From Pseudomonas sp. PSE14 (GTDB lineage Bacteria > Pseudomonadota > Gammaproteobacteria > Pseudomonadales > Pseudomonadaceae): a DNA stretch of 64,000 bases. Below the pieces are notes generated by a model. The model did no database searches, had not been told where the DNA came from, and saw only the letters and a list, made by a program, of their open reading frames with translations. Location of the stretch: positions 3,224,001-3,288,000 of the forward strand of contig NZ_CP115669.1 in the NCBI RefSeq assembly GCF_029203285.1, written 5' to 3'. Below are positions 1 through 64,000 of the stretch, piece by piece. Each line of letters begins with the position of its first letter. The stretch's first letter is position 1. The translations under genes and the position numbers were made by a program.

Positions 1-2743
1 GCGTGCCCGTACCATCCGGCGCGCCACGATAGAGCTGGTACTCGTAGGGGCCAGCCACCACACGCCTGGCCAGGCTGAAGGCGTTGGCGTCACTGGCAGC
101 GACGGCCGTATTCAGAAGGTTGACCACGGCAATGCCGTTGCCTTCGGTGAGTTCGCCTCTGCCTCCTACGTTGTTCACCAGCAGTCCGGTGGCACCGCCA
201 CTGCCCGTAGCGGTGGAGTCCACCACCAGCATGTCCGAGCGGCTGTTGATGCCCCCCTCGTTGAGTTCGGTATTGAGCAGCAGGCGACCGCCATTGGAGA
301 CAAACACACCACCTCCATTGCTGCCGGCTACCTGGGCGTTACTGATAAGCAGCACATTCCCAACCGCACTGCCCCCACCCGTCAGATCGATAAGCCCACT
401 GTTGATAAAGTTGCCTACGCCCAGCAATTGGCCCTGCACCGCCCCGCCTTGCACCGGAGCATTGGCGGTTTGTCCCAGGGGTAGGTAGGCGCCCGTCGTG
501 TCGAAGGTCTGGATACCACTGCCCGGCTGGGCCGCCAGGGTGAGCGTACCGCTGTTGTCGATACTGTTGCCGCTGGCAGTGCCGAGATTGCTGACTGCCA
601 CGCCCCAGGTATCACGGGTGCCATCGCCGTTGCTGTCGACGAAGTTGCGCAATGCCCAACTACCCTGGTTGGCGATACTGACCTGCGAAGTCCCTGCATT
701 GATCGACCCGACAATCGCCCCGGCATTGTCGATGGTCACGGTGGCATCGGGGCCGCTGGCATCTCCCAGAACAGCCCGATCACTGAGTGCACCGATGGAT
801 CCGGTATTGGTCAATGTCTGAGTCTCACCGGCCAGGGACACGCCCGTACTCTGGCCCCAGCCACCGAGGATCGCCGCGCTGTTGCTGACGCTTACCGCCC
901 CCCCGACAGTCAGTGCGTCGATGCCCGAGGCGGCGCTGCCGTGGGTCGTGATATTGCCGCTGTTCTGCACGTCAATGCTGGCTGCTCCAGAGGCTTGGGC
1001 CAGTATCCCCTGACTATTGGTGTCGCCCAGAGTGGTGATTGCCCCCCGGTTGATGATCGTCTGGTTGCCGGTCACCGACAGGGCCCGGATCCCCCGTTGC
1101 CTGTCGCCCCTGGCAATCAGCTCACCCCTGTTGTCCACCGTGACGAGGCCTTCACCGGTTCCCGATTTGTAGGTAGTGCCGGCGAGGATGGCGGCACCTG
1201 ATCCATTCACATCGATCCGAGTCCCAGTGAAGGTGACACTCACGTCCTTCCCGCTGCTCTGCGCCTGCAAGCCATAAGCGTCGATGCCCGTGCCTACTCC
1301 GCCCGAGCCCTCGGAATGCGTAGTGATGGTACCGGTGGAACTGACCGTTACCCTTCCTTGCAGCGAGGTGGCGTAGATGCCGTTGGCTTGGGTGCTGAGT
1401 GTTTCGAGCTTGTTGCCGGTGTAGTTCACCGTCACGTCGCCATCGGTGGAGTCCGCACGGATGGCGCCCGCCCCAGGTCCGGCAGTGGTGATATCGCCGC
1501 TGTAGTTAACCTGCGCGTCCTGGGCAGCCGCGATGATGATGCCGGCCCCCCGAGTCGAATTGGGCCCGTTCAGCACGGTGATGTTGCCGCTGCCGGTCAG
1601 GCTGAAGTTGCCCGTACCGCGCTTGATGACGTAGATCCCGCGCGAGCCGACCAGATCGGTGGAGTTCCCCACCACCAGATCGCCGTCGTTCTGGATACTG
1701 ATATCGCCAGTCGCACCGACGTTGTCGTTGACGTAAATGGCGTGGCCGTTGTCGCCGGTCGTCGTGATGTCGCCGTTGTTGACGATATGGATGCTGCCGG
1801 TGGTTGAGAGAGAGCGGATACCGAAGCCGTTCTTGCCGTCGGTAGTGATGCGGCCTGTATTGCTGAGGTTGGTAGTACCCGTACCACCCTCCGTGAAGAT
1901 GCCGAAAGCGTTGAGCCCCCTACCGCTAATGGTGGCGGCGTTGCTCACCGCCGTGTTGCCGTTGATGGCCCTGGTGTGCAGGCCTGCGTGATTACCGGTG
2001 CCGGCCTGGGGGTCGTTCTCGTCGTCAATGTGCGGATCGCCGCCGGAAAGCGGGTCGTTGTTGTCGACAGTCAGTTTCACGCCTGCCCCGACAGTGGCAT
2101 TTACGTTGCCACTGCCAGCAGCCTTCAACCAGATGTTGTTGCCGCCATAGGTGGTAATGGAGCCCGTTCCCCCGTGCTGGAAGCTGATGTCGCCACCTCC
2201 GCTGGCATTGATATCGATCCCGTCGTGCTCAGTGCCTGGCACTTGGTTTTCGATGCTCACTTCAGCGCCATCGCTCACCACGAGGGACGAGGTTCCGGAA
2301 TTGGTATTGATGATGGCCACTGCATCCTGGCCACTGCCAGCCAGACGGACAAGGTTGCTTCCGCTTTGGAAATTGATTAACGCCTGTCCGAGCCCGGCAC
2401 TACCGCCAAGTATCTGGGCCTGAACGGCACTTGCCGCAGTCGGGGGCGAGCTCTGAATACTGGTGCCGTTGAGCAGGATGGTGGAGGCTGCGTTGGTCGA
2501 TCGACTGAGCAGCGAGTTGCCCGCACTGGTTGTGACCTGGGTGCCGGAAACGGTCGTGATTTCCGCTGCGGTCCCGCTCGCAGGAGTGCATGTCTGGGTG
2601 GTCGTATAGATTCCGCTCTGTTGGCCGCAGACTGCATGCGCTGACTCGGGCAACAGGGCCAGGGCAAAGGCATTGGCGATGGCAATGCCAAGTGCAGTCT
2701 TGACGGCGTGAGGGCTGGAATGCCGCACGGTTGGCGGGGGCAT
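1..2743 (-). CDS. Autotransporter-type surface protein, passenger domain (3' end outside window)
   Basis: The frame from the ATG at 2743 stays open to the left edge, giving about 914 residues without a stop; I checked every codon. A strong AAGGAGG ribosome site precedes the ATG. The N-terminus is a signal peptide (hydrophobic AIANAFALALLP, likely cleaved after SAHA). The rest is a low-complexity passenger rich in G, N, S, T and V, with recurring NTG/NSG-I-T-T units such as NNGDITTTGDNG and NSGNITTHG, typical of a right-handed beta-helix. Near the edge, NAFSLARRVVAGPYEYQLYRG resembles the junction preceding the C-terminal beta-barrel of AIDA/pertactin-type autotransporters, so the barrel should lie just outside. 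Probable role: surface-exposed adhesin or similar; substrate unknown. The family call is firm, the function is not. Confidence 0.8.
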   Translation of the reverse strand, partial: MPPPTVRHSSPHAVKTALGIAIANAFALALLPESAHAVCGQQSGIYTTTQTCTPASGTAAEITTVSGTQVTTSAGNSLLSRSTNAASTILLNGTSIQSSPPTAASAVQAQILGGSAGLGQALINFQSGSNLVRLAGSGQDAVAIINTNSGTSSLVVSDGAEVSIENQVPGTEHDGIDINASGGGDISFQHGGTGSITTYGGNNIWLKAAGSGNVNATVGAGVKLTVDNNDPLSGGDPHIDDENDPQAGTGNHAGLHTRAINGNTAVSNAATISGRGLNAFGIFTEGGTGTTNLSNTGRITTDGKNGFGIRSLSTTGSIHIVNNGDITTTGDNGHAIYVNDNVGATGDISIQNDGDLVVGNSTDLVGSRGIYVIKRGTGNFSLTGSGNITVLNGPNSTRGAGIIIAAAQDAQVNYSGDITTAGPGAGAIRADSTDGDVTVNYTGNKLETLSTQANGIYATSLQGRVTVSSTGTITTHSEGSGGVGTGIDAYGLQAQSSGKDVSVTFTGTRIDVNGSGAAILAGTTYKSGTGEGLVTVDNRGELIARGDRQRGIRALSVTGNQTIINRGAITTLGDTNSQGILAQASGAASIDVQNSGNITTHGSAASGIDALTVGGAVSVSNSAAILGGWGQSTGVSLAGETQTLTNTGSIGALSDRAVLGDASGPDATVTIDNAGAIVGSINAGTSQVSIANQGSWALRNFVDSNGDGTRDTWGVAVSNLGTASGNSIDNSGTLTLAAQPGSGIQTFDTTGAYLPLGQTANAPVQGGAVQGQLLGVGNFINSGLIDLTGGGSAVGNVLLISNAQVAGSNGGGVFVSNGGRLLLNTELNEGGINSRSDMLVVDSTATGSGGATGLLVNNVGGRGELTEGNGIAVVNLLNTAVAASDANAFSLARRVVAGPYEYQLYRGAPDGTGT

Positions 2744-3024
2744 GGCGAACCTCCTTGTTCCGGATACTTCAGTGGCAGTCGCTGCCTCGACCGCACGTCG
2801 TACCTCCCTTCTCGTCGCGCACTTCCGCCGTCGGCAGTTGTAAGGCAACCATAGCCCAGTGTTTCAGAATCGCAACATTGAGTGGAGCGATTGGGTATCT
2901 GAGTTGCGTTGGAAGTCCGCTTTGGGTCGGCCTCAGCCACTCGCAACAAGCGGTAGTTGGTCAGTGGCAGACATACATGGATCTGCCCATTCCACATCCC
3001 CTCACTACCCCGTCAGAGCGCCAC

Positions 3025-3375
3025 TCAGAGCAACTCGATGCCGAACCGCCGCACGAACAGCGCGAACAGCCCGAAGCACGCCATGGTGATCACGATGCAG
3101 GCGATCAGGGTCGGCCAGAAGCCCAGGCGCGGCAGCAGCAGCGGGAAGGCCAGGAACATCGGGAGCGTGGGCACCACGTACCAGAAGGTGTACCAGGCGT
3201 GGTTGGCGATCTTCTCCTGGCTCTGCTGTTCGACGTAGAGCCAGATCAGCGTCAGCACCGTGACCAGCGGCAGTGCGGCTACCAGACCGCCGAGCTTGTC
3301 GCTGCGCTTGGCCAGTTCGGACACCAGCACCACGATGCCGGCGGTCAGGAAGTATTTGGTGATGATCCAGGCCAT
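3025..3375 (-). CDS. DUF3147 family small inner-membrane protein
   Basis: 116 residues starting MAWIITKYFLTAG, chosen because GGAG sits just upstream; the longer reading to 3441 adds a non-hydrophobic, Arg/Pro-rich leader and has no ribosome site. About four hydrophobic segments: near residues 5-20, 29-46, 65-85 and 90-108. The motif KRSDKLGGLVAALPLVTVLTL matches the DUF3147 family of short membrane proteins. No biochemical role is known. It stands alone, between the autotransporter and the divergent oprD gene, with its own short upstream region. Confidence 0.75.
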   Translation of the reverse strand: MAWIITKYFLTAGIVVLVSELAKRSDKLGGLVAALPLVTVLTLIWLYVEQQSQEKIANHAWYTFWYVVPTLPMFLAFPLLLPRLGFWPTLIACIVITMACFGLFALFVRRFGIELL

Positions 3376-3538
3376 GGTTACTCCAGGGGGCTCGCGGGTG
3401 GGGCGCTGCGGTCTGGCTGGCATCCTATCCAGTCCCGGCACCGTGTAGAAGCCGCCTGGTCATCGACCTGGATCGAACACGCATTTCCCCCTCGCGGGCG
3501 CCCCCGCCCGACCTCCCCAGCCCCGAAGCTGACAGATT

Positions 3539-3583
3539 TGTCACCTGCGCCTCATCCAGCCGTTATCCGCGCTCCCTCACGAT
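3539..3583 (+). promoter_or_regulatory. Triple direct-repeat response-regulator site and -10 of the first oprD gene (site A)
   Basis: TGTCAC (3539), CCTCAT (3550) and CGTTAT (3561) are spaced exactly 11 nt apart. Eleven nt later comes a possible -10, CACGAT (3578-3583). The same layout occurs at 5038 and 15778 (minus strand). An 11-nt period places repeats on one DNA face, as for tandem OmpR-family dimers. Predicted start of transcription is near 3590, leaving a leader of about 70 nt before the porin ATG. Confidence 0.5.
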
Positions 3584-3660
3584 GCCCGTGGCCCTCGCCA
3601 CGCCTGGGCGAAAACAACAACAGCAGGCGGTGACAACCACCCTGCCCTTAGGAGCACAAC

Positions 3661-4998
3661 ATGTACCGACGCAAACTCCCCCTGGCCACATCCTTGCTGG
3701 TCCTGGGCGTCGCCACGCCGGCAGTCCACGCCGAGGCTCAACCCGAAGAGAAGGCCGAAGGCTTCCTCGAAGGCGCCAGCCTGGACATCCTCACCCGCAA
3801 CCTCTACTTCAACCGCGACGCCCGCAAGGGCCAGTCCATGCCGCCTCGCGGCAACGGCTACTCGGAAGTCTGGGCGCAGGGAGTCATGGGCAAGTTCGAG
3901 TCCGGCTTCACCCAGGGCACGGTCGGCGTGGGCGTGGACGCCTTCGCCATGCTCGGCTTCCAGCTCGATACCGGCGACGGCCGCAACGGCGACGGCAGTT
4001 CGGTGGATGTACTGCCCACCGACAAGGATGGCCGGACCGAGAGCAACTACGCCAAGGCCGGCGGCGCCGCCAAGGTGCGCCTGTGGGACACGGTGCTGAA
4101 GGTCGGCGACGTTTTCCCGGAGACGCCCGTGGTGCATTACGGCGACTCGCGCCTGCTGCCGGAGAGCTTCCGTGGCTTCACCCTGCAGAACACCAGTCTC
4201 GACGGGCTGACCCTGCAGGGCGGCCGCCTGCACTCGATGAGCCAGCCGCAGTCGCGGCAGATGGACGACGGCTTCGAGACCTTCTACGCCGGCCCGGTGG
4301 ATTCGCCGTGGATCGCCTACGGCGGCGGCGATTACAGCATCAACGACCACGCCAGCGTCAGCCTCTACAGCAGCCGCCTGAAGGACGCCTGGAACCAGTA
4401 CTACTTTGGCAGCGCGCTGAACTTCCCGCTGACCGAGTCGGTGGAGCTGTTCGGCGGCTTCAACTACTACAAGTCGCAGGACGAAGGCCGCGAGCTGCTC
4501 GGCGAGTTCAACACCAACATCTGGAGTGCCAACACCGGCGTGCACTTCGGCGCGCACCGCGTGACCCTGAGCTACCAGCGCAACAACGGCGACAACGACT
4601 TCGACTACCTGCGCCAGGCCGACTCGATCTACCTGGACAACTCCATCCAGTACAGCGACTTCAACTCGCCGAAAGAGAAGTCCTGGATGGCCCGCTACGA
4701 CCTCGACATGGCCAGCTACGGCGTGCCCGGCCTGAGCTTCATGACCCGCTATGCACGCGGTAGCGATGCCGACTATTCCAATGCCAACAGCGTGTACATG
4801 CGTGAGGACGACAACGGCAATCCGCTCACTGACCAGAAGCGCTGGGAGCGCGACGTCGAGGCCAAGTACGTGGTCCAGACCGGCAGCCTGAAGGACCTGT
4901 CGCTACGCGTACGTCAGGCCACTACCCGGGCCACGGCCTTCGAGTCGGATCTGGATGAGGTGCGCCTGATCGTGGAGTACCCGCTGTCGTTGATGTAA
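3661..4998 (+). CDS. OprD family outer-membrane porin
   Basis: 445 residues, usual for OprD-type substrate-specific porins (about 420-450). Residues 1-25 are a signal peptide ending VHAEA. Family hallmarks are present: EGFLEGASLDILTRNLYFNRD near the N-terminus, the alternating amphipathic beta-strand pattern, SIQYSDFNSPKEKSWMARYDLD, YGVPGLSFMTRYARG, and the terminal LIVEYPLSLM. AGGAG lies 8 nt before the ATG. It would form a channel for a small anionic or zwitterionic nutrient; the substrate cannot be told. Monocistronic: the next feature is a candidate sRNA promoter. Its promoter carries the triple-repeat site at 3539-3566, shared with a DUF2790 gene, so it is probably controlled by a two-component system. 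Confidence 0.9.
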   Translation: MYRRKLPLATSLLVLGVATPAVHAEAQPEEKAEGFLEGASLDILTRNLYFNRDARKGQSMPPRGNGYSEVWAQGVMGKFESGFTQGTVGVGVDAFAMLGFQLDTGDGRNGDGSSVDVLPTDKDGRTESNYAKAGGAAKVRLWDTVLKVGDVFPETPVVHYGDSRLLPESFRGFTLQNTSLDGLTLQGGRLHSMSQPQSRQMDDGFETFYAGPVDSPWIAYGGGDYSINDHASVSLYSSRLKDAWNQYYFGSALNFPLTESVELFGGFNYYKSQDEGRELLGEFNTNIWSANTGVHFGAHRVTLSYQRNNGDNDFDYLRQADSIYLDNSIQYSDFNSPKEKSWMARYDLDMASYGVPGLSFMTRYARGSDADYSNANSVYMREDDNGNPLTDQKRWERDVEAKYVVQTGSLKDLSLRVRQATTRATAFESDLDEVRLIVEYPLSLM

Positions 4999-5037
4999 GC
5001 CGATACGCCGTGGCGCCTGGCGGACAGATGTCGGAAT

Positions 5038-5082
5038 TGTCAGCTGCGGCTCAGCGTCCTGTTAGGTACCACGGCGTATAAC
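5038..5082 (+). promoter_or_regulatory. Triple direct-repeat response-regulator site and -10 (site B)
   Basis: TGTCAG (5038), GCTCAG (5049) and TGTTAG (5060), each 11 nt apart, followed after 11 nt by a good -10, TATAAC (5077-5082). Geometry is identical to the site before the oprD gene at 3539 and to the DUF2790 promoter at 15778. It would drive the short transcript ending at the terminator at 5183-5207. Confidence 0.55.
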
Positions 5083-5088
5083 GGAAAG

Positions 5089-5207
5089 CATCACCACCCC
5101 ACGGTCATGGTGATGATCTTCCCCGCAGTACCGCTCCTCTTTCTGGCGCTCCACGTGCCCCTTTGGAGAGAGAGGAACACTCGGCGCCCGAATGGGCGCC
5201 TTTTTTT
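5089..5207 (+). ncRNA. Candidate small RNA of about 120 nt
   Basis: A predicted promoter (-10 TATAAC at 5077-5082) is followed within 125 nt by a strong intrinsic terminator at 5183-5207. The interval holds a second hairpin, ATCACCA at about 5090 pairing with TGGTGAT at about 5109. No convincing gene fits: the ATG at 5107 opens a frame that reads straight through the terminator. I do not recognise a known Pseudomonas sRNA. Start inferred, end firm. Confidence 0.4.
5183..5207 (+). terminator. Rho-independent terminator of the candidate sRNA
   Basis: Perfect 7-bp GC stem, GGCGCCC / GGGCGCC, with a GAAT loop and seven T residues on the plus strand. Confidence 0.85.
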
Positions 5208-5261
5208 GGCCCTGCCCCCCTCCACTCCCCGGGCCGGCACCGCTGGGCAACTTCAACGCGA

Positions 5262-6767
5262 TCAGCTCCCCGGTCGTTGTCGCCTGTAGGTCAGTTGAAA
5301 GACATCCAACTGGAGGTCGTAGTACCAGATCCGCTCGACCATGCCACCCTGCAACTGGACAAAGGCGATCTGGTCCCCCCGAGGAACCAGTCGCGGGCTA
5401 CTGGAAAGCGGACTGCCTCCCGCATACTGGCGGCGAAAGTCCGTCATGCGATCGAGCACCGACTTGGTATGCAGGGGCATACCGTCAGAGGCTATGAACA
5501 GCAGGCTGCCGTCGGTAGTCCAGGCGACGTAGCGATCAGCCACTTCGTCATAGGCCAGTGAATTGATGTCGATGTTGTCCAGGGAGCGGAAGTCCAGCCA
5601 ACGCCCTGCGTTGGTATCGTAGCGATAGAGGAACCCTTCACCGCCAAGCGAGACGAGAGTGACAAAATGGCGCTTGCTGTCGTAGGCAACCGCTGTCGGC
5701 CAGGAAAGGCGCGGGAAGTTGTCCGGCATCTGCAATTCCACCTGCCTCGAGCTGGCGGGGTCGAACACAGTGAAACTATGGCTGACGATCCGGTAGATGC
5801 GCTTGTCCTGCTCTGACTTGACGGACTTATCGGGGGACAGGATGACCTGCGCGGTGCCATCCACAGGCCCCTCCAGCGACCATCGGACCTTGTCGAAATC
5901 ACCATTGGTGAGATCGAAGCGCATGCCCCTGACAGGCGCCTGAGGTTGCTCACCTTGCACGGTGAGGCTGGCTTGCGGAGGGTCGAGCCTGTCTACGGTA
6001 ATGATATTGGGCAGCGAGTACTCACCACGGAAGACATCCACCTTCTGGATGCCGAATAGACTGTTCACGCCATTGAGAAGCGAGGCAAAGTCCGCGCTGT
6101 CCTTCCTGTAGCTATAGGGCAGCTTGGTGCGGTAGACGGGCACCGGGGGATTGCTGCGCACGCTCGAAGGCTCATAGCTCGAGATCAAGATGCCATTGAT
6201 GAGCGTCCCTTCGCCGGCATTTACCCTCCAGGCGATCTTTTCGTAGCTGGTCAGCACCAGCAGGACGGACTTGCCAGGGCGATTGATGAACACATTCACC
6301 ACCGTTCCATTGGCTGCCTGGTCCTTGGCCTCATACCCGGAAATGACCACGACTTCGGCATTTTCAGCCAGGGCCGCGGGTGGCTTAGCCACGGACTGTG
6401 GGAGCGCACCGTCGTCGAGCCTTAGCGCAGCAGCGGGCACGGAGGCTGCCGGATTGACGATCGGCCTTGCCGGGGGACTCAAGCGCTGACTCATCAGCAC
6501 GCGGTTCAGCCGGTGCTCCTGGTAATAGAAGTAAGCCAGGGCGGCGGTGGCCATGATCAGCGCCAGGCAGGTGGCGAGGAGCACCCAGACCAGGACATCT
6601 TGCGGACGCGCAGGCGGTGCGCTGGCAATAGCGGCCCGCGCCCGTGCCTGGGCGGCGAGCGCCTGCTCGACCTTGGCATAGATGGCCCCGCAGTTGGGGC
6701 AGGCATTGCTGGTCTGGGCATCAGCGAACTGATGCACGTAGCCGCATTTCAGGCAGGTCTTGTCCAT
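5262..6767 (-). CDS. Uncharacterised zinc-ribbon membrane protein with large C-terminal periplasmic-type domain
   Basis: 501 residues from ATG 6767 (AAGGATG upstream); the 38-residue upstream extension is rejected for lack of a ribosome site. Residues about 5-30 hold two CxxC pairs (CLKC and CPNC) forming a zinc ribbon, followed by a short AQARARAAIA helix. A single membrane span lies near residues 55-78 (VLVWVLLATCLALIMATAALAYFYY). The remaining 400 residues have repeated beta-rich stretches (SWPTAVAYDSKRHFVTLVS, INSLAYDEVADRYVAW) that resemble beta-propeller blades. I do not recognise the family. Likely topology: N-terminal ribbon in the cytoplasm, the large domain outside. No operon partner; it lies convergent to the sRNA and codirectional with czcCBA but 274 nt beyond czcA. 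Confidence 0.75.
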   Translation of the reverse strand: MDKTCLKCGYVHQFADAQTSNACPNCGAIYAKVEQALAAQARARAAIASAPPARPQDVLVWVLLATCLALIMATAALAYFYYQEHRLNRVLMSQRLSPPARPIVNPAASVPAAALRLDDGALPQSVAKPPAALAENAEVVVISGYEAKDQAANGTVVNVFINRPGKSVLLVLTSYEKIAWRVNAGEGTLINGILISSYEPSSVRSNPPVPVYRTKLPYSYRKDSADFASLLNGVNSLFGIQKVDVFRGEYSLPNIITVDRLDPPQASLTVQGEQPQAPVRGMRFDLTNGDFDKVRWSLEGPVDGTAQVILSPDKSVKSEQDKRIYRIVSHSFTVFDPASSRQVELQMPDNFPRLSWPTAVAYDSKRHFVTLVSLGGEGFLYRYDTNAGRWLDFRSLDNIDINSLAYDEVADRYVAWTTDGSLLFIASDGMPLHTKSVLDRMTDFRRQYAGGSPLSSSPRLVPRGDQIAFVQLQGGMVERIWYYDLQLDVFQLTYRRQRPGS

Positions 6768-7041
6768 CAGCACATCCTTGTGAGGCTGTACTGAAGAATA
6801 TGGGAGTCCGCCGATTTCACAAGGCGGAGCACGGCAACCCGGCAGATGGTCGAGGATGCTGCCAATCACCACGCTGGCCACGCACGTGGGGCGGAGTTCG
6901 AGGTTATCCGTCGTTTGACCTTGGCTGCCGGTCCGCTCGGGTCCGAGCCCGGAGCGGTGAAGGCGCCGGGCTCGGCAACGAAGTTGGCAATGCGATGGGG
7001 TAACGGCGTATCACCGCGAGCGGTTTTACGCCCTGGGCGGA

Positions 7042-10000
7042 TCAGGCTTCGGCCGCATCCGCATCCTCCGCCTTGCGGTGCATCCACTGATACAACGCCG
7101 GCAGCACCAGCAACGTCAGGGTGGTGGACGAGAGAATGCCGCCGATCACCACCGTGGCCAGCGGCCGCTGCACTTCCGCGCCGGTGCCGGTAGCCAGGGC
7201 CATCGGCACGAAGCCCAGGGAAGCCACCAGCGCCGTCATCAGCACCGGTCGCAACCGGGTCAGCGCGCCCTCGCGGATCGCCGCGTCGAGGCTGCGGCCC
7301 TCCTCCCGCAGGCTGCGGATGAAGGAGATCATCACCAACCCATTGAGCACCGCAACGCCCGACAAGGCGATGAAGCCGACGCCGGCGGAGATCGACAGCG
7401 GGATGTCCCGCAGCCACAACGCCACCACGCCACCAGTCAGGGCGAAGGGAATGCCGGTGAACACCACCAGGCCGTCGCGCAGGTTGTTGAACATCATCAT
7501 CAACAGTGTGAAGACCAGCAGCAGCGCCACCGGCACCACGACCTGCAGACGTTGCGCGGCCGATTGCAGCTGTTCGAACTGGCCGCCCCAGGTGGTCCAA
7601 TAGCCGGCCTGCAGCTTCACTTGCTGCTCGATCTTTCCACTGGCCTCCGAAACGAAGGAGCCGATGTCCCGTCCGCGCACGTTGGCGCTGACCACCATCA
7701 GGCGCTTGCCGTTCTCGCGGCTGACCTGGTTCGGCCCTTGGATCAGTTCCAGGCGCGCCACTTCGCCCAGGGTGATGAAGCCGATGCGCGAGTCCGTGGC
7801 GCTGGCCGGGGCCGGCACCGGAATCAGCATGCGCGACAGAGCATCGATGTCGCTGCGCAGGTTCTCCGGCAGGCGCACGATCAGGTCGAAGCGGCGGTCG
7901 CCCTCGAACAGCGTGCCGGCCTGGCGACCGCCCACGGCCACCGCTACGGTGTCCTGGATGTCGCCGATGTTGAGCCCGTAGCGGGCGGCACGCTGGCGGT
8001 CGATGTTGACCGTGAGCACCGGCAGGCCGCTGGTCTGCTCGACCTTCACTTCCGAGGAGCCCCGCACCCGGCGCAATACGCCGGCGATCTGTTCGGCGGT
8101 CTGGTTGAGCACCGCCATGTCGTCGCCGAAGACCTTGACCGCCACGTCGCTGCGCACGCCGGAAATCAACTCGTTGAAGCGCAACTGGATCGGCTGCGAC
8201 AGCTCGTAGGCGCTGCCTGGCACGCCGTTGGCGGCGTCCTGGATTTCCGCTTCCAGCTGCGCGCGGGACTTGTCCGGGGCGGGCCACTGGTCCTTGGGCT
8301 TGAGCATCACGTAGGCGTCGGAGATGTTCGGCGGCATCGGGTCGGAGGCGATCTCGGCGGTGCCGGTGCGGCTGAACATGCGCTCGACCTCCGGCACCTT
8401 GGCCAGCACCTGCTGCTCCAGGCGCTCCTGCATCGCCACCGACTGCGACAGGCTGGTGCCCGGCGTGCGCAGCGACTGCAGGGCGAAGTCACCCTCGCCC
8501 AGGCTGGGCACGAACTCGCTACCCATGCGGCTTGCCAGCAATGCGGAGAGCACCACCAGCACGGTGGCGCCGGCGAACACCCAGCCACGTCGCGCCATCA
8601 CTGCGTCCAGCACCGGCTCGTAGGCACGGCGCGCACTGCGCATCAGGACGTTTTCCTCTTCCTTGACCTTGCCGCTGATGAACAGCGCAATGGCCGCCGG
8701 CACGAAGGTCACCGAGAGGATCATCGCCCCCAGCAACGCCAGCACCACGGTGAAGGCCATGGGGTGGAACATTTTCCCCTCGACCCCGGTGAGGGCGAAG
8801 ATCGGCAGGTACACCACCATGATGATCAACTGCCCGTAGATCAGCGCGCGACGCGCTTCCTTCGAGGCGGCGAAGACTTCGTGCATCCGCTCGCTGCGGG
8901 TCAGCATGCGGCCGTGGTGCTGCTGCGCGTGGGCCAGGCGGCGGATGGCATTCTCGACGATCACCACGGCGCCGTCGACGATGATGCCGAAGTCCAGCGC
9001 ACCGAGACTCATCAGGTTGGCGCTGATGCGGTTGCCGAACATGCCGGTAAAAGTGAAGAGCATCGCCAGCGGGATCACCATCGCCGTGATCAGTGCCGCG
9101 CGAATGTTGCCCAGGAACAGGAAGAGGATGGCGATCACCAGGATCGCACCCTCGGTGAGGTTGCGCTTCACCGTGGCGATGGCCTTGTCCACCAGCTGGG
9201 TGCGGTCGTAGACGGTGACTGCCTTCACCCCCGTCGGCAGGGTGCGGTTGATCTCCGCAAGTTTCTCGGCGGCGGCGCGGGCGACGGTGCGGCTGTTCTC
9301 GCCGATCAGCATGAACACGGTACCGAGCACCACTTCGCGGCCGTTCTCGGTGGCGGCGCCGGTGCGCAGCTCGCGGCCCAGCTCCACTTCGGCGACGTTG
9401 CGCAGGCGGATCGGCGTGCCGTCGACGTTGGCCACGACGATGTTGGCGATGTCTTCCAGGCTGCCCACCTGCCCGGGCGCGCGCACCAGCAACTGCTCGC
9501 CGTTGCGTTCAATGTAGCCGGCGCCGACGTTGGCGTTGTTGCGCTCCAGCGCGGCGATCACGTCCGCCAGGGTCAGGCGGTAGGCGGCCAACCGGCGGGT
9601 ATCCGGGGCGACCTGGAACTGCTTGGCGAAGCCGCCGATGGTGTTCACCTCGGCCACGCCGGGTACGTTGCGCAGCTGTGGCTTGACCACCCAGTCCTGG
9701 ATCACCCGCAGGTCCGTGGGCGTGTAGGGCGTCCCGTCCTCCTTGCGCGCGCCCTCCTCGGCCTCGATGGTCCAGAGGAAGATTTCACCCAGGCCGGTGG
9801 AGATCGGCCCGAGGGCGGATTCCACGCCTTCGGGCAACTGTTCGCGGGCCTGCTGCAGGCGCTCGTTGACCAGTTGGCGGGCGAAGAACAGGTCGGTGCC
9901 GTCCTTGAAGATCACCGTCACCTGGGACAGCCCCGAGCGGGAGATCGAGCGGGTCTGCTGCAACCCCGGCAATCCCGCCATGGCGGTTTCCACCGGGTAG

Positions 10001-10197
10001 GTGACGCGCTGCTCGGTCTCCAGCGGGGTGAAGCCCGGCGCCGAAGTGTTGACCTGCACCTGCACGTTGGTGATGTCGGGCACCGCGTCGATGGGCAACT
10101 TCTGGTAGCTGGCGATACCCAGGCCGGCCATGCCCAGTACGGCGAGCAACACCAGATAGCGCTGCTCGATGGCGAAACGAATGATGCGTTCGAACAT
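7042..10197 (-). CDS. czcA: CzcA, heavy-metal RND efflux pump (Zn/Cd/Co type)
   Basis: 1051 residues, the normal length for HME-RND pumps. Inner-membrane trimer that uses proton influx to export divalent metal through CzcB and CzcC. The start MFERIIRFAIEQRYLVLLA is typical. The transmembrane-4 motif ALDFGIIVDGAVVIVEN has the two Asp and one Glu needed for proton and metal handling in the Zn/Co/Cd subgroup; the copper pump CusA has a different version. Other landmarks: KLPIDAVPDITNVQVQVNT near residue 33, and twelve membrane spans in two halves. Last gene of czcCBA, 12 nt after czcB. Expected to respond to CzcRS encoded upstream. Confidence 0.95.
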   Translation of the reverse strand: MFERIIRFAIEQRYLVLLAVLGMAGLGIASYQKLPIDAVPDITNVQVQVNTSAPGFTPLETEQRVTYPVETAMAGLPGLQQTRSISRSGLSQVTVIFKDGTDLFFARQLVNERLQQAREQLPEGVESALGPISTGLGEIFLWTIEAEEGARKEDGTPYTPTDLRVIQDWVVKPQLRNVPGVAEVNTIGGFAKQFQVAPDTRRLAAYRLTLADVIAALERNNANVGAGYIERNGEQLLVRAPGQVGSLEDIANIVVANVDGTPIRLRNVAEVELGRELRTGAATENGREVVLGTVFMLIGENSRTVARAAAEKLAEINRTLPTGVKAVTVYDRTQLVDKAIATVKRNLTEGAILVIAILFLFLGNIRAALITAMVIPLAMLFTFTGMFGNRISANLMSLGALDFGIIVDGAVVIVENAIRRLAHAQQHHGRMLTRSERMHEVFAASKEARRALIYGQLIIMVVYLPIFALTGVEGKMFHPMAFTVVLALLGAMILSVTFVPAAIALFISGKVKEEENVLMRSARRAYEPVLDAVMARRGWVFAGATVLVVLSALLASRMGSEFVPSLGEGDFALQSLRTPGTSLSQSVAMQERLEQQVLAKVPEVERMFSRTGTAEIASDPMPPNISDAYVMLKPKDQWPAPDKSRAQLEAEIQDAANGVPGSAYELSQPIQLRFNELISGVRSDVAVKVFGDDMAVLNQTAEQIAGVLRRVRGSSEVKVEQTSGLPVLTVNIDRQRAARYGLNIGDIQDTVAVAVGGRQAGTLFEGDRRFDLIVRLPENLRSDIDALSRMLIPVPAPASATDSRIGFITLGEVARLELIQGPNQVSRENGKRLMVVSANVRGRDIGSFVSEASGKIEQQVKLQAGYWTTWGGQFEQLQSAAQRLQVVVPVALLLVFTLLMMMFNNLRDGLVVFTGIPFALTGGVVALWLRDIPLSISAGVGFIALSGVAVLNGLVMISFIRSLREEGRSLDAAIREGALTRLRPVLMTALVASLGFVPMALATGTGAEVQRPLATVVIGGILSSTTLTLLVLPALYQWMHRKAEDADAAEA

Positions 10198-10209
10198 GCT
10201 GGCGTCCCG

Positions 10210-11460
10210 TCAGTGAGCGTGGGAAGCCGAGCTTTTGCCCAGCTCCGACTTGAGGACGAAGCTGCCCTCGCCCGCCACCTGGTCCCCTGCCGCAAGCCCC
10301 GCGAGCACCTCCACCTTGCCGGCGCTGCGCATGCCCAGGTCGACCGGGCGCACGGCGAAGCCTTCGGCGTTGCGCACGAAGACGCTGGGCTTGCCCTCCA
10401 CCTCCTGGATCGCCTGTTCCGGCACCGCCACCGCCACCTGCCGTGCCCGATCGCTGACCCGCACGTTGACGAACAGGCCGGGGCGCCAGGCGCCGTCGGG
10501 GTTGGCCAGGGTGACGCGGGCCACGGCGCTGCGGGTCTGCTCGCCGAGCAGGTTGCCGACATAGCTCACGCGGCCGTCGACCTGCATGCCCAGGTCCGCC
10601 GCCTCGACCCGCGCCGGCTTGCCCACCTGCACCCGCGCCAGGTCCTGCGGGGCGACGCTGAAGGTGGCCCAGACCCGCGACAGATCGGACAGGGTGAAGG
10701 CGGCGGTGGCCTCGCTGACCACCTCGCCCGGCACCAGGTGCTTCTCCACCACCACGCCGTCGAAGGGCGCGCGCAGCTCGTAGCGATTGCCGCCGGCGCT
10801 GGCCGACACGCCGCTCAGGGCATTGGTCTTCTGCCGGGCATTGGCCAGGGCGATCTGCGCCTCCTCCAGGTCCTGCCGGGCTTGCAGGTAGTCCTGCTCG
10901 GCGGAGATCTTCTCCTGCCAGAGTTCACGCTCGCGCGCGAAGGTCTTGCTCGCCAGGCTCACCCGGCGCTGGGCCGCGGCCAGCTCGCTGCGCAGTTCGG
11001 ACACCTGCTGGCTGGCGATCACCGCCAGCAGCGCGCCCTGCTTCACGCGCTGCCCGAGTTCCACTGCCACCGACTCCACCACGCCCGGCGTGCGCGGCAC
11101 GACGTGGGCGGTGCGGTCCTCGTCGAAGCCGATTTCCCCTGGCAGGCTGAAGGCCTCGTCGAGGGACTGCGGGCCGGCGCTCACCAGCTGGATACCGGCA
11201 GCGCCGATCTGCTCGGCACTCAGGTGCAGGCCTTCGCCCTCCGGCTCGGCCGACTCGGCATGGGCATGCTCGCTATCGGCGTGACCGGCGGATTCGCCAT
11301 GACTGGCCGAGGCGGAACTGCCGTGGTGTTCACCATCGGCATGCGCCGCATCGTCCTGGTGCCCGGCCGGCGGACGCTCGCCGATCTGCCAGGTGAAGGC
11401 GCTGACGCCCAGTACCGACGCCAGTATCAGGGCGCCGGCGAGGTGGGTTCTCTTGATCAT
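10210..11460 (-). CDS. czcB: CzcB, periplasmic adaptor of the Czc pump
   Basis: 416 residues from ATG 11460 (CGGAG upstream); the longer reading to 11574 adds an Arg-rich non-signal leader. Residues 1-22 form an uncleaved or lipo-free membrane anchor/signal. Residues about 30-75 are a His/Glu/Asp-rich stretch (HADGEHHGSSASASHGESAGHADSEHAHAES is split by Ser/Ala), a plausible metal-gathering tail of CzcB/CzcE type. Then come the usual barrel-hairpin-lipoyl-barrel parts: long coiled helix with ELRSELAAAQRR and lipoyl half YELRAPFDGVVVEKHLVPGEVV. Bridges CzcA and CzcC. A candidate micro-ORF lies in the gap before it. Confidence 0.92.
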   Translation of the reverse strand: MIKRTHLAGALILASVLGVSAFTWQIGERPPAGHQDDAAHADGEHHGSSASASHGESAGHADSEHAHAESAEPEGEGLHLSAEQIGAAGIQLVSAGPQSLDEAFSLPGEIGFDEDRTAHVVPRTPGVVESVAVELGQRVKQGALLAVIASQQVSELRSELAAAQRRVSLASKTFARERELWQEKISAEQDYLQARQDLEEAQIALANARQKTNALSGVSASAGGNRYELRAPFDGVVVEKHLVPGEVVSEATAAFTLSDLSRVWATFSVAPQDLARVQVGKPARVEAADLGMQVDGRVSYVGNLLGEQTRSAVARVTLANPDGAWRPGLFVNVRVSDRARQVAVAVPEQAIQEVEGKPSVFVRNAEGFAVRPVDLGMRSAGKVEVLAGLAAGDQVAGEGSFVLKSELGKSSASHAH

Positions 11461-11498
11461 GGGGACTCCGCGGAAGGTCCGGCGGCGACGCGCGGGCG

Positions 11499-11666
11499 TC
11501 AGGCGCCGGGACTGATGAATAGGGGATTCAGGTACCGGATCAGGTCGTGGATGCACCAGTGTCCGGTGGGCCATTGACGGGTCGGCGCAACGGCGGGCGT
11601 GGCCAGCAAGGCGAGCGCGAGGCCCAGGCCGGCGCGCCAGCCACTAGGGCGCCGCCGCACCGACAT
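11499..11666 (-). CDS. Candidate 55-residue exported peptide between czcC and czcB
   Basis: The frame starts at ATG 11666 inside the last codons of czcC (23-nt overlap) and ends before czcB. It has a basic N-terminus (MSVRRRPSGW), a hydrophobic core (GLGLALALLATPAVA) that looks like a signal peptide, and a 28-residue mature part with GHWCIHDL, including Cys and two His that could bind metal. No clear ribosome site was found. It may be a real small member of the operon or a chance frame in GC-rich DNA. Homologue conservation would decide. Confidence 0.3.
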   Translation of the reverse strand: MSVRRRPSGWRAGLGLALALLATPAVAPTRQWPTGHWCIHDLIRYLNPLFISPGA

Positions 11667-12903
11667 CGCCGTAGACCCGCTCGATCCGCCCCCAGGCATC
11701 GCTGACCTGGGCCAGGGCCTGGAGGTACTGGTCGCGGGCGGTGATCAGGGTGCGCTGGGCGTCGAGCACTTCGAGGAAGCTGAACTTGCCCATCTCGAAG
11801 CCACGGGTGGCGCTTTCCACGGCAGTCTGCGCGCTGGGCAGGATGGTGCTGCGGAAGGCTGTCACCTCCACCTGCGCCGTGCTCCATTGCTGCAGGGCCT
11901 GCTGGGTTTCCTGGCGCAGGCGCAGTTCGGTGGCGTTGCGCAGGTCGCGCGCCTGGTCGGCGCGGCGAGCCTCGGCGAGGATGTTGCCCTGGTTACGGTC
12001 AAACAGCGGCAACGGCACGCTCAGGCCGATCACCGCAATGCGGTCGCTCCTGCCATCCTCGATGGCCTCCTGGCTGCCGAGGCTAACGTCGAGGTCGGGG
12101 ATACGCTGGGTCCTCGCCAGCGCCAGGGCCGCCTCACCCTCGTCGATGCGGGTCCGCGCCAAGCGCATTTCCGCGCTGTCGCCCAGGCGGCGCAGCAACT
12201 CATCGCTGTCGGGCAGGCGCGGCAGGCGGTCGGCGACGGCGCTGCGTACCGCGCTGAAATCCGCTGCCGGCAGGCCCATCAAGGCGGCCAGGTTCTGATA
12301 GGCATCGGCCCGTTCGCGCCGCGCCCGCTCCTGCTCCAGGCGCACCTCGGCCAGTTGCACTTGCGCACGGTTGGCTTCCAGCGGCGCGGCCTTGCCGGCA
12401 CGCACCCGCCCTTCCGCCGCCGTTACGCCGCGCTGCGCCAGCGCCTCTGATTGTTGCGCCAGGCGCTCTCGCTCCTGGGCGCGCAAGGCGCCGTAGAAGC
12501 CGGCAATCACCGCACCACGCAGCTCATTGCGGCGCACCTGAACAGCCAGCGCGGCGGCGTCCTGGCCGCGTTCGGCCAGCGCCACCCGCGCACCGCGTTT
12601 GCCGCCCAGCTCCAGAGGCTGGCTGATGCCGACGGTGGTGGTGCGGTTGGCGGATTCGGTGCCCTCCTGCTCCCAGGACAAGGTCGGGTTGGGCAGCAGC
12701 CCGGCCTGTTCCCGCAGGCCCTGGGCGATGCCGATGTCGCGGCCGCTGGCGGCAAGCTCGGGATTGTTGGCGAAGGCGGCCCGCAGGGCCTCGTCGACGC
12801 CAATCTCGCGGCCCTGGGCCGCGCCGCAGAACAGCACCAGGGCCATGACCCAACAGGCCCTCGGCGGCCAGCGGAAAACCTCTCCAGAACGACTCGAACG
12901 CAC
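11644..12903 (-). CDS. czcC: CzcC, outer-membrane channel of the Czc pump
   Basis: 419 residues, TolC/OMF family. The GTG at 12903 was chosen because GAGG lies 6 nt upstream; an ATG at 12846 would still leave a hydrophobic signal (ALVLFCGAAQG). Two OEP repeats are visible, with Ala/Arg/Glu-rich coiled helices (LEANRAQVQLAEVRLEQERARRE is the first) and the conserved LSWEQEGTE and GLSVPLPLFDRNQGN segments that mark heavy-metal OMFs. Forms the exit duct for CzcA-CzcB. First gene of czcCBA, divergent from czcRS across a 402-nt AT-rich control region. Confidence 0.93.
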   Translation of the reverse strand: MRSSRSGEVFRWPPRACWVMALVLFCGAAQGREIGVDEALRAAFANNPELAASGRDIGIAQGLREQAGLLPNPTLSWEQEGTESANRTTTVGISQPLELGGKRGARVALAERGQDAAALAVQVRRNELRGAVIAGFYGALRAQERERLAQQSEALAQRGVTAAEGRVRAGKAAPLEANRAQVQLAEVRLEQERARRERADAYQNLAALMGLPAADFSAVRSAVADRLPRLPDSDELLRRLGDSAEMRLARTRIDEGEAALALARTQRIPDLDVSLGSQEAIEDGRSDRIAVIGLSVPLPLFDRNQGNILAEARRADQARDLRNATELRLRQETQQALQQWSTAQVEVTAFRSTILPSAQTAVESATRGFEMGKFSFLEVLDAQRTLITARDQYLQALAQVSDAWGRIERVYGDVGAAAP

Positions 12904-13305
12904 AGTGAACCTCGCGCAGTGGATTTAACTTCGACGGCGCACCGTCATTTCCACCGGCGAATCTAGAAGCGCCTTTCTAGCGACAAGGTGACTGGATAAT
13001 TACAAACATGTAATTAGCCAGCCGACTCACTCTCGTTGTATGTATTTAAAAAGGACCTTGCGCTGTTCCATGTAACTTCAGGAAACAATTGGCGAGTTTC
13101 AAGCGCCCTCCGAACAACCATTACATCCTAGTTAAATCAACAACTTACAGAATTAATACGCAACACTTCGCGCACTGCCGACACGATTGACCCTGAAGTC
13201 GCTACAGCTCTTAGACTGCACGCCCTCCACCCGCCACAGCGAACTTTCCTGCCGGTCTGAAATAGCGCGGCGCCATTATCGAAGTCATTACCGGGTAACT
13301 CACCA
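12904..13305. promoter_or_regulatory. Divergent control region between czcCBA and czcRS
   Basis: 402 nt, distinctly more AT-rich than the flanking genes, holding no credible gene. It includes the palindrome at 12999-13016 and a further TGTAA half-element near 13070. The start of czcR (13306) has only a weak ribosome site (GGGTAA). Confidence 0.7.
12999..13016. promoter_or_regulatory. Palindromic operator candidate for CzcR
   Basis: AATTACA-AACA-TGTAATT, a perfect 7-bp inverted repeat with 4-nt spacer, 96 nt before czcC. TTACA/TGTAA dyads are known operators of CopR/CzcR-type regulators in Pseudomonas; the assignment to CzcR here is by position. Confidence 0.55.
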
Positions 13306-13980
13306 ATGAAGATCCTGCTCATCGAGGACGACCACAAGACGGCCGATTATCTGCTACAGGGACTGAGCGAAAGCGGCTATGTGGTCGACCGCGCCGACAA
13401 CGGCGTCGACGGCCTGCACCTGGCCCGGCAGTGCGCCTACGACCTCTTGATCCTCGACGTGAACCTGCCGCAGATGGATGGCTGGGAAGTGCTGGCCAGC
13501 CTGCGCCAGCAGAGCGACATGCGGGTGATGATGCTGACCGCCCGCGGCCGCCTCACCGAGCGCGTCAAGGGCTTCGACCTGGGTGCCGACGACTACCTGC
13601 TCAAGCCCTTCGAGTTTCCCGAGCTGCTGGCGCGGGTGCGCTCGCTGCTGCGCCGCAGCGAACGTATCGAGCAGCCCCAGGTGCTGCAGATCGGCGGCCT
13701 GGAGCTCGACCCTGGCCGTCACCGTGCCTATCGCGACAGCCAGCGCATCGACCTGACCAGCAAGGAGTTCGCTCTGCTGCACCTGCTGATGAGTCGCAGC
13801 GGCGAAGTGCTTTCGCGCACCCAGATCATCTCGCTGGTCTGGGACATGAACTTCGACTGCGACACCAACGTGGTGGAGGTCACCGTCCGCCGTCTGCGGG
13901 CGAAGATCGACGATCCCTTCGCGGACAAGCTGATCCACACCCTGCGCGGCGTCGGCTACGTGCTGGAAGCACGGACGTGA
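13306..13980 (+). CDS. czcR: CzcR-type OmpR-family response regulator
   Basis: 224 residues. Receiver domain residues 1-115 with acidic pocket E7-D8-D9, phosphoacceptor D51 (LLILDVNLP), T79-type switch (MLTARG) and K102-type lysine (YLLKPFEFPELLARV). Winged-helix DNA-binding domain from about 125 with LTSKEFALLHLLM and TNVVEVTVRRLRAKID. Most similar by motif to the CzcR/CopR/IrlR heavy-metal group. Overlaps czcS by 4 nt, so the two are translated together. Position opposite czcCBA implies it activates that operon on metal stress; in P. aeruginosa CzcR also represses the carbapenem porin oprD. Confidence 0.92.
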   Translation: MKILLIEDDHKTADYLLQGLSESGYVVDRADNGVDGLHLARQCAYDLLILDVNLPQMDGWEVLASLRQQSDMRVMMLTARGRLTERVKGFDLGADDYLLKPFEFPELLARVRSLLRRSERIEQPQVLQIGGLELDPGRHRAYRDSQRIDLTSKEFALLHLLMSRSGEVLSRTQIISLVWDMNFDCDTNVVEVTVRRLRAKIDDPFADKLIHTLRGVGYVLEART

Positions 13981-15362
13981 AGCCGGCCAGCCTGTCGCTG
14001 CGCATCGGCCTGTGGGTCGGGCTGCTCGGCTCGGTGCTGATGCTCCTGCTGGTGGCGCTGGCCTACCTGGCGCTCGATCACCAGCTGGATGTCCGCGCCA
14101 TGCGCGCCCTGGAGGACAAGCTGGGACAACTGCGCCACAGCCTGGACGTCGACCCCGGCCTCGCAGCCCTACCCCTGCGCGGTTACACGCTGAAGGATCA
14201 ACTGATGGGCCACGACACCCTCAGCGCCGCGCTGCTGGGGGTACGGCACGGCCAGCCGGCGCTCTTCAACAGTGGCCGGGAGGCGGACCTCGCCACCCTG
14301 GACGATTTCGCCGGCAGCGGCCCGCCCTTCGGCTGGAGCACCGAGGATGGCCGTCGCCTGCTGACCGGACGAAGCCTGGTGCGACTGCGCGACGGCAATT
14401 CCGTGCGGGTTTTCCTGACCCTCGACCGCCGCGACGACGACGCCCTGCTCGGCGCCTTCCTGCGCTCTGCGCTGCTGGCGATGCCGCCGTTGCTGCTGCT
14501 GATCGCCCTGGGCGCGCGTCTGGTGGCCAAGCGTGGCCTGCAACCCTTGCGGCGTTTCGGCAAGGTCGCTTCGCTGGTTTCCACCGAGGACCTCAGCCAT
14601 CGCATCCCGGTGCAGCGCCTGCCCCGTGAACTGGGCGACGCCGCGCGAGCGCTGAACCTGATGCTGCACCGTCTGGACAATGGCGTGCAGCAGCTCACCC
14701 AGTTCTCTGACGAACTCGCCCATGAGCTGCGCTCGCCGATCAGCAACCTGCTGGGCAAGGCCCAGGTGACGCTGTCGCGGCCACGGCAGAAGGAAGAATA
14801 CGAGGCGGTACTGGCCTCGGGCATCGAGGAGCTGGAGCGGGTCACCCGCATCGTCAGCGACATGCTGTTCCTCGCCCAGGTCAGCCACCCCAAGGCGTTG
14901 CTGCCCAGGGAACCGGTGCGGCTGGATGAGGAAGCGCACAAGGTCGCCGAGCTGTTCGCCTTCAGCGCGGAAGAGAAGGCCCTGGCGATCGATATCGACG
15001 GCCACGGCTGGGTGCTGGGCGACCGCCTGATGATCCAGCGGGCCATTTCCAACCTGCTGTCCAACGCCATCCGCCATACGCCCGCAGGCGGGCGCATCCG
15101 GGTGCGCGTCGAAGCGGCTCAGGACGCGGTAGCCCTCCGGGTGGAGAATCCCGGTGCGGGTATCGCGCCACAGCACCTCGCGCAACTCTTCGAGCGCTTC
15201 TATCGGGTGGACAAGGGCCGCTCGCGCGCCGACGGCGGCACCGGACTGGGGCTGGCCATCGTGCGCTCGATCATGGAGCTGCACCAGGGCACGGCCAGCG
15301 CCGAGAGTTCGGAGCAAGGCCCGACGCGCTTCTGCCTCAGCTTTCCGCCCTTGCCGGAGTGA
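13977..15362 (+). CDS. czcS: CzcS-type heavy-metal sensor histidine kinase
   Basis: 461 residues from a GTG that overlaps the czcR stop (GTGA). Two membrane spans, about 9-32 and 158-180, enclose a periplasmic sensor of about 125 residues. Then a HAMP linker (LQPLRRFGKVASLVSTEDLSHRI is split here by the conserved Pro), H-box FSDELAHELRSPISN with the phosphorylated His, N-box ISNLLSNAIRHTP, G1/G2 boxes VENPGAGI and GGTGLGLAIV. The architecture matches CusS/CopS/IrlS/CzcS. Ligand presumed Zn/Cd from the adjacent czc operon; copper cannot be excluded because cus lies close on the other side. Confidence 0.92.
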   Translation: MKPASLSLRIGLWVGLLGSVLMLLLVALAYLALDHQLDVRAMRALEDKLGQLRHSLDVDPGLAALPLRGYTLKDQLMGHDTLSAALLGVRHGQPALFNSGREADLATLDDFAGSGPPFGWSTEDGRRLLTGRSLVRLRDGNSVRVFLTLDRRDDDALLGAFLRSALLAMPPLLLLIALGARLVAKRGLQPLRRFGKVASLVSTEDLSHRIPVQRLPRELGDAARALNLMLHRLDNGVQQLTQFSDELAHELRSPISNLLGKAQVTLSRPRQKEEYEAVLASGIEELERVTRIVSDMLFLAQVSHPKALLPREPVRLDEEAHKVAELFAFSAEEKALAIDIDGHGWVLGDRLMIQRAISNLLSNAIRHTPAGGRIRVRVEAAQDAVALRVENPGAGIAPQHLAQLFERFYRVDKGRSRADGGTGLGLAIVRSIMELHQGTASAESSEQGPTRFCLSFPPLPE

Positions 15363-15367
15363 AGTCC

Positions 15368-15697
15368 TCAACGGGTGGTGCGGCAGGCCACCCGCTCGGC
15401 GCGGTACTCGATGGTCTGCAGGTCGCCGAAGGAATCCTTGTAGCTCATCTGCACCGGCACCACGCCGCAGTCGCTGCTCATGGGCGTCACTGCCACCACT
15501 TCGGCGATGTCCAGGTTCATGCCGTAGGTGTACTGCTTCACCTCGGCCAGTTGCTCCGCGCTGGTCTGGCGAGCCTGCATGACCTGCAGGCGGGCCTGTT
15601 CCATGCGGGCGAAGGTGATATCGCCGCCGCCATCGGCCAGCGCCAGGGTGGACGTGCCCAGCAGGGCGGCGAGCAGGAGTACGCGTTGCAGTTTCAT
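15368..15697 (-). CDS. DUF2790 family small exported protein
   Basis: 109 residues from ATG 15697 (GAGGTG 7 nt upstream). Residues 1-22 are a signal peptide ending LALA. The mature part has the family pattern YTYGMNLDIAEVV ... CGVVPVQMSYKDSFGDLQTIEYR with two cysteines. The family is common in Pseudomonas and of unknown function. It is convergent with czcS (stop codons 5 nt apart) and divergent from the metal-binding peptide gene at 15842. Its promoter carries the same triple 11-nt repeat as the first oprD gene, so it belongs to a response-regulator regulon. Confidence 0.85.
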   Translation of the reverse strand: MKLQRVLLLAALLGTSTLALADGGGDITFARMEQARLQVMQARQTSAEQLAEVKQYTYGMNLDIAEVVAVTPMSSDCGVVPVQMSYKDSFGDLQTIEYRAERVACRTTR

Positions 15698-15733
15698 GGC
15701 AGTCACCTCGTCGGTGTGGTGGGGAATGACTCC

Positions 15734-15778
15734 ACCTTACGGCGCGGTCCCTAACGGCAAGCTGAGGCCAGCATGACG
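15734..15778 (-). promoter_or_regulatory. Triple direct-repeat response-regulator site and -10 of the DUF2790 gene (site C)
   Basis: On the minus strand: CGTCAT (15778), CCTCAG (15767), CGTTAG (15756), each 11 nt apart, then 11 nt later -10 TAAGGT (15739-15734). Predicted leader about 30 nt. Confidence 0.55.
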
Positions 15779-15804
15779 ATTCGGTAATCCTGCCGATTCA
15801 ATCG

Positions 15805-15834
15805 TTGCCGCCGCACCAGGCCGCCCTCTACACT
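15805..15834 (+). promoter_or_regulatory. Promoter for a possibly leaderless metal-binding peptide mRNA
   Basis: -35 TTGCCG (15805-15810), 18-nt spacer, -10 TACACT (15829-15834). The ATG at 15842 is only 7 nt beyond, with no ribosome site between, so transcription would begin at or beside the start codon. Confidence 0.4.
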
Positions 15835-15841
15835 GCGCACC

Positions 15842-16186
15842 ATGAGTCGTCGCCTGCGGTTATTGATCATCCTGCTGCTCAGCCTTGCGCTTCCCCTGAC
15901 CGGGATGGCGGGCATCGAGGCGCCGACCGAACCCTGCCCGATGCAGAGCTTGGACATGACCCAGATGGCGGGCATGGACCAGGACTGCTGCCAGGACCTG
16001 GGCAAGATGACCCAGCACGGCAAGAAGGACTGCAAGAGCGGGCAGGAATGCAAGACCGGCAGCCTGTTGCAGGTCAGCGTCCTGAAGACCGCGCCTCCCG
16101 CCGCTACGCCCCAGCGCCCCGCGCCCTATACCGAAGTAGTCCTCAGCCAGGCGCCTGCCGACCTCTGGCGACCTCCCTGCACCTGA
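15842..16186 (+). CDS. Exported Met/Cys/His-rich metal-binding peptide (CopL-like)
   Basis: 114 residues: signal peptide about 1-24 (LLIILLLSLALPLTGMAG), then a short region loaded with metal ligands (CPMQSLDMTQMAGMDQDCC, KDCKSGQEC) and a Pro-rich tail ending RPPC. The pattern resembles small periplasmic copper-binding or regulatory peptides that precede cus/cop operons (CopL-type); I do not see a defined family motif. It directly precedes cusC, so copper or silver binding in the periplasm is the reasonable inference. No Shine-Dalgarno is visible; see the adjoining promoter. Confidence 0.65.
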   Translation: MSRRLRLLIILLLSLALPLTGMAGIEAPTEPCPMQSLDMTQMAGMDQDCCQDLGKMTQHGKKDCKSGQECKTGSLLQVSVLKTAPPAATPQRPAPYTEVVLSQAPADLWRPPCT

Positions 16187-16275
16187 TTCCTCTCTCGATC
16201 TGAACCCCGCCCGCGCCCCTGGTGGCTGCCGGGTGGCTTGCGCCTATGCGCTGGTTTTCCAGAGGAATCCACATC

Positions 16276-17520
16276 GTGACGCCCATCCGACTCCATCCGG
16301 GCTGGATGCTGTTCGCCCTGCTGTCCAGCCTGTCCGCCCAGGGTGCGTCCCTGTCGCTGGACGACGCCCTGTTGCTGGCCGAACGCAACGCCCCGTCCCT
16401 GCTCGCGCAGAGCGAAAAAGTCTCGGCGGCGAAAAGCGCCGCCATCCCCGCCGGGGAATTGCCCGACCCCAAGCTGAACCTGGGCCTGCAGAACGTCCCC
16501 ATCGAGGGTGAAGAGCGCTGGACCACCCAGCGCGACAACATGTCGATGCAGGTGGTGGGCCTGATGCAGGAGGTGCCCAACCGCGACAAGCGCAAGGCCC
16601 GCATCGAGACAGCGCAGGCCGCCGTGGAACGCGCCGACGCCGAGGCCGGCGTCGAGCGCCTGAAGGTCCGCAGCGCTTCGGCGCAAGCCTGGATCGCGGC
16701 CTATACGCTGCAACGCAAGCTGGCCATGTTCGATGATTTCTACCGCGAGAACCGCCTGCTCGATGCCACCGTCCGCGCCCGCCTCGCCAGTGGCAGCGCG
16801 AGCACGGTCGATGCGGTGGCGCCGCGCCAGGAAGCCGCGCTGCTGGATGAGCAGAAGGATGACCTGCTGCGCCAGGCCACCCAGGCGCGGGCGGCGCTCA
16901 AGCGCTGGATCGGCCAGGACGCGCCGCCGGAGCTGGCGGGCGACTTCCCGCATTGGCCCATCGATGCCTCCCACTCCTTGCAGGCACTGCACCAGCACCC
17001 GGAACTCGCCGCCTACGGCCCCATGACCCGCGAGGCCGAAGCCCTGGTGCGCGAGGCGGTGGCCGAGAAGAAACCGGACTGGAGCTGGGAGGTGGATTAC
17101 CAGCGCCGTGGCCGTGAGTTCGGCGACATGATGACGTTGCAGGTCAGCTTCGACCTGCCGCTGTTCACCGGCACGCGCCAGGACCCGAAGATAGCCGCGC
17201 GGCGCGCCCAGGTCCGGCAGCTGGAGGCCGAGCGCGAGGCGCTGGCCCGCGAGCACGAGCAGCAACTGGAGGACGACCTGGCCGAATACCGGCGCCTGCA
17301 ACGCGCCGTCGAGCGCAGCAGCGCAACCCTGGTGCCGCTGGCCGAGGAAAAGGTGCGCCTGGCCCTGGCCGGCTACCGCGCCGGCAAGACCGGGCTCGAC
17401 GAGGTGGTCAGCGCGCGCCGGCAACAGGTCGAGGCACGGCTGCGGCAGATCGACCTGCAAGGCGCCCTGGCACTGGTCGCGGCGCGTCTCTACTTCACCT
17501 ACGAGGAGGGCCGCACATGA
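16276..17520 (+). CDS. cusC: CusC-type outer-membrane channel
   Basis: 414 residues, TolC/OMF family. GTG 16276 is preferred (GAGGAA upstream, then a clean signal peptide HPGWMLFALLSSLSAQGAS); upstream GTG 16222 or ATG 16246 would add a polar leader. Typical features are LDDALLLAERNAPSLLAQSEKV at the mature N-terminus, coiled segments, and VSFDLPLFTGTRQDPKIAAR between the two repeats. No lipobox Cys is seen, unlike E. coli CusC. Overlaps cusB by 4 nt. Exit duct of the Cu/Ag pump. Confidence 0.88.
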   Translation: MTPIRLHPGWMLFALLSSLSAQGASLSLDDALLLAERNAPSLLAQSEKVSAAKSAAIPAGELPDPKLNLGLQNVPIEGEERWTTQRDNMSMQVVGLMQEVPNRDKRKARIETAQAAVERADAEAGVERLKVRSASAQAWIAAYTLQRKLAMFDDFYRENRLLDATVRARLASGSASTVDAVAPRQEAALLDEQKDDLLRQATQARAALKRWIGQDAPPELAGDFPHWPIDASHSLQALHQHPELAAYGPMTREAEALVREAVAEKKPDWSWEVDYQRRGREFGDMMTLQVSFDLPLFTGTRQDPKIAARRAQVRQLEAEREALAREHEQQLEDDLAEYRRLQRAVERSSATLVPLAEEKVRLALAGYRAGKTGLDEVVSARRQQVEARLRQIDLQGALALVAARLYFTYEEGRT

Positions 17521-18974
17521 GCCGTTTCCCTGTGAAAACCTCCCTCCTGCTGGTCGTCGCGCTGTCCGCCGGCGGCGCTGGCGGCTACTGGCTCGCCCAG
17601 CAAGGGCACGCCCCGGCGAGCGCTGCTCCCGCCAGCACCGAGCGCAAGGCGCTCTACTGGTACGACCCGATGGTCCCGCAGCAACACTTCGATGCGCCGG
17701 GCAAGTCGCCATTCATGGACATGCAACTGGTGCCGAAGTACGCGGATGACGCCGACAGCGCGGCGGCCGTTCGCATCGAACCGGGCATCCAGCAGAACCT
17801 CGGCATGCGCCTGGCCACGGTCAGCCGTGGCAAGCTCGACCGCAGGCTGCAGGTCACCGGCGTGCTGACCTTCAATGACCGCGACGTGGCCCTGTTGCAG
17901 GCGCGCGCCGGCGGCTTCGTCGAGCGCGCCTACGCCCTGGCGCCGGGCGATGTGGTGAAGGCCGGTGCGCCCATCGCCGACATCCTGGTGCCGGAATGGG
18001 CCGGCCTGCAGGAGGAATTCCTCGCCCTGCGCGGCGCCGCGGAACCGGCGCTGCTGGCGGCGGCACGGCAACGCCTGCTGCTGGCGGGAATGCCGGCCGC
18101 GCTGGTCGAGCAGGTCGCCCGCAGCGGCAAGGCCCGTCCGGTGATCACCCTGGGCTCGCCGATCGCCGGAGTGATCCGCGAACTGGAGGTGCGCCCCGGC
18201 ATGAGCCTGGCGGCCGGCGCACCCCTGGCGCGGATCAACGGCCTGGGGCAGGTCTGGCTGGAAGCGGCGGTGCCGGAGAGCCAGGCCGGAGGACTCAAGG
18301 TCGGCCAGAGCGTCGATGCCCGTCTGCCGGCGTTCCCGGATCGCCCGGTGAGCGGCACCCTGGCCAGCATCCTGCCGGAAAACGACCAGCAGAGCCGCAC
18401 CCTGCGCCTGCGCATCGAACTGCCCAACCCCGACGGCCAACTGCGCCCCGGCATGACCGCCCAGGTCAGCCTCGACCTCGCCGGCCAGGCCAGCGTGCTG
18501 CAGATTCCCAGCGAAGCGGTGATCCGCACCGGCAAGCGCAACCTGGTGATGCTGGCCGAAGACCAGGGCCGCTTCCGTCCGGTCGAGGTTCGCCTGGGCC
18601 AGGAAAGCGACGGCCTGGTGGCGGTCCTGCACGGGCTCGACGAAGGCCAGCGGGTGGTCGCTTCCGGGCAGTTCCTGATCGACTCGGAAGCCAGCCTGAA
18701 GGGCATCGAAGTGCGAACCGCCGAGCCTGCCGCCACGGCGCCCGCCGTGCATGAGGCGAATGGCCGCATCGTGGAAATCTCCGACCAGGGCCTGACCATC
18801 AGCCACGGCCCGTTCAACACCCTGGGCATGCCCGGCATGACCATGACCTTCGCCCTCGCCCGCCCGGAACTGGCGGCGGGCCTGAAGGCCGGCGATCGTG
18901 TCCGCTTCGGCGTCAGCCAGGGCGATGCGGGGTTGGTCATCGAGCAGGTCAGCAAGCAGGAGGACCGGCCATGA
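17517..18974 (+). CDS. cusB: CusB-type periplasmic adaptor with N-terminal metal domain and C-terminal CusF-like domain
   Basis: 485 residues, longer than the usual 400. Membrane anchor about 5-28. Residues about 42-75 ([29 protein letters not shown] is the full motif, with its Met and Asp positions) form the heavy-metal-binding domain of CusB-like proteins. Standard adaptor core follows ([47 protein letters not shown]). From about residue 415 there is an extra CusF-like barrel: [13 protein letters not shown] ... [13 protein letters not shown]. This keeps the MxM pair but has no Trp before it, unlike the free CusF encoded downstream. Overlaps cusC and cusA by 4 nt each. Confidence 0.92.
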
Positions 18975-21900
18975 TCGCCCGACTCATACGCTGGTCGGTG
19001 GCCAACCGTTTCCTGGTGCTGCTGGCCACGCTGTTCATCGTCGCCTGGGGCCTGTGGTCGCTGCGCAGCACGCCGATCGATGCGCTGCCGGACCTCTCCG
19101 ACGTACAGGTGATCATCCGCACCAGCTATCCGGGGCAGGCGCCGCAGATCGTCGAGAACCAGGTCACCTACCCGCTGGCCACCACCATGCTGTCGGTGCC
19201 TGGGGCGAAGACGGTGCGCGGGTTCTCCTCCTTCGGCGACAGCTTCGTCTATGTGCTGTTCGAGGACGGCACCGACCTCTACTGGGCGCGCTCGCGGGTG
19301 CTGGAGTATCTCAACCAGGTGCAGTCGCGCCTGCCGCCCACGGCGAAAACGGCGCTGGGCCCGGACGCCACCGGCGTCGGCTGGATCTACCAGTACGCCC
19401 TGATCGACCGCACGGGCCGGCATGACCTCGCTCAGCTGCGCGCCTTGCAGGACTGGTTCCTCAAGTTCGAGCTGAAGACGGTGCCGGACGTGGCCGAAGT
19501 GGCCACCGTGGGCGGCATGGTCCGGCAGTATCAGGTCGTGCTCGATCCGGTGCGGCTGGCCAGCCTGGGCATCACCCAGGGCCAGGTGATCGAGGCGCTC
19601 GGCAAGGCCAACCAGGAAACCGGCGGCGGCGTGCTCGAACTGGGCGAAGCCGAGTTCATGGTGCGTGCCTCGGGCTACCTGAAGACCCTGGCGGACTTCC
19701 GCGCGATTCCCCTGCGCCTGGCCGCCAACGGCAGCCCGGTCACCCTGGGCGACGTCGCCAGCATCCAGCTCGGCCCGGAAATGCGCCGGGGCATCGGTGA
19801 GCTGGACGGCGAAGGCGAAGCGGTCGGCGGAGTGATCGTCCTGCGCAGCGGCAAGAACGCCCGCGAAGCCATCGTCCGGGTAAAGGACAAGCTTCAGGCG
19901 CTGAAGAGGAGCCTGCCCGAGGGCGTGGAGATCGTCACCACCTACGACCGCAGCCAGTTGATCGACCGCGCGGTGTCCAACCTCAGCCACAAGCTGATCG
20001 AGGAATTCATCGTGGTCGCGCTGGTCTGCGCCGCGTTCCTCTGGCACCTGCGCTCGTCGCTGGTGGCCATCGTTTCGCTGCCGGTGGGGGTGCTCATCGC
20101 GCTGATCGTCATGCGCCACCAGGGGATCAACGCCAACATCATGTCCCTGGGCGGCATCGCCATTGCCATCGGCGCGATGGTCGACGCGGCGGTGGTAATG
20201 ATCGAGAACGCGCACAAGCGCGTCGAGGCCTGGCACGAAAAACACCCGGACACGCCACTCACGGGCGAGCAGCACTGGCGGGTGATGACCGAGGCGGCCG
20301 TGGAGGTCGGCCCGGCGTTGTTCTTCAGTCTGCTGATCATCACCCTGTCGTTCATTCCGGTGTTCACCCTGCAGGCGCAGGAGGGCCGCCTGTTCGGCCC
20401 GCTGGCGTTCACCAAGACCTACGCCATGGCCGGGGCGGCCGGACTTTCCGTGACCCTGGTGCCGGTGCTGATGGGCTACTGGATTCGCGGCCGCCTGCCC
20501 TCGGAGCAGCGCAACCCGCTCAATCGCTGGCTGATTCGCCTCTACCAACCGGCACTGGATGCGGTGCTGCGCCGGCCGCGCGCGACACTGGCGGCCGCGG
20601 TGGTGGTCTTCCTCACCGGGCTCTGGCCGCTGTCCCAGCTGGGCGGCGAGTTCCTCCCGCCGCTGGACGAGGGCGACCTGCTGTACATGCCGTCCGCCCT
20701 GCCCGGCCTCTCCGCGCAGAAGGCCTCGGAGCTGCTGCAGAGCACCGACCGCCTGATCAGGAGCGTGCCGGAGGTGGCCAGCGTGTTCGGCAAGGCCGGG
20801 CGCGCCGAGTCGGCCACCGACCCGGCGCCGCTGGAGATGTTCGAAACCACCATCCGCTTCAAGCCCAGGGATGAGTGGCGGCCGGGCATGACCAGCGAAA
20901 AGCTGGTGGAGGAACTGGACCGCGTCGTGCAGGTGCCGGGCCTGACCAACATCTGGATTCCGCCGATCCGCAACCGCATCGACATGCTCGCCACCGGCAT
21001 CAAGAGCCCCATCGGGGTAAAGGTCGCCGGTACCGACCTGGCCGAGATCGACCGCGCCGCCCTGGCGGTGGAGCGGGTGGCCAAGGGCATTCCCGGGGTG
21101 ACCTCGGCGCTGGCCGAGCGACTCACCGGCGGGCGCTACATCGATGTCGACATCGACCGCCAGGCGGCGGCCCGCTACGGCATGAACATCGCCGACGTGC
21201 AGGCCATCGTCGGCAGCGCCATCGGCGGCGAGAACGTCGGTGAGACGGTGGAGGGCCTCGCCCGCTACCCGATCAACGTGCGCTACCCGCGCGAATGGCG
21301 CGACTCGCTCGATGCGCTGCAGCAACTGCCGATCTACACCGCCCAGGGCGGCCAGATCACCCTGGGCAGCGTGGCGCGGGTGCGCATCAGCGAGGGACCG
21401 CCGATGCTCAAGAGCGAGAATGCCCGCCTCTCCGGCTGGGTCTACGTCGACGTGCGCGGCCGCGACCTGGCCTCGGTGGTGGCGGACCTGCGCCAGGCGG
21501 TGGAGCGTGACGTACAGCTGGCGCCGGGCACGAGCCTGAGCTACTCCGGCCAGTTCGAGTACCTGGAACGCGCCAACGCCCGGCTCAAGCTGGTGGTGCC
21601 GGCAACCCTGGCGATCATCTTCGTGCTGCTCTACCTGACCTTCGGCCGCTTCGACGAGGCGCTGCTGATCATGGCCACCCTGCCCTTCGCCCTCACCGGC
21701 GGGGTGTGGCTGCTGTACCTGATGGGCTTCAACCTGTCGGTCGCCACCGGGGTCGGCTTCATAGCCCTGGCCGGGGTCGCGGCGGAGTTCGGGGTGATCA
21801 TGCTGATCTACCTGAAGAACGCCTGGGCCGAACGCCAAGGTCCGGGCGACGCCACGGCGCTGCTCGCGGCCATCCGCGAGGGCGCGGTACAGCGTGTACG

Positions 21901-22123
21901 CCCCAAGGCCATGACGGTGGCCGTGATCGTCGCCGGCCTGCTGCCGATCCTCTGGAGCAGCGGCACCGGTAGCGAAGTGATGAGCCGCATCGCCGTGCCC
22001 ATGGTCGGCGGCATGATCACCGCCCCGCTCCTCTCCCTGTTCGTCATCCCCGCCGCCTACTGGCTGATGCGCCGTCGTCAGGCCGCTGCGGCAACCCAAC
22101 CCCACTCTGGAGAAATCGCATGA
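18971..22123 (+). CDS. cusA: CusA-type Cu(I)/Ag(I) RND efflux pump
   Basis: 1050 residues, HME-RND family. The transmembrane-4 motif [20 protein letters not shown] is the copper/silver version, different from the CzcA motif in this window. Methionines in [11 protein letters not shown] and APLEMFETT match positions that form the Met relay of E. coli CusA. N-terminus [20 protein letters not shown] is typical. Takes Cu(I)/Ag(I) from the periplasm (via CusB/CusF) and expels it through CusC. Overlaps cusB and cusF by 4 nt, so the four genes form a tightly coupled operon. Confidence 0.94.
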
Positions 22124-22491
22124 ACATTCGCTACCTCTCGGCAGCCGCCGTACTGCTCGCCCTTTCCGCCCCGGCGATCGCCGAGGACACTGCTGGTATG
22201 AACATGAGCGGCATGAAGATGAACGGCACGGACATGAGTGGCATGTCTATGGAAACCCCTCAAGCGACGCCCGCCGCCCACGCCGAAGGCACGATCAGGG
22301 CGATCGATGCCGCCCACGGCACGGTCACGCTGGCCCACGGCGCGGTGCCGGCCTTGCAGTGGCCGCCGATGACCATGGCGTTCAAGACCCGTGCGGGGCA
22401 ACTGGACGGCCTGAAGGTGGGCGACAAGGTGGCGTTCGACTTTCGTACCGGCAACGGCGGCGCGTCGATCGTGAACATTCGCAAGCAATGA
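22120..22491 (+). CDS. cusF: CusF-type periplasmic copper chaperone
   Basis: 123 residues: signal peptide about 1-21, a Met-rich linker ([10 protein letters not shown] ... MSGMSME), then the CusF barrel with the ligand set H-x-W-x-x-M-x-M visible as [18 protein letters not shown]. The Trp that caps bound Cu(I) is kept. Delivers metal to CusB/CusA. Last gene of the cus operon; a weak CACCTG/CAGGTG hairpin follows. Confidence 0.92.
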
Positions 22492-22776
22492 CGCCCAGCT
22501 GAGGGCAGCACCTGTCCGCCGCTGATGCAGTGGGCAGGTGTCTCGACGCGACAGTCTTTTATTTCCTAAACACCAAGATAATTCAGATATATATTCCACC
22601 AGGTTATCAGGTAGACCGATTCATTCTTTCTCCGAATACCCCGCTTCCTGCCAGACTCGGCCTCGCCGACGGGCCACCCCCGCGGCTCTATCGCGGGCCT
22701 CTCACACCCTGAACGCCCGCTCACGATCATAGGGAAGCGCGCCGGATTGGCGCGTTCCGAAAGGAGCTGGAAATCC

Positions 22777-23583
22777 ATGAAGAAACTCACTGCCGTTACC
22801 GCCCTCGCCCTGGCCGTACTCTCCGGCCTGGCCCACGCCGACCGCTTGGAGGACATCAAGAAGGCCGGCGTGCTGCGAGTCGCCGCGTTCGACAGCAACC
22901 CGCCGTTCGGCTTCGTCGATGCCAAAAGCAAGCAGATCGAAGGCCTGGACGTGGATTACGCCAAGGCCCTGGCCGACAAGCTGGGGGTGAAGCTGCAAGT
23001 GCTGCCAACCAACCCGGCCAACCGCATTCCGCTGCTGACCGCGAACAAGGTCGACCTGGTGCTGGCCAACTTCACCATCACCCCCGAGCGCGCCCAGCAG
23101 GTGGATTTCAGCATCCCCTACTTCTCGTCCGGCCAGCAGTTCATCGTCAAGAAAGGCAGCCTGAAATCGCCGGAAGACCTGAACAAATGGCGCGTCGGCG
23201 TGGACAAGGGCACGGTCAACGAAGGCGTGCTGCGGGAGAAATTCCCCGGCGCCAAGGTCATCGCCTACGACGACACCCCCTTCGCCTTCACCGCCCTGCG
23301 CAACGGCCAGGTCCAGGCCATCACCCAGGACGGCCCGAAGCTGATCGGCCTGCTGGCCAACGTGCCGGACAAGGACAAGTACGAAGTGCCGCCCTTCACC
23401 ATCTCCAATGACCTGATCGGCGTCGGCATTCCCAAGGGCGAGACGGCCCTGACCGAGTTCGTCAACCAGAGCCTGCAGGACCTGGAAGCGAACGGCCAGG
23501 CGCAGAAAATCTACGACACCTGGTTCGGCCCGGACACCAAGACTCCGCTGGCGCGCCTGTACAGGATCGGCGACAAGAGCTGA
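22777..23583 (+). CDS. ABC transporter periplasmic amino-acid-binding protein (family 3)
   Basis: 268 residues from ATG 22777 (AAAGGAG upstream). Signal peptide about 1-21 (ALAVLSGLAHA). Family 3 marks: GVLRVAAFDSNPPFGFVDAKSK near the mature start, GLDVDYAKALADKLGVKLQ, and VDLVLANFTITPERAQQVDFSIPY. Binds a polar amino acid or related compound; the exact ligand cannot be read. Followed after a stem-loop by two permease genes, but no ATPase gene follows. The 285-nt upstream region includes an AT-rich stretch near 22560-22610 likely to hold the promoter. Confidence 0.9.
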   Translation: MKKLTAVTALALAVLSGLAHADRLEDIKKAGVLRVAAFDSNPPFGFVDAKSKQIEGLDVDYAKALADKLGVKLQVLPTNPANRIPLLTANKVDLVLANFTITPERAQQVDFSIPYFSSGQQFIVKKGSLKSPEDLNKWRVGVDKGTVNEGVLREKFPGAKVIAYDDTPFAFTALRNGQVQAITQDGPKLIGLLANVPDKDKYEVPPFTISNDLIGVGIPKGETALTEFVNQSLQDLEANGQAQKIYDTWFGPDTKTPLARLYRIGDKS

Positions 23584-23609
23584 TTCCGCCGCCCGCACCG
23601 CACTACCGC

Positions 23610-23632
23610 ACGCCCCACGCACCGTGGGGCGT
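23610..23632 (+). promoter_or_regulatory. Stable stem-loop between binding-protein and permease genes
   Basis: Perfect 10-bp stem ACGCCCCACG / CGTGGGGCGT with a 3-nt loop and no T-run. Such structures after binding-protein genes usually protect the upstream mRNA and lower permease expression. Confidence 0.6.
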
Positions 23633-23667
23633 TGCCGTTTCTTCCCCTTGTCGATGGAAACCTTCCG

Positions 23668-24381
23668 ATGTTCGGCGAACTGCTCGCCCAAACCTATCTG
23701 AGCTGGTTGCTCGACGGCTTCCTGCTCACCCTCGGCATTTCCCTGTTCTGCTGCGCGCTTGCCACCTTGCTCGGCGCACCGTTGGCCGTGGCGCGGCAGG
23801 CGAAATCTCGCTGGCTGTCATGGCCTGCGCGAGCCTATCTCGCGCTGTTTCGCAATACGCCGCTGCTGGTGCAGCTGTTCTTCTGGTACTTCGGCGTGCC
23901 GGCGCTGCTGCCGGAAGACTTCGTAGTCTGGCTCAACACGCCCCATGAGCTGGGCGGGCTGAGCTGGCCGTCCTTCGAATTCCTCGCTGCCGCCTGGGGC
24001 CTGACGCTCTACACCACCGCCTTCATCGCCGAGGAGTTCCGCGCCGGGATCGCCTCGGTCAGCCCGCAACAGCGTGAAGCCGGCATGGCGCTAGGGCTGC
24101 GTCCGCTGCAGGTGTGGCGCTGGGTGATCCTGCCGCAGGCTCTGCGCACCGCCTTGCCGCCGCTGATGGGCCAGTACATGAACGCGCTGAAGAACTCCTC
24201 GCTGGCCATGGCCATCGGGCTCGCCGAGCTGTCCTACGCCTCGCGCCAGGTGGAGACGCAGACCTTCAAGACCTTCCAGGCCTTCGGCATCGCCACCCTG
24301 CTGTACATCGGCGCCATCGCCTTGATCGAGGCGCTGGGCCAGGCGCTCCAGCAGACCCGCCGCTACCGCCAGGGAGCCTGA
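23668..24381 (+). CDS. ABC amino-acid permease (HisMQ/GltJK type), first subunit
   Basis: 237 residues from ATG 23668. About five membrane spans. EAA-loop motif QREAGMALGLRPLQVWRWVILPQALRTALPP docks to the ATPase; FLALFRNTPLLVQLFFWYFG-type N-terminal signature is present as YLALFRNTPLLVQLFFWYF. Forms a heterodimer with the next gene product. One nucleotide separates the two permease genes. Confidence 0.9.
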   Translation: MFGELLAQTYLSWLLDGFLLTLGISLFCCALATLLGAPLAVARQAKSRWLSWPARAYLALFRNTPLLVQLFFWYFGVPALLPEDFVVWLNTPHELGGLSWPSFEFLAAAWGLTLYTTAFIAEEFRAGIASVSPQQREAGMALGLRPLQVWRWVILPQALRTALPPLMGQYMNALKNSSLAMAIGLAELSYASRQVETQTFKTFQAFGIATLLYIGAIALIEALGQALQQTRRYRQGA

Positions 24382-24382
24382 C

Positions 24383-25075
24383 ATGGACTTCTCCGTCATC
24401 CAGGACAACCTGTCCTACTTCCTCATCGGCGCGTACCCGGACGGCCCGCTGGGCGGCGCCGCGCTGACCGTGATCCTGGCGCTGGCCTCCGGCATCGCCT
24501 CGGCCATCATCGGCCTGGTGCTGGGCATCGCGCTGTCGGTATTGCGCGGCAAACCACGCCTGCTGCTGGTGGCGTTCCTCGGGTTCTTCCGCGCCATCCC
24601 GGTGCTGATGCTGATCTTCTGGACCTACTTCCTGCTGCCCATCGTCCTGCACATCGACGTCCCGGCGCTGGGCACCGTGGTCTGCGCGCTGTCGCTGATC
24701 GGCGGGGCCTATCTGGCGCACTCGGTGCATGCCGGCATCGAGAGCCTGCCCAAAGGCCAGTGGGACGCCGCCCGCGCCCTCGGCCTGCGCCCGTGGCAGG
24801 TGCTGCGCCTGGTGATCCTGCCGCAGGCGCTGCCGATCATGCTGCCGTCCTTCCTCAACCAGTGGGTCTCGCTGATCAAGGACACCTCGCTGGCCTACGT
24901 GATCGGCGTCGGCGAGCTGTCCTTCGTCGCCACCCAGGTAAGCAACCGGGTGATGGTGCATCCCACGGAAGTCTTCCTGTTCGTTGCCCTGCTCTACTTC
25001 GTGCTGTGCTCGGCGCTGGACCTGCTGGCGGCGCTGTTCGCGCGGCTGACGCCGGACTACCGCAAGGCCGCCTGA
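24383..25075 (+). CDS. ABC amino-acid permease (HisMQ/GltJK type), second subunit
   Basis: 230 residues, five predicted spans, FRAIPVLMLIFWTYFLLP signature and EAA loop QWDAARALGLRPWQVLRLVILPQALPIMLPS. Partner of the preceding permease. Directly after its stop comes the terminator shared with the convergent oprD gene, so the operon ends without an ATP-binding subunit; that protein must be encoded elsewhere. Confidence 0.9.
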   Translation: MDFSVIQDNLSYFLIGAYPDGPLGGAALTVILALASGIASAIIGLVLGIALSVLRGKPRLLLVAFLGFFRAIPVLMLIFWTYFLLPIVLHIDVPALGTVVCALSLIGGAYLAHSVHAGIESLPKGQWDAARALGLRPWQVLRLVILPQALPIMLPSFLNQWVSLIKDTSLAYVIGVGELSFVATQVSNRVMVHPTEVFLFVALLYFVLCSALDLLAALFARLTPDYRKAA

Positions 25076-25090
25076 GCACCACCATGAACG

Positions 25091-25114
25091 AAAAACCCCG
25101 CCGGCGAGGCGGGG
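25091..25114 (-). terminator. Rho-independent terminator of the second oprD gene
   Basis: On the minus strand: CCCCGCC/GGCGGGG stem followed by TTTTT, 11 nt beyond the porin stop. It may also stop the convergent ABC operon. Confidence 0.75.
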
Positions 25115-25124
25115 CTGGTCGTGA

Positions 25125-26453
25125 TCAGAGAATCGAGATCGGGTAGTCGACGATCAGCCGGAACTCGTTGACGTCACCCTCGGCCTGGTCGGCGTTGCCC
25201 CGGTGGATCGCCTCGCGCAGGCGCAGCGACAGGTCCTTGGCCGGCCCGGACTGCACCACGTACTTGGCTTCCAGGTTGGTCTCGTGGTGCTTGCCGTCCT
25301 CGCCGTAGTTGTAGCCACGGTATTGGCTGTCGGCTGCCATCTTCGAGCCGTCGATGCCATGGCCGTTGACGTAGCGCGCCATGAAGCTCAGGCCGGGTAC
25401 GCCGTAGCTGCTCATGTTGAGGTCGTAGCGCGCCTGCCAGGATTTCTCTTCCGGGCCATTGAAGTCCGAGTACTGGATCGAGTTGGCGAGGAAGATCGAG
25501 TCGGCGGTATCGCCAGGCCCATTGAGGCCGAAGGCGACGTAGTCGAACGGCGTGTCGCCGTGGACCTTCTGGTAGGCCAGGGTGACGGTGTGCGCGGTGA
25601 GGAAGTTGTAGGCAGTGGCGAACGACCAGGTGGTGTTGCTGATCTCGCCGGCCTTGGCGCTGCCATCGTCGTTGGTGCGGTAGATATTGAAGTCGAAGTT
25701 CAGCGACTGCTGATCGGCCAGCGGCAGCGTGTAGTTGGCGTTGCCGTAGTACTGGCGCCACACGTCTTCCAACTGGGAGGCGTAGAGCGACAGGCTCAGG
25801 CTATCGTTGACCGCGTATTTGCCACCGACGTAGTCGATGCTGCTGGCCTCGACGTTGGCGTAGGAGGCCCAGATACCGTGGTCGCCATTGGTAGTGACCG
25901 GTCCGTTGCCGCCGGTGAAGTGGCCACCGTCCAGGTCCAGCCCGTCGATCTCGCTGCTGAGCAGGTTGAAACCGGTCGCCGTCTGCGGGAACAGGCGGCT
26001 GCCGCCAGCGGCAAACACCGGCGCCTGGGGTTGCAGGTCGCCCCAGCGCAGTTCGGTCTTCGACACCCGCAGTTTCAGCGCGCCTCCGGCGCGGCCGTAT
26101 TCGCTTTCGGGGGAGCCGTCGTCGCGCACCGGCAGGTTGCCGGTGCCGGAGGTGCCCGCCCCGCCATCCAGGCGGATACCCCAGTTGCCGAACGCCTCGA
26201 CGCCGAAGCCCACCGTGCCCTGGGTGAAGCCGGAGCTGTAGTTGAGGGTGAAGCCCTGGGTCCAGTCGCGGCGGTCGCGGGCGCCGGACTTGCGGTCGCT
26301 GTTGTAGTAGTAGTTGCGCAGCAGCAGGTTCGCGCTGCTGCCCTCGATGAAGCCGCTGGCCTCGGACTGGTCGGAAACGGCGGCCGCATGGGCCAACTGG
26401 AACGGAATGCCGGCGACCAATGCGCCGAGCATGGAGAGACGGAACGCGGACAT
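25125..26453 (-). CDS. OprD family outer-membrane porin
   Basis: 442 residues. Signal peptide about 1-23 (MLGALVAGIPFQLAHAAA). OprD landmarks: SGFIEGSSANLLLRNYYYNSDRK, FTQGTVGFGVEAFGNWGIRLDGG, SIQYSDFNGPEEKSWQARYDLN, YGVPGLSFMARYVNG and the C-terminus LIVDYPISIL. AAAGGGG lies upstream of ATG 26453. It faces the ABC importer genes, which suggests, but does not prove, that both handle the same small nutrient. The promoter region lacks the triple-repeat site found at the first oprD gene. Confidence 0.9.
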   Translation of the reverse strand: MSAFRLSMLGALVAGIPFQLAHAAAVSDQSEASGFIEGSSANLLLRNYYYNSDRKSGARDRRDWTQGFTLNYSSGFTQGTVGFGVEAFGNWGIRLDGGAGTSGTGNLPVRDDGSPESEYGRAGGALKLRVSKTELRWGDLQPQAPVFAAGGSRLFPQTATGFNLLSSEIDGLDLDGGHFTGGNGPVTTNGDHGIWASYANVEASSIDYVGGKYAVNDSLSLSLYASQLEDVWRQYYGNANYTLPLADQQSLNFDFNIYRTNDDGSAKAGEISNTTWSFATAYNFLTAHTVTLAYQKVHGDTPFDYVAFGLNGPGDTADSIFLANSIQYSDFNGPEEKSWQARYDLNMSSYGVPGLSFMARYVNGHGIDGSKMAADSQYRGYNYGEDGKHHETNLEAKYVVQSGPAKDLSLRLREAIHRGNADQAEGDVNEFRLIVDYPISIL

Positions 26454-26726
26454 CTTCTACCCCTTTGTTGGAATTATCCTGGCAGGTGTTCAAGCGCAAC
26501 TGACGCAATGGTTCTTATGCTGTTTCTGCACGTCACAGAACGGGCCAAGAGATAACAATCCGGGTACTTCGCCACCAACAAGCCACGTCGATACTCAATA
26601 TCAGAACAATCGATTCAGTATCCGCCGGGTAGGCCATTAAGATTGGCCCAGATGAACAGCACGTGCTGCCGGACGCCCGCTCCAGAGCGGTCGGCAGACT
26701 GCTCCACTTCATCGTCCTTTGGTTTG

Positions 26727-26752
26727 GCCGCCTCCCCCAGGCGGCTTTTTTT
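26727..26752 (+). terminator. Isolated rho-independent terminator
   Basis: GCCGCCT / AGGCGGC stem, CCCC loop, seven T. No gene on the plus strand ends here; either an unrecognised short RNA ends here or it insulates hxlR from the upstream region. Confidence 0.75.
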
Positions 26753-27015
26753 ATTGCCCGCAAAAATGCTCAGGACGTACGTTCCGTTATTGATCGGGGG
26801 TTTCACGCGATGAACTATCGGCAGCACTTCGCGAGTTGTTATTCGAATCAAGCCTTGCTCTTCGCGCTGAACTGAAGCGCCGGTTCCCACATGTTCCGCC
26901 ACGGGATCGGGCCACTTGCCTGGCGAAGCATCAGGGTCGTCCCAGTGGCTCGCGAATGCCCGCTTCCGCCGTTCGTCCCTTCCTTTCGGAGTCACTTGCG
27001 CAAAGCAAGTCATCG

Positions 27016-27113
27016 AATTAGATTACAACCATAATATTTAGCCAAGGCGCTTTCCCCTCCGCTTTGCAGAGGCCGTTTCAGAGCGCCCCAATTAGATGAC
27101 GATATTAATCTAA
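27016..27113. promoter_or_regulatory. HxlR operator/promoter candidates
   Basis: An inverted repeat TTAGAT-N10-ATCTAA lies at 27092-27113, directly before the ribosome site AAAGAGG of hxlR. A related half site AATTAGATTA is at 27016-27025. HxlR-family regulators bind dyads in this position and usually control their own operon. Confidence 0.5.
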
Positions 27114-27127
27114 AGAGGTTGACCGCC

Positions 27128-27589
27128 ATGCGCAGAAGCCGCTTCGACCACATGCCCTGCCCCGTCGCCCAGGCGCTGGACCTGGTCGGCGACAGCTGGA
27201 ACGTGTTGATCCTGCGCGAAGCCTTCTATGGCTCCAGCCGCTTCGAGCAGTTCAGCGCCCACCTGGGCATCGCCAGCAACGTGCTGACCCGCCGGCTGCG
27301 CGCCCTGGTCGACAGCGGCCTGCTCGAGCGCAGCCGCTACAACGACCACCCGCCGCGTTACGAGTACCTGCTTACCGACGCCGGCCGCGAGCTGCGCCCG
27401 GTGCTGCTGACCCTGCTGCAGTGGGGCCAGCGCCACGCCGCCGGGAGCGGCGCGGTGCAACTGATCGATACGCGCAATGGCCAGCCGGTACAGATCGCCC
27501 TGGTCGATGCCGAGAGCGGCGAGCCCATCGGGCCGCAGCACCAGATCCGCCGTCGCGACGGCGCCCTGCTTTCCCCCACCCACGCCTGA
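27128..27589 (+). CDS. HxlR-family winged-helix regulator
   Basis: 153 residues from ATG 27128 (AAAGAGG 9 nt upstream). HxlR fold about residues 8-105: CPVAQALDLVGDSWNVLILREAFYGSSRFEQF, with Cys11-type start of the HTH, then LGIASNVLTRRLRALVDSGLLER and wing YEYLLTDAGRELRPVLLTLLQW. The C-terminal 45 residues form an extra small domain. First gene of a three-gene unit with emrA- and emrB-type genes (16 nt to the next), so it most likely controls this efflux pump in response to an electrophile or drug-like ligand. Confidence 0.88.
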   Translation: MRRSRFDHMPCPVAQALDLVGDSWNVLILREAFYGSSRFEQFSAHLGIASNVLTRRLRALVDSGLLERSRYNDHPPRYEYLLTDAGRELRPVLLTLLQWGQRHAAGSGAVQLIDTRNGQPVQIALVDAESGEPIGPQHQIRRRDGALLSPTHA

Positions 27590-27605
27590 ACGAACGGTAG
27601 CCGCC

Positions 27606-28730
27606 ATGAACCAGCCCGTCTCCATTGTCTCCGCCCCGGCCGCCGACACGGTCAAACCCAGATCGCGCAAGGCGCTCAAGCTGGCCGTCGTTGGCGCGGC
27701 GCTGCTCGGCGTCGCCGCCTATGCCGGTCACTGGTGGCTCGACGCCCGCTTCCTGGAGGAAACCGACGATGCCTATGTCGGTGGTGACGTCACCGTCATC
27801 AGCCCACGCGTGGCCGGCTACATCACCGAGTTGAAAGTCAGCGACAACCAGTTCGTCCACGCCGGCGACCTGCTGGCGCGCATCGACGACCGCGATTACC
27901 GCGCGGCACTGGCCAAGGCCGAAGGCGCGGTGCATGCCGAGCAGGCGCTGCTGGTCAACGTCGATGCCCAGGCGGCGCTGCAGGACGCGCTGATCCGCCA
28001 GAGCCAGGCGGAAATCGATGCGGCCAGCGCCGAGGAAACCCGCACCCGCGACGACCAGCGCCGCTACGCCACCCTGGTGCGCACCAACGCCGTTTCGGTG
28101 GAGGCCGCGCAACGCGCCGACGCCAGTTGGAAAACCGCCCGTGCCAACAGCGACAAGGCCCGTGCCACCCTGCTCGCCGCGCGCCGCCAGCTGGACGTGA
28201 TCCAGAGCCAGCGGCAGCAGGCCCAGGCCGCTCTGGAGCAGGCGGTCGCCGAACGCGACCGGGCCCGGCTGGACGTGGGCTACACCGAGCTGCGCGCGCC
28301 GGTGGACGGTTACATCGGCAACCGCCGGGGCCGGGTGGGCGGTTATGTTTCCGCCGGCACCCAGTTGCTCGCGGTGGTGCCCGCACAAGGACTGTGGGTG
28401 GACGCCAACTTCAAGGAGGACCAGTTGGCGCACATGAAAGCCGGCCAGGCGGTGACCATCGAGGCCGACATCCTGCCGGGCAAGGTCTTCCACGGCCACC
28501 TGGACAGCCTGGCGCCGGCCACCGGCGCGCAGTTCAGCATCCTTCCGCCGGAGAACGCCACCGGCAACTTCACCAAGATCGTCCAGCGCGTGCCGGTGCG
28601 CGTGCACCTCGACGCGGCGGACGGCAAGCTCGGCGACCTGCGCCCCGGCCTCTCGGTGGTGGTCGAGGTGGACACCCGCGAACACCGCCATGAAGTCGAC
28701 CCGCGCGTGGCCCAGGAGCAGCGGCCGTGA
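27606..28730 (+). CDS. EmrA/HlyD-type membrane-fusion protein
   Basis: 374 residues from ATG 27606. One N-terminal span about 24-44; split lipoyl/barrel domains DDAYVGGDVTVISPRVAGYITELKV and LRAPVDGYIGNRRGRVGGYV; long coiled helices between (residues 95-220). This is the EmrA pattern. Joins the MFS pump encoded next (4-nt overlap) to an outer-membrane channel not encoded here. Confidence 0.9.
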   Translation: MNQPVSIVSAPAADTVKPRSRKALKLAVVGAALLGVAAYAGHWWLDARFLEETDDAYVGGDVTVISPRVAGYITELKVSDNQFVHAGDLLARIDDRDYRAALAKAEGAVHAEQALLVNVDAQAALQDALIRQSQAEIDAASAEETRTRDDQRRYATLVRTNAVSVEAAQRADASWKTARANSDKARATLLAARRQLDVIQSQRQQAQAALEQAVAERDRARLDVGYTELRAPVDGYIGNRRGRVGGYVSAGTQLLAVVPAQGLWVDANFKEDQLAHMKAGQAVTIEADILPGKVFHGHLDSLAPATGAQFSILPPENATGNFTKIVQRVPVRVHLDAADGKLGDLRPGLSVVVEVDTREHRHEVDPRVAQEQRP

Positions 28731-30289
28731 GCTTCTGGTCGGATGACGTGGTGGCCGTCGAGAGCCTGTCCACCCGGCAGAAGGTGATCGCCTTCGCCTG
28801 CATGTGCGTGGGCATGTTCATCGCCCTGATCGACATCCAGATCGTCTCCGCCTCGCTGCGCGACATTGGCGGCGGGCTTTCGGCGGGCGCGGACGACATC
28901 GCCTGGGTGCAGACCAGCTACCTGATCGCCGAGATCATCGTCATCCCACTGTCCGGCTGGCTGTCCAAGGTGATGTCCACCCGCTGGCTGTTCGCCGCCT
29001 CGGCCCTGGGCTTCACCCTCACCAGCCTGCTCTGCGCCATGGCCTGGAACATCCAGAGCATGATCGCCTTCCGCGCGCTGCAAGGGTTTCTCGGCGGTTC
29101 GATGATCCCCATGGTGTTCACCACCGGCTTCCTCTACTTCGACGGCAAGCAGCGCGTGGTGGTGGCCGCCACCATCGGTGGAATTGCCTCCCTCGCACCA
29201 ACCATGGGCCCGGTGGTCGGCGGCTGGATCACCGACATCTCGTCCTGGCCCTGGCTGTTCTACATCAACCTGGTGCCCGGCCTGTTCGTCGCCGTCGTGG
29301 TGCCGATCATGGTGCGCATCGACAAGCCCGACTGGTCGCTGGTGAAAGGCGCCGACTACCCGGCCATGCTGCTGATGGCGGTATTCCTCGGCTGCCTGGA
29401 ATACACCATGGAGGAAGGCCCGCGGTGGAACTGGTTCAGCGATGACACCATCCTCGCCACCGCCTGGATCTCCGGCCTTACCGGCGTGGCCTTCATCGCC
29501 CGCAGCCTGACCTCGAAGAACCCCATCGTCGACCTGCGCGCCCTCAAGGAGCGCAACTTCGCCCTGGGCTGCCTGTTCTCCTTCGTCACCGGCATCGGCA
29601 TCTTCGCCACCATCTACCTGACCCCGCTGTTCCTCGGCCGGGTGCGCGGCTACAGCGCCCTGGACATTGGCCTGGCGGTGTTCTCCACGGGCATTTTCCA
29701 GGTCATGAGCATCCCGATCTATGCGGCCCTGGCCAAGCGCTTCGACCTGCGCTGGATACTGGCGCTGGGCCTGGGCATGTTCGCCCTGTCGATGTGGGAG
29801 TTCTCCCCGATCACCCATGACTGGGGCGCCGCCCAGTTGATGCTGCCGCAAGCGCTGCGCGGCATGGCGCAGCAGTTCAGCGTGGCCCCCACCGTGACCC
29901 TGGCGCTCGGCTCGTTGCCGCCGGCACGGCTGAAACTGGCCTCGGGGTTGTTCAACCTGATGCGCAACCTGGGCGGGGCCATCGGCATCGCCGCCTGCGC
30001 CACCGTGCTCAACGACCGCACCAACCTGCACTTCCTGCGCCTGGCCGAACACCTGAACGCGCGCAACGAAGCCCTCGGCGACTGGCTGGCGCCGCACTGG
30101 GACGCCGCCGGGGAAGTCAGCCAGCAGGCCCTGCGGCAGCTGTGGAACCTGACCTTCCGCGAAGCGCAGACCATGACCTTCTCCGATGCCTTCCTGATCA
30201 TCGGCGTGTGCTTTGCCGTCACGCTGCTGCTGATCCCGCTGATGCACAAGATCGCCCCGCCGTCGCAGCCGTCGGCCGACGCCCATTGA
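28727..30289 (+). CDS. EmrB-type DHA2 MFS exporter (14 spans)
   Basis: 520 residues from a GTG overlapping the emrA stop. Fourteen hydrophobic spans; DHA2 motifs IALIDIQIVSASLRDIGGGL in span 1 and LFAASALGFTLTSLLCAMA; motif C-like GGIASLAPTMGPVVGGWITD. Exports hydrophobic toxic compounds with EmrA. It adjoins the steroid genes (tesG) convergently; steroid or aromatic intermediate efflux is possible but unsupported. Confidence 0.9.
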   Translation: MSFWSDDVVAVESLSTRQKVIAFACMCVGMFIALIDIQIVSASLRDIGGGLSAGADDIAWVQTSYLIAEIIVIPLSGWLSKVMSTRWLFAASALGFTLTSLLCAMAWNIQSMIAFRALQGFLGGSMIPMVFTTGFLYFDGKQRVVVAATIGGIASLAPTMGPVVGGWITDISSWPWLFYINLVPGLFVAVVVPIMVRIDKPDWSLVKGADYPAMLLMAVFLGCLEYTMEEGPRWNWFSDDTILATAWISGLTGVAFIARSLTSKNPIVDLRALKERNFALGCLFSFVTGIGIFATIYLTPLFLGRVRGYSALDIGLAVFSTGIFQVMSIPIYAALAKRFDLRWILALGLGMFALSMWEFSPITHDWGAAQLMLPQALRGMAQQFSVAPTVTLALGSLPPARLKLASGLFNLMRNLGGAIGIAACATVLNDRTNLHFLRLAEHLNARNEALGDWLAPHWDAAGEVSQQALRQLWNLTFREAQTMTFSDAFLIIGVCFAVTLLLIPLMHKIAPPSQPSADAH

Positions 30290-30303
30290 GCGGGCCGGAA
30301 ATG

Positions 30304-30340
30304 AAAACAGGGTGACCCTGGTCGCCCAGGAATCACCCTG
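30304..30340 (-). terminator. Terminator of the tesDEFG operon
   Basis: On the minus strand: CAGGGTGA ... TCACCCTG stem, then TTTT, 17 nt after the tesG stop. Confidence 0.65.
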
Positions 30341-30356
30341 CCTGTATTGCCACGTA

Positions 30357-31391
30357 TCAGGTCGGCAGCAGACCCGCCTTGGCCGCCATGGTCAGCGCCA
30401 GGTCCTCGATCATGTCTTCCTGGCCGCCCACGGTGCCACGGCGACCCAGCTCCACCAGCAGCTCGCGGGCGGAGATGCCGTAGCGGGCCTCGGCGCGCTT
30501 GGCGAACAGCAGGAAGGAGCTGTACACGCCGGCATAACCCAGGGTCAGTGCATCGCGGTCGAGGCGGATCGGGTGGTCCATCATCGGCACCACCAGGTCT
30601 TCGGCGACGTCCATGATGCGGTACAGGTCCACGCCGCTGTCCACGCCCATGCGCTTGAGCACGGCGACGAAGACTTCCAGCGGGGTGTTGCCGGCGCCGG
30701 CGCCCAGGCCCGCGACCGAGCCGTCGATGCGTGCGGCACCCGCCTCGATGGCGGCCAGGGAGTTGGCGATGGCCATGCCCATGTTGTGGTGGCCGTGGAA
30801 GCCGACTTCGGTGTTCGCTTTCAGCTCGGCGCGCAGCAGGCCGATCTTCTGGCTGACTTCATCGGGCAGCATGTAGCCCGCCGAGTCGGTGCAGTAAATG
30901 CAGTTGGCGCCGAAGCTTTCCATCAGCCGCGCCTGTTCCAGCAACTGCTCGGCGCTGACCATGTGCGCCATCATCAGGAAGCCCACGGTGTCCAGGCCCA
31001 TCTCGCGGGACATGCCGATGTGCTGCTCGGAGACGTCCGCCTCGGTGCAGTGGGTCGCCACGCGTATGGTGGACACGCCGCAGCCGTGGGCCATCTTCAG
31101 GTGCTCGACGGTGCCGATGCCCGGCAGCAGCAACGCCGAGACCTTGGCCTGCTTGAGCTTGGGAATCACCGCCTCGAAGTATTCGCGGTCGGTGTGGGCG
31201 GGGAAGCCGTAGTTCACCGAGGCGCCGCCCAGGCCGTCGCCATGGGTGATCTCGATCAGCGGCACGCCGGCCTCGTCCAGGCCGGTGGCGACGGAAACCA
31301 TCTGCTCCAGGCTGATCTGATGGCGCTTGGCGTGCATGCCGTCGCGCAGGCTCATGTCGTGCAGGCGGACCTTCTTACCTTGCAGGTTCAT
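30357..31391 (-). CDS. tesG: 4-hydroxy-2-oxoacid aldolase (TesG/HsaF/BphI/MhpE family)
   Basis: 344 residues, the family length. Splits 4-hydroxy-2-oxohexanoate (or -valerate) into pyruvate and propanal (or acetaldehyde). The metal/catalytic motif [16 protein letters not shown] at residues about 9-24 is intact, with further metal ligands in [10 protein letters not shown]. Works as a channelling complex with the acylating dehydrogenase encoded just upstream (11-nt gap). Last gene of tesDEFG. In the steroid pathway this removes the four-to-six-carbon fragment from ring A. Naming: TesG in Comamonas corresponds to HsaF in actinobacteria. Confidence 0.92.
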
Positions 31392-31402
31392 GGTGATTCT
31401 CC

Positions 31403-32311
31403 TTAGCGGGCCGGCAATTGCAGGGCGCCCTGGTGGGCTTGTTCGGCGAACATCTCGGCGGTGCGCAGACCGGCGGCGGTCATGATGTCGAGGTTGCCGG
31501 CGGACTTGGGCAGGTAGTCGCCCAGGCCTTCCACTTCCAGGTACACCGAGACGCGGTTGCCATCGAACACCGGGCCGTTGATCAACTTGTAGCCCGGCAC
31601 GTAGCGCTGCACCTCGCGGATCATCTCGTGCACCGAGGCGCGGATGGCCGCCTGGTCCGGCGCGGTCGCAGTCAGGCAGTGAATGGTGTCGCGCATCATC
31701 AGCGGCGGCTCGGCCGGGTTGATGACGATGATCGCCTTGCCTTGCTTGGCGCCGCCCACCTGCTCGATGGCGCCGGCGGTGGTGCGGGTGAATTCGTCGA
31801 TGTTCTTGCGCGTGCCCGGCCCGACCGAACGGGAGGACACGGTGGCGACGATCTCGGCGTAGTCCACCGGCTGCACCCTTGAGACCGCCGCCACCATCGG
31901 GATGGTGGCCTGGCCGCCGCAGGTGACCATGTTGACGTTCATCGCCAGGTTGCCGGCGTGCTCGGCGAGGTTCACCGGCGGCACGCAGAACGGGCCGATG
32001 GCGGCCGGGGTCAGGTCGACCATGATCACGCCCAGCGCGTTGAGCTTGCGGCTGTTCTCGGCGTGGACGTAGGCGGAGGTGGCATCGAAGGCGATGCGGA
32101 TGTCGTCGTCCAGCACGTGCGGCAGCAGGCCGTCGACGCCGTCGGAAGTGGTCTTCAGGCCGAATTCACGGGCGCGCGCCAGGCCGTCGGAAGACGGGTC
32201 GACACCGACCATCCAGACCGGTTCGATCCACTCGGACCTGCGCATCTTCATCAGCAGGTCGGTGCCGATGTTGCCGGGGCCGATGATCGCGGCCCTGAGT
32301 TTCTTGCTCAT
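31403..32311 (-). CDS. tesF: Acylating acetaldehyde/propanal dehydrogenase (TesF/HsaG/BphJ/MhpF family)
   Basis: 302 residues. Rossmann fold [15 protein letters not shown] at about 10-24; catalytic Cys in [13 protein letters not shown] around residue 128; [19 protein letters not shown] motif. Converts the aldehyde released by the aldolase to acyl-CoA with NAD+ and CoA. Forms a complex with TesG. Nine nt downstream of tesE. Confidence 0.92.
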
Positions 32312-32320
32312 GGATGACTC

Positions 32321-33112
32321 CTATGCACGGAAGGACACCTGGGCGCTGCCCAGGCCGTCGATGTCCAGTTCGAAACGGTCGCCTGCCTTCGCCGGTTCCA
32401 GTGGTACCAGCGAGCCGGAGAGGATGATTTCGCCGGCCTTGAAGGGGATGCCGAAGGCGCCCAGGGTGTTGGCCAGCCAGGCCACGGCGGTGAGCGGATT
32501 GCCCTGCACCGCCGAGCCCAGGCCCTCGCTGATCTGCACGCCGTTCTTGCGCACGCGCATGTGCAGGTTGGGCAGGTCCAGCTCACGCGGGTCGCGCTCC
32601 ACCTCGCCGAGCACGAACACGCCGCAGGAAGCGTTGTCGGCCACGGTGTCCTGGATGCGGATCTTCCAGTCGTGGATGCGCGAGTCGACGATCTCGAAGC
32701 AGGCCATCACGCATTCGGTGGCCTCCAGCACGTCGGCCTCGGTGACACCGGGACCCTTGAGGTCGCGCTTGAGGCGGAAGGCGATCTCGCCTTCGGCGCG
32801 CGGCTGGATCAGGCGGTTTTCCGACAGCGAGATGTCGGCGCCGTTGGCGAACCACATCTTGCGGGTGATGAACCCGAAGTCCGGCTGGTGCACGTTGAGC
32901 ATGCGCTGCACGGCCTCGGAGGTGACGCCGATCTTCTTGCCCACCAGCTCGTCGCCGTCGGCCAGGCGCCGTTGCAGCATGTGCTGGGAGATGCGGTAGG
33001 CGTCCTCGATGCCGATCTGCGCCCAGCGCTCGGTCAGCGGCGCCAGGGTGCGACCCTCGACCAGGGCGGCGTAGAGTTCGTCGGCGTGCTGCCGCTGGAG
33101 AACCTCGCTCAT
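32321..33112 (-). CDS. tesE: 2-hydroxyhexa-2,4-dienoate hydratase (TesE/HsaE/MhpD family)
   Basis: 263 residues from ATG 33112, overlapping the tesD stop by 4 nt. Metal-dependent hydratase with the family motifs KIGVTSEAVQRMLNV, EGEIAFRLKRDL and CFEIVDSRIHDWKI that carry the acidic metal ligands. Adds water to the dienoate to give the 4-hydroxy-2-oxoacid used by TesG. The substrate call (hexadienoate rather than pentadienoate) rests on the steroid context. Confidence 0.9.
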   Translation of the reverse strand: MSEVLQRQHADELYAALVEGRTLAPLTERWAQIGIEDAYRISQHMLQRRLADGDELVGKKIGVTSEAVQRMLNVHQPDFGFITRKMWFANGADISLSENRLIQPRAEGEIAFRLKRDLKGPGVTEADVLEATECVMACFEIVDSRIHDWKIRIQDTVADNASCGVFVLGEVERDPRELDLPNLHMRVRKNGVQISEGLGSAVQGNPLTAVAWLANTLGAFGIPFKAGEIILSGSLVPLEPAKAGDRFELDIDGLGSAQVSFRA

Positions 33113-33936
33113 GCCGGGGTCTCCTCGAGGAAGGCCAGCACTTCGCGGTTGAACAGCGCACGGTGCTCGACCATCACCCAGTGCCCGCACTCGCTGAGCA
33201 GCACGAAGCGGATGTTGCGGCAGGCGTCCATCAGCGTCTGCGCGCCGCTGGACGGGCAGAATTTGTCGTTCATGCCCCAGAAGCCGAGGATCGGGCAGGA
33301 CAGTTCGGCCACGCGCCCGGCCAGGTTCGGCACCTGCATGCGGGTCAGCACGCAGCGCGGCTGCTCCAGCACCACGGCGACGCGCTCGTTGACCGTCTCG
33401 TCGCTGATCTGCGAGGGATCGAATAGCTGCAGCGAAAGCAGGCGGCGCATGCCGTCGGCGTCGTTCAGCTCGCCGTTGGCGAAGGCGGCGCCCATCTTCT
33501 GGATGCCTTCCATCTGCAGGTAGTACTGCTCCTTCTCCATCAGCCCGCCGGGCGCCATCAGCACCAGGCGCGCGATGCGCTGCGGCTGGTCGAGGGCCAT
33601 CTTGATGGCGATGGCGCCGCCCAGGGAGTTGCCCACCAGGGTGCAGCGCGGGATGTCCAGGGCGTCGAGCAGGCCGAACATGGCGTCGACGAAGAAGTCC
33701 AGGGTGTAGTCGGTTTCCGGCTTGTCGCTGGCGCCGTAGCCGGGCAGGTCCGGGACCAGCACGCGATGGCCGGCGGCGGCGAATTCCGGGTAGTTCAGCT
33801 TGAAGTTGCTGTGGCCGCTGGCGCCGGGGCCGCTGCCATGGATGAACAGCACGGCGTCGCCGCTGCCGTTGTCCAGGTAATGCAATCGGAGTCCGTCGTT
33901 GAGGGTGACGAAGTGCCCTTGCGGCAAGGCGGCCAT
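33109..33936 (-). CDS. tesD: Meta-cleavage product C-C hydrolase (TesD/HsaD type)
   Basis: 275 residues from ATG 33936 (GGAG upstream); the 349-residue longer reading runs through a repeat and the operator and is rejected. Alpha/beta hydrolase: oxyanion motif HGSGPGASGHSNF, nucleophile Ser104 in GNSLGG, Asp in WGMNDKF, His in SECGHWVM. In steroid degradation TesD/HsaD hydrolyses 4,9-DSHA to HIP (DOHNAA) plus the hydroxyhexadienoate. First gene of tesDEFG; the GTCCGAnnGGAC box lies 62 nt before the ATG. Confidence 0.9.
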   Translation of the reverse strand: MAALPQGHFVTLNDGLRLHYLDNGSGDAVLFIHGSGPGASGHSNFKLNYPEFAAAGHRVLVPDLPGYGASDKPETDYTLDFFVDAMFGLLDALDIPRCTLVGNSLGGAIAIKMALDQPQRIARLVLMAPGGLMEKEQYYLQMEGIQKMGAAFANGELNDADGMRRLLSLQLFDPSQISDETVNERVAVVLEQPRCVLTRMQVPNLAGRVAELSCPILGFWGMNDKFCPSSGAQTLMDACRNIRFVLLSECGHWVMVEHRALFNREVLAFLEETPA

Positions 33937-33998
33937 GGCGTCGCTCCAGGGAGGGGAATGTGCCGGGATTATTTCGGCGCCTGGGAGGGCGACACATC

Positions 33999-34010
33999 GT
34001 CCGAGAGGAC
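33999..34010 (-). promoter_or_regulatory. Steroid-regulon palindrome before tesD (box 1)
   Basis: GTCCGAGAGGAC on the plus strand, with ATC before and TA after, 62 nt from the tesD ATG. Best matches: boxes at 51808 and 34320. Confidence 0.6.
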
Positions 34011-34084
34011 TACGGGGGATTTCGTGCGCGATGACCACCCATCCTACGGGCTGATGCCGCCAGGAAAGTCCGTGCCTACGATTC

Positions 34085-34200
34085 CCCCTCACCCCAGCCC
34101 TCTCCCTCCGGGAGAGGGAGCCGTCCGAACCGGCTGACGCCATGGTTACCTCCTGCACCGAACGGTCCCCTCTCCCTCCGGGAGAGGGCTAGGGTGAGGG
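34085..34200. repeat. Palindromic GC-rich intergenic repeat (full copy)
   Basis: Two inverted CCCTCTCCCnnnGGGAGAGGG arms flanked by CCCCTCACCC and GGGTGAGGGG, about 116 nt. A second full copy is at 41788-41908, and half a copy is at 42903-42938. A mobile or REP-like element with no coding content. Confidence 0.8.
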
Positions 34201-34319
34201 GCCGAAGGCCAGCCACGCGCCAGGCTCAACCCTGGCGCAGGGCGTACAACCGTTCGCGGTTGTACGCCGATTTACCTCGCCTACCGCCAACACCATGGTC
34301 GAACATAGGCGCCGCCCTA

Positions 34320-34331
34320 GTCCCTTCGGAC
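34320..34331 (+). promoter_or_regulatory. Steroid-regulon palindrome before the 34.4-kb SDR gene (box 2)
   Basis: GTCCCTTCGGAC, which is GTCCGAAGGGAC on the minus strand, preceded by CTA as in boxes 1 and 3. 57 nt before ATG 34389, in the mirror orientation expected for a plus-strand gene. Confidence 0.6.
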
Positions 34332-34388
34332 GTGGGCGCGAGAGGCCGGCGCGCCTAGGCTGGAAGCCTTCCCCATCGAGGAGCGGAC

Positions 34389-35159
34389 ATGACACGAGCA
34401 TTGGATTTCAGCGGCCAGGTGGTGCTGGTCACCGGCGGCGGCAAGGGCGTTGGCCGGGGCATCAGCCAGCGATTCCTGGAACAGGGCGCCGAAGTGGTGA
34501 TCTGCGGACGCGAAGCCCCCGCGCAACTGCCCAGCCACGCGGGGCGCGAAGCCTGGTTCATCCCCTGCGACGTGCGCGACTTCGAGCAGTTGCAGGCGCT
34601 GATGGCCGCCATCGACGAGCGCCACGGGCGCCTCGACGTGCTGATCAACAATGCCGGCGGTGCACCCTATGCCGATGCCGCCGATGCCTCGCCGCGCTTC
34701 TCCGAGGCCATAGTACGGCTCAACCTGCTGGCCCCGCTGAACCTCTGCCAGCTGGCCAACCAGCGCATGCAGAAGCAGGCCGGCGGCGGCGCCATCGTCA
34801 ATATCTGCAGCGTCAGCGCCGTGCGCCCCTCCCCCGGCACCGCCGCCTACGGCGCGGCCAAGGCCGGGCTGCTCAACCTGGGCCGCTCGCTGGCGGTGGA
34901 ATGGGCGCCGAAGGTACGGGTGAACGCCGTGATCGGCGGCCTGATCCGCACCGAACAGAGCCACCTGCACTATGGCGACGAGGACGGTATTCAGCGCGTG
35001 GCCGACACCATTCCGCTGGCGCGCCTGGCGGAGCCGGGCGACATCGGCGATGCCTGCCTGTACCTGGCCTCGTCGATGGCCGCGTATGTCAGCGGCGCCG
35101 AAATCGCCGTGCACGGCGGCGGCGAGCGGCCGGCCTTCCTCGAAGCGGCGCAGGGGTAA
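34389..35159 (+). CDS. Short-chain dehydrogenase/reductase
   Basis: 256 residues, classical SDR: TGGGKGVGRGI cofactor loop (about 15-25), NNAGGAPY, catalytic Ser in CSVSAVR, and YxxxK as YGAAK. Ends with the usual SGAEIAVHGGGE. Probably acts on a hydroxysteroid or hydroxyacyl-CoA; the substrate cannot be named. It and the following SRPBCC gene (4-nt gap) form a small plus-strand operon behind box 2, which links them to the steroid regulon. Confidence 0.85.
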   Translation: MTRALDFSGQVVLVTGGGKGVGRGISQRFLEQGAEVVICGREAPAQLPSHAGREAWFIPCDVRDFEQLQALMAAIDERHGRLDVLINNAGGAPYADAADASPRFSEAIVRLNLLAPLNLCQLANQRMQKQAGGGAIVNICSVSAVRPSPGTAAYGAAKAGLLNLGRSLAVEWAPKVRVNAVIGGLIRTEQSHLHYGDEDGIQRVADTIPLARLAEPGDIGDACLYLASSMAAYVSGAEIAVHGGGERPAFLEAAQG

Positions 35160-35163
35160 GAAC

Positions 35164-35634
35164 ATGCTCAGCGCCCGTCACGAACTCATCCTCGACCTCA
35201 ACCCGGACGCGGCCTGGAACCGCCTGCGCGACCTGAGCCTGGCGCCGCACTACGTGCCCGGCCTGACCGGCTGCGAATTCCACCCCGGCCCCCGTGACGG
35301 GCTGGGCGCCAGCCGCCGGGTGCTGATGAAGCGCGGCTTCCTCGATGAAAGCGTGGTCGAGTGGCGCGAAGGCCAGGGCCTGGTGCTGCGCCTGCACCGC
35401 GCCGAGCAGGGACCGCCCTTCCCCTTCCGCGAGGCCAGTTTCCGCTACGCGCTGCACCCTGAAAGCGGTGGGCGTACCCGTTTGAGCCTGAGCCTGGATG
35501 GCGAGCTGCGTGGCGGTCGTCTTGGCGAATGGTTGCTGGCTGGTGCGCTGAAGAAGACCGTGGCGAAGATCGCGGTGAACCTCAAGGCGTTTTACAAAAC
35601 GGGCAAGAGCCAGAATCCGGATTACGCTGGCTGA
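35164..35634 (+). CDS. SRPBCC (START/polyketide-cyclase-like) small protein
   Basis: 156 residues from ATG 35164. Starts ARHELILDLNPDAAWNRLRDLSLAPHYVPGLTGCEF, the typical first strand-helix of the SRPBCC fold, which encloses a hydrophobic ligand cavity. No catalytic signature. Together with the preceding SDR it forms an operon in the steroid regulon, so a steroid or CoA-ester ligand is plausible. A related-fold gene occurs at 59311. Confidence 0.75.
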   Translation: MLSARHELILDLNPDAAWNRLRDLSLAPHYVPGLTGCEFHPGPRDGLGASRRVLMKRGFLDESVVEWREGQGLVLRLHRAEQGPPFPFREASFRYALHPESGGRTRLSLSLDGELRGGRLGEWLLAGALKKTVAKIAVNLKAFYKTGKSQNPDYAG

Positions 35635-35683
35635 CCTTGAGTGTCGTCCGTGAGATGGACGTGCGCAGGAGCGCAGCATCCCT

Positions 35684-35752
35684 GTAGGAGCGAGCTTGCT
35701 CGCGAACAATCCCCGCTGCGGGGCCTGGGTTCGCGAGCAAGCTCGCTCCTAC
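35684..35752. repeat. REPIN: two inverted Pseudomonas REP sequences
   Basis: GTAGGAGCGAGCTTGCTCGCGA and its inverse face each other around CCCCGCTGCGGGG. It sits between the convergent SRPBCC and SnoaL genes, where it may act as a bidirectional terminator. A single arm is at 41661-41684, another near 63211-63235. Confidence 0.85.
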
Positions 35753-35777
35753 GAAGAACAAAAGCACGTCCCGGCGG

Positions 35778-36212
35778 TTAGTCCCGTGCCACCTCGAAAT
35801 GCCCGCGGAAGGTCGTCTCGACGATCCGCCACTGGCCGTCGACGCGCCGGTAGCGGTCCTGGTAGAAGCCGCCCAGTTGGCGGGTTGACCCGGTCTCGCC
35901 GTCGCGGTTCTGGTAATGCAGGGCCCAGCGCGCGCGGGCGTTGTCGGCATCCTCCAGCTCGATCTCCGGGTTGGCCGCGTGGTGCAGGTCGATCACCCGT
36001 GGCACGCAGGCCAACTCCTGGTACAGCGCCAGGAACGGCTCGCGGTCACGGAATACGCCCAGCGGGCCGTAGTCGATCAGCACCTCGCCGCCGGCGAAGC
36101 ACGCGCGAATCGCCTCCACGTCCTTCAGGTCGCAGGCATTGAGGTAGCGGTGCTTGAGTTGGCGGATGGCTTCGAGCGCCTCCAGGCGCTCGAGTCGTTG
36201 TTCCAGGTTCAT
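35778..36212 (-). CDS. SnoaL/NTF2-like protein
   Basis: 144 residues, one SnoaL-like domain: RLERLEALEAIRQLKHRYLNACDLKDVEAIRACFAG, then the beta-sheet with YGPLGVFRDREPFLALYQEL and QDRYRRVDGQWRIVETTF. Such proteins are dehydratases, isomerases or ring-hydroxylating beta-like proteins; this one carries an Asp in the usual DYG position. Overlaps the ketosteroid isomerase gene by 4 nt, so the two similar-fold proteins are co-translated. Function unknown. Confidence 0.8.
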   Translation of the reverse strand: MNLEQRLERLEALEAIRQLKHRYLNACDLKDVEAIRACFAGGEVLIDYGPLGVFRDREPFLALYQELACVPRVIDLHHAANPEIELEDADNARARWALHYQNRDGETGSTRQLGGFYQDRYRRVDGQWRIVETTFRGHFEVARD

Positions 36213-36592
36213 TCCGGTCTCCGTTCCACGTTGAGGTCACCCCAGTAGGCTTTCATCGAACGAATGCGGCCGTGGGCGTCGAACTCCATCACGTCGATCA
36301 CGTGCAGGCTGCAGGGTTCGCCGTTCCAGATCAGGTCGACACGGAACGGCATCGCCCCGCAGCCGTTGCCGGTGACCCGCACCGGCCCGGTGAGCTGGGC
36401 GCTCGCCTCGGCGCGGCCCAGGCCCTCGCGGTAGAAACGGGCGATGGCCTCGATCCCGACCAGGGGCTTGGCGCCCACCGGGTCCTCGACCACCGCGTCA
36501 TCGGCGTAGAGCGACAGGATGCCGTCGATGTCGCCGGCATCCACCAGTTCCACGTAACGCGCCATGCGCCGGCGGACCAGTTGCGCGTCCAT
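36209..36592 (-). CDS. ksi: Steroid delta(5)-3-ketosteroid isomerase (KSI)
   Basis: 127 residues. Very similar to the Pseudomonas putida KSI (from memory): MARYVELVDAGDIDGIL, YADDAVVEDPVG, NGCGAMPFRVDLIWNG and VIDVMEFDAHGRIRSMKAYW. Catalytic set kept: Tyr13, Asp37 (proton carrier) and Asp100, matching Tyr16, Asp40 and Asp103. Moves the C5 double bond to C4 in 3-oxosteroids at the start of steroid breakdown. This is the clearest marker that the locus is for steroids rather than simple aromatics. TGATG overlap with the thiolase gene upstream. Confidence 0.93.
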   Translation of the reverse strand: MDAQLVRRRMARYVELVDAGDIDGILSLYADDAVVEDPVGAKPLVGIEAIARFYREGLGRAEASAQLTGPVRVTGNGCGAMPFRVDLIWNGEPCSLHVIDVMEFDAHGRIRSMKAYWGDLNVERRPE

Positions 36593-37794
36593 CAGGCCAC
36601 CTCGAACAGCGCGGCCGCGCCCATGCCACCGCCGATGCACATGCTCACCACCACGTAGCGCACGCCGCGGCGACGACCTTCCAGCAGCGCGTGACCGGCC
36701 ATGCGCGCGCCGGACATGCCGAATGGATGGCCGATGGCGATGGCGCCGCCGTTGACGTTCAGGCGCTCGTCGGGGATGCCCAGCTTGTCCTGGCAGAACA
36801 GCACCTGGCAGGCGAAGGCCTCGTTGAGCTCCCACAGGCCGATGTCGTCCGCCTTCAGGCCGTGGCGCTTGAGCAGCTTGGGTACCGCGAAGACCGGGCC
36901 GATGCCCATCTCGTCGGCGTTGCAGCCGGCCACCGCCAGGCCACGGTAGATGCCCAACGGCTGCAGGCCACGGCGCTCGGCTTCGCGGGCTTCCATCAGC
37001 AGCGAGGCCGAGGCGCCATCGGAAAGTTGCGATGCGTTGCCGGCAGTGATGAATTGGCCCGCCCCGGTCCACTGGCCGCCCTGCCATACCGGCTCCAGCG
37101 CAGCGAGGCTAGCCAGGGTGGTGTCGGCGCGGTTGCATTCGTCGCGGTCGATCAGCACGGCTTCGTGACGGCTCTCGCCGGTGGCCTTGTCCACCACCAG
37201 GCGCTGCGCGCGCATCGGCAGGATCTCGTCGGCGAACAGGCCGTCGCGCTGGGCTGCGGCGGTGCGCTGCTGGCTGCGCAGCGAGTAGGCGTCCTGGGCT
37301 TCGCGGCTGATGCCGTAGCGGGCGGCGACGATCTCGGCGGTCTCGATCATCGGGATATAGGCCGCCGGGTCGCGTTCCAGCACGATCTGCGACTGGTTGC
37401 GGTAGGCATTCTTGTGCTTGTTCTGCACCAGGGAGATGGACTCCAGGCCGCCGGCCACGGCGATGTCCAGCTCGTTGCAGGCGATGGACTTGGCGGCGAT
37501 GGCGATGCTCATCAGGCCGGAGGCGCACTGGCGCTCCACCGCCATGCCGGCCACGCTCGACGGCAGGCCACCGGCAATGGCGCAGAGGCGGCCGAGGTTA
37601 TAGGCCTGGGTGCCCTGCTGGGCGGCGGCGCCCATGATGACGTCCTCCACCTCGCCCGGCTCGACGCCGGCGCGGCGAACCACCTCGGCCACCACCGCGC
37701 CGCCCATGGCGGGCGCCTCGGTGTCGTTGAAGGCGCCGCGGAAGGCCTTGCCGATGGCGGTACGGGCGGTGGAGACGATGACGGCTTCTCTCAT
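36592..37794 (-). CDS. Acetyl-CoA C-acyltransferase (thiolase), FadA5-like
   Basis: 400 residues. Catalytic Cys in [12 protein letters not shown] (about residue 89), His in [12 protein letters not shown] and Cys in [11 protein letters not shown] are intact. Type-II thiolase for beta-oxidation of a CoA ester, likely a steroid side chain or ring fragment. It is a second thiolase beside the FadA6-type gene at 43005, so the two should have different substrates. Coupled to KSI downstream; a repeat-filled 138-nt gap separates it from the MaoC gene. Confidence 0.85.
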
Positions 37795-37827
37795 TGCGAA
37801 TCCTCAGGTAGTTCCGGGTTTCAGCCT

Positions 37828-37907
37828 TCGTAGGGCGCATAACGCGCCAGCGTTATCCGCCGACCCAAGGCCGGCGGATAACCTGTTCCAGGTTATTCGC
37901 CCTACGA
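37828..37907. repeat. Pseudomonas intergenic repeat (GTAGGGCGCATAACGC type)
   Basis: Inverted ends CGTAGGGCG / CGCCCTACG, with internal GTTATCCGCCG / CGGCGGATAAC dyad. Related copies at 54141-54223, 62740-62776 and 63691-63725. Confidence 0.75.
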
Positions 37908-37932
37908 GCAGCTCCTCAGACGGGGTAGCTCT

Positions 37933-38391
37933 TCAAAGTGGGAAGTAACGGCTGATGGTGTCCACCACGCAGCCGGGGCGGTCTTCGCCCTCGATCTCTA
38001 CGCTGACGCGCACGGTGGACTGCACCGCGCCCTTCACCGCCTCGGCGGCGACCAGCTCGGCGCGGCCGCGCACGCGGGCGCCGGCCTTGACCACGCTGGG
38101 GAAGCGCACGCGGTCGCAGCCGTAGTTGACGCCCATGGAAATGCCGCGCACCTCGACGATCTGCGGCAGGAACAGGTTGACCAGCGACAGCGTCAGGTAG
38201 CCGTGGGCGATGCAGGTGCCGTAGGGGCCGCTCGCCGCACGAACCGGGTCGACGTGGATCCACTGGTGGTCGCCGGTCGCTTCGGCGAACTGGTCGATGC
38301 GCGACTGCTCGACGGTGATCCAGTCGCTCTCGCCGAGGACTTCGCCGACACAGGCCAGCAGCTCTTGCGGATGTTCGAAGACGCGTGCCAT
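37933..38391 (-). CDS. MaoC-type (R)-specific enoyl-CoA hydratase, HtdZ/NodN-like
   Basis: 152 residues, single hotdog fold. The hydratase motif FAEATGDHQWIHVDP contains the catalytic Asp and His; GTCIAHGYLTLSLV completes the site. Hydrates trans-2-enoyl-CoA. The ipdF gene ends 1 nt before it, so it is in the fadE-ipdF operon. Exact substrate in C/D-ring degradation unknown. Confidence 0.85.
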   Translation of the reverse strand: MARVFEHPQELLACVGEVLGESDWITVEQSRIDQFAEATGDHQWIHVDPVRAASGPYGTCIAHGYLTLSLVNLFLPQIVEVRGISMGVNYGCDRVRFPSVVKAGARVRGRAELVAAEAVKGAVQSTVRVSVEIEGEDRPGCVVDTISRYFPL

Positions 38392-38392
38392 A

Positions 38393-39175
38393 TCAGGCCC
38401 TCTGGCTGGAGACCGACAGCACTTCGCCGGTCATGTAGGAGCTGTAGTCGCTGGCCAGGAACATCATCACGTTGGCGATTTCCCAGACCTCGGCGGCACG
38501 GCCGAAGGCTTCGTTGGCGGCCAGCTTGTCCAGCAGCTCCTGCGGCGCGGATTTGCGCAGGAAGTCGTGCAGGGCGATGCTCGGACTCACCGCGTTGATG
38601 CGGATGCCGTGCTCGGCCGCTTCCACGGCGGCGCAGCGGGTCAGCGCCATCACCCCGGCCTTGGCCGCGGCGTAGTGGCTCTGCTCCTTCTGCGCGCGCC
38701 AGCCGAGCACCGAGGCGTTGTTGACGATGGCGCCGGCGCGGCGCTCCATCATGTACGGCAGCATGGCGCGGGTCATGCGCATGGTGCCGGTGAGGGTGAC
38801 GTCGAGGACGCGGTTCCACTCTTCGTCGGTCATCTCCACCAGCGAGCGGGAGCCGCCCAGCCCAGCGTTGTTGATCAGCACGTCGACGCCGCCCAGACGC
38901 TCCTCGGCGGCGGCCACCAGGGCGCGTACCTGTTCCTCGTTGGTGACGTTGCAGACCTGCCCGTACACCGCCTGCAGGCCGCAGGCCTGGCGGATGCGCT
39001 CAACAGCCTCGTTCAGGCGGCCCTCATGGATGTCGCTGATCATCAGCGCACGGCAGCCTTCCTCGGCGGCGCGCAGGGCGGCGGAAAAGCCGATGCCGGC
39101 GCCCGCGGCGGCCGTGATCAGCACCGACTTGCCGCGCAGCAGGCCACGGCCGGATACGTATTCGGGTTTGAGCAT
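38393..39175 (-). CDS. ipdF: SDR dehydrogenase of C/D-ring degradation (IpdF-like)
   Basis: 260 residues from ATG 39175 (AGGAGA upstream). SDR with an unusual, IpdF-like cofactor loop ITAAAGAGIGFSAALRAAEEG, NNAGLGGSR, Ser in NNASVLGWR and catalytic YAAAK. The order ipdF next to a FadE30-type gene matches Mycobacterium tuberculosis Rv3559c-Rv3560c. IpdF oxidises the 5-hydroxy group of the HIP-CoA intermediate. Assigned from family memory and context. Confidence 0.75.
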   Translation of the reverse strand: MLKPEYVSGRGLLRGKSVLITAAAGAGIGFSAALRAAEEGCRALMISDIHEGRLNEAVERIRQACGLQAVYGQVCNVTNEEQVRALVAAAEERLGGVDVLINNAGLGGSRSLVEMTDEEWNRVLDVTLTGTMRMTRAMLPYMMERRAGAIVNNASVLGWRAQKEQSHYAAAKAGVMALTRCAAVEAAEHGIRINAVSPSIALHDFLRKSAPQELLDKLAANEAFGRAAEVWEIANVMMFLASDYSSYMTGEVLSVSSQRA

Positions 39176-39186
39176 GGTATGTCTCC

Positions 39187-40392
39187 TTACTGCGGGACCT
39201 GGCGGGCCACCTTGGGTTCTTTGGGCAGGCCGAGGGCACGCTCGGCGATGAGGTTGCGCTGGATCTCGTTGCTGCCGCCGTAGATGGTGTCGGAGCGGCT
39301 GAACAGGAACAGGCCCTGCAGGCGGCTCAGCTGGTAGGGGCCGCCGTCGAGGATTTCCGCCTCGGCGCCGAGTACGTCCATGGCCAGCTTGCCCAGGCGC
39401 GCGTGCCAGTCGGACCAGCACAGCTTGTAGATCAGCGCTTCGCGGCGCAGGCCGGTGTTCTGGTCGCCCGAGAGCATGCGCAGCGAGTTGTAGCGCAGCA
39501 CCTTGAGCCCGCCCCAGGCCTCGGCGAGGCGCTGACGCAGCAGCGGATCGCGGGCGGCGCCGTTGGCGCGGGCGATGCGGATGATCTCATCCAGTTCGTT
39601 CTGGAACTGCATCTGCTGGCCGAGGGTGGACACGCCACGCTCGAAGCCCAGCAGCGCCATGGCGATCTTCCAGCCGTCACCCGGCGCGCCGAGCAGGTTC
39701 TCGGCGGCGGTCTCGGCGTCGTCGAAGAACACCTCGTTGAATTCGGAGGTGCCGGTCAGCTGCTCGATCGGCCGCACGGTGATGCCCGGCTGGTTCATCG
39801 GCACCAGCAGGAAGGCCAGGCCGTGATGGCCGACACTGCCCTGCTCGGAGCGGGCGATGACGAAGCACCAGTCGGATTCGTGGGCCAGCGAGGTCCAGAC
39901 CTTCTGCCCGTTGATGCGCCAGACGTTGCGCTCGGCGTCGAAAGTGGCGCGGGTCTTAACGGCGGCAAGGTCAGAACCGGCGCCCGGTTCGGAGTAGCCC
40001 TGGCACCAGAACTCACGGCCGCTGACGATACCCGGCAACAGGCGGCTCTTCTGCTCGTCGGTGCCGAAGGCGGCAATGGTCGGGCCAGCCAGGCCCTCGC
40101 CGATGTGCCCCATGCGGCCGGGGCCGCCGGCACGGGCGTATTCCTCGTGGAAAATCACCTGCTGGTTGATCGACAGGCCGCGCCCGCCGTGCTCCTTGGC
40201 CCAGCCCACGCAGGTCCAGCCGCCCTCGGCGAGCTTGCGCTCCCAGGCTTTGCGTTCCTCGGGGAAACTGTGTTCGTCGCCCGGGCCGCCACGGAAACGC
40301 AGCGGTTCGAATTCGCCACGCAGGTTGTCCGCCAGCCACTGGGCGACTTCGGCGCGGAAGGCCTCGTCGGCGGCGTCGAATCCGATCTTCAT
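39187..40392 (-). CDS. Acyl-CoA dehydrogenase, FadE30-like (HIP-CoA pathway)
   Basis: 401 residues, complete ACAD: WCQGYSEPGAGSDLAAVKTRA (flavin loop), KVWTSLAHESDWCFVIAR, EFNEVFFDDAET, GVSTLGQQMQ and C-terminal DTIYGGSNEIQRNLIAERALGLP. Resembles FadE30 over its whole length (memory comparison), the enzyme that desaturates 5-OH-HIP-CoA. Overlaps the upstream acyl-CoA dehydrogenase gene by 4 nt, probably its heteromeric partner, and leads into ipdF. Confidence 0.8.
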   Translation of the reverse strand: MKIGFDAADEAFRAEVAQWLADNLRGEFEPLRFRGGPGDEHSFPEERKAWERKLAEGGWTCVGWAKEHGGRGLSINQQVIFHEEYARAGGPGRMGHIGEGLAGPTIAAFGTDEQKSRLLPGIVSGREFWCQGYSEPGAGSDLAAVKTRATFDAERNVWRINGQKVWTSLAHESDWCFVIARSEQGSVGHHGLAFLLVPMNQPGITVRPIEQLTGTSEFNEVFFDDAETAAENLLGAPGDGWKIAMALLGFERGVSTLGQQMQFQNELDEIIRIARANGAARDPLLRQRLAEAWGGLKVLRYNSLRMLSGDQNTGLRREALIYKLCWSDWHARLGKLAMDVLGAEAEILDGGPYQLSRLQGLFLFSRSDTIYGGSNEIQRNLIAERALGLPKEPKVARQVPQ

Positions 40393-41555
40393 GGGCGGTC
40401 CTCCAGGATGGCGGCAGCAATGCGCTCACGGTGCCAGGCCGGCGTGCCGAACAGGCTCTCGCTGGCGCGGGCGCGCTTGAAATACAGGTGCGGGTCGTAT
40501 TCCCAGGTGAAGCCGACCCCGCCGTGCAGCTGGATCGACTCGGCGGCGCCATGGAAGAAGGCTTCCGAGGCCTGGGACTTGGCCAGCGCAGCGGCCAGCG
40601 GCAGCTCGGCGGCGAGCGCGGCATCGCCCTGCCCGTCCAGCGCTTCCTGGGCCACGCAGGCGGCGTAGTAGAGCGCGGAGCGCGCGCATTCCACCTGCAG
40701 CATCATGTCCGCCATGCGGTGCTTGAGCGCCTGGAAGCTGCCCACCGGGCGGCCGAACTGACGGCGTTCCTGGGTGTAGGCGACGGTCAGGTCGAGCGCC
40801 TGTTGGGCGCCGCCAACCTGCTCGGCGGCCAGGGTCACGGCGGCCAGCTGCAGCACCTTGCACAGCGCCGGCCAGGCGGTGCCAGCCGCGCCCAGCAGGG
40901 CCTCGGCGGACAGGTAGAGACCGTTCAGCTCGACCTCGGCCAGCTGGCGGGTCTGGTCCAGCGTCGGCAATGCGCGGCGCTGCAGACCTTCGCTGGCAGC
41001 GGGCACGGCGAACAGGCAGATGCCCCCCTCGCCTCGGCTGCCGGCCAGGCGTGCGGGAATCAACAGCAGGTCGGCGCTATGGCCGTCGAGCACCGGACGC
41101 AGGCGGCCGTCGAGGACGAAGCCGTCGCCTTCGGGGCGAACCTGCACCTGGACTGAGCCGGCCTCCGGCGCACCTTCGGCACCCAGCGCCAGGGTGGCGG
41201 TCAGGCTGCCTTCGGCCAGGCCGGGCAACCAGCGGGCCTGCTGCGCCTGGCTGCCGAGCACGCGCAGGGCGCAAACGGCCAGGGTGCTGGCGAAGAACGG
41301 CAGCGACGCCAGGCGACGGCCCAGTTGCTCCTGGACGATAGCCAGCTCGACGAAGCCCAGTCCCAGGCCGCCATGGGCCTCGGGCACCAGCAGCGCCTGC
41401 CAGCCGAGTTCATCGCGAATGCGCTGCCAGAGCGCCAGGTCATGACCGCCGGCGGCCATCGCCGCGCGCACGGCGCTGGAGGGTGAAGCATCGGCGAGGA
41501 AGCTTTCCGCGCTGTCGCGGATCATCTCCTGCTCGTCGGTAAAGGCGAATTCCAT
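40389..41555 (-). CDS. Acyl-CoA dehydrogenase, partner-type subunit
   Basis: 388 residues, ACAD fold: FTDEQEMIRDSAESFLAD start, PEAHGGLGLGFVELAIVQEQLGRR, and C-terminal FHGAAESIQLHGGVGFTWEYDPHLYFKRA. The flavin-loop motif of the middle domain is poorly kept (no YSEPGAGSD), as in the beta subunits of the alpha2-beta2 steroid acyl-CoA dehydrogenases, so it probably pairs with the FadE30-like protein encoded next. First gene of its operon, with box 4 lying 62 nt upstream. Confidence 0.8.
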   Translation of the reverse strand: MEFAFTDEQEMIRDSAESFLADASPSSAVRAAMAAGGHDLALWQRIRDELGWQALLVPEAHGGLGLGFVELAIVQEQLGRRLASLPFFASTLAVCALRVLGSQAQQARWLPGLAEGSLTATLALGAEGAPEAGSVQVQVRPEGDGFVLDGRLRPVLDGHSADLLLIPARLAGSRGEGGICLFAVPAASEGLQRRALPTLDQTRQLAEVELNGLYLSAEALLGAAGTAWPALCKVLQLAAVTLAAEQVGGAQQALDLTVAYTQERRQFGRPVGSFQALKHRMADMMLQVECARSALYYAACVAQEALDGQGDAALAAELPLAAALAKSQASEAFFHGAAESIQLHGGVGFTWEYDPHLYFKRARASESLFGTPAWHRERIAAAILEDRP

Positions 41556-41617
41556 GGGAAGCGGCCCTGTGGGTTCAGATGCAGGGCAGTCTGGCGGGAG
41601 ATGGCCGGGCGGGAATC

Positions 41618-41629
41618 GTCCGAATGGAC
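41618..41629 (-). promoter_or_regulatory. Steroid-regulon palindrome before the 41.5-kb fadE-ipdF operon (box 4)
   Basis: GTCCGAATGGAC on the plus strand, preceded by ATC, 62 nt from ATG 41555: same spacing as box 1. Confidence 0.6.
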
Positions 41630-41787
41630 GTGGGGGAAAGCGATGATTTTTTGGGGATGGTGTAGGGGCGAGCTTGCTCGCGAGCCCTTGGCCATAGAGA
41701 GAAGGAGCCGTTCAGCGCGTTGGGGATGGTCCGACGTTCAACCTGTGGGAGCAACTGTCTTTTCCGGCGAGTCCCGAGCTGGGCTTT

Positions 41788-41908
41788 CCCCCTCACCCCA
41801 ACCCTCTCCCCCTGGGAGAGGGAGCAGTCCGTACCGGCTGACACCGTGGCCTCCTCCTGCACGGAACGGTCCCCTCTCCCGCTTGCGGGAGAGGGTTAGG
41901 GTGAGGGG
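41788..41908. repeat. Palindromic GC-rich intergenic repeat (full copy 2)
   Basis: Same structure as 34085-34200, including the internal GTCCGTACCGGCTGAC and CTCCTGCACGGAACGGTCC segments. Confidence 0.8.
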
Positions 41909-41920
41909 CTTTTGATCTGG

Positions 41921-41975
41921 CAGGAGCGGACTTTGTCCGCGATGCGGACCATCGCGGATGAATCCGCTCCTACAA
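41921..41975. repeat. REPIN of the GGAGCGGAC type
   Basis: CAGGAGCGGACTTTGTCCGCGA facing ATCGCGGATGAATCCGCTCCTA. Related arms at 53250-53285, 53622-53641 and 63279-63315. Confidence 0.75.
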
Positions 41976-41989
41976 GGTCGCGCGGTGGA

Positions 41990-42865
41990 TCAAGTGCCGT
42001 ACACCTTCTGCGCCGGCACGGCGCGTTCGATCAGCTCGTCCACCACGCCGCCGATTTCTTCCGGCAGCCAGCGCGCGCCCTTGTCGCGCTCCGGGCCGCG
42101 GCGCCAGCCGTCGCCGATGGAGAGCTTGCCGCCTTCCACCTCAAACAGGCGGCCGGTGACGTGCTGGGAGTCTTCGGAAACCAGCCAGGCAATCAGCGGC
42201 GCGACGTTTTCCGGGGCGAAGTGGTCGAAGCCGTCTTCGGGCTTCTTCATCACGTCGGCAAACACCTGCTCGGTCATGCCGGTGCGCGCGGCCGGGGCCA
42301 GAGCGTTGGCAGTGATGCCGTAGCGCGCCAGTTCCGCCGCCTGCACCAGGGTCAGGGAGGCGATGCCGCCCTTGGCTGCCGAGTAGTTGGATTGGCCGAT
42401 GGAGCCCTGCAGGCCGGCGCCGGAGCTGGTGTTGATGATGCGCGCCTGCACCTTCACGCCAGCCTTGGCCTGGTCGCGCCAGTGGTGCACGGCGTGGCTG
42501 GCGATGCAGAAGTGCCCCTTGAGGTGCACGTTCATTACGGCGTCCCAGTCAGCCTCGGTGAGGCTGGCGAACATGCGGTCGCGGCAGATGCCGGCGTTGT
42601 TGACTACGGCGTGCAGGTCGCCAAAGGCGTCGATGGCGGCGCGGACGATTTCGCCGGCTTCGGCGTAGTTGGTGATGTCGTGGCTGTCGCCGATGGCCTG
42701 GCCGCCCTGGTCGCGGATCAGGGCGACCACGCCGGCGACGGCTTCGCGGTTGATGTCGTTGACCACGACCTTGGCGCCTTCGGCTGCCAGGGCCAGGGCA
42801 TAGGCGCGACCGAGGCCGCCGCCGGCGCCGGTGATGATCACGACGCGGTCTTTGCAGATGGACAT
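41990..42865 (-). CDS. SDR hydroxyacyl-CoA dehydrogenase (MFE2/Hsd4A-like)
   Basis: 291 residues from ATG 42865 (AGGAGA upstream). TGAGGGLGRAYALALAAEGAKVVVNDI, NNAGICRDRMF, Ser in NTSSGAGLQG, YSAAK. The NDIN and GICRD motifs with LxxH are typical of MFE2-type (3R)-hydroxyacyl-CoA dehydrogenases and mycobacterial Hsd4A, which acts on steroid side-chain CoA esters. The 40-residue C-terminal extension (GDGWRRGPERDKG ... AQKVYGT) is normal for that group. Follows fadA6 after a gap with half a GC-rich repeat. Confidence 0.75.
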   Translation of the reverse strand: MSICKDRVVIITGAGGGLGRAYALALAAEGAKVVVNDINREAVAGVVALIRDQGGQAIGDSHDITNYAEAGEIVRAAIDAFGDLHAVVNNAGICRDRMFASLTEADWDAVMNVHLKGHFCIASHAVHHWRDQAKAGVKVQARIINTSSGAGLQGSIGQSNYSAAKGGIASLTLVQAAELARYGITANALAPAARTGMTEQVFADVMKKPEDGFDHFAPENVAPLIAWLVSEDSQHVTGRLFEVEGGKLSIGDGWRRGPERDKGARWLPEEIGGVVDELIERAVPAQKVYGT

Positions 42866-42902
42866 GGGGTTCTCCTGAGAGTTGAGTGCAGGCCGCGAGC
42901 GC

Positions 42903-42938
42903 TCTCTCCCCAACCCTCTCCCTGAAGGGAGAGGGGGC
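42903..42938. repeat. Half copy of the GC-rich palindromic repeat
   Basis: CCAACCCTCTCCCTGAAGGG AGAGGG arm only, in the gap between the SDR and fadA6. Confidence 0.65.
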
Positions 42939-43004
42939 CGTCCGTGCAGCGGAGAAGGCCTGTCGCTCGGCCCGCCCACGTCGCGTCCTGGGAGAGTGGT
43001 CGCG

Positions 43005-44153
43005 TTACAGCCGTTCGATGATCGTCACGTTGGCCTGCCCACCACCTTCGCACATGGTCTGCAGGCCGTAGCGGCCGCCGCTGCGTTCCAGCTCGTGGAG
43101 CAGCGTGGTCATCAGGCGGGTGCCGGTGGCGCCCAGCGGGTGGCCGAGGGCAATGGCGCCGCCGTGGACGTTGGTGCGTTCGTGCGGGTAGCCGGTTTCC
43201 TGCAACCAGGCCATGACCACCGAGGCGAAGGCTTCGTTGATCTCTACCCGGTCGATGTCGTCCAGGCGCATGCCGGCCTTCTTCAGCGCGTACTCGGTGG
43301 CCGGGATCGGTGCGGTGAGCATCCACACCGGGTCGTCGGCGCGCACGCTGATGTGGTGGATGCGCGCGCGCGGCGTCAGGTTGTAACGCTCCAGGGCGCG
43401 CTCGGAGACGATCAGCATGGCGCTGGCGGCGTCGCAGGTCTGGCTCGATACGCCAGCGGTGACGCGGTCACAGCCGAACAGCGCTTCCAGCTCGGCCATC
43501 TTCGCCAGGCTGGTCTGGCGCGGCGTCTCGTCGTGCAGCACGCCGGCGAGCGGCACGATCTCTCGGGCGAAGTAGCCGGCCTCGATGGCGTGCAGCGCAC
43601 GGCGGTGCGATTCCAGCGAGTAGGCTTCCAGCGCCTCGCGACTGAGCTGCCACTTCTCGGCGATCATCTGCGCCGAACGGAACTGGCTCGGCGGCGTGGA
43701 ACCGTAGCGCTTCACCCAGCCTTCGGAACCGCTGAAGGGGTCGGTGAAGCCCAGCGGTTCGGCGGCGGTCATGGCCGAAGAGATCGGGATCTGCGTCATG
43801 GTCTGCACGCCACCGGCGATCACCACGTCCTGGGTGCCGCTCATCACCGCCTGGGCGGCGAAGTGCACCGCCTGCTGCGAGGAGCCGCACTGGCGGTCGA
43901 TGGTGGTGCCGGGTACGCCCTGGTCGAGGCCGGCGGCCAGCCAGGCGGTGCGGGCGATGTCGCCGGCCAGCGGGCCGATGGTGTCGACGCAACCGAAGAT
44001 GACGTCGTCGTAGTCCGCATCCGGGATGCCGTTGCGCTGCACCAGTTCGCGCAGCACGTGGGCGCCCAGGTCGGCGGCGTGGATCTGCGACAGGCCACCC
44101 TTGCGCTTGCCGGTGGGCGTGCGCAGGGCGTCGACAATGTAGGCTTCTGCCAT
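43005..44153 (-). CDS. fadA6: Thiolase FadA6 of steroid C/D-ring degradation
   Basis: 382 residues. Matches FadA6 closely by memory: [73 protein letters not shown] and [24 protein letters not shown]. Active Cys about residue 89, plus the C-terminal His and Cys, are intact. FadA6 cleaves acetyl-CoA from the ring-opened C/D fragment. Eleven nt after a fadE gene in the long tesB-ipd operon. Confidence 0.88.
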
Positions 44154-44163
44154 TTCGTTCTCC

Positions 44164-45225
44164 TCAAACCGCGAAGGTGTGGCCGGCGCCGGCGCTCACC
44201 GCCCCGCCGAACAGCGCCTGACACAGCCGCGCCTTGTGCAGGCCGCGGTCGCCCCAGACCTTGTCCAGGGCCCAGGCGCGCTTCATGTAGAGCTGCAGGT
44301 CGACTTCCCAGGTGTACCCCATGGCGCCGTGCACCTGGATGGCGTTCCTGGCCGCCAGCTGGGAGGCCTCGGAACAGGCCAGGGCGGCCTGGGAGACGTG
44401 CAGCGCGGCCTGCGGATGGCCCTGGGCGAGGGACTGCGCGGCGCGGTACAGCGGCGCCTTGGCGAACTCGATGAGCACCGCGACGTTGGCCATCAGGTGC
44501 TTGACCGCCTGGAAGCTGCCGATGGGCTTGCCGAACTGCTTGCGCTCGAAGCTGTAGTCCACCGCCAGGTCCACCATGCGCCGGGCCAGGCCCAGCTGCT
44601 GCGCGGCGCAGGCCAGGGCGCCACGCTCGAAGGCAGTGGCCCACAGGGCGCGGGCCTGATCGCCGCTGGCCACGCGGGTGGCTTCGCTGGGCGTCCAGGT
44701 CACGCTGTACAGATGGCGCGACGGGTCCAGCGCCGGGTTGCGGGTGAGCTGCACGACTTCGCGCGGCACCACGTGGATTTCGTCCCGGTTGCCGAGGATC
44801 AGCAAGTCGGCGACGTGGGCGTCGGCCACCAGCAGGTTGTCCGGGTGCCCGACCGCCAGGCGCGCTTCGCCGGCGGCGATGCGGCCCAGCCACTGGCTCT
44901 TCAGCGCTTCCTGTTCGGCACCCAGCGCGGCCAGCAGCGGCGCGCCCACCAGTACGGTGTCGAGCAACGGCTCGGCCAGGGCGGCGTAGCCGCACTCCTG
45001 GGCCGGCAGCATCCAGTCGGTTTCGTCCAGGCCCAGGCCGCCGTAGCTCTCCGGCAGGTTCAGGGCGGTCAGGCCCAGCTCGGCGAGCTGCGCCCAGAGT
45101 TCGTCGCTGCGGCCGCTTTCGCTGTCCCACAGTTCGCGCAGGCGCTCCGGGGTCACCTGGTTGGTGAGGAAGGCGCGCACGCTGTCGTGGAAGCTCAGTT
45201 GGTCATCGTTGAAAGTGAAGTCCAT
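44164..45225 (-). CDS. Acyl-CoA dehydrogenase, partner-type subunit (FadE32/33-like)
   Basis: 353 residues, shorter than catalytic ACADs. N-terminal FNDDQLSFHDSVRAFLTNQVTPERLRELW, PESYGGLGLDETDWMLPAQECGYAALAEPL, and C-terminal IQVHGAMGYTWEVDLQLYMKRAW. The middle beta domain is reduced and lacks the flavin-loop GxGSD motif, as in beta subunits of heteromeric steroid ACADs. Probably pairs with the FadE31-like protein encoded 12 nt upstream. Confidence 0.8.
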   Translation of the reverse strand: MDFTFNDDQLSFHDSVRAFLTNQVTPERLRELWDSESGRSDELWAQLAELGLTALNLPESYGGLGLDETDWMLPAQECGYAALAEPLLDTVLVGAPLLAALGAEQEALKSQWLGRIAAGEARLAVGHPDNLLVADAHVADLLILGNRDEIHVVPREVVQLTRNPALDPSRHLYSVTWTPSEATRVASGDQARALWATAFERGALACAAQQLGLARRMVDLAVDYSFERKQFGKPIGSFQAVKHLMANVAVLIEFAKAPLYRAAQSLAQGHPQAALHVSQAALACSEASQLAARNAIQVHGAMGYTWEVDLQLYMKRAWALDKVWGDRGLHKARLCQALFGGAVSAGAGHTFAV

Positions 45226-45237
45226 GGTCCTGGCTCC

Positions 45238-46404
45238 TCAGGCGCGCGGCATGCCGAGCATGCGTTCGGCGATGATGTTGCGCTGGATTTCGTTGGTGCC
45301 GGCGTAGATCGGGCCGGCCAGGGAGAACAGGAAGCCATCCAGCCAGCGGCCGACCTCGCCCGCCAGCGGCGCTTCGGGCAGCAGTTCGGCGCGGGCGCCG
45401 AGGATGTTCAGGGCGGTGTCGTGCATGCGCTGGTCCAGCTCCGACCAGAAGATCTTGTTGGTCGAGGATTCCGGGCCGATGCGGCCGCCCTGCTGCAGGC
45501 GCGAGGCGGTCATGTAGGTGCTCAGGGTGTAGGCCTCGGCGTCCAGCCAGGCGCGCATCACCGCCTCGCCGATGGCCGGGTCGCGGTCGGCGGCTTCGCG
45601 GTTCTCCAGGTACAGCTGCAGCAGGCGCCGCGCGGTCTCCTGGAAACGGGCCGGGGAGCGCAGCATCAGCCCGCGTTCGAAGCCGGCGGTGGACATCGCC
45701 ACGTGCCAGCCCTGCCCTTCGCCACCGAGGACGTTCTCCACCGGCACCTTCACATCGTCGAAGAAGATCTCGGCGAAGCCCGGCAGGCCGTCGAGCTGGG
45801 CGATCGGGCGCACGGTGATGCCCGGCGAGCTCAGCGGCACCAGGATGAAGGTCAGGCCGTGGTGGCGGCTGGAGGCCGGGTCGGTGCGGAACATGCCGAA
45901 CAGCCAGTCGGCCCAGACCGCGCGGGTCGACCAGGTCTTCTGGCCGTTGATCACGTAGTGGTCGCCGACGCGCTCGGCGCGGGAGCGGATGGCCGCCATG
46001 TCGGAGCCGGCGCCCGGCTCGGACCAGCCCTGGGCCCAGACGTCCTGGCCACGCGCCATGCGCGGCAGGAAGCGGGCCTTCTGCTCCTCGGTGCCGAACT
46101 CCATCAGGGTCGGGCCGAGCAGGAAGATGCCGTTCTGGTTGACCCGGCCGGGGGCGCCGGCGCGGTAGTACTCTTCTTCGAAGATCAGCCACTGGATCAG
46201 GTCGCAGCCGCGGCCACCGTAGGCTTCCGGCCAGGTCACCATGCCCCAGTGACCGTCGTGCAGGCGAGCTTCCCACTCGCGGTGCAGACGGAAACCCTCC
46301 TCGGTGTCATAGGAGGGCAAGGGGTTCTTCGGCACGTTGGCCGCCAGCCAGGCGCGGACTTCCTCGCGGAAGGCCTGTTGCTCTTTGTTGTAGTTAAGGT
46401 CCAT
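45238..46404 (-). CDS. Acyl-CoA dehydrogenase, FadE31-like catalytic subunit
   Basis: 388 residues: VWAQGWSEPGAGSDMAAIRSRAER, INGQKTWSTRAVWADWLFGMFRTD, GFAEIFFDDVKVP, GFERGLMLRSPARFQ, and AGPIYAGTNEIQRNIIAERMLGMPR. Complete FAD and CoA motifs. Resembles FadE31 of the HIP cluster. Twenty nt after echA20. Confidence 0.8.
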   Translation of the reverse strand: MDLNYNKEQQAFREEVRAWLAANVPKNPLPSYDTEEGFRLHREWEARLHDGHWGMVTWPEAYGGRGCDLIQWLIFEEEYYRAGAPGRVNQNGIFLLGPTLMEFGTEEQKARFLPRMARGQDVWAQGWSEPGAGSDMAAIRSRAERVGDHYVINGQKTWSTRAVWADWLFGMFRTDPASSRHHGLTFILVPLSSPGITVRPIAQLDGLPGFAEIFFDDVKVPVENVLGGEGQGWHVAMSTAGFERGLMLRSPARFQETARRLLQLYLENREAADRDPAIGEAVMRAWLDAEAYTLSTYMTASRLQQGGRIGPESSTNKIFWSELDQRMHDTALNILGARAELLPEAPLAGEVGRWLDGFLFSLAGPIYAGTNEIQRNIIAERMLGMPRA

Positions 46405-46424
46405 GGGCTGCTGCCTGTGGTTGA

Positions 46425-47177
46425 TCAGTTGAATTGCGCTTCGCGCTTCTCCACGAAGGAGTCACGCGCTTCCTGGGAATCCAGCGAGCGGTAGGCCTCG
46501 AGGGTGAAGCCCTGCTCCCAGCGGTATTTGTCTTCGAGGTTGCCGTCCTCGATGCCGGTCAGCGCCTCCTTGGCCAGGGCGATCATCGCCGGGCTCTTGG
46601 CGGCGATCCTGCGCGCCACGTCCAGCGCTGCGTCGCGCAGCTTGTCGCGCGGCACCACGCGCTCCACCGCGCCCAGCCGGTAGGCTTCGTAGGCGTCGAT
46701 GGGTTCGCCGGTGAAGTACATGTGGCGCACCTTCTGCACCGGGAACAGGCGCTGCAGGTGGGCGCCGCCGCCCATGGCGCCGCGGTCCACCTCGGGCACT
46801 CCGAAGGTCGCGCATTCGCTGGCGACGACGATGTCCGCCGCGCCGCACAGGCCGATCCCGCCCCCCAGGACGAAGCCATGCACGGCGGCGATCACCGGCT
46901 TGGGATTGCGGTGCACGGCCTTGAAGCTGTCATAGTTGCCCTTGTTCACCGCGGCGATCAGGTTGCCGTCGGCAGCCAGTTCCTTGATGTCGACGCCGGC
47001 GCAGAAGCCCCGGCCCTCGGCGCGGATGACGATGACCCGCACCGCGTCGTCGCGGCCCAGGCGTTCCAGCTCGGCGGCGATGGCCGCCCAGCCGGCGCAG
47101 TTGAAGGCGTTCACCGGCGGACGGTCGAACACCATCTCGGCGATGTGTTCGTTGATCTCAACGCGAAACGGCAGCAT
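46425..47177 (-). CDS. echA20: EchA20-like crotonase, ring-D hydrolase
   Basis: 250 residues from ATG 47177 (AGGAGA upstream), overlapping ipdC by 20 nt. Crotonase fold with VIRAEGRGFCAGVDIKELA (oxyanion), GFVLGGGIGLCGAADIVVAS and FGVPEVDRGAMGGGAHLQRL. These match EchA20, which opens ring D of HIEC-CoA by hydrolysis. Neighbour order with ipdC and ipdAB is the same set as in mycobacteria. Confidence 0.85.
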   Translation of the reverse strand: MLPFRVEINEHIAEMVFDRPPVNAFNCAGWAAIAAELERLGRDDAVRVIVIRAEGRGFCAGVDIKELAADGNLIAAVNKGNYDSFKAVHRNPKPVIAAVHGFVLGGGIGLCGAADIVVASECATFGVPEVDRGAMGGGAHLQRLFPVQKVRHMYFTGEPIDAYEAYRLGAVERVVPRDKLRDAALDVARRIAAKSPAMIALAKEALTGIEDGNLEDKYRWEQGFTLEAYRSLDSQEARDSFVEKREAQFN

Positions 47178-48258
47178 GGAGGCTCTCCTGGGAGGGTTGC
47201 GGTTCTACCCGGCGGGCCAGCTCGGAGAGCCGTGCCTCGGCCTGGGCGACGATGTTCTGGATGATTTCGGCGCACGGCGGACGGCTGCCGAGCAGCGCGG
47301 CGACCTGGCCGGCGGGCAGCACGCCGTCTTCTGGCTGGCCGTCGACCATGGCCTTCTGGATCACCATGGGCGCGTTGGCGGCCAGCAGCGCCTGGGAAAG
47401 CGTCAGCTCGCCACGGTTGCGCAGGGCCTGGAGCATCTGCGCCAGACTGATGCCAGAGTGGCGGCGGTAGGCCAGCGCGCACTGCACGGCGAGGCCAAGA
47501 CGACGCCAGGGGCCGGCGGCCTCCAGGGCGTCGAGCAATTCGTTGCGGATCATCCGCTGCGGCAGGCCGTCGAGGGCGCGGCTGACGATGACCTTGGCCG
47601 GGTCCTTCACACCCAGGTAGCGCGCCAGGGTGGCGTCCGGTACCGGGCTTTCCTGGCTCATCAAAAACCGCGTGCCCATGGCCACGCCTTCGGCGCCCAG
47701 GGCCAGCGCGGCCACCAGGCCGGCGCCGTCATGGAAGCCGCCGGCGGCCACCACCGGCACCTGCACGGCCTCGCGCACCTGGGCCAGCAGCAGCGAAGTG
47801 GGCACCGAACCGGTATGACCTCCGCCCTCCCCGCCCTGCACGGTGACGATATCGGCGCCCATCTCCACGGCCTTCTGCGCATGCTTGAGCGCGCCGACGG
47901 TGGGCATGCAGATCACCCCGGCCTCTTTCAGGCGGGCAACCATCTGCTTGCCCGGGGAGCGGCTGTAGCTCACTGCCTTCACACCGTGGCGCAGCACCAG
48001 CTCGACGATCTCGGCGGCGTTGGGCTGGTACATGTGGAAGTTGACGCCGAACGGCGCCGAAGTCAGCGACTTGGTTTCGAGGATCGCCGCTTCCATCTGG
48101 TGCGGTTCGATGGTGGCGCCGGCGAGGAAGCCGAAGGCGCCGGCATTGCCGGTGGCGGCCACCAGGCGCGGATCGGCCACCCAGCCCATGGCGGTCTGGA
48201 TGATCGGGTAGCGGCAGCCGAGCAGTTGGGTAACGCAGGTGCTCAGGTCCAGGCTCAT
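47158..48258 (-). CDS. ipdC: IpdC, flavin-dependent (nitronate-monooxygenase-like) oxidoreductase
   Basis: 366 residues, NMO/2-nitropropane-dioxygenase-like TIM barrel: CRYPIIQTAMGWVADPRLVAATGNAGAFGFLAG, VQGGEGGGHTGSVPT (FMN phosphate loop), PVVAAGGFHDGAGLVAALALGAEGVAMGTRFLMS. Between two crotonase genes and next to ipdAB, it is the expected IpdC that helps form the diketo HIEC-CoA substrate of EchA20. ATGA overlap with the upstream crotonase gene. Confidence 0.85.
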   Translation of the reverse strand: MSLDLSTCVTQLLGCRYPIIQTAMGWVADPRLVAATGNAGAFGFLAGATIEPHQMEAAILETKSLTSAPFGVNFHMYQPNAAEIVELVLRHGVKAVSYSRSPGKQMVARLKEAGVICMPTVGALKHAQKAVEMGADIVTVQGGEGGGHTGSVPTSLLLAQVREAVQVPVVAAGGFHDGAGLVAALALGAEGVAMGTRFLMSQESPVPDATLARYLGVKDPAKVIVSRALDGLPQRMIRNELLDALEAAGPWRRLGLAVQCALAYRRHSGISLAQMLQALRNRGELTLSQALLAANAPMVIQKAMVDGQPEDGVLPAGQVAALLGSRPPCAEIIQNIVAQAEARLSELARRVEPQPSQESLHAAVSR

Positions 48259-49118
48259 CGACCGCCCTCCACCGGCTCGCGCTGCGAGCTGGCCATGGCG
48301 CGGGCATCGTAGCCGCCCAGGCGGTCGCCGCTGACCAGTTCGTTGTGGGCGTGGGCGAAGTGGTGCAGGCCGAACACCATGTCCATGGTGGCGCGCTTGC
48401 CCATCAGGTCCTCGGCGTTGTTCACCGCCTGCTTGGCCAACTGCAGGCCCAGGCGCGGCATCTCGGCCACGCGGCGGGCCATGTCCAGGGTCACGTCCAG
48501 CAGCACGTCGCGCGGCACCACCTTGTTGACCATGCCCAGTTGCCAGGCGCGGTCGGCCGGCATGCGCTCGCCGAGGAAGAGGAACTCCTTGGCGACGCGC
48601 GGGCTGAGTTCATGCACGTGGGCGAAGTACTCGACGCCGGGGATGCCCATGCGTACCACCGGGTCGCGGAAGTAGGCATCGTCGCTGGCGACGATCAGGT
48701 CGCAGACCCAGGCCAGCATCAGCCCGCCGGCGATGCAGGCGCCCTGCACCATGGCCACGGTCGGCTTGGGGATGTCCCGCCAGCGCCGGCACATGCCCAG
48801 GTAGACCTCCTGCTCGCGGGCATAGAGGAACTCGCCGCCAGGCTTGTTCACGTGGTCGTACCAGAGGCTCGCGCGGTCGAAGCTCTCGTTCACGTCGCGG
48901 CCCGGCGTGCCGATGTCGTGGCCGGCGGAGAAGTGCTTGCCGGCGCCACGCAGGACGATGACCTTGATCGAATCGTCATCGCAGGCGCGGCGGAAGGCCG
49001 CGTCCAGCGCGTAGGTCATCTTCGAGTTCTGCGCGTTGTGGTACTCGGGGCGGTTCATCGTGACCAGGGCCACCGGGCCCTGCACCTCGTAGAGAACGAC
49101 CTCTTCGACTTCGCTCAT
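48255..49118 (-). CDS. Enoyl-CoA hydratase/isomerase family protein
   Basis: 287 residues, crotonase: MNRPEYHNAQNSKMTYALDAAF, LRGAGKHFSAGHDIGTP, GACIAGGLMLAWVCDLIVASDDAYF, and an insertion (residues about 85-115, REQEVYLGMCRRWRDIPKP) seen in larger crotonases. The His-Asp in SAGHD replaces the usual A-G-x-D. Likely hydrates a CoA ester in the C/D-ring route; not EchA20, which is the shorter protein encoded further on. Two nt after ipdB. Confidence 0.8.
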   Translation of the reverse strand: MSEVEEVVLYEVQGPVALVTMNRPEYHNAQNSKMTYALDAAFRRACDDDSIKVIVLRGAGKHFSAGHDIGTPGRDVNESFDRASLWYDHVNKPGGEFLYAREQEVYLGMCRRWRDIPKPTVAMVQGACIAGGLMLAWVCDLIVASDDAYFRDPVVRMGIPGVEYFAHVHELSPRVAKEFLFLGERMPADRAWQLGMVNKVVPRDVLLDVTLDMARRVAEMPRLGLQLAKQAVNNAEDLMGKRATMDMVFGLHHFAHAHNELVSGDRLGGYDARAMASSQREPVEGGR

Positions 49119-49120
49119 GA

Positions 49121-49930
49121 CTACGCTTCCTTGGCGCTGCGCAGCGCCGGCGGGTTGTCCTTGAGCTGACGGCCACGCAGGTTGTGCGGGTCGAGCTGCT
49201 GCAGGATCGCCAGCTGCCCGGCCGACGGCATCGCGGTGGTCGGGATCTGCGCCGGCAGGGCCAGGTCGAAGCTGGTGTTGTCCAGCACCTGCGCCAGCTC
49301 CACGCCCGGATGCAGCGAGCGCACGCGCATCTGGTGCTGCGGGCCGCCGAAGTCGAGCACGCAGAGGTCGGTGACGATCAGGCGGATGTCGATGTCGTCC
49401 AGCGACCAGCCACGGGCCAGGCGCGCCGGGTTGTAGCCGACCGAGGCGACCATGTCGACTTCGCCTTCGACGAACACCCGGCGGCTGTGCGACGGCACGA
49501 AGAAGGAGTTGGCGTGGCTGATGGAGTTACCCGGGAAGCCGCGTACGCCGAGCATCTGTGCCTTGGGCTTGGCGTAGTCGCCGATGCAGGAGATGTTGGC
49601 CTGGCCGAAGCGGTCGATCTGGGTCGGGCCGACCAGCGCGTGGCGGCGGCCGCCCCAGACGTTGTCGAAGATGCGCGAGAAGCCCATCCAGCTGTCGAAC
49701 TTCGGCACGTAGCCGTTGCGGGCACCCAGCGGCACCGGTTCGGCGACCATGAAGGCCTCGGAATCGGTCATCAGCAGATCCGGATTGCTGGTCAGCATGG
49801 CCAGCGATGCGGCCAGGCGCGGGACCACGCCGATGCCGGTGGCGAGCACTTCGCCGTCGTCACGCCAGCATTCGCTGGCGGCGCAGATCAACAGCTCGGC
49901 GAGGCTGCAGGAAGCGGTTGCGTCAGTCAT
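49121..49930 (-). CDS. ipdB: IpdB, beta subunit of the ring-C hydrolase
   Basis: 269 residues from ATG 49930. CoA-transferase family I beta-like: SLAELLICAASECWRDDGEVLATGIGVVPRLAASLAM, WGGRRHALVGPTQIDRFGQANIS, VGYNPARLARGWSLDDIDIRLIVTDLCVLDF. With IpdA it hydrolyses the C ring of COCHEA-CoA, a retro-Claisen C-C cleavage, rather than moving CoA. Two nt after ipdA. Confidence 0.88.
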   Translation of the reverse strand: MTDATASCSLAELLICAASECWRDDGEVLATGIGVVPRLAASLAMLTSNPDLLMTDSEAFMVAEPVPLGARNGYVPKFDSWMGFSRIFDNVWGGRRHALVGPTQIDRFGQANISCIGDYAKPKAQMLGVRGFPGNSISHANSFFVPSHSRRVFVEGEVDMVASVGYNPARLARGWSLDDIDIRLIVTDLCVLDFGGPQHQMRVRSLHPGVELAQVLDNTSFDLALPAQIPTTAMPSAGQLAILQQLDPHNLRGRQLKDNPPALRSAKEA

Positions 49931-49932
49931 GG

Positions 49933-50814
49933 TCAGAACACCGGCAGTGGCAGCTTGCGGAGAGACTCGATACCACCGACCTTTGCCAGGTAGGCGGCTT
50001 CGCCGTCGCGGATGAATTCGTCGTAGTAGTGCTGCCAGCCGTCCTCTTCCTGGACCGAGGCGTTGTAGCGCTGGAAGTGCGGTACGTCGAAGCCGTACAG
50101 CGGCGCGCAGGAGCTGGGGTGGGCGCCACCGGGGACGTGCACCACGCCGTCGGTGAGGTTGCGTTCCCAGAACACGGTGCGTGCCGCCTGCGGGTTGGCG
50201 TGGAAGTGCGCGGACTCCACCAGCTCGTCGCAGCTGACGAAGGTCCTGGCGGCGGCGCGGACGAACAGGTCGTCCATGTAGTGGTCCGGCCCTTCGATCT
50301 GGCACACGCCACGGGCGTCGGCACGGTCGACATGGACCAGCGCCGCGTCCAGCTTCAGCGCCGGCATCGCGACCCAGTCGCGGCCGTCGGCGTAGGGCGA
50401 GGCAACCAGCTTGATCTGCGGGTTGTGCTTGAGCACGTCGGTGCCCAGGCCCACCGCGGTGGGAATGAACGGCACATTCATCGCTGCGGCGCGCAGGCCC
50501 AGCAGCATCATGCCTTCGTCGATCTCCATCACCTCCAGCTCGCCGGCCTGGCGGGCCTTGCGGAAGTAGGGTTCGAGCGGGATGAAGTCCAGCGAAACGA
50601 AGGCGAACACCAGCTTCTTCACCTTGCCGGCGGCGCACAGCATGCCGACATCGGCGCCGCCGTAGGCGACGACGGTAAGGTCCTTGAGGTCCGAGCGAAC
50701 GATCTCGCGGATCAGGGCCATGGGTTTGCGGCGCGGGCCCCAGCCACCGATGCCGATGGTCATGCCGTCGCGCAGCTGGGCGACCATCTCGGCCGCCGTC
50801 ATGCGTTTATCCAT
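49933..50814 (-). CDS. ipdA: IpdA, alpha subunit of the ring-C hydrolase
   Basis: 293 residues from ATG 50814. CoA-transferase alpha fold: MTIGIGGWGPRRKPMALIREIVRSDLKDLTVVAYGGADVGMLCAAGKVKKL, VSLDFIPLEPYF, EIDEGMMLLGLRAAAMNVPFIP, then IEGPDHYMDDLFVRAA. The sequence is of IpdA type rather than a glutaconate or acetate CoA-transferase. Ten nt after tesB. Confidence 0.88.
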   Translation of the reverse strand: MDKRMTAAEMVAQLRDGMTIGIGGWGPRRKPMALIREIVRSDLKDLTVVAYGGADVGMLCAAGKVKKLVFAFVSLDFIPLEPYFRKARQAGELEVMEIDEGMMLLGLRAAAMNVPFIPTAVGLGTDVLKHNPQIKLVASPYADGRDWVAMPALKLDAALVHVDRADARGVCQIEGPDHYMDDLFVRAAARTFVSCDELVESAHFHANPQAARTVFWERNLTDGVVHVPGGAHPSSCAPLYGFDVPHFQRYNASVQEEDGWQHYYDEFIRDGEAAYLAKVGGIESLRKLPLPVF

Positions 50815-50824
50815 GTTGAACTCC

Positions 50825-51721
50825 TTACTGGCGGCCGACGCTGAAGTCGTGGCCCCAATGGCTGACCACGGTGCTTTCGAAGGGCGTGTGCTGCTGCCAG
50901 TCCACTTCCAGGCCACCGTGGCCGTATTCGATGTCAAAGCCGCCGGGGCTCTGCATGTAGAACGACACCATGTGGTCGTTGGTGTGCTTGCCGAGGGTCG
51001 CCGAGAGCTTCACGCCGTTGGCGTGCATGCGGTCCAGGGCACGGCCGACATCGTCCAGCGACGCGGTCTCGAGCATCATGTGCACGCAGCCGCTGGGGAT
51101 CGGGCACTCGAAGATCGCCAGGGAATGGTGGCGGGCGTTGTTGCAGTGCATGAAGTGGATGCGCTTCTCCGGCTCCTGCGGATCGGGGGTGAAACGCACC
51201 TTCATCAGGTCGGAGAGGCCGAAGCCCATCACCTGCTCATAGAAATCGCGGCAGCGCTCGAAGGCCGGCGCCGGCAGCACCACGTGGCCCATGCCCATGG
51301 AGCCAGTGACGAAACCGCTGACACCCGCCGGGGAAACGAAGGGACGGAAGTCCTGGCACGGACCCCAGAACAGCTCGTGGCGGTTGCCGTCGGGATCGCG
51401 GAACAGCGCCAGTTCCTGGACCTTGCGCAGCGCGCAGTCGGCGGCGCTGCCACGGACAACCTCGACATCGGCCTGGGCCAGCTCGGCAATGGCCTGCTCG
51501 AAGGCGGCCTTGCCGGCCACTTCCCAGCCGCTGGCACCGTAGCCGTCGCGCTCGTCCTGCAGCACCAGCACGCGGTAGTGACGCTCGTCCATCTTCAGGT
51601 ACAGCGCGCCTTCGGGCGCGGCGTCATCCAGCATCATGCCCAGCACCTGGCTGGCGTAGCTGCTCCAGCGCGCGAGATCGCTGGCCAGGACGGTCACGTA
51701 GCCCAGTCCTCGGATATCCAT
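50825..51721 (-). CDS. tesB: TesB/HsaC-type extradiol dioxygenase
   Basis: 298 residues from ATG 51721 (AGGAG upstream); the longer 396-residue reading crosses the operator. Two vicinal-oxygen-chelate domains. Iron ligands His146 (GMGHVV), His199 (RHHSL) and Glu265 (FDIEYG) plus His246 and Tyr255 are in place. C-terminal region SATLGKHTNDHMVSFYMQSPGGFDIEYG resembles HsaC, which cleaves ring A of 3,4-DHSA. First gene of a long operon running through ipdAB, ipdC, echA20, fadE genes and fadA6. Box 3 lies 86 nt upstream. Confidence 0.9.
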   Translation of the reverse strand: MDIRGLGYVTVLASDLARWSSYASQVLGMMLDDAAPEGALYLKMDERHYRVLVLQDERDGYGASGWEVAGKAAFEQAIAELAQADVEVVRGSAADCALRKVQELALFRDPDGNRHELFWGPCQDFRPFVSPAGVSGFVTGSMGMGHVVLPAPAFERCRDFYEQVMGFGLSDLMKVRFTPDPQEPEKRIHFMHCNNARHHSLAIFECPIPSGCVHMMLETASLDDVGRALDRMHANGVKLSATLGKHTNDHMVSFYMQSPGGFDIEYGHGGLEVDWQQHTPFESTVVSHWGHDFSVGRQ

Positions 51722-51807
51722 GGGTGTTCTCCTCATCGTTATTGCCGCTCCGCCTGGCGGAATGGCCGGTGATGAGGATTCAAACAGCGCGGGCTTACCC
51801 GAACATC

Positions 51808-51819
51808 GTCCGATGGGAC
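51808..51819 (-). promoter_or_regulatory. Steroid-regulon palindrome before tesB (box 3)
   Basis: GTCCGATGGGAC on the plus strand, flanked by ATC and TAGCG, 86 nt from ATG 51721. Confidence 0.6.
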
Positions 51820-51889
51820 TAGCGCCAAAGGGGCATGCTGCGGGCGATTGAGGGCAACGACGGGATAACCGAAGGGACATCGCGGCATA

Positions 51890-51901
51890 GGCCAAACGGA
51901 C
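51890..51901 (+). promoter_or_regulatory. Degenerate steroid-regulon palindrome before tesR (box 3b)
   Basis: GGCCAAACGGAC; on the minus strand GTCCGTTTGGCC with ATC before and TAT after, so both outer flanks are kept. 64 nt from ATG 51966, in mirror orientation. A weak autoregulatory site is possible. Confidence 0.4.
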
Positions 51902-51965
51902 GATTTGCCGTCGGCTGGCCGCATCGATACTCCGCCCACGACAATAAGAAGGACGGGCACGGCAC

Positions 51966-53135
51966 ATGAACCCATCCACTCCCGACAGCCAGGCGCTGTG
52001 CGCCCGCGCCGGCATCGACGCCGCCGCCCTGGGCGAGCTGCTCGACCTGGTCTACCGAGGCCCGCAGGAGAGCACGCCCTGGGCGAGCCTGCTGGAGCAC
52101 CTGCGCCAACGCTGCGGCGCCAGCTACTTCACCCTGGTACTGCGCAACCCCGCGCAGCAGCGGCCGGGGCTGATCGTCAACGCCTCGGTGCACGGCCCGC
52201 ACCTGCCCGGCGAGCCGTCGTACAGCGAGCACTACTATTCCATCTGCCCCTTCCTCGACTGGCCGGTAGGCCAGGTGGCCAGCGCCGACCAGGTGATGGG
52301 CACCGAGGTCTGGCTGGAGCATGAGTTCTACCGTCAGTACCTGGCGCCGCTAGACCTGCGCTATGTGCTGGTCGCCCACATGCGCACGCCCGGCGGCATG
52401 CACTGCGCGCTATTTGCCTGCCGCGGCCCCGAGGGCGAAGACTTCAACGAGGCGGAGCGGGCCCTGGTGCGCCTGCTGCTGCCGCACCTGCAACAAGCCG
52501 TGGACCTGCATTCCACGGTGGACCAGCTGGAATCCGAACGCCGCCTCTATGCCCTGACCATCGACCGCCTGCTGGTGGGCACGGCGATCCTCGATACCCA
52601 GGGCCGGCTGATGCGCTGCAATGACGCCGCGCAGCGCCTGCTCGACAGCCGCGACGGCCTGGAATGCCGGCAGGAACGCCTGCACGCCTTCGCCCGCCAG
52701 GACAACCGCAACCTGCAGAGCGCCGTCCAGGCACTGCTGCAACGGCGTGAGGGAGCGGACGATGTGGAAGTTCTGGCGCTATCCCGGCCCAGCGGCGGGA
52801 TGCCGCTGAACCTGCTGCTGCGGCCCCTGGCGCTGAACCACGAAAGCCACGGCGAGGCCCGCCAGCCGGCGCTGGTGGTGTTCATCCGCAACCCGGCCGA
52901 CTCGCCCCGCGCCTCGCGTACCCTGCTGCGCAGCCTGTTCCAGCTGACCCGCACGGAAACCGAGGTGGCGATGCAGATGATGGACGGCCTGACCCTCGAC
53001 GAGACCGCCGATGCCCTGGGCGTATCGCGCAATACCGTGCGTGCGCACCTGCGCGGCGTGTTCGCCAAGACCGGCGTGACGCGCCAGGCGGAACTGGTGA
53101 AGACGCTGCTCAATAGCGTGGCGTCGTTGGCGTAA
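51966..53135 (+). CDS. tesR: LuxR-family regulator (TesR-like)
   Basis: 389 residues. C-terminal GerE/LuxR HTH at about 320-385: FQLTRTETEVAMQMMDGLTLDETADALGVSRNTVRAHLRGVFAKTGV, with conserved TxxE and V-x-x-H-L. The N-terminal 300 residues carry a GAF/PAS-like sensory part (YVLVAHMRTPGGMHCALFACRG; VGTAILDTQGRLMRCNDAAQRLLDSRDG is a PAS-like start). Length and position next to tesB recall TesR of Comamonas testosteroni, the positive regulator of steroid genes. Divergent from tesB; a shared 244-nt region carries box 3 and box 3b. Presumed to bind GTCCGAnnGGAC. Confidence 0.8.
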   Translation: MNPSTPDSQALCARAGIDAAALGELLDLVYRGPQESTPWASLLEHLRQRCGASYFTLVLRNPAQQRPGLIVNASVHGPHLPGEPSYSEHYYSICPFLDWPVGQVASADQVMGTEVWLEHEFYRQYLAPLDLRYVLVAHMRTPGGMHCALFACRGPEGEDFNEAERALVRLLLPHLQQAVDLHSTVDQLESERRLYALTIDRLLVGTAILDTQGRLMRCNDAAQRLLDSRDGLECRQERLHAFARQDNRNLQSAVQALLQRREGADDVEVLALSRPSGGMPLNLLLRPLALNHESHGEARQPALVVFIRNPADSPRASRTLLRSLFQLTRTETEVAMQMMDGLTLDETADALGVSRNTVRAHLRGVFAKTGVTRQAELVKTLLNSVASLA

Positions 53136-53645
53136 GGGCTGGCGCGATCCGCATCGTACCGTGCGGTTCGCGAGCACGGACCGAGCGTTCTCCTCGGTCC
53201 TACAAGCGGGCGGCAAATACCTGCGCATTGCCGGCAGCACAAATTCCGCCGCGATGGATTTCGCGGACAAGGTCCGCTCCTACAAAATAACCACCGCTTT
53301 GGCTCTTGAAGACTTCCAGAGAAATCTCCACGCACTCCGGACGCCCCTTCAGGAGGCCGAGTGGAATCGGAGTTTCAGGGGTTGAGCGGCATGGATGCCG
53401 CGAGAGCGCTGTCGGGCCAGGGATGGCCCGTCAGCGCGTGCCCCTGAAACTTCGATGGAGCGAGGGTATTTTTCGCCTGAGCGAAAAACCGGATGCAGGG
53501 GCACAGACCTTTGCCTACTTTGGGTCGTTTGCCAAAGTAGGTCGCCCGAGGGGGCGAAACAAAATCTGCCAACACACGCCGAAGCGACGCTGAACACCCA
53601 AACAAAAAACAAGGGCACCGCGGACAAAGTCCGCCCCTACGACGC
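53136..53645. other. 510-nt intergenic region filled with repeats
   Basis: From left: a GACCGAGCG/CGGTCC dyad (53178-53204), a REP arm (53250-53285), long repeat copy R1 (53301-53600) and another REP arm (53622-53641). Frames here are shared with the other repeat copies and are not genes. Confidence 0.7.
53301..53600 (+). repeat. Long intergenic repeat, copy R1
   Basis: About 300 nt, from GACTTCCAGA through GGAGTTTCAGGGGTTGAGCG, GGATGCCGCGAGAGC and GCCCGAGGGGGCGAAAC. Matches R2 (63389-63685, direct) and, more loosely, R3 (62788-63094, inverted). Non-coding; ends are imprecise. Confidence 0.8.
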
Positions 53646-54089
53646 TCAGACCGGCAACCCCTTCGGCACATTGAACGCATAGCTCTTCTCCTCGCAGCGC
53701 CGCTCGATGCGCCAGCCCTCAGCGGTCCGCCGGTACCGATCGTGATACCAAAGCCCGAGGAAAAAGGTCTGTCGCGTGCCATCGGCCAGATCCATCTGCA
53801 TCGGATTGAAGCAGAGGATGCGCCCGCTGGCCTGGTCGCCATCCAGCTGGATGGAGAAGTTGGAGATCATGTGCTGATAGGCCGGGAAGAGGCCCAGCGC
53901 CTCGCGCAGCCAGTTCTTCATCGCAGGGTAATGCCCGTCGATGCCACCCATGGCGCGATAGTCGATGTAGGCGTCGGCGCTGAACACCCGGTCCAGCGCA
54001 TCGAAGTCACGACTGTCGATGGCCGTGGAGTAATCCACCGCCAGTTGCTGAATCTCCAGCCGATCCGAGATTTCCTGCAGGGACAGCAT
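53646..54089 (-). CDS. SnoaL/NTF2-like protein
   Basis: 147 residues from ATG 54089 (GGAGGAGG upstream). SnoaL-like: LQEISDRLEIQQLAVDYSTAIDSRDFDALDRVFSADAYIDYRAMGG, then YHDRYRRTAEGWRIERRCEEKSYAFN. Carries Tyr and Asp at positions that in SnoaL-like dehydratases and isomerases are catalytic. Third NTF2-fold gene of the steroid locus (with KSI and 35778). No box was found before it; it may be read from the sulfotransferase operon through the repeat at 54141-54223. Confidence 0.78.
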   Translation of the reverse strand: MLSLQEISDRLEIQQLAVDYSTAIDSRDFDALDRVFSADAYIDYRAMGGIDGHYPAMKNWLREALGLFPAYQHMISNFSIQLDGDQASGRILCFNPMQMDLADGTRQTFFLGLWYHDRYRRTAEGWRIERRCEEKSYAFNVPKGLPV

Positions 54090-54140
54090 GTCATCCTCCT
54101 CCGAACTCAATCACGACGTGAGCGATAACCCCGGAGCAGC

Positions 54141-54223
54141 GGCGTACAACCGCAAACGGTTGTACGCCCTACGCCGAGATTGAGCTTTGTGTAGGGCGTA
54201 TAACGCTCCGCGTTATACGCCGA
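54141..54223. repeat. Pseudomonas intergenic repeats (CGTACAACCG and CGTATAACGC types)
   Basis: Two adjoining dyads, GGCGTACAACCG/CGGTTGTACGCC and GGCGTATAACG/CGTTATACGCC. A related single dyad is at 34241-34269. Confidence 0.75.
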
Positions 54224-54305
54224 TCAGCCAGGGTCACGCCTCGCACGAGATCAAGCTGGAAACCATTGCAAGCTCGACCACGACGCAAGCGAAAAGCCCG
54301 TAGCC

Positions 54306-55061
54306 TCAGCCGAAAGTGGCGCCGGCGAGCATGCCGCCGTCGACCACGAACTCGGCGCCGGTGCAGTAGCTGGACTCGTCGCTGGCGAGGAACAGCACCA
54401 GCCTGGCCACTTCCTCCGGTTGGCCGATACGCGGAATCGGCAGGCCACTGTAGAAGGCGGAGGGATCGAACTCGGCCATCTCCGGCGGGCGCGCCATGGG
54501 CGTATCGATGCCGCCCGGATGCACCGAGTTGACGCGGATGCCGTAGCGCCCCAGCTCCAGCGCAGCGGACTTGGTCATGCCGCGCACGGCGAACTTGCTG
54601 GCGACGTAGGCGCTGCCACCGGCCACGCCTTCCATGCCCGCCGTCGAGGAAAGATTGACGATGGAGCCGCCACCGGCGCGCTTGAGCGCCGGCAGCACCG
54701 CCTTCATGCCCAGCCAGCAGCCGACCTGGTTGACTTCGATGACCTTGCGGTAACTCTCCAGCGAGCACTCTTCCAGCGGCGCCAGCAGCAGGATGCCGGC
54801 GTTGTTGACCAGCACATCGAGCCGGCCGAAGTGCGCTTCAGCCGCCTGCACCGCCGCATCCCACTGCTGCGCCGAGGTCACGTCCAGGTGCTGGTAGAGC
54901 GCAGCATCACCCAGCTCGTCGGCCAGGCGCGCGCCCTCCTCGTCCAGCAGGTCGGCGATAACCACCCGGCCGCCCTGCTCGACGAACAGACGCGCTTCCG
55001 CCGCGCCCTGCCCACGCGCGGCGCCGGTGATCAGGGCTACCTTTCCTTCCAGTCGCTTCAT
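54306..55061 (-). CDS. SDR of the 3-alpha/20-beta-hydroxysteroid dehydrogenase type
   Basis: 251 residues. TGAARGQGAAEARLFVEQG cofactor loop, NNAGILLLAPLEECSLESYRKVIEVNQVG, Ser in NLSSTAGMEG, YVASK and SSYCTGAEFVVDGGMLAG. The pattern agrees with actinobacterial 3-alpha,20-beta-hydroxysteroid dehydrogenase/FabG3. It could oxidise or reduce a steroid hydroxyl, setting or freeing the position that the sulfotransferase uses. Overlaps the DHH gene by 4 nt; last gene of the DUF1214-sulfotransferase operon. Confidence 0.82.
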   Translation of the reverse strand: MKRLEGKVALITGAARGQGAAEARLFVEQGGRVVIADLLDEEGARLADELGDAALYQHLDVTSAQQWDAAVQAAEAHFGRLDVLVNNAGILLLAPLEECSLESYRKVIEVNQVGCWLGMKAVLPALKRAGGGSIVNLSSTAGMEGVAGGSAYVASKFAVRGMTKSAALELGRYGIRVNSVHPGGIDTPMARPPEMAEFDPSAFYSGLPIPRIGQPEEVARLVLFLASDESSYCTGAEFVVDGGMLAGATFG

Positions 55062-56062
55062 GCTCTTGCCTCCTCGGCGGCCTGCCCGGCCATTTGCGGA
55101 TAGCTGGCCAGCAGGCGGCTGGCCAGTTCGTCCAGTTGATCGTCATCGAGATGATTGATGCCGGCCGCGCGGGCCCGCCCGCCGCCGGTGGGAAAGCCCC
55201 GGCAGAAGGCGTCCGCCGCCAGCGCTGCGCCCGCCGGAACGCGCAGGCTGAACAGCCAGCCGCCCTCGGCCTTGGCGCTGAGCAGGCCGACGGCCCGCTG
55301 CGGTTCGCGGCTCGCCAGCTGGTTGGCCAGCACCCCGCTCACCCGCCGCGCCCAGGCTTCAGTGGGCAGGCGGTAGAGCAGCGCGCCAGGCCCCTCGCGC
55401 CACGGGCTCTGGCCTTGCGCCGCCGCCATGTCGGCGGCGTGGGCGGCACGCAGCGTGATGAAGCTTGGGCTGTTCCGGATGAAGTCGAGCGGGTCCTCAT
55501 AGGGCAGCAGCTCGGCGGCCAGCCGCAGCGGGTCGAAGTGCAGGTCCGCCAGGCTTTCGCCGTAGGCGTTGTAGTTCAGCAGCAGACCCAGTTCCTCCAG
55601 CACCGCGACATTGGCGGCGGCCAGATCGTGGCGCTGCGCCAGGGCCCGCGCCGGACCGGCCAGGCCATCGCCGAAGGCCGCCGCCACCGCCCAGCGGTGG
55701 AAGCGGCCGTCGAGGTAGCGATCGACCAGGATGCTGGTGCAGACGTCGGCGGCGGTGTCGATGAAGGACTCGAACGCCGCGTGCTCGGGCAGCTCGCCGG
55801 CATGGTGGTGGTCGAAGTAGCGCAGGCGCGCGCCGGCCTCCAGCAGGCGTCGGGTGTCGTCGTGGTTCTGCGCGTGGGAGATGTCCAGTACGGTGACCCG
55901 CTCGCCAGGGCCGGCCTGGACCCGGCGCAGCAGGTCGATGTCGCGCTTCACCCCGCTGACCAGGCGCACGCCGGCGTCCAGTTCCCCGGCCAGGCGCAGC
56001 TGTTGCAGGGCGCAGAGGCCGTCGGCGTCGCCGTTGAAGGCGCAGTGGTCGATCAGGCTCAT
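55058..56062 (-). CDS. DHH/DHHA1 family phosphoesterase
   Basis: 334 residues. DHH motifs are intact: D12-x-D14 in FNGDADGLCAL, D60 in VLDISHA, D84-H85-H86 in YFDHHHAGEL, D in FGDGLAG; C-terminal DHHA1 motif GGGRARAAG. Manganese-dependent phosphoesterase. Some members (NrnA/YtqI type) hydrolyse pAp, the by-product of PAPS-dependent sulfotransfer, as well as nanoRNA. It lies inside the operon that encodes a sulfotransferase, so pAp removal is an attractive but unproven role. Coupled to SDRs on both sides (9-nt gap and 4-nt overlap). A nucleic-acid or cyclic-dinucleotide role cannot be excluded. Confidence 0.8.
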   Translation of the reverse strand: MSLIDHCAFNGDADGLCALQQLRLAGELDAGVRLVSGVKRDIDLLRRVQAGPGERVTVLDISHAQNHDDTRRLLEAGARLRYFDHHHAGELPEHAAFESFIDTAADVCTSILVDRYLDGRFHRWAVAAAFGDGLAGPARALAQRHDLAAANVAVLEELGLLLNYNAYGESLADLHFDPLRLAAELLPYEDPLDFIRNSPSFITLRAAHAADMAAAQGQSPWREGPGALLYRLPTEAWARRVSGVLANQLASREPQRAVGLLSAKAEGGWLFSLRVPAGAALAADAFCRGFPTGGGRARAAGINHLDDDQLDELASRLLASYPQMAGQAAEEARA

Positions 56063-56071
56063 GTCCGCACC

Positions 56072-56860
56072 TCAGTACATCAGCTCGCCGCCATTGGCGT
56101 CGAGCTGCGCGCCGTTGATCGCGCTGGCGTAGTCCGAGGCGAGGAACAGCGCGGCACGGGCGCACTCATCGTCCGTGCGCATTCGACCGCCGGGAACGCC
56201 GGCGCTGAACTCGGCGCGCACCTGTTCCTCGCTGACGCCCCGCGCAGCGGCGGTCTGGCGCACCACCGCCTGCACCGGCTCGCCCCACATCCAGCCGCAG
56301 GCCAGGGCGTTGACGCGCAGGCCGTGCACCGCCTGTTCGCTCGCCAGGTAGCGCACCGAAGCCGCCAGCGCGGCCTTGGACGCCGCGTAGGCAGCGCCAC
56401 CCTGGTAGGGCTTGCGCACACCGAGGGTGTTGATCATGACGATGGCGCCGTCGCGTTGCGCCTGCATCGTCGGCAGCACCGCCCGGCTCATGTTCAGCGA
56501 ACCCAGCAGGTTGACCTCCAGGGCCTCGCGCAGCGGCTCGTTGTCGCCCTCCTCCACGGCCTGGAAGCCGCCGTGGGAGAAGGCGCTGTTGATCAGCGCG
56601 TCGATGCGCCCGAAGCGCGCCACGGTGGCCTGGGCGAAGTCATTGCAGGCGGCGGGATCGGTGACGTCGGTGGGCAGGCGCAGCACTTCGCAGTCGGGGG
56701 CGATGGCGTGGATGCGCGCCTCGGCCTCGATCAGCCGTGCTTCGTTGCGCGCGCCGATGGCCAGGGCGCTCGCGCCTTCGCGGGCGGCTTCCAGGGCCAG
56801 CTTGATGCCCAGCCCCGGACCGATGCCGGAAACCATCACAACCTTGTCTTTCAGCAACAT
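56072..56860 (-). CDS. Short-chain dehydrogenase/reductase
   Basis: 262 residues from ATG 56860 (AGGAGA upstream). Atypical cofactor loop GIGPGLGIKLALEAAREG, SAFSHGG in place of NNAG, Ser in INTLGVR region replaced in part (Thr/Leu), YAASK kept. A relaxed SDR like those found in hydroxysteroid and sterol catabolic clusters. Between the sulfotransferase and DHH genes. Substrate unknown; the missing canonical Ser-Tyr spacing should be checked before calling it active. Confidence 0.78.
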   Translation of the reverse strand: MLLKDKVVMVSGIGPGLGIKLALEAAREGASALAIGARNEARLIEAEARIHAIAPDCEVLRLPTDVTDPAACNDFAQATVARFGRIDALINSAFSHGGFQAVEEGDNEPLREALEVNLLGSLNMSRAVLPTMQAQRDGAIVMINTLGVRKPYQGGAAYAASKAALAASVRYLASEQAVHGLRVNALACGWMWGEPVQAVVRQTAAARGVSEEQVRAEFSAGVPGGRMRTDDECARAALFLASDYASAINGAQLDANGGELMY

Positions 56861-56882
56861 GGGAATCTCTCCTGTGTAGGGA

Positions 56883-58046
56883 TCAGGCCTGGATATGCCG
56901 GCGGCGGTAGTCGGCGTAGTCGCGTTCGAGGCTGGCCTCGTCGAGACCGAACTGTTCGGCGCTGTACTGGTGGGCGGCACGCTTCTCGCGGCCGTTGTCG
57001 GCCAGCCAGCGCTGCATGGCGGCGCGGCAGTCCGGCGTCAGGTCGAGACCGGCGAAGGCGTAGATGCGCTCGACCACGCCGAGCGGGTCGCTCAAGGTGT
57101 CCTCGAAGCGCACGTCGAGGAAGCGCCCGGCCGGCAAGTCTTCACGCACCTGCATGGTGTGGCGCAGGGCGCGGGCCATGCGCTGGTTCCACTGGCTGCC
57201 GACGGCGCGCGGGTCCACCTGCTCGCTGTAGAGCTGCCAGAGGGTATGGATAAAGCTGGCCAGGGACGGAATGGTCTTGCCCGGATCGCGGTGGGTCAGC
57301 ACCACCTGGGCGCGGGGGAAGACCTCGAACAGCAGCTCCACGGTGTGCAGGTGCTGCGGGCTCTTCAGCAACCAGCGGCGCCCCGGTGCGATACCCCGGC
57401 GTTCCTGCTGCCACTGCAGGAACTGCAGGGTCTTCTTCAGGTAGCGGTAGACCTGGGCCTGGTCCTGGCGGTCAAGCCAGGCGGTGTAGCTCGGCACGTT
57501 GACGTAGGAGTCCATGGCGCAGAGGAAGGAGTGCTCCATGAGCATGAATTCCTCGTCCGGCTGCTCGGCGTCCAGCGGGTGGATGGCCAGCAGTTGCGGC
57601 AGGAACTCGATCATCCCCGCCACCTCCATGCGCGCCCGCTCGATGCGCTGGACCGGCGCTTCGACCGCCTCGCCGGCAAGCGGCGCCGGGTAGCGGGTTT
57701 CCCACCACTGCGCCTTGCTGAACTGCGGGTCCACCGCCAGGGTGCGCTGCAGCAGCGTGGTACCGGTGCGCGGCAGGCCGACGATCACCAGCGGGTCGTC
57801 GATGGGCTGCTGGAGGATTTCCGGGTGACGCTTGCAGTAGTCCTCCAGCACCAGGCGGTTGACCAGTTGCGCCAGCAGCTTCTCGCGCAGCAGCGCGCGG
57901 CCCTGGGCGGAGAGTCTGGCCTCGTCACGCAGGGCGATGGCGAGCACGTCCAGCGCCTCGCGGAAGTCGCCTTCGCCGAAGTCAGCGAGCCCCCCTGTAC
58001 GCGCGCTGGCCTCGGCCACCAGGGCTTTTGCGGAAAAATCGTCCAT
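56883..58046 (-). CDS. PAPS-dependent sulfotransferase family protein
   Basis: 387 residues from ATG 58046. P-loop-like PAPS motif VIVGLPRTGTTLLQRTL at 87-103, second site HRDPGKTIPSLASF for the 3'-phosphate, and LKSPQHLHTVELLFEVFP. N-terminal 85 residues are a helical extension typical of the Sulfotransfer_3 family. Transfers the sulfo group of PAPS to a hydroxyl; acceptor not known, but the surrounding steroid genes suggest a steroid or sterol-like alcohol. ATG overlaps the DUF1214 stop (TGATG), so both are co-translated. cysD-cysNC to make PAPS lies 1 kb away. Confidence 0.85.
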   Translation of the reverse strand: MDDFSAKALVAEASARTGGLADFGEGDFREALDVLAIALRDEARLSAQGRALLREKLLAQLVNRLVLEDYCKRHPEILQQPIDDPLVIVGLPRTGTTLLQRTLAVDPQFSKAQWWETRYPAPLAGEAVEAPVQRIERARMEVAGMIEFLPQLLAIHPLDAEQPDEEFMLMEHSFLCAMDSYVNVPSYTAWLDRQDQAQVYRYLKKTLQFLQWQQERRGIAPGRRWLLKSPQHLHTVELLFEVFPRAQVVLTHRDPGKTIPSLASFIHTLWQLYSEQVDPRAVGSQWNQRMARALRHTMQVREDLPAGRFLDVRFEDTLSDPLGVVERIYAFAGLDLTPDCRAAMQRWLADNGREKRAAHQYSAEQFGLDEASLERDYADYRRRHIQA

Positions 58047-59158
58047 CACACCAGGTCCTTGAGTTCGGCGAGCTTGAGCACGCGGGTCGTCGGGTGCATC
58101 GGCTGCTTCGCGCCAACCCAGCGCAGACAGAGGGTGCCGTGGGGGTGGCCAGCGGTTTCCAGCCAGTTGGGCAGGCCCGGGTCGCGAGCGCTGAGGACGA
58201 TGCGCACGCCGCCCTCTCCGTCGAGCTGCGCCGAATGCTTGTTCAGGCAGATGCGGTGGTAGCGGTAGTCCAGCGACTCCATCCAGTAGTTGTTGATCTG
58301 CAGGTTCCAGAAGTCGCACTCGGGCACCCGGTCGACCTCGATCACCAGCGCCTCGTCCTCGGCCAGCGCCCAGTAGGAGTGGTAGTAGATGATGTTCGGG
58401 TCGCCGCCGACCGACTGGCACAGCGCCTGGTCCGCCAGCGGCAGCTGGTTGGCGTGGGCCTGGTAGCCCTGGGCCCAGTCGGCGAACAGCCGCGCGGTGC
58501 CCTCGACGAACGAGGCGGCGCGGGTCAGCCCCTGCTGCAGGCGCTGCGGGGTCAGCGGATCGGGAGCCTGGGCGCCGTCCAGGCGCTCGATGCGCAGTTG
58601 CGCCGGCTGCTCGGCGGCGCGGTCGAGGAAGGTCTGGCGCACCACCAGCGCGTTGCTCGCGGCCTCCATCGGCAGCCAGTTGCCAAGGGCCGGCCGGTGC
58701 TGACTGAGGATGATCTCGAAGTTGCCATCGGCGTCGAGCTGCAGCTGGCTGGCGTCGATGAAGCCGGTCTGGATCATCTTGCCGTCGGTCTCGTAGCCGC
58801 CCTTCTGGGTGCCGAAGCTCAGGTAGAACACGCTGCCCCGACTGCCGCTGACGCGGTACTGGTGCTCGCCATTGAGGCGGGCGTAGCGGTACAGGTTGTC
58901 CGGGTTGTCGGCGCCGATCTTCGCCGTCTCGTGGGAGGGCGTGATGAAGCCGGGGAAGTCCGGGTCGGCGAACTCCAGGTGCATTTCCAGGGCGATGCGC
59001 AAGAGCCGGGTCAGGTAGCGGAAGCCTTCGGCGCGGGTCTGCCCGTCGGCGGGCGCCTCGGCGCGCAGTATCTGTTCGCCGCTGCGGCGCAGTTGTTCGC
59101 AGAAGAGGTTCCAGCTTTCGCCGCTGATGACCTCGTGTTCGATCCTGTCTGTGGGCAT
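58046..59158 (-). CDS. DUF1214 domain protein
   Basis: 370 residues. C-terminal DUF1214 signature: DPNIIYYHSYWALAEDEALVIEVD, CDFWNLQINNYWMESLDYRYHRICLNKHSAQLDGEGGVRIVLSARDPGLPNWLETAGHPHG (the conserved NWL and GxP stretch). No signal peptide is seen, so it is probably cytoplasmic. Family function unknown. First gene of the sulfotransferase operon; box 5 lies 59 nt before its ATG. No enzymatic motif recognised. Confidence 0.85.
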   Translation of the reverse strand: MPTDRIEHEVISGESWNLFCEQLRRSGEQILRAEAPADGQTRAEGFRYLTRLLRIALEMHLEFADPDFPGFITPSHETAKIGADNPDNLYRYARLNGEHQYRVSGSRGSVFYLSFGTQKGGYETDGKMIQTGFIDASQLQLDADGNFEIILSQHRPALGNWLPMEAASNALVVRQTFLDRAAEQPAQLRIERLDGAQAPDPLTPQRLQQGLTRAASFVEGTARLFADWAQGYQAHANQLPLADQALCQSVGGDPNIIYYHSYWALAEDEALVIEVDRVPECDFWNLQINNYWMESLDYRYHRICLNKHSAQLDGEGGVRIVLSARDPGLPNWLETAGHPHGTLCLRWVGAKQPMHPTTRVLKLAELKDLV

Positions 59159-59217
59159 TTCGGTCTCCTCCAGTGGGCCTGTACAGACCTTAGGGAGGAG
59201 CCCGGTGCGGATTCTTC

Positions 59218-59229
59218 GTCCGAGCGGAC
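59218..59229 (-). promoter_or_regulatory. Steroid-regulon palindrome before the DUF1214-sulfotransferase operon (box 5)
   Basis: GTCCGAGCGGAC on the plus strand, 59 nt from ATG 59158 and 81 nt from the divergent SRPBCC gene (59311), which it may also serve. Confidence 0.6.
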
Positions 59230-59310
59230 GAGGAGCGCGAAGACGCTTGCGCCGAGTATCGACTCTGACGCGTCGCGCGGTGCGACGCGCACGTCTGGAG
59301 GAAGACTCCC

Positions 59311-59781
59311 ATGAGCACAGAGAAGAACCTGGTGCGCTCGCTGAGCGTGGAGATCGCGGCGCCTGCCGAGCTGGTCTGGTCGATCCTGGTCGACCTGCCG
59401 AGCTATCCGCAGTGGAACCCCTACACCGTCAAGGTGGAATCGAGCCTGCGCCTGGGCGAGCCGGTCAACCTGTTCCTGCCCGACCCAACCCGTCCCGGCG
59501 AGTTGTTGCACGTGGTCGAGTACCTGGCCGACTTCGAACCTCACCGCCTGCTCGCCTGGGAAATGATCGCCAGCGCCGACAACCCGGACGCCGCGCGGCG
59601 CGAACAGATCATCGAGAGCACCGGCCCGAACAGCTGCCGCTACCAGACCACCGATCAGTTCCTCGGCCCTACCGCCGATCAGGTGATGGCCAACCATGGC
59701 CCGTGGGTCAAGCAGGGCTTCGACGCCGTGGCCCTGGCGGTCAAGGCGCGTGCCGAAGCATTGAACGCGGTACCGGCCTGA
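59311..59781 (+). CDS. SRPBCC (START-like) small protein
   Basis: 156 residues. VRSLSVEIAAPAELVWSILVDLPSYPQWNPYTVKVESSLRLGEPV is the standard SRPBCC beginning; then VEYLADFEPHRLLAWEM and the long C-terminal helix. A hydrophobic-ligand pocket protein of unknown activity. Divergent from the sulfotransferase operon and upstream of cysD, inside the group of boxed genes; it could bind a steroid. Plus-strand gene of the same fold as 35164. Confidence 0.78.
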   Translation: MSTEKNLVRSLSVEIAAPAELVWSILVDLPSYPQWNPYTVKVESSLRLGEPVNLFLPDPTRPGELLHVVEYLADFEPHRLLAWEMIASADNPDAARREQIIESTGPNSCRYQTTDQFLGPTADQVMANHGPWVKQGFDAVALAVKARAEALNAVPA

Positions 59782-59804
59782 GTCTGGCCGTCGCGGTTTT
59801 TTTC

Positions 59805-59816
59805 GTCCGCTCGGAC
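59805..59816 (+). promoter_or_regulatory. Steroid-regulon palindrome before cysD (box 6)
   Basis: GTCCGCTCGGAC, i.e. GTCCGAGCGGAC on the minus strand, 77 nt before ATG 59894. Flank CGAAGAA matches box 5. Confidence 0.6.
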
Positions 59817-59893
59817 GAAGAACCCGCGACGGCGCATTACCTACCGTGGTGTCACGCCGACCCCGAGGACGGCAAGACACGAGGAGGTAAGTG

Positions 59894-60790
59894 ATGTTGA
59901 GTCATCTGCAACGGCTGGAAGCGGAAAGCATCCAGATCATCCGCGAAGTGGTCGCCGAGTGTGAGAACCCGGTGATGCTCTACTCCATCGGCAAGGACAG
60001 CGCAGTGATGCTGCACCTGGCGATGAAGGCCTTCGCCCCGGGCAAGCCGCCCTTCCCCCTGCTGCACGTGGACACCACCTGGAAGTTCCGCGAAATGATC
60101 GAGTTCCGCGACCAGACCGCCAGGCGCCTGGGCCTGGAGCTGCTGGTGCACATCAACCCCGAGGGCGTCGAGCGCGGCATCAACCCCTTCGAGCACGGCT
60201 CGGCGCTGCACACCGACATCTGGAAGACCCAGGGCCTGAAGCAGGCGCTGGACCACTACGGCTTCGACGCGGCCTTCGGCGGCGCGCGCCGCGACGAGGA
60301 GAAATCACGGGCCAAGGAGCGGGTGTTCTCGATCCGCTCCGAGCAGCACCGCTGGGACCCCAAGCAACAGCGCCCCGAGCTCTGGAAGCTCTACAACACG
60401 CGCAAACGCAAGGGCGAGAGCCTGCGGGTGTTCCCGCTGTCGAACTGGACCGAACTGGACATCTGGCAATACATCTTCCTGGAACAGATCCCCATCGTGC
60501 CGCTGTATTTCGCCAAGGAGCGCCCGGTGGTGCGCCGCGACGGCACCCTGATCATGGTCGACGACGACCGCCTGCCGCTGCGCGACGGGGAGACCCCGGA
60601 AATGCGCAAGGTGCGCTTCCGCACGCTGGGCTGCTACCCGCTCACCGGTGCCATCGACAGCGACGCCGACGACCTGTCGGCAATCATCCAGGAGATGCTC
60701 GTCAGCCGCACCTCCGAACGCCAGGGCCGCCTGATCGACAGTGACTCGGCCGGCTCCATGGAGAAGAAGAAACAAGAGGGGTACTTCTGA
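59894..60790 (+). CDS. cysD: Sulfate adenylyltransferase small subunit CysD
   Basis: 298 residues from ATG 59894 (GGAGGTAA upstream; a GTG 3 nt earlier is in frame). ATP sulfurylase catalytic subunit: [22 protein letters not shown] (PP-loop SxGKDS), [34 protein letters not shown] and [27 protein letters not shown]. It is a few residues shorter in the region before [10 protein letters not shown] than my memory of the P. aeruginosa CysD (305). With CysN it makes APS. Box 6 upstream suggests control by the steroid regulator instead of sulfur supply. TGATG overlap with cysNC. Confidence 0.93.
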
Positions 60791-62682
60791 TGAACGCCAT
60801 CACCCAATCGGCGCGCGACGACCTCGGCGCCTACCTGGCGCAGCAACAGCACAAGCAACTGCTGCGCTTCATCACCTGCGGCAGCGTCGATGACGGCAAG
60901 AGCACCCTGATCGGCCGCCTGCTCTACGAGTCCAAGGTGCTCTTCGAGGACCAGCTCGGCCAGCTCGAAGCCGACTCGAAGAAACTCGGCACCCAGGGCG
61001 AGGAACTGGACTTCGCCCTGCTGGTGGACGGCCTGGCCGCCGAGCGCGAACAGGGCATCACCATCGACGTGGCCTACCGCTTCTTCGCCACCGACAAGCG
61101 CAAGTTCATCGTCGCCGACACCCCCGGCCACGAGCAGTACACCCGCAACATGGTCACCGGCGCCTCAACCGCGGACCTTGCGGTGATCCTGGTCGACGCC
61201 CGCCAGAGCCTGCTGGTGCAGACCCGCCGGCACAGCTACCTGGTGTCCCTGCTGGGCATCCGCAAGGTGGTGCTGGCAATCAACAAGCTCGACCTGATGG
61301 ACTACTCGCAGGAAGTCTTCGAGCGCATCGAACGCGACTACCGCGCCTTCGCCGCGCAGATCGGCCTCGACGACATCCAGTGCATCCCGCTCTCCGCGCT
61401 GCGCGGCGACAACATGCTCGAAGCCAGCCCGAACACCCCCTGGTACCAGGGCCCGAGCCTGCTGCAGTACCTGGAAAGCGTACCGCTGGAGGAATCGCGG
61501 CAGAGTCAGGCGGCGTTCCGCCTGCCGGTGCAATGGGTGAACCGGCCGAACCTGGACTTCCGGGGCTTCAGCGGCAACATCGCCGCCGGCAGCATCCGCG
61601 TCGGCGAGCGCATTCGCGTGCTGCCCTCGGGCCAGCAGAGCGTGGTCAGCGGCATCCTCGGTACCGCCGGCCAGCAGGATGAAGCGGTCTGCGGCCAGGC
61701 GGTGACCCTGACCCTGGAAGACGAGATCGACATCAGCCGCGGCGACCTGATCACCCTGGCCGACGCCCCGGCGGAAGTGGCCGACCAGTTCGAGGCCACC
61801 CTGGTGTGGATGGACCAGGACGCCCTGCTGCCCGGCCGTCCCTACCTGCTGAAGATCGGCACCCGCACCGTCGGCATGAGCTGCACCAGCCTCAAGCACC
61901 GGGTCGACGTGAACAGCCTGGACCACCTGGCTGCGCGCACCCTGGAGCTGAACGAGATCGGCGTGTGCAACCTCAACCTTGACCGCCCGATCGCCTTCGA
62001 TGCCTACGCCGATAACCGCGACACCGGCGGTTTCATCGTCATCGACCGGCTGAGCAACCGCACCGTCGGCGCCGGCATGCTGCACTTCGCCCTGCGCCGC
62101 GCGCAGAACGTGCACTGGCAGGCCATCGACGTGAACCGCGAGGCCCACGCTGCGCTCAAGGGCCAGACGCCGCGGGTGCTGTGGTTCACCGGGCTGTCCG
62201 GTGCCGGCAAGTCGACCATCGCCAACCTGGTGGAGCGCAAGCTGCACGCCCTCGGCCGGCACACCTACCTGCTCGACGGCGACAACGTGCGCCACGGCCT
62301 GAACCGCGACCTGGGCTTCACCGAGGCCGACCGCGTGGAGAACATCCGCCGCGTGGCGGAAGTGGCGAAGCTGATGCTCGATGCCGGGCTGATCACCCTG
62401 GTCTCCTTCATCTCGCCGTTCCGCGCCGAACGCGACATGGCGCGCAACCTGGCCGGCGAAGGCAATTTCCTGGAGATCTTCGTCGACACACCCCTGAGCC
62501 TGGCCGAGGAGCGCGATCCCAAGGGGCTGTACCAGAAGGCCCGGCGCGGCGAGCTGAAGAACTTCACCGGCATCGACTCGCCGTACGAGGCGCCGCTGAC
62601 GCCAGAGATCCGCATCGACACCCGCCATGAATCGGCGGAAGCGGCTGCGGAGCGGATCGTGGAGATTCTGCTCAAGGGTTGA
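60790..62682 (+). CDS. cysNC: CysNC: sulfate adenylyltransferase large subunit fused to APS kinase
   Basis: 630 residues. CysN GTPase part 1-440: P-loop [40 protein letters not shown], then EF-Tu-like barrels. APS kinase part about 455-630: P-loop [66 protein letters not shown]. Together with CysD it makes PAPS, the sulfo donor for the sulfotransferase. The usual Pseudomonas gene is also a fusion, so this may be a second copy; a genome search would tell. Ends 18 nt before a strong terminator. Confidence 0.93.
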
Positions 62683-62700
62683 TCCGAGCGGTAAAGCGCC

Positions 62701-62735
62701 AAGGCCCGTCCCCTCACCGGGGGACGGGCCTTTTT
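62701..62735 (+). terminator. Rho-independent terminator of cysD-cysNC
   Basis: 11-bp stem GGCCCGTCCCC / GGGGACGGGCC, loop TCACCG, five T. Confidence 0.9.
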
Positions 62736-62787
62736 GTATTTCGTAGGGCGCATAAGGCCTTTGGCGTTATCCGCCGTTCTGTTCGGT

Positions 62788-63094
62788 GTTCCTGCGCCGC
62801 TTCGGCGTGTGCTGGGAGATTTTGTTTCGCCCCCTCGGGCGAGTTACTTTGCCAAACGACGCAAAGTAGGCAAAAGTCTCGTCCGGCATCCGGGTCCGGC
62901 TTCGCCGGACTGATTCGCTTCGCTCACCCTTCGGGCCAGCCTTCGGCTGTTACTTCGCTTCGCTCCGTTTCCCTCGCTCCGGTATCGCTCCGAGGGTCGG
63001 CTCGCAAGGGCCATCCATGGCCCTTCAAGCCTCTCGCGGCATCCATGCCACTCGCCCCTCTGCGCAATACCTCCACTCGGCCTCCTGACGGGAC
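62788..63094 (-). repeat. Long intergenic repeat, copy R3 (inverted)
   Basis: Reverse orientation relative to R1/R2; shares GTTTCGCCCCCTCGGGCGA, GGGCCATCCATGGCCCTTC, CTCGCGGCATCCATGCC and CACTCGGCCTCCTGA. More diverged internally. Confidence 0.7.
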
Positions 63095-63327
63095 TCTGCG
63101 CGCGCCTGCAACTTTGGCTGCTTCGTGCATGGACTGCTTTTCGTAGGATCGAGGGGGACGCCTAGTTCTTGCTCGCGAACAGAATTACCCGGCCACATCA
63201 GCGTCCGGCGGTTCGCGAGCAAGCTCGCTCCTACAGGTTGGCGATAAACCCAGACGCTTCCCTGTCAGTACGGATTCCGTCGCGATGGATTTCGCGGACA
63301 AGGTCCGCTCCTACGGGAACGCAGCTC

Positions 63328-63685
<358 letters not shown>

Positions 63686-63803
63686 CAAGACGGCGGATAA
63701 CGCTTGAAGCGTTATGCACCCTACGAAGAGCTAAAGCATCGCGGACGAAGTCCGCTCCTACGAAGGGCATTCCAATCCGCGATGCATCCGCCAACCACCA
63801 GGC

Positions 63804-63840
63804 AAAAAAAAAGCCCCGCGGGTAGATTCCCCCGCGGGGC
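63804..63840 (-). terminator. Rho-independent terminator of the acyl-CoA ligase gene
   Basis: On the minus strand: GCCCCGCGGG / CCCGCGGGGC stem followed by nine T, 26 nt after the stop codon. Confidence 0.9.
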
Positions 63841-63866
63841 ATGACCAGCCAAAGGATTCGGTTGTA

Positions 63867-64000
63867 TCAGCTCGCCGCCAGCTCCCGCAGGGCAGCCTTG
63901 GTGACCTTGCCCGCGGCGTTCAACGGCAGCGCATCGAGCAGCATGGCCCGGCGCGGGGCCTTGTAGTTGGCCATGCGCTCGCGGCACCAGGCGAGGAAGG
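63867..64000 (-). CDS. AMP-binding acyl-CoA ligase, C-terminal end (5' part outside window)
   Basis: Only the last 44 residues are inside: FLAWCRERMANYKAPRRAMLLDALPLNAAGKVTKAALRELAAS. YKAPR and the PLNAAGKVTKAALR motif with its catalytic Lys are the standard ANL-family C-terminus. The steroid route needs a HIP-CoA ligase (FadD3 in mycobacteria) at this point, and this is a fitting candidate, but the visible part cannot show substrate. Confidence 0.75.
   Translation of the reverse strand, partial: FLAWCRERMANYKAPRRAMLLDALPLNAAGKVTKAALRELAAS

What the first reader, a model, noticed from the sequence alone, without database searches (positions are those of the whole stretch)
33999..59816. A shared palindrome joins steroid catabolism to a sulfonation module
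GTCCGAnnGGAC occurs exactly in front of tesD (33999), an SDR (34320, reversed), the fadE-ipdF operon (41618), tesB (51808), the DUF1214-sulfotransferase operon (59218) and cysD (59805, reversed); a degenerate copy precedes tesR (51890, reversed). Orientation always follows gene direction, and distance to the ATG is 57-86 nt. On the coding strand the consensus is TAGTCCnnTCGGACGAT. Ten fixed bases in 64 kb should occur by chance less than once, though I did not search every base. The TesR-like LuxR protein is the natural binder.
Basis: partly seen in the sequence, partly recalled or inferred. Interest (0 to 1): 0.9.

Follow-up and report, generated by a model that had tools for sequence, protein, structure and literature searches.

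The report
Steroid-catabolism box also drives sulfonation genes
A short palindromic DNA switch sits in front of steroid-breakdown genes and of a dedicated sulfate-attaching gene set in soil Pseudomonas and several Burkholderia-type bacteria, which suggests that sulfation is a built-in, co-regulated part of how these bacteria handle steroids.

Summary
Confirmed and extended. GTCCnnTCGGAC occurs exactly 6 times in the window (simulations: mean 0.17, maximum 3), 57-86 nt before start codons, with a degenerate copy before tesR. The full box, TAGTCCnnnnGGACGAT, is exact 9 times in the 5.98-Mb genome, 8 within 3.08-3.48 Mb. In 72 of 82 non-redundant sites a -10 element lies at fixed spacing without a -35, placing the palindrome near -42.5, where LuxR-type activators sit. 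In 298 genomes of the family, all 43 with two or more boxes encode a TesR homologue; none of 240 without TesR has two. The window's TesR (clade A) has the sulfotransferase within 10 kb in 21 of 21 genomes, and boxes precede the module as far as Burkholderia, Cupriavidus and Collimonas. On a Tsukamurella plasmid, KstR-type palindromes precede the homologous operons, suggesting convergent steroid control. Binding, induction and the sulfated product are untested.

The parts
33996..34012 (-). TesR box TAGTCCTCTCGGACGAT before the operon tesD-like, hydratase, acetaldehyde dehydrogenase
   Evidence: conserved before tesD orthologues in relatives
34318..34334 (+). TesR box TAGTCCCTTCGGACGTG before SDR gene 34389-35159
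41615..41631 (-). TesR box ACGTCCATTCGGACGAT before the acyl-CoA dehydrogenase operon starting at 41555
51805..51821 (-). TesR box TAGTCCCATCGGACGAT before tesB 50825-51721
51888..51904 (+). degenerate TesR box TAGGCCAAACGGACGAT before tesR-A
59215..59232 (.). shared divergent box TCGTCCGCTCGGACGAA / TCGTCCGAGCGGACGAG facing DUF1214 (-) and SRPBCC (+)
59803..59819 (+). TesR box TCGTCCGCTCGGACGAA before cysD
51966..53135 (+). tesR-A: LuxR-type regulator with PAS region and C-terminal HTH; N-terminal domain read by me as GAF-like
   Evidence: Pfam GerE and PAS_4; model, mean pLDDT 75; tree
58046..59158 (-). DUF1214 protein, first gene of the sulfonation operon
   Evidence: Pfam PF06742 2.5e-09; PDB 6ans_A, uncharacterised, E 1.1e-170
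56883..58046 (-). sulfotransferase (Sulfotransfer_3)
56072..56860 (-). SDR oxidoreductase of the sulfonation operon
55058..56062 (-). DHH/DHHA1 protein, candidate PAP phosphatase
   Evidence: Pfam DHHA1, weak NrnA match, DHH-type motifs, model pLDDT 93
54306..55061 (-). second SDR of the operon
53646..54089 (-). SnoaL-like protein at the operon end
59311..59781 (+). SRPBCC / polyketide cyclase-like protein
59894..60790 (+). cysD, second copy in the genome (the other, at 1150111, is 71% identical)
60790..62682 (+). cysNC, ATP sulfurylase large subunit fused to APS kinase: makes PAPS
50825..51721 (-). tesB, BphC-type extradiol dioxygenase
33109..33936 (-). tesD-like hydrolase (BphD/HsaD relatives, below the equivalog cut-offs)

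Best explanation
The palindrome is the operator of TesR-family LuxR-type activators. A dimer binds TAGTCCnnnnGGACGAT centred about 42.5 bp upstream of the transcription start, makes up for the missing -35 element and recruits RNA polymerase to the conserved -10 when a steroid signal is sensed. The regulon covers steroid ring cleavage and breakdown genes, tesR itself, and a dedicated sulfonation module: cysD-cysNC makes PAPS, the Sulfotransfer_3 enzyme uses it, and a DHH-type protein probably removes the by-product PAP, with DUF1214, SDR and SRPBCC partners. Shown here: the box, its promoter geometry, its distribution and conservation. Inferred: protein binding, activation, the steroid ligand, and that a steroid catabolite is the sulfate acceptor.
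For: Window: 6 exact against mean 0.17. Genome: 9 exact extended boxes, 8 in 3.08-3.48 Mb, reversed control 0. Geometry: A..T of a -10 within one base of one spacing in 72 of 82 non-redundant sites, control windows mean 3.3, maximum 9; best match to TTGACA 4 of 6 or less. Distribution: two or more boxes in 43 of 58 TesR+ and 0 of 240 TesR- genomes, Fisher 1.8e-39. Module: sulfotransferase in 21 of 21 TesR-A (70% identity or more) genomes against 7 of 277 others, Fisher 1.4e-26. Footprint of 23 DUF1214 promoters from Pseudomonas to Burkholderia: fixed box positions 96-100% except positions 2 and 17 (78%); sites were chosen by box match, which inflates these columns, but the unselected -10 A is 91%. 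The other cysD has no box within 2 mismatches.
Against: No binding or expression data. 15 of 58 TesR+ genomes have fewer than two exact boxes. 12 of the 80 named loci carry cysD, DUF1214 and sulfotransferase without TesR-A, and none of these has a box before cysD, so the module is not always under this control. In 16 named genomes searched with a looser box, 40 matches stand against 18 for the reversed pattern, and 4 genomes have none; Comamonas testosteroni JL40 has one, with no gene of my query set in its 3-kb locus. Genomes share ancestry, so the Fisher values overstate independence.
Confidence: 0.85

Rival explanations
1. A different transcription factor, co-inherited with steroid clusters, binds the box; TesR is only a neighbour.
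For: Co-occurrence cannot tell a binder from a passenger. 15 of 58 TesR+ genomes lack two boxes.
Against: tesR-A carries a box in its own promoter; TesR-A and TesR-B of Pseudomonas share SRNT.RAHLR in the HTH (NT.RAHLR in Burkholderiales clade A); the -42.5 position suits LuxR-type activators (position recalled); a review names TesR/TeiR as needed for induction of steroid genes (PMC6678751, passages).
Confidence: 0.08
2. The site is a repressor operator, as KstR sites are in actinobacteria.
For: A palindrome can serve either role. The actinobacterial steroid regulator KstR is a repressor (PMC1995591, passages).
Against: Fixed distance to the -10 and no -35 element; reviews describe TesR/TeiR as positive regulators (passages).
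Confidence: 0.04
3. The palindrome acts in RNA, as a terminator or attenuator hairpin.
For: At the two clade-B tesR genes of this genome the box overlaps the TAG stop codon, where a terminator could sit.
Against: It lies upstream of the -10, so it is not in the transcript it would control; no T-run follows it there, and a small gene follows.
Confidence: 0.02
4. The box reading is right, but the sulfonation genes serve detoxification, export or general sulfate need; sulfation is not a catabolic step. (Not exclusive with the best explanation.)
For: Steroid intermediates can be toxic (PMC8399759, passages). G007, G010, G016, G022 and G023 have TesR and 6-8 exact boxes without this sulfotransferase.
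Against: Dedicated PAPS synthesis and a candidate PAP phosphatase suggest high flux; DUF1214 and SDR partners accompany the enzyme in many of the 80 named loci and on a Tsukamurella plasmid.
Confidence: 0.45

Closest known systems
TesR/TeiR of Comamonas testosteroni
   Same: LuxR-type regulator in a steroid gene cluster, described as needed for induction of steroid catabolism (PMC6678751, PMC8399759, passages)
   Different: No DNA operator is named in the passages I read; TeiR was described as a polar membrane protein with kinase activity, whereas Pfam hits and model of TesR-A show no kinase or membrane part. Two clades, A and B, are seen here.
KstR regulon of mycobacteria
   Same: One palindrome joins a large steroid regulon; a KstR site with positive binding lies between Rv3531c and Rv3532 (PMC1995591, passages), next to Rv3529c, named sulfotransferase Stf1 (PMC8882603, passage)
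   Different: KstR is a TetR-type repressor with core TnnAACnnGTTnnA; unrelated protein and site. The window has no such site within 1 mismatch of TAGAACnnGTTCTA.
lux box / LuxR class II activation (recalled)
   Same: Palindrome centred near -42.5, -10 present, -35 absent
   Different: Different sequence; not shown to be a quorum sensor
Mycobacterial sulfotransferases of PDB 2zq5 and 2z6v (listed as uncharacterised; names Stf1 and Stf9 recalled)
   Same: Homologous, E about 4e-42
   Different: Acceptor unknown here; here linked to its own cysD-cysNC under the TesR box

Membership tests
LuxR-type class II activator regulon | C-terminal LuxR/GerE HTH in the regulator | tested here: met
   Pfam GerE 1.1e-08 for TesR-A, 2.3e-06 for TesR-B
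LuxR-type class II activator regulon | Palindromic site centred near -42.5 with -10 and without -35 | tested here: met
   72 of 82 sites; start site inferred, not mapped
LuxR-type class II activator regulon | Binding to the site and activation | not testable with these tools
   needs purified protein and reporters
TesR/TeiR regulators | LuxR-type homologue encoded in a steroid gene cluster | tested here: met
   tesR-A beside tesB. The C. testosteroni TesR sequence itself was not compared
TesR/TeiR regulators | Kinase activity and membrane location reported for TeiR | tested here: inconclusive
   No kinase or membrane element in Pfam hits or model of TesR-A (mean pLDDT 75); no assay
KstR regulon | TnnAACnnGTTnnA-type operator | tested here: not met
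   Only one match to TAGAACnnGTTCTA within 2 mismatches in the window, at 4390, away from these genes; 0.27 expected
PAPS-dependent sulfotransferase module | Sulfotransferase with linked PAPS synthesis | tested here: met
   Sulfotransfer_3 1.6e-42; cysD and cysNC including APS kinase
PAP phosphatase (NrnA-like DHH-DHHA1) | DHH and DHHA1 motifs | tested here: met
   NGDADG, DHH and GGGR invariant in 12 sequences; Pfam DHHA1 26.8 bits against cut-off 25.9
PAP phosphatase (NrnA-like DHH-DHHA1) | Clear homology or fold match to NrnA | tested here: inconclusive
   phmmer E 0.0086; profile search found nothing at 0.01; the fold search never ran, machine busy

The most novel reading that the evidence does not exclude
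Sulfonation is an on-pathway step of bacterial steroid degradation: PAPS-dependent sulfation of a hydroxyl makes it a leaving group or handle for the DUF1214 and SDR partners. Two unrelated steroid regulators, TesR in Proteobacteria and KstR in Actinobacteria, have independently taken control of the same DUF1214-SDR-sulfotransferase plus cysDNC set; within Proteobacteria a dedicated paralogue, TesR-A, travels with it.
Probability: 0.3. Interest if true: 0.92.

Novelty: new variant of a known kind. Interest (0 to 1): 0.75.

Why it matters
[quoted passage not shown] A defined box with promoter geometry would make the regulons of many TesR-bearing genomes predictable and could serve steroid biosensors. 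The link to a dedicated PAPS-sulfotransferase module points to an unrecognised sulfation step in steroid degradation, one that may also exist in mycobacteria, where the sulfotransferase Stf1 (Rv3529c) lies next to a KstR-bound site.

Tried and rejected
Rejected: chance in the window; a terminator or RNA role (the box is upstream of the -10); the window's TesR-A as sole binder; a general link to sulfur genes (the other cysD has no box within 2 mismatches). Not informative: the 12-mer GTCCGAnnGGAC with one mismatch (11 found, 6.1 expected, 6 of 100 shuffles reach 11) and the core at two mismatches (65 found, 90 expected). Gene starts come from a simple caller that I wrote, not a published one. 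Faulty scripts of mine: strand handling; redone; crash on an empty gene list; redone another way. A profile search of the DHH protein against PDB gave nothing at 0.01. Paper searches with no useful hit. One-mismatch boxes elsewhere in the genome, such as 3131446, were not examined.
Full report
CHECK. In 300 first-order Markov simulations of the window the mean is 0.17 and the maximum 3. In the whole genome (one contig, 5,977,163 bases; window = 3224001-3288000) the 12-mer occurs 14 times, against 90 for the reversed pattern, so it is not enriched overall; it is clustered. Ten copies precede regulon genes between 3.258 and 3.479 Mb. The other four match the 13 fixed positions of the extended box at 10, 11, 9 and 11 (467217, 2587726, 3402661, 5509882; best orientation). 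Two of these score as high as the sulfonation boxes (11 of 13) but lie inside genes, as does 467217. The extended box TAGTCCnnnnGGACGAT is exact 9 times, 8 of them at 3.08-3.48 Mb; its reversed control has none in this genome. In the stretches I read, 17 sites face 18 promoters. Besides the window genes these include a flavin reductase with an FAD-dependent dehydrogenase, a second FAD-dependent dehydrogenase and a DUF1302 gene, several genes I did not search, and a small gene after each of two clade-B tesR genes. Coverage outside those stretches rests on pattern searches only. That the family is Pseudomonadaceae follows from contigs whose lengths equal those of named Pseudomonas records.

PROMOTER GEOMETRY. 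From 188 candidate sites in the window and the stretches fetched by then I kept 150 that face a called gene at 40-180 nt, lie outside genes and have at most 2 mismatches, and reduced them to 82 with less than 75% identical downstream DNA. Counting the first T of TAGTCC as 1, position 40 is A in 68 of 82 and position 44 is T in 61 of 82. An A..T pair starting at positions 39-41 is present in 72 of 82, against a mean of 3.3 and a maximum of 9 in control windows; no site matches TTGACA at more than 4 of 6 bases. This -10 was not used to select sites. It puts the start at about position 51 and the palindrome centre at about -42.5, the place of a LuxR-type activator site (recalled). Start sites are not mapped.

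WHICH PROTEIN. Of 298 genomes of the family, 58 hold a TesR homologue at E <= 1e-40 and 43 hold two or more exact extended boxes. All 43 are among the 58; none of the 240 others has two, and 24 of them have one (Fisher 1.8e-39). Against: 15 TesR+ genomes have fewer than two boxes. A tree of 42 rows (40 different) puts the window's TesR with four Burkholderiales proteins in clade A (support 100/99), apart from clade B. G010, G022 and G023 have one TesR each at E <= 1e-20, of clade B, and 6, 7 and 7 boxes. So clade B, not the window's protein, must serve the box there if TesR does. Both clades share SRNT.RAHLR in the HTH in Pseudomonas; Burkholderiales clade-A proteins keep NT.RAHLR. The TesR-A model (mean pLDDT 75) has an N-terminal domain that I read as GAF-like, a PAS region and an HTH.

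THE SULFONATION MODULE. The - operon is DUF1214, sulfotransferase, SDR, DHH/DHHA1 protein, SDR, SnoaL; the + side is SRPBCC, cysD, cysNC with APS kinase. The genome has a second cysD, 71% identical, at 1150111, without a box within 2 mismatches. Taking TesR-A as 70% identity or more, the sulfotransferase is within 10 kb of it in 21 of 21 genomes (20 at 75% identity or more, G122 at 64%) and is present at E <= 1e-40 in 7 of 277 others (Fisher 1.4e-26). Relatedness makes these P values too small. 23 of the 80 hold TesR-A, 13 of them in Burkholderia, Paraburkholderia, Collimonas and Cupriavidus; 21 of 23 have a box in the module at the set threshold. Of the other two, L178 has copies with 3 mismatches, and for L199 the same contig (L129) shows one with 2 mismatches. 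12 of the 80 hold cysD, DUF1214 and sulfotransferase without TesR-A in the locus; none has a box before cysD, and two (L175, L180) have a one-mismatch box before DUF1214. Comamonas testosteroni JL40 (L172) is among the 12. In 23 aligned DUF1214 promoters the fixed box positions are 96-100% conserved except positions 2 and 17 (78% each); the sites were chosen by box match, which inflates this. Outside the box most columns are 30-75%, but position 18 is 100% and the -10 A 91%. Module boxes end in a purine in 54 of 60 cases, other boxes in T in 145 of 156; many are orthologues. That may mark a TesR-A preference; this is a hypothesis. In 16 named genomes a looser box gave 40 matches against 18 for the reversed pattern, 4 genomes having none. 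Among them are boxes before tesB in two Cupriavidus and kshA in a Paraburkholderia.

THE DHH PROTEIN. DHH-type motifs are invariant in 12 sequences; Pfam DHHA1 is just over its cut-off; the best PDB sequence match is the PAP phosphatase NrnA at E 0.0086, which a profile search did not repeat at 0.01. The model is good (pLDDT 93), but the fold search never ran. PAP phosphatase is a likely but unproven label.

A PARALLEL IN ACTINOBACTERIA. On a Tsukamurella plasmid, DUF1214-like (33%), SDR (34%) and sulfotransferase (34%) genes are divergent from cysD-cysNC with an HTH gene between. KstR-type palindromes with one mismatch to TAGAACnnGTTCTA occur only twice in the 17-kb stretch, one before cysD and one before the DUF1214-like gene; none of 500 simulations had two. 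This is one plasmid, and KstR binding there is inferred. A KstR paper lists a bound site between Rv3531c and Rv3532 (passages), and another paper names Rv3529c as sulfotransferase Stf1 (passage). I did not compare the Rv proteins themselves; that PDB 2zq5 is Stf1 is recalled.

WHAT IS KNOWN. I read passages only, of PMC6678751, PMC8399759, PMC6429209, PMC1995591, PMC12239570, PMC3141025 and PMC8882603. None of these passages gives a TesR operator or links TesR to sulfotransferases; the searches listed no paper whose title or abstract shows one, in this open-access library. Other listed papers were not opened, and subscription papers were not searched.

VERDICT. The finding is real and larger than stated: a probable operator of the TesR family that joins steroid catabolism to a dedicated sulfonation module, with the binder question split between two TesR clades. 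The chemical role of sulfation is open.

Noticed in passing
L018:3607-3774 (+); L090:10509-10658 (+); also L055, L058, L064, L070, L093, L100, L104, L107, L111: A conserved 50-56 aa protein with a hydrophobic N-terminal stretch (by eye), four copies of which match nothing in Pfam, follows clade-B tesR genes behind its own TesR box; in both copies of this genome the box overlaps the TAG stop codon of tesR.
   Followed up: partly
G000:C1:3079340-3080428 and 3076096-3077040: A second clade-B tesR gene and a shorter TesR-like stretch (37% identity) lie 0.2 Mb before the window's tesR.
   Followed up: no
window 51888-51904: The tesR-A box has G instead of T at position 4 in Pseudomonas and in three Cupriavidus loci (L167, L168, L171), as if a weaker site were being kept; two loci (L135, L178) have T.
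   Followed up: partly
L232 (Novosphingobium sp. ES2-1 plasmid): A DUF1214-SDR pair with a CysQ-type PAP phosphatase gene nearby, and no sulfotransferase annotated in the stretch shown.
   Followed up: no
L139, L140, L141, L146, L160, L163, L166, L169, L170, L172-L174, L176, L177: A second arrangement, cysD-cysNC-DUF1214-sulfotransferase-SRPBCC-SDR in one direction (extra genes between in some), without TesR-A in the stretch and without a box just before cysD: its regulator is unknown.
   Followed up: partly
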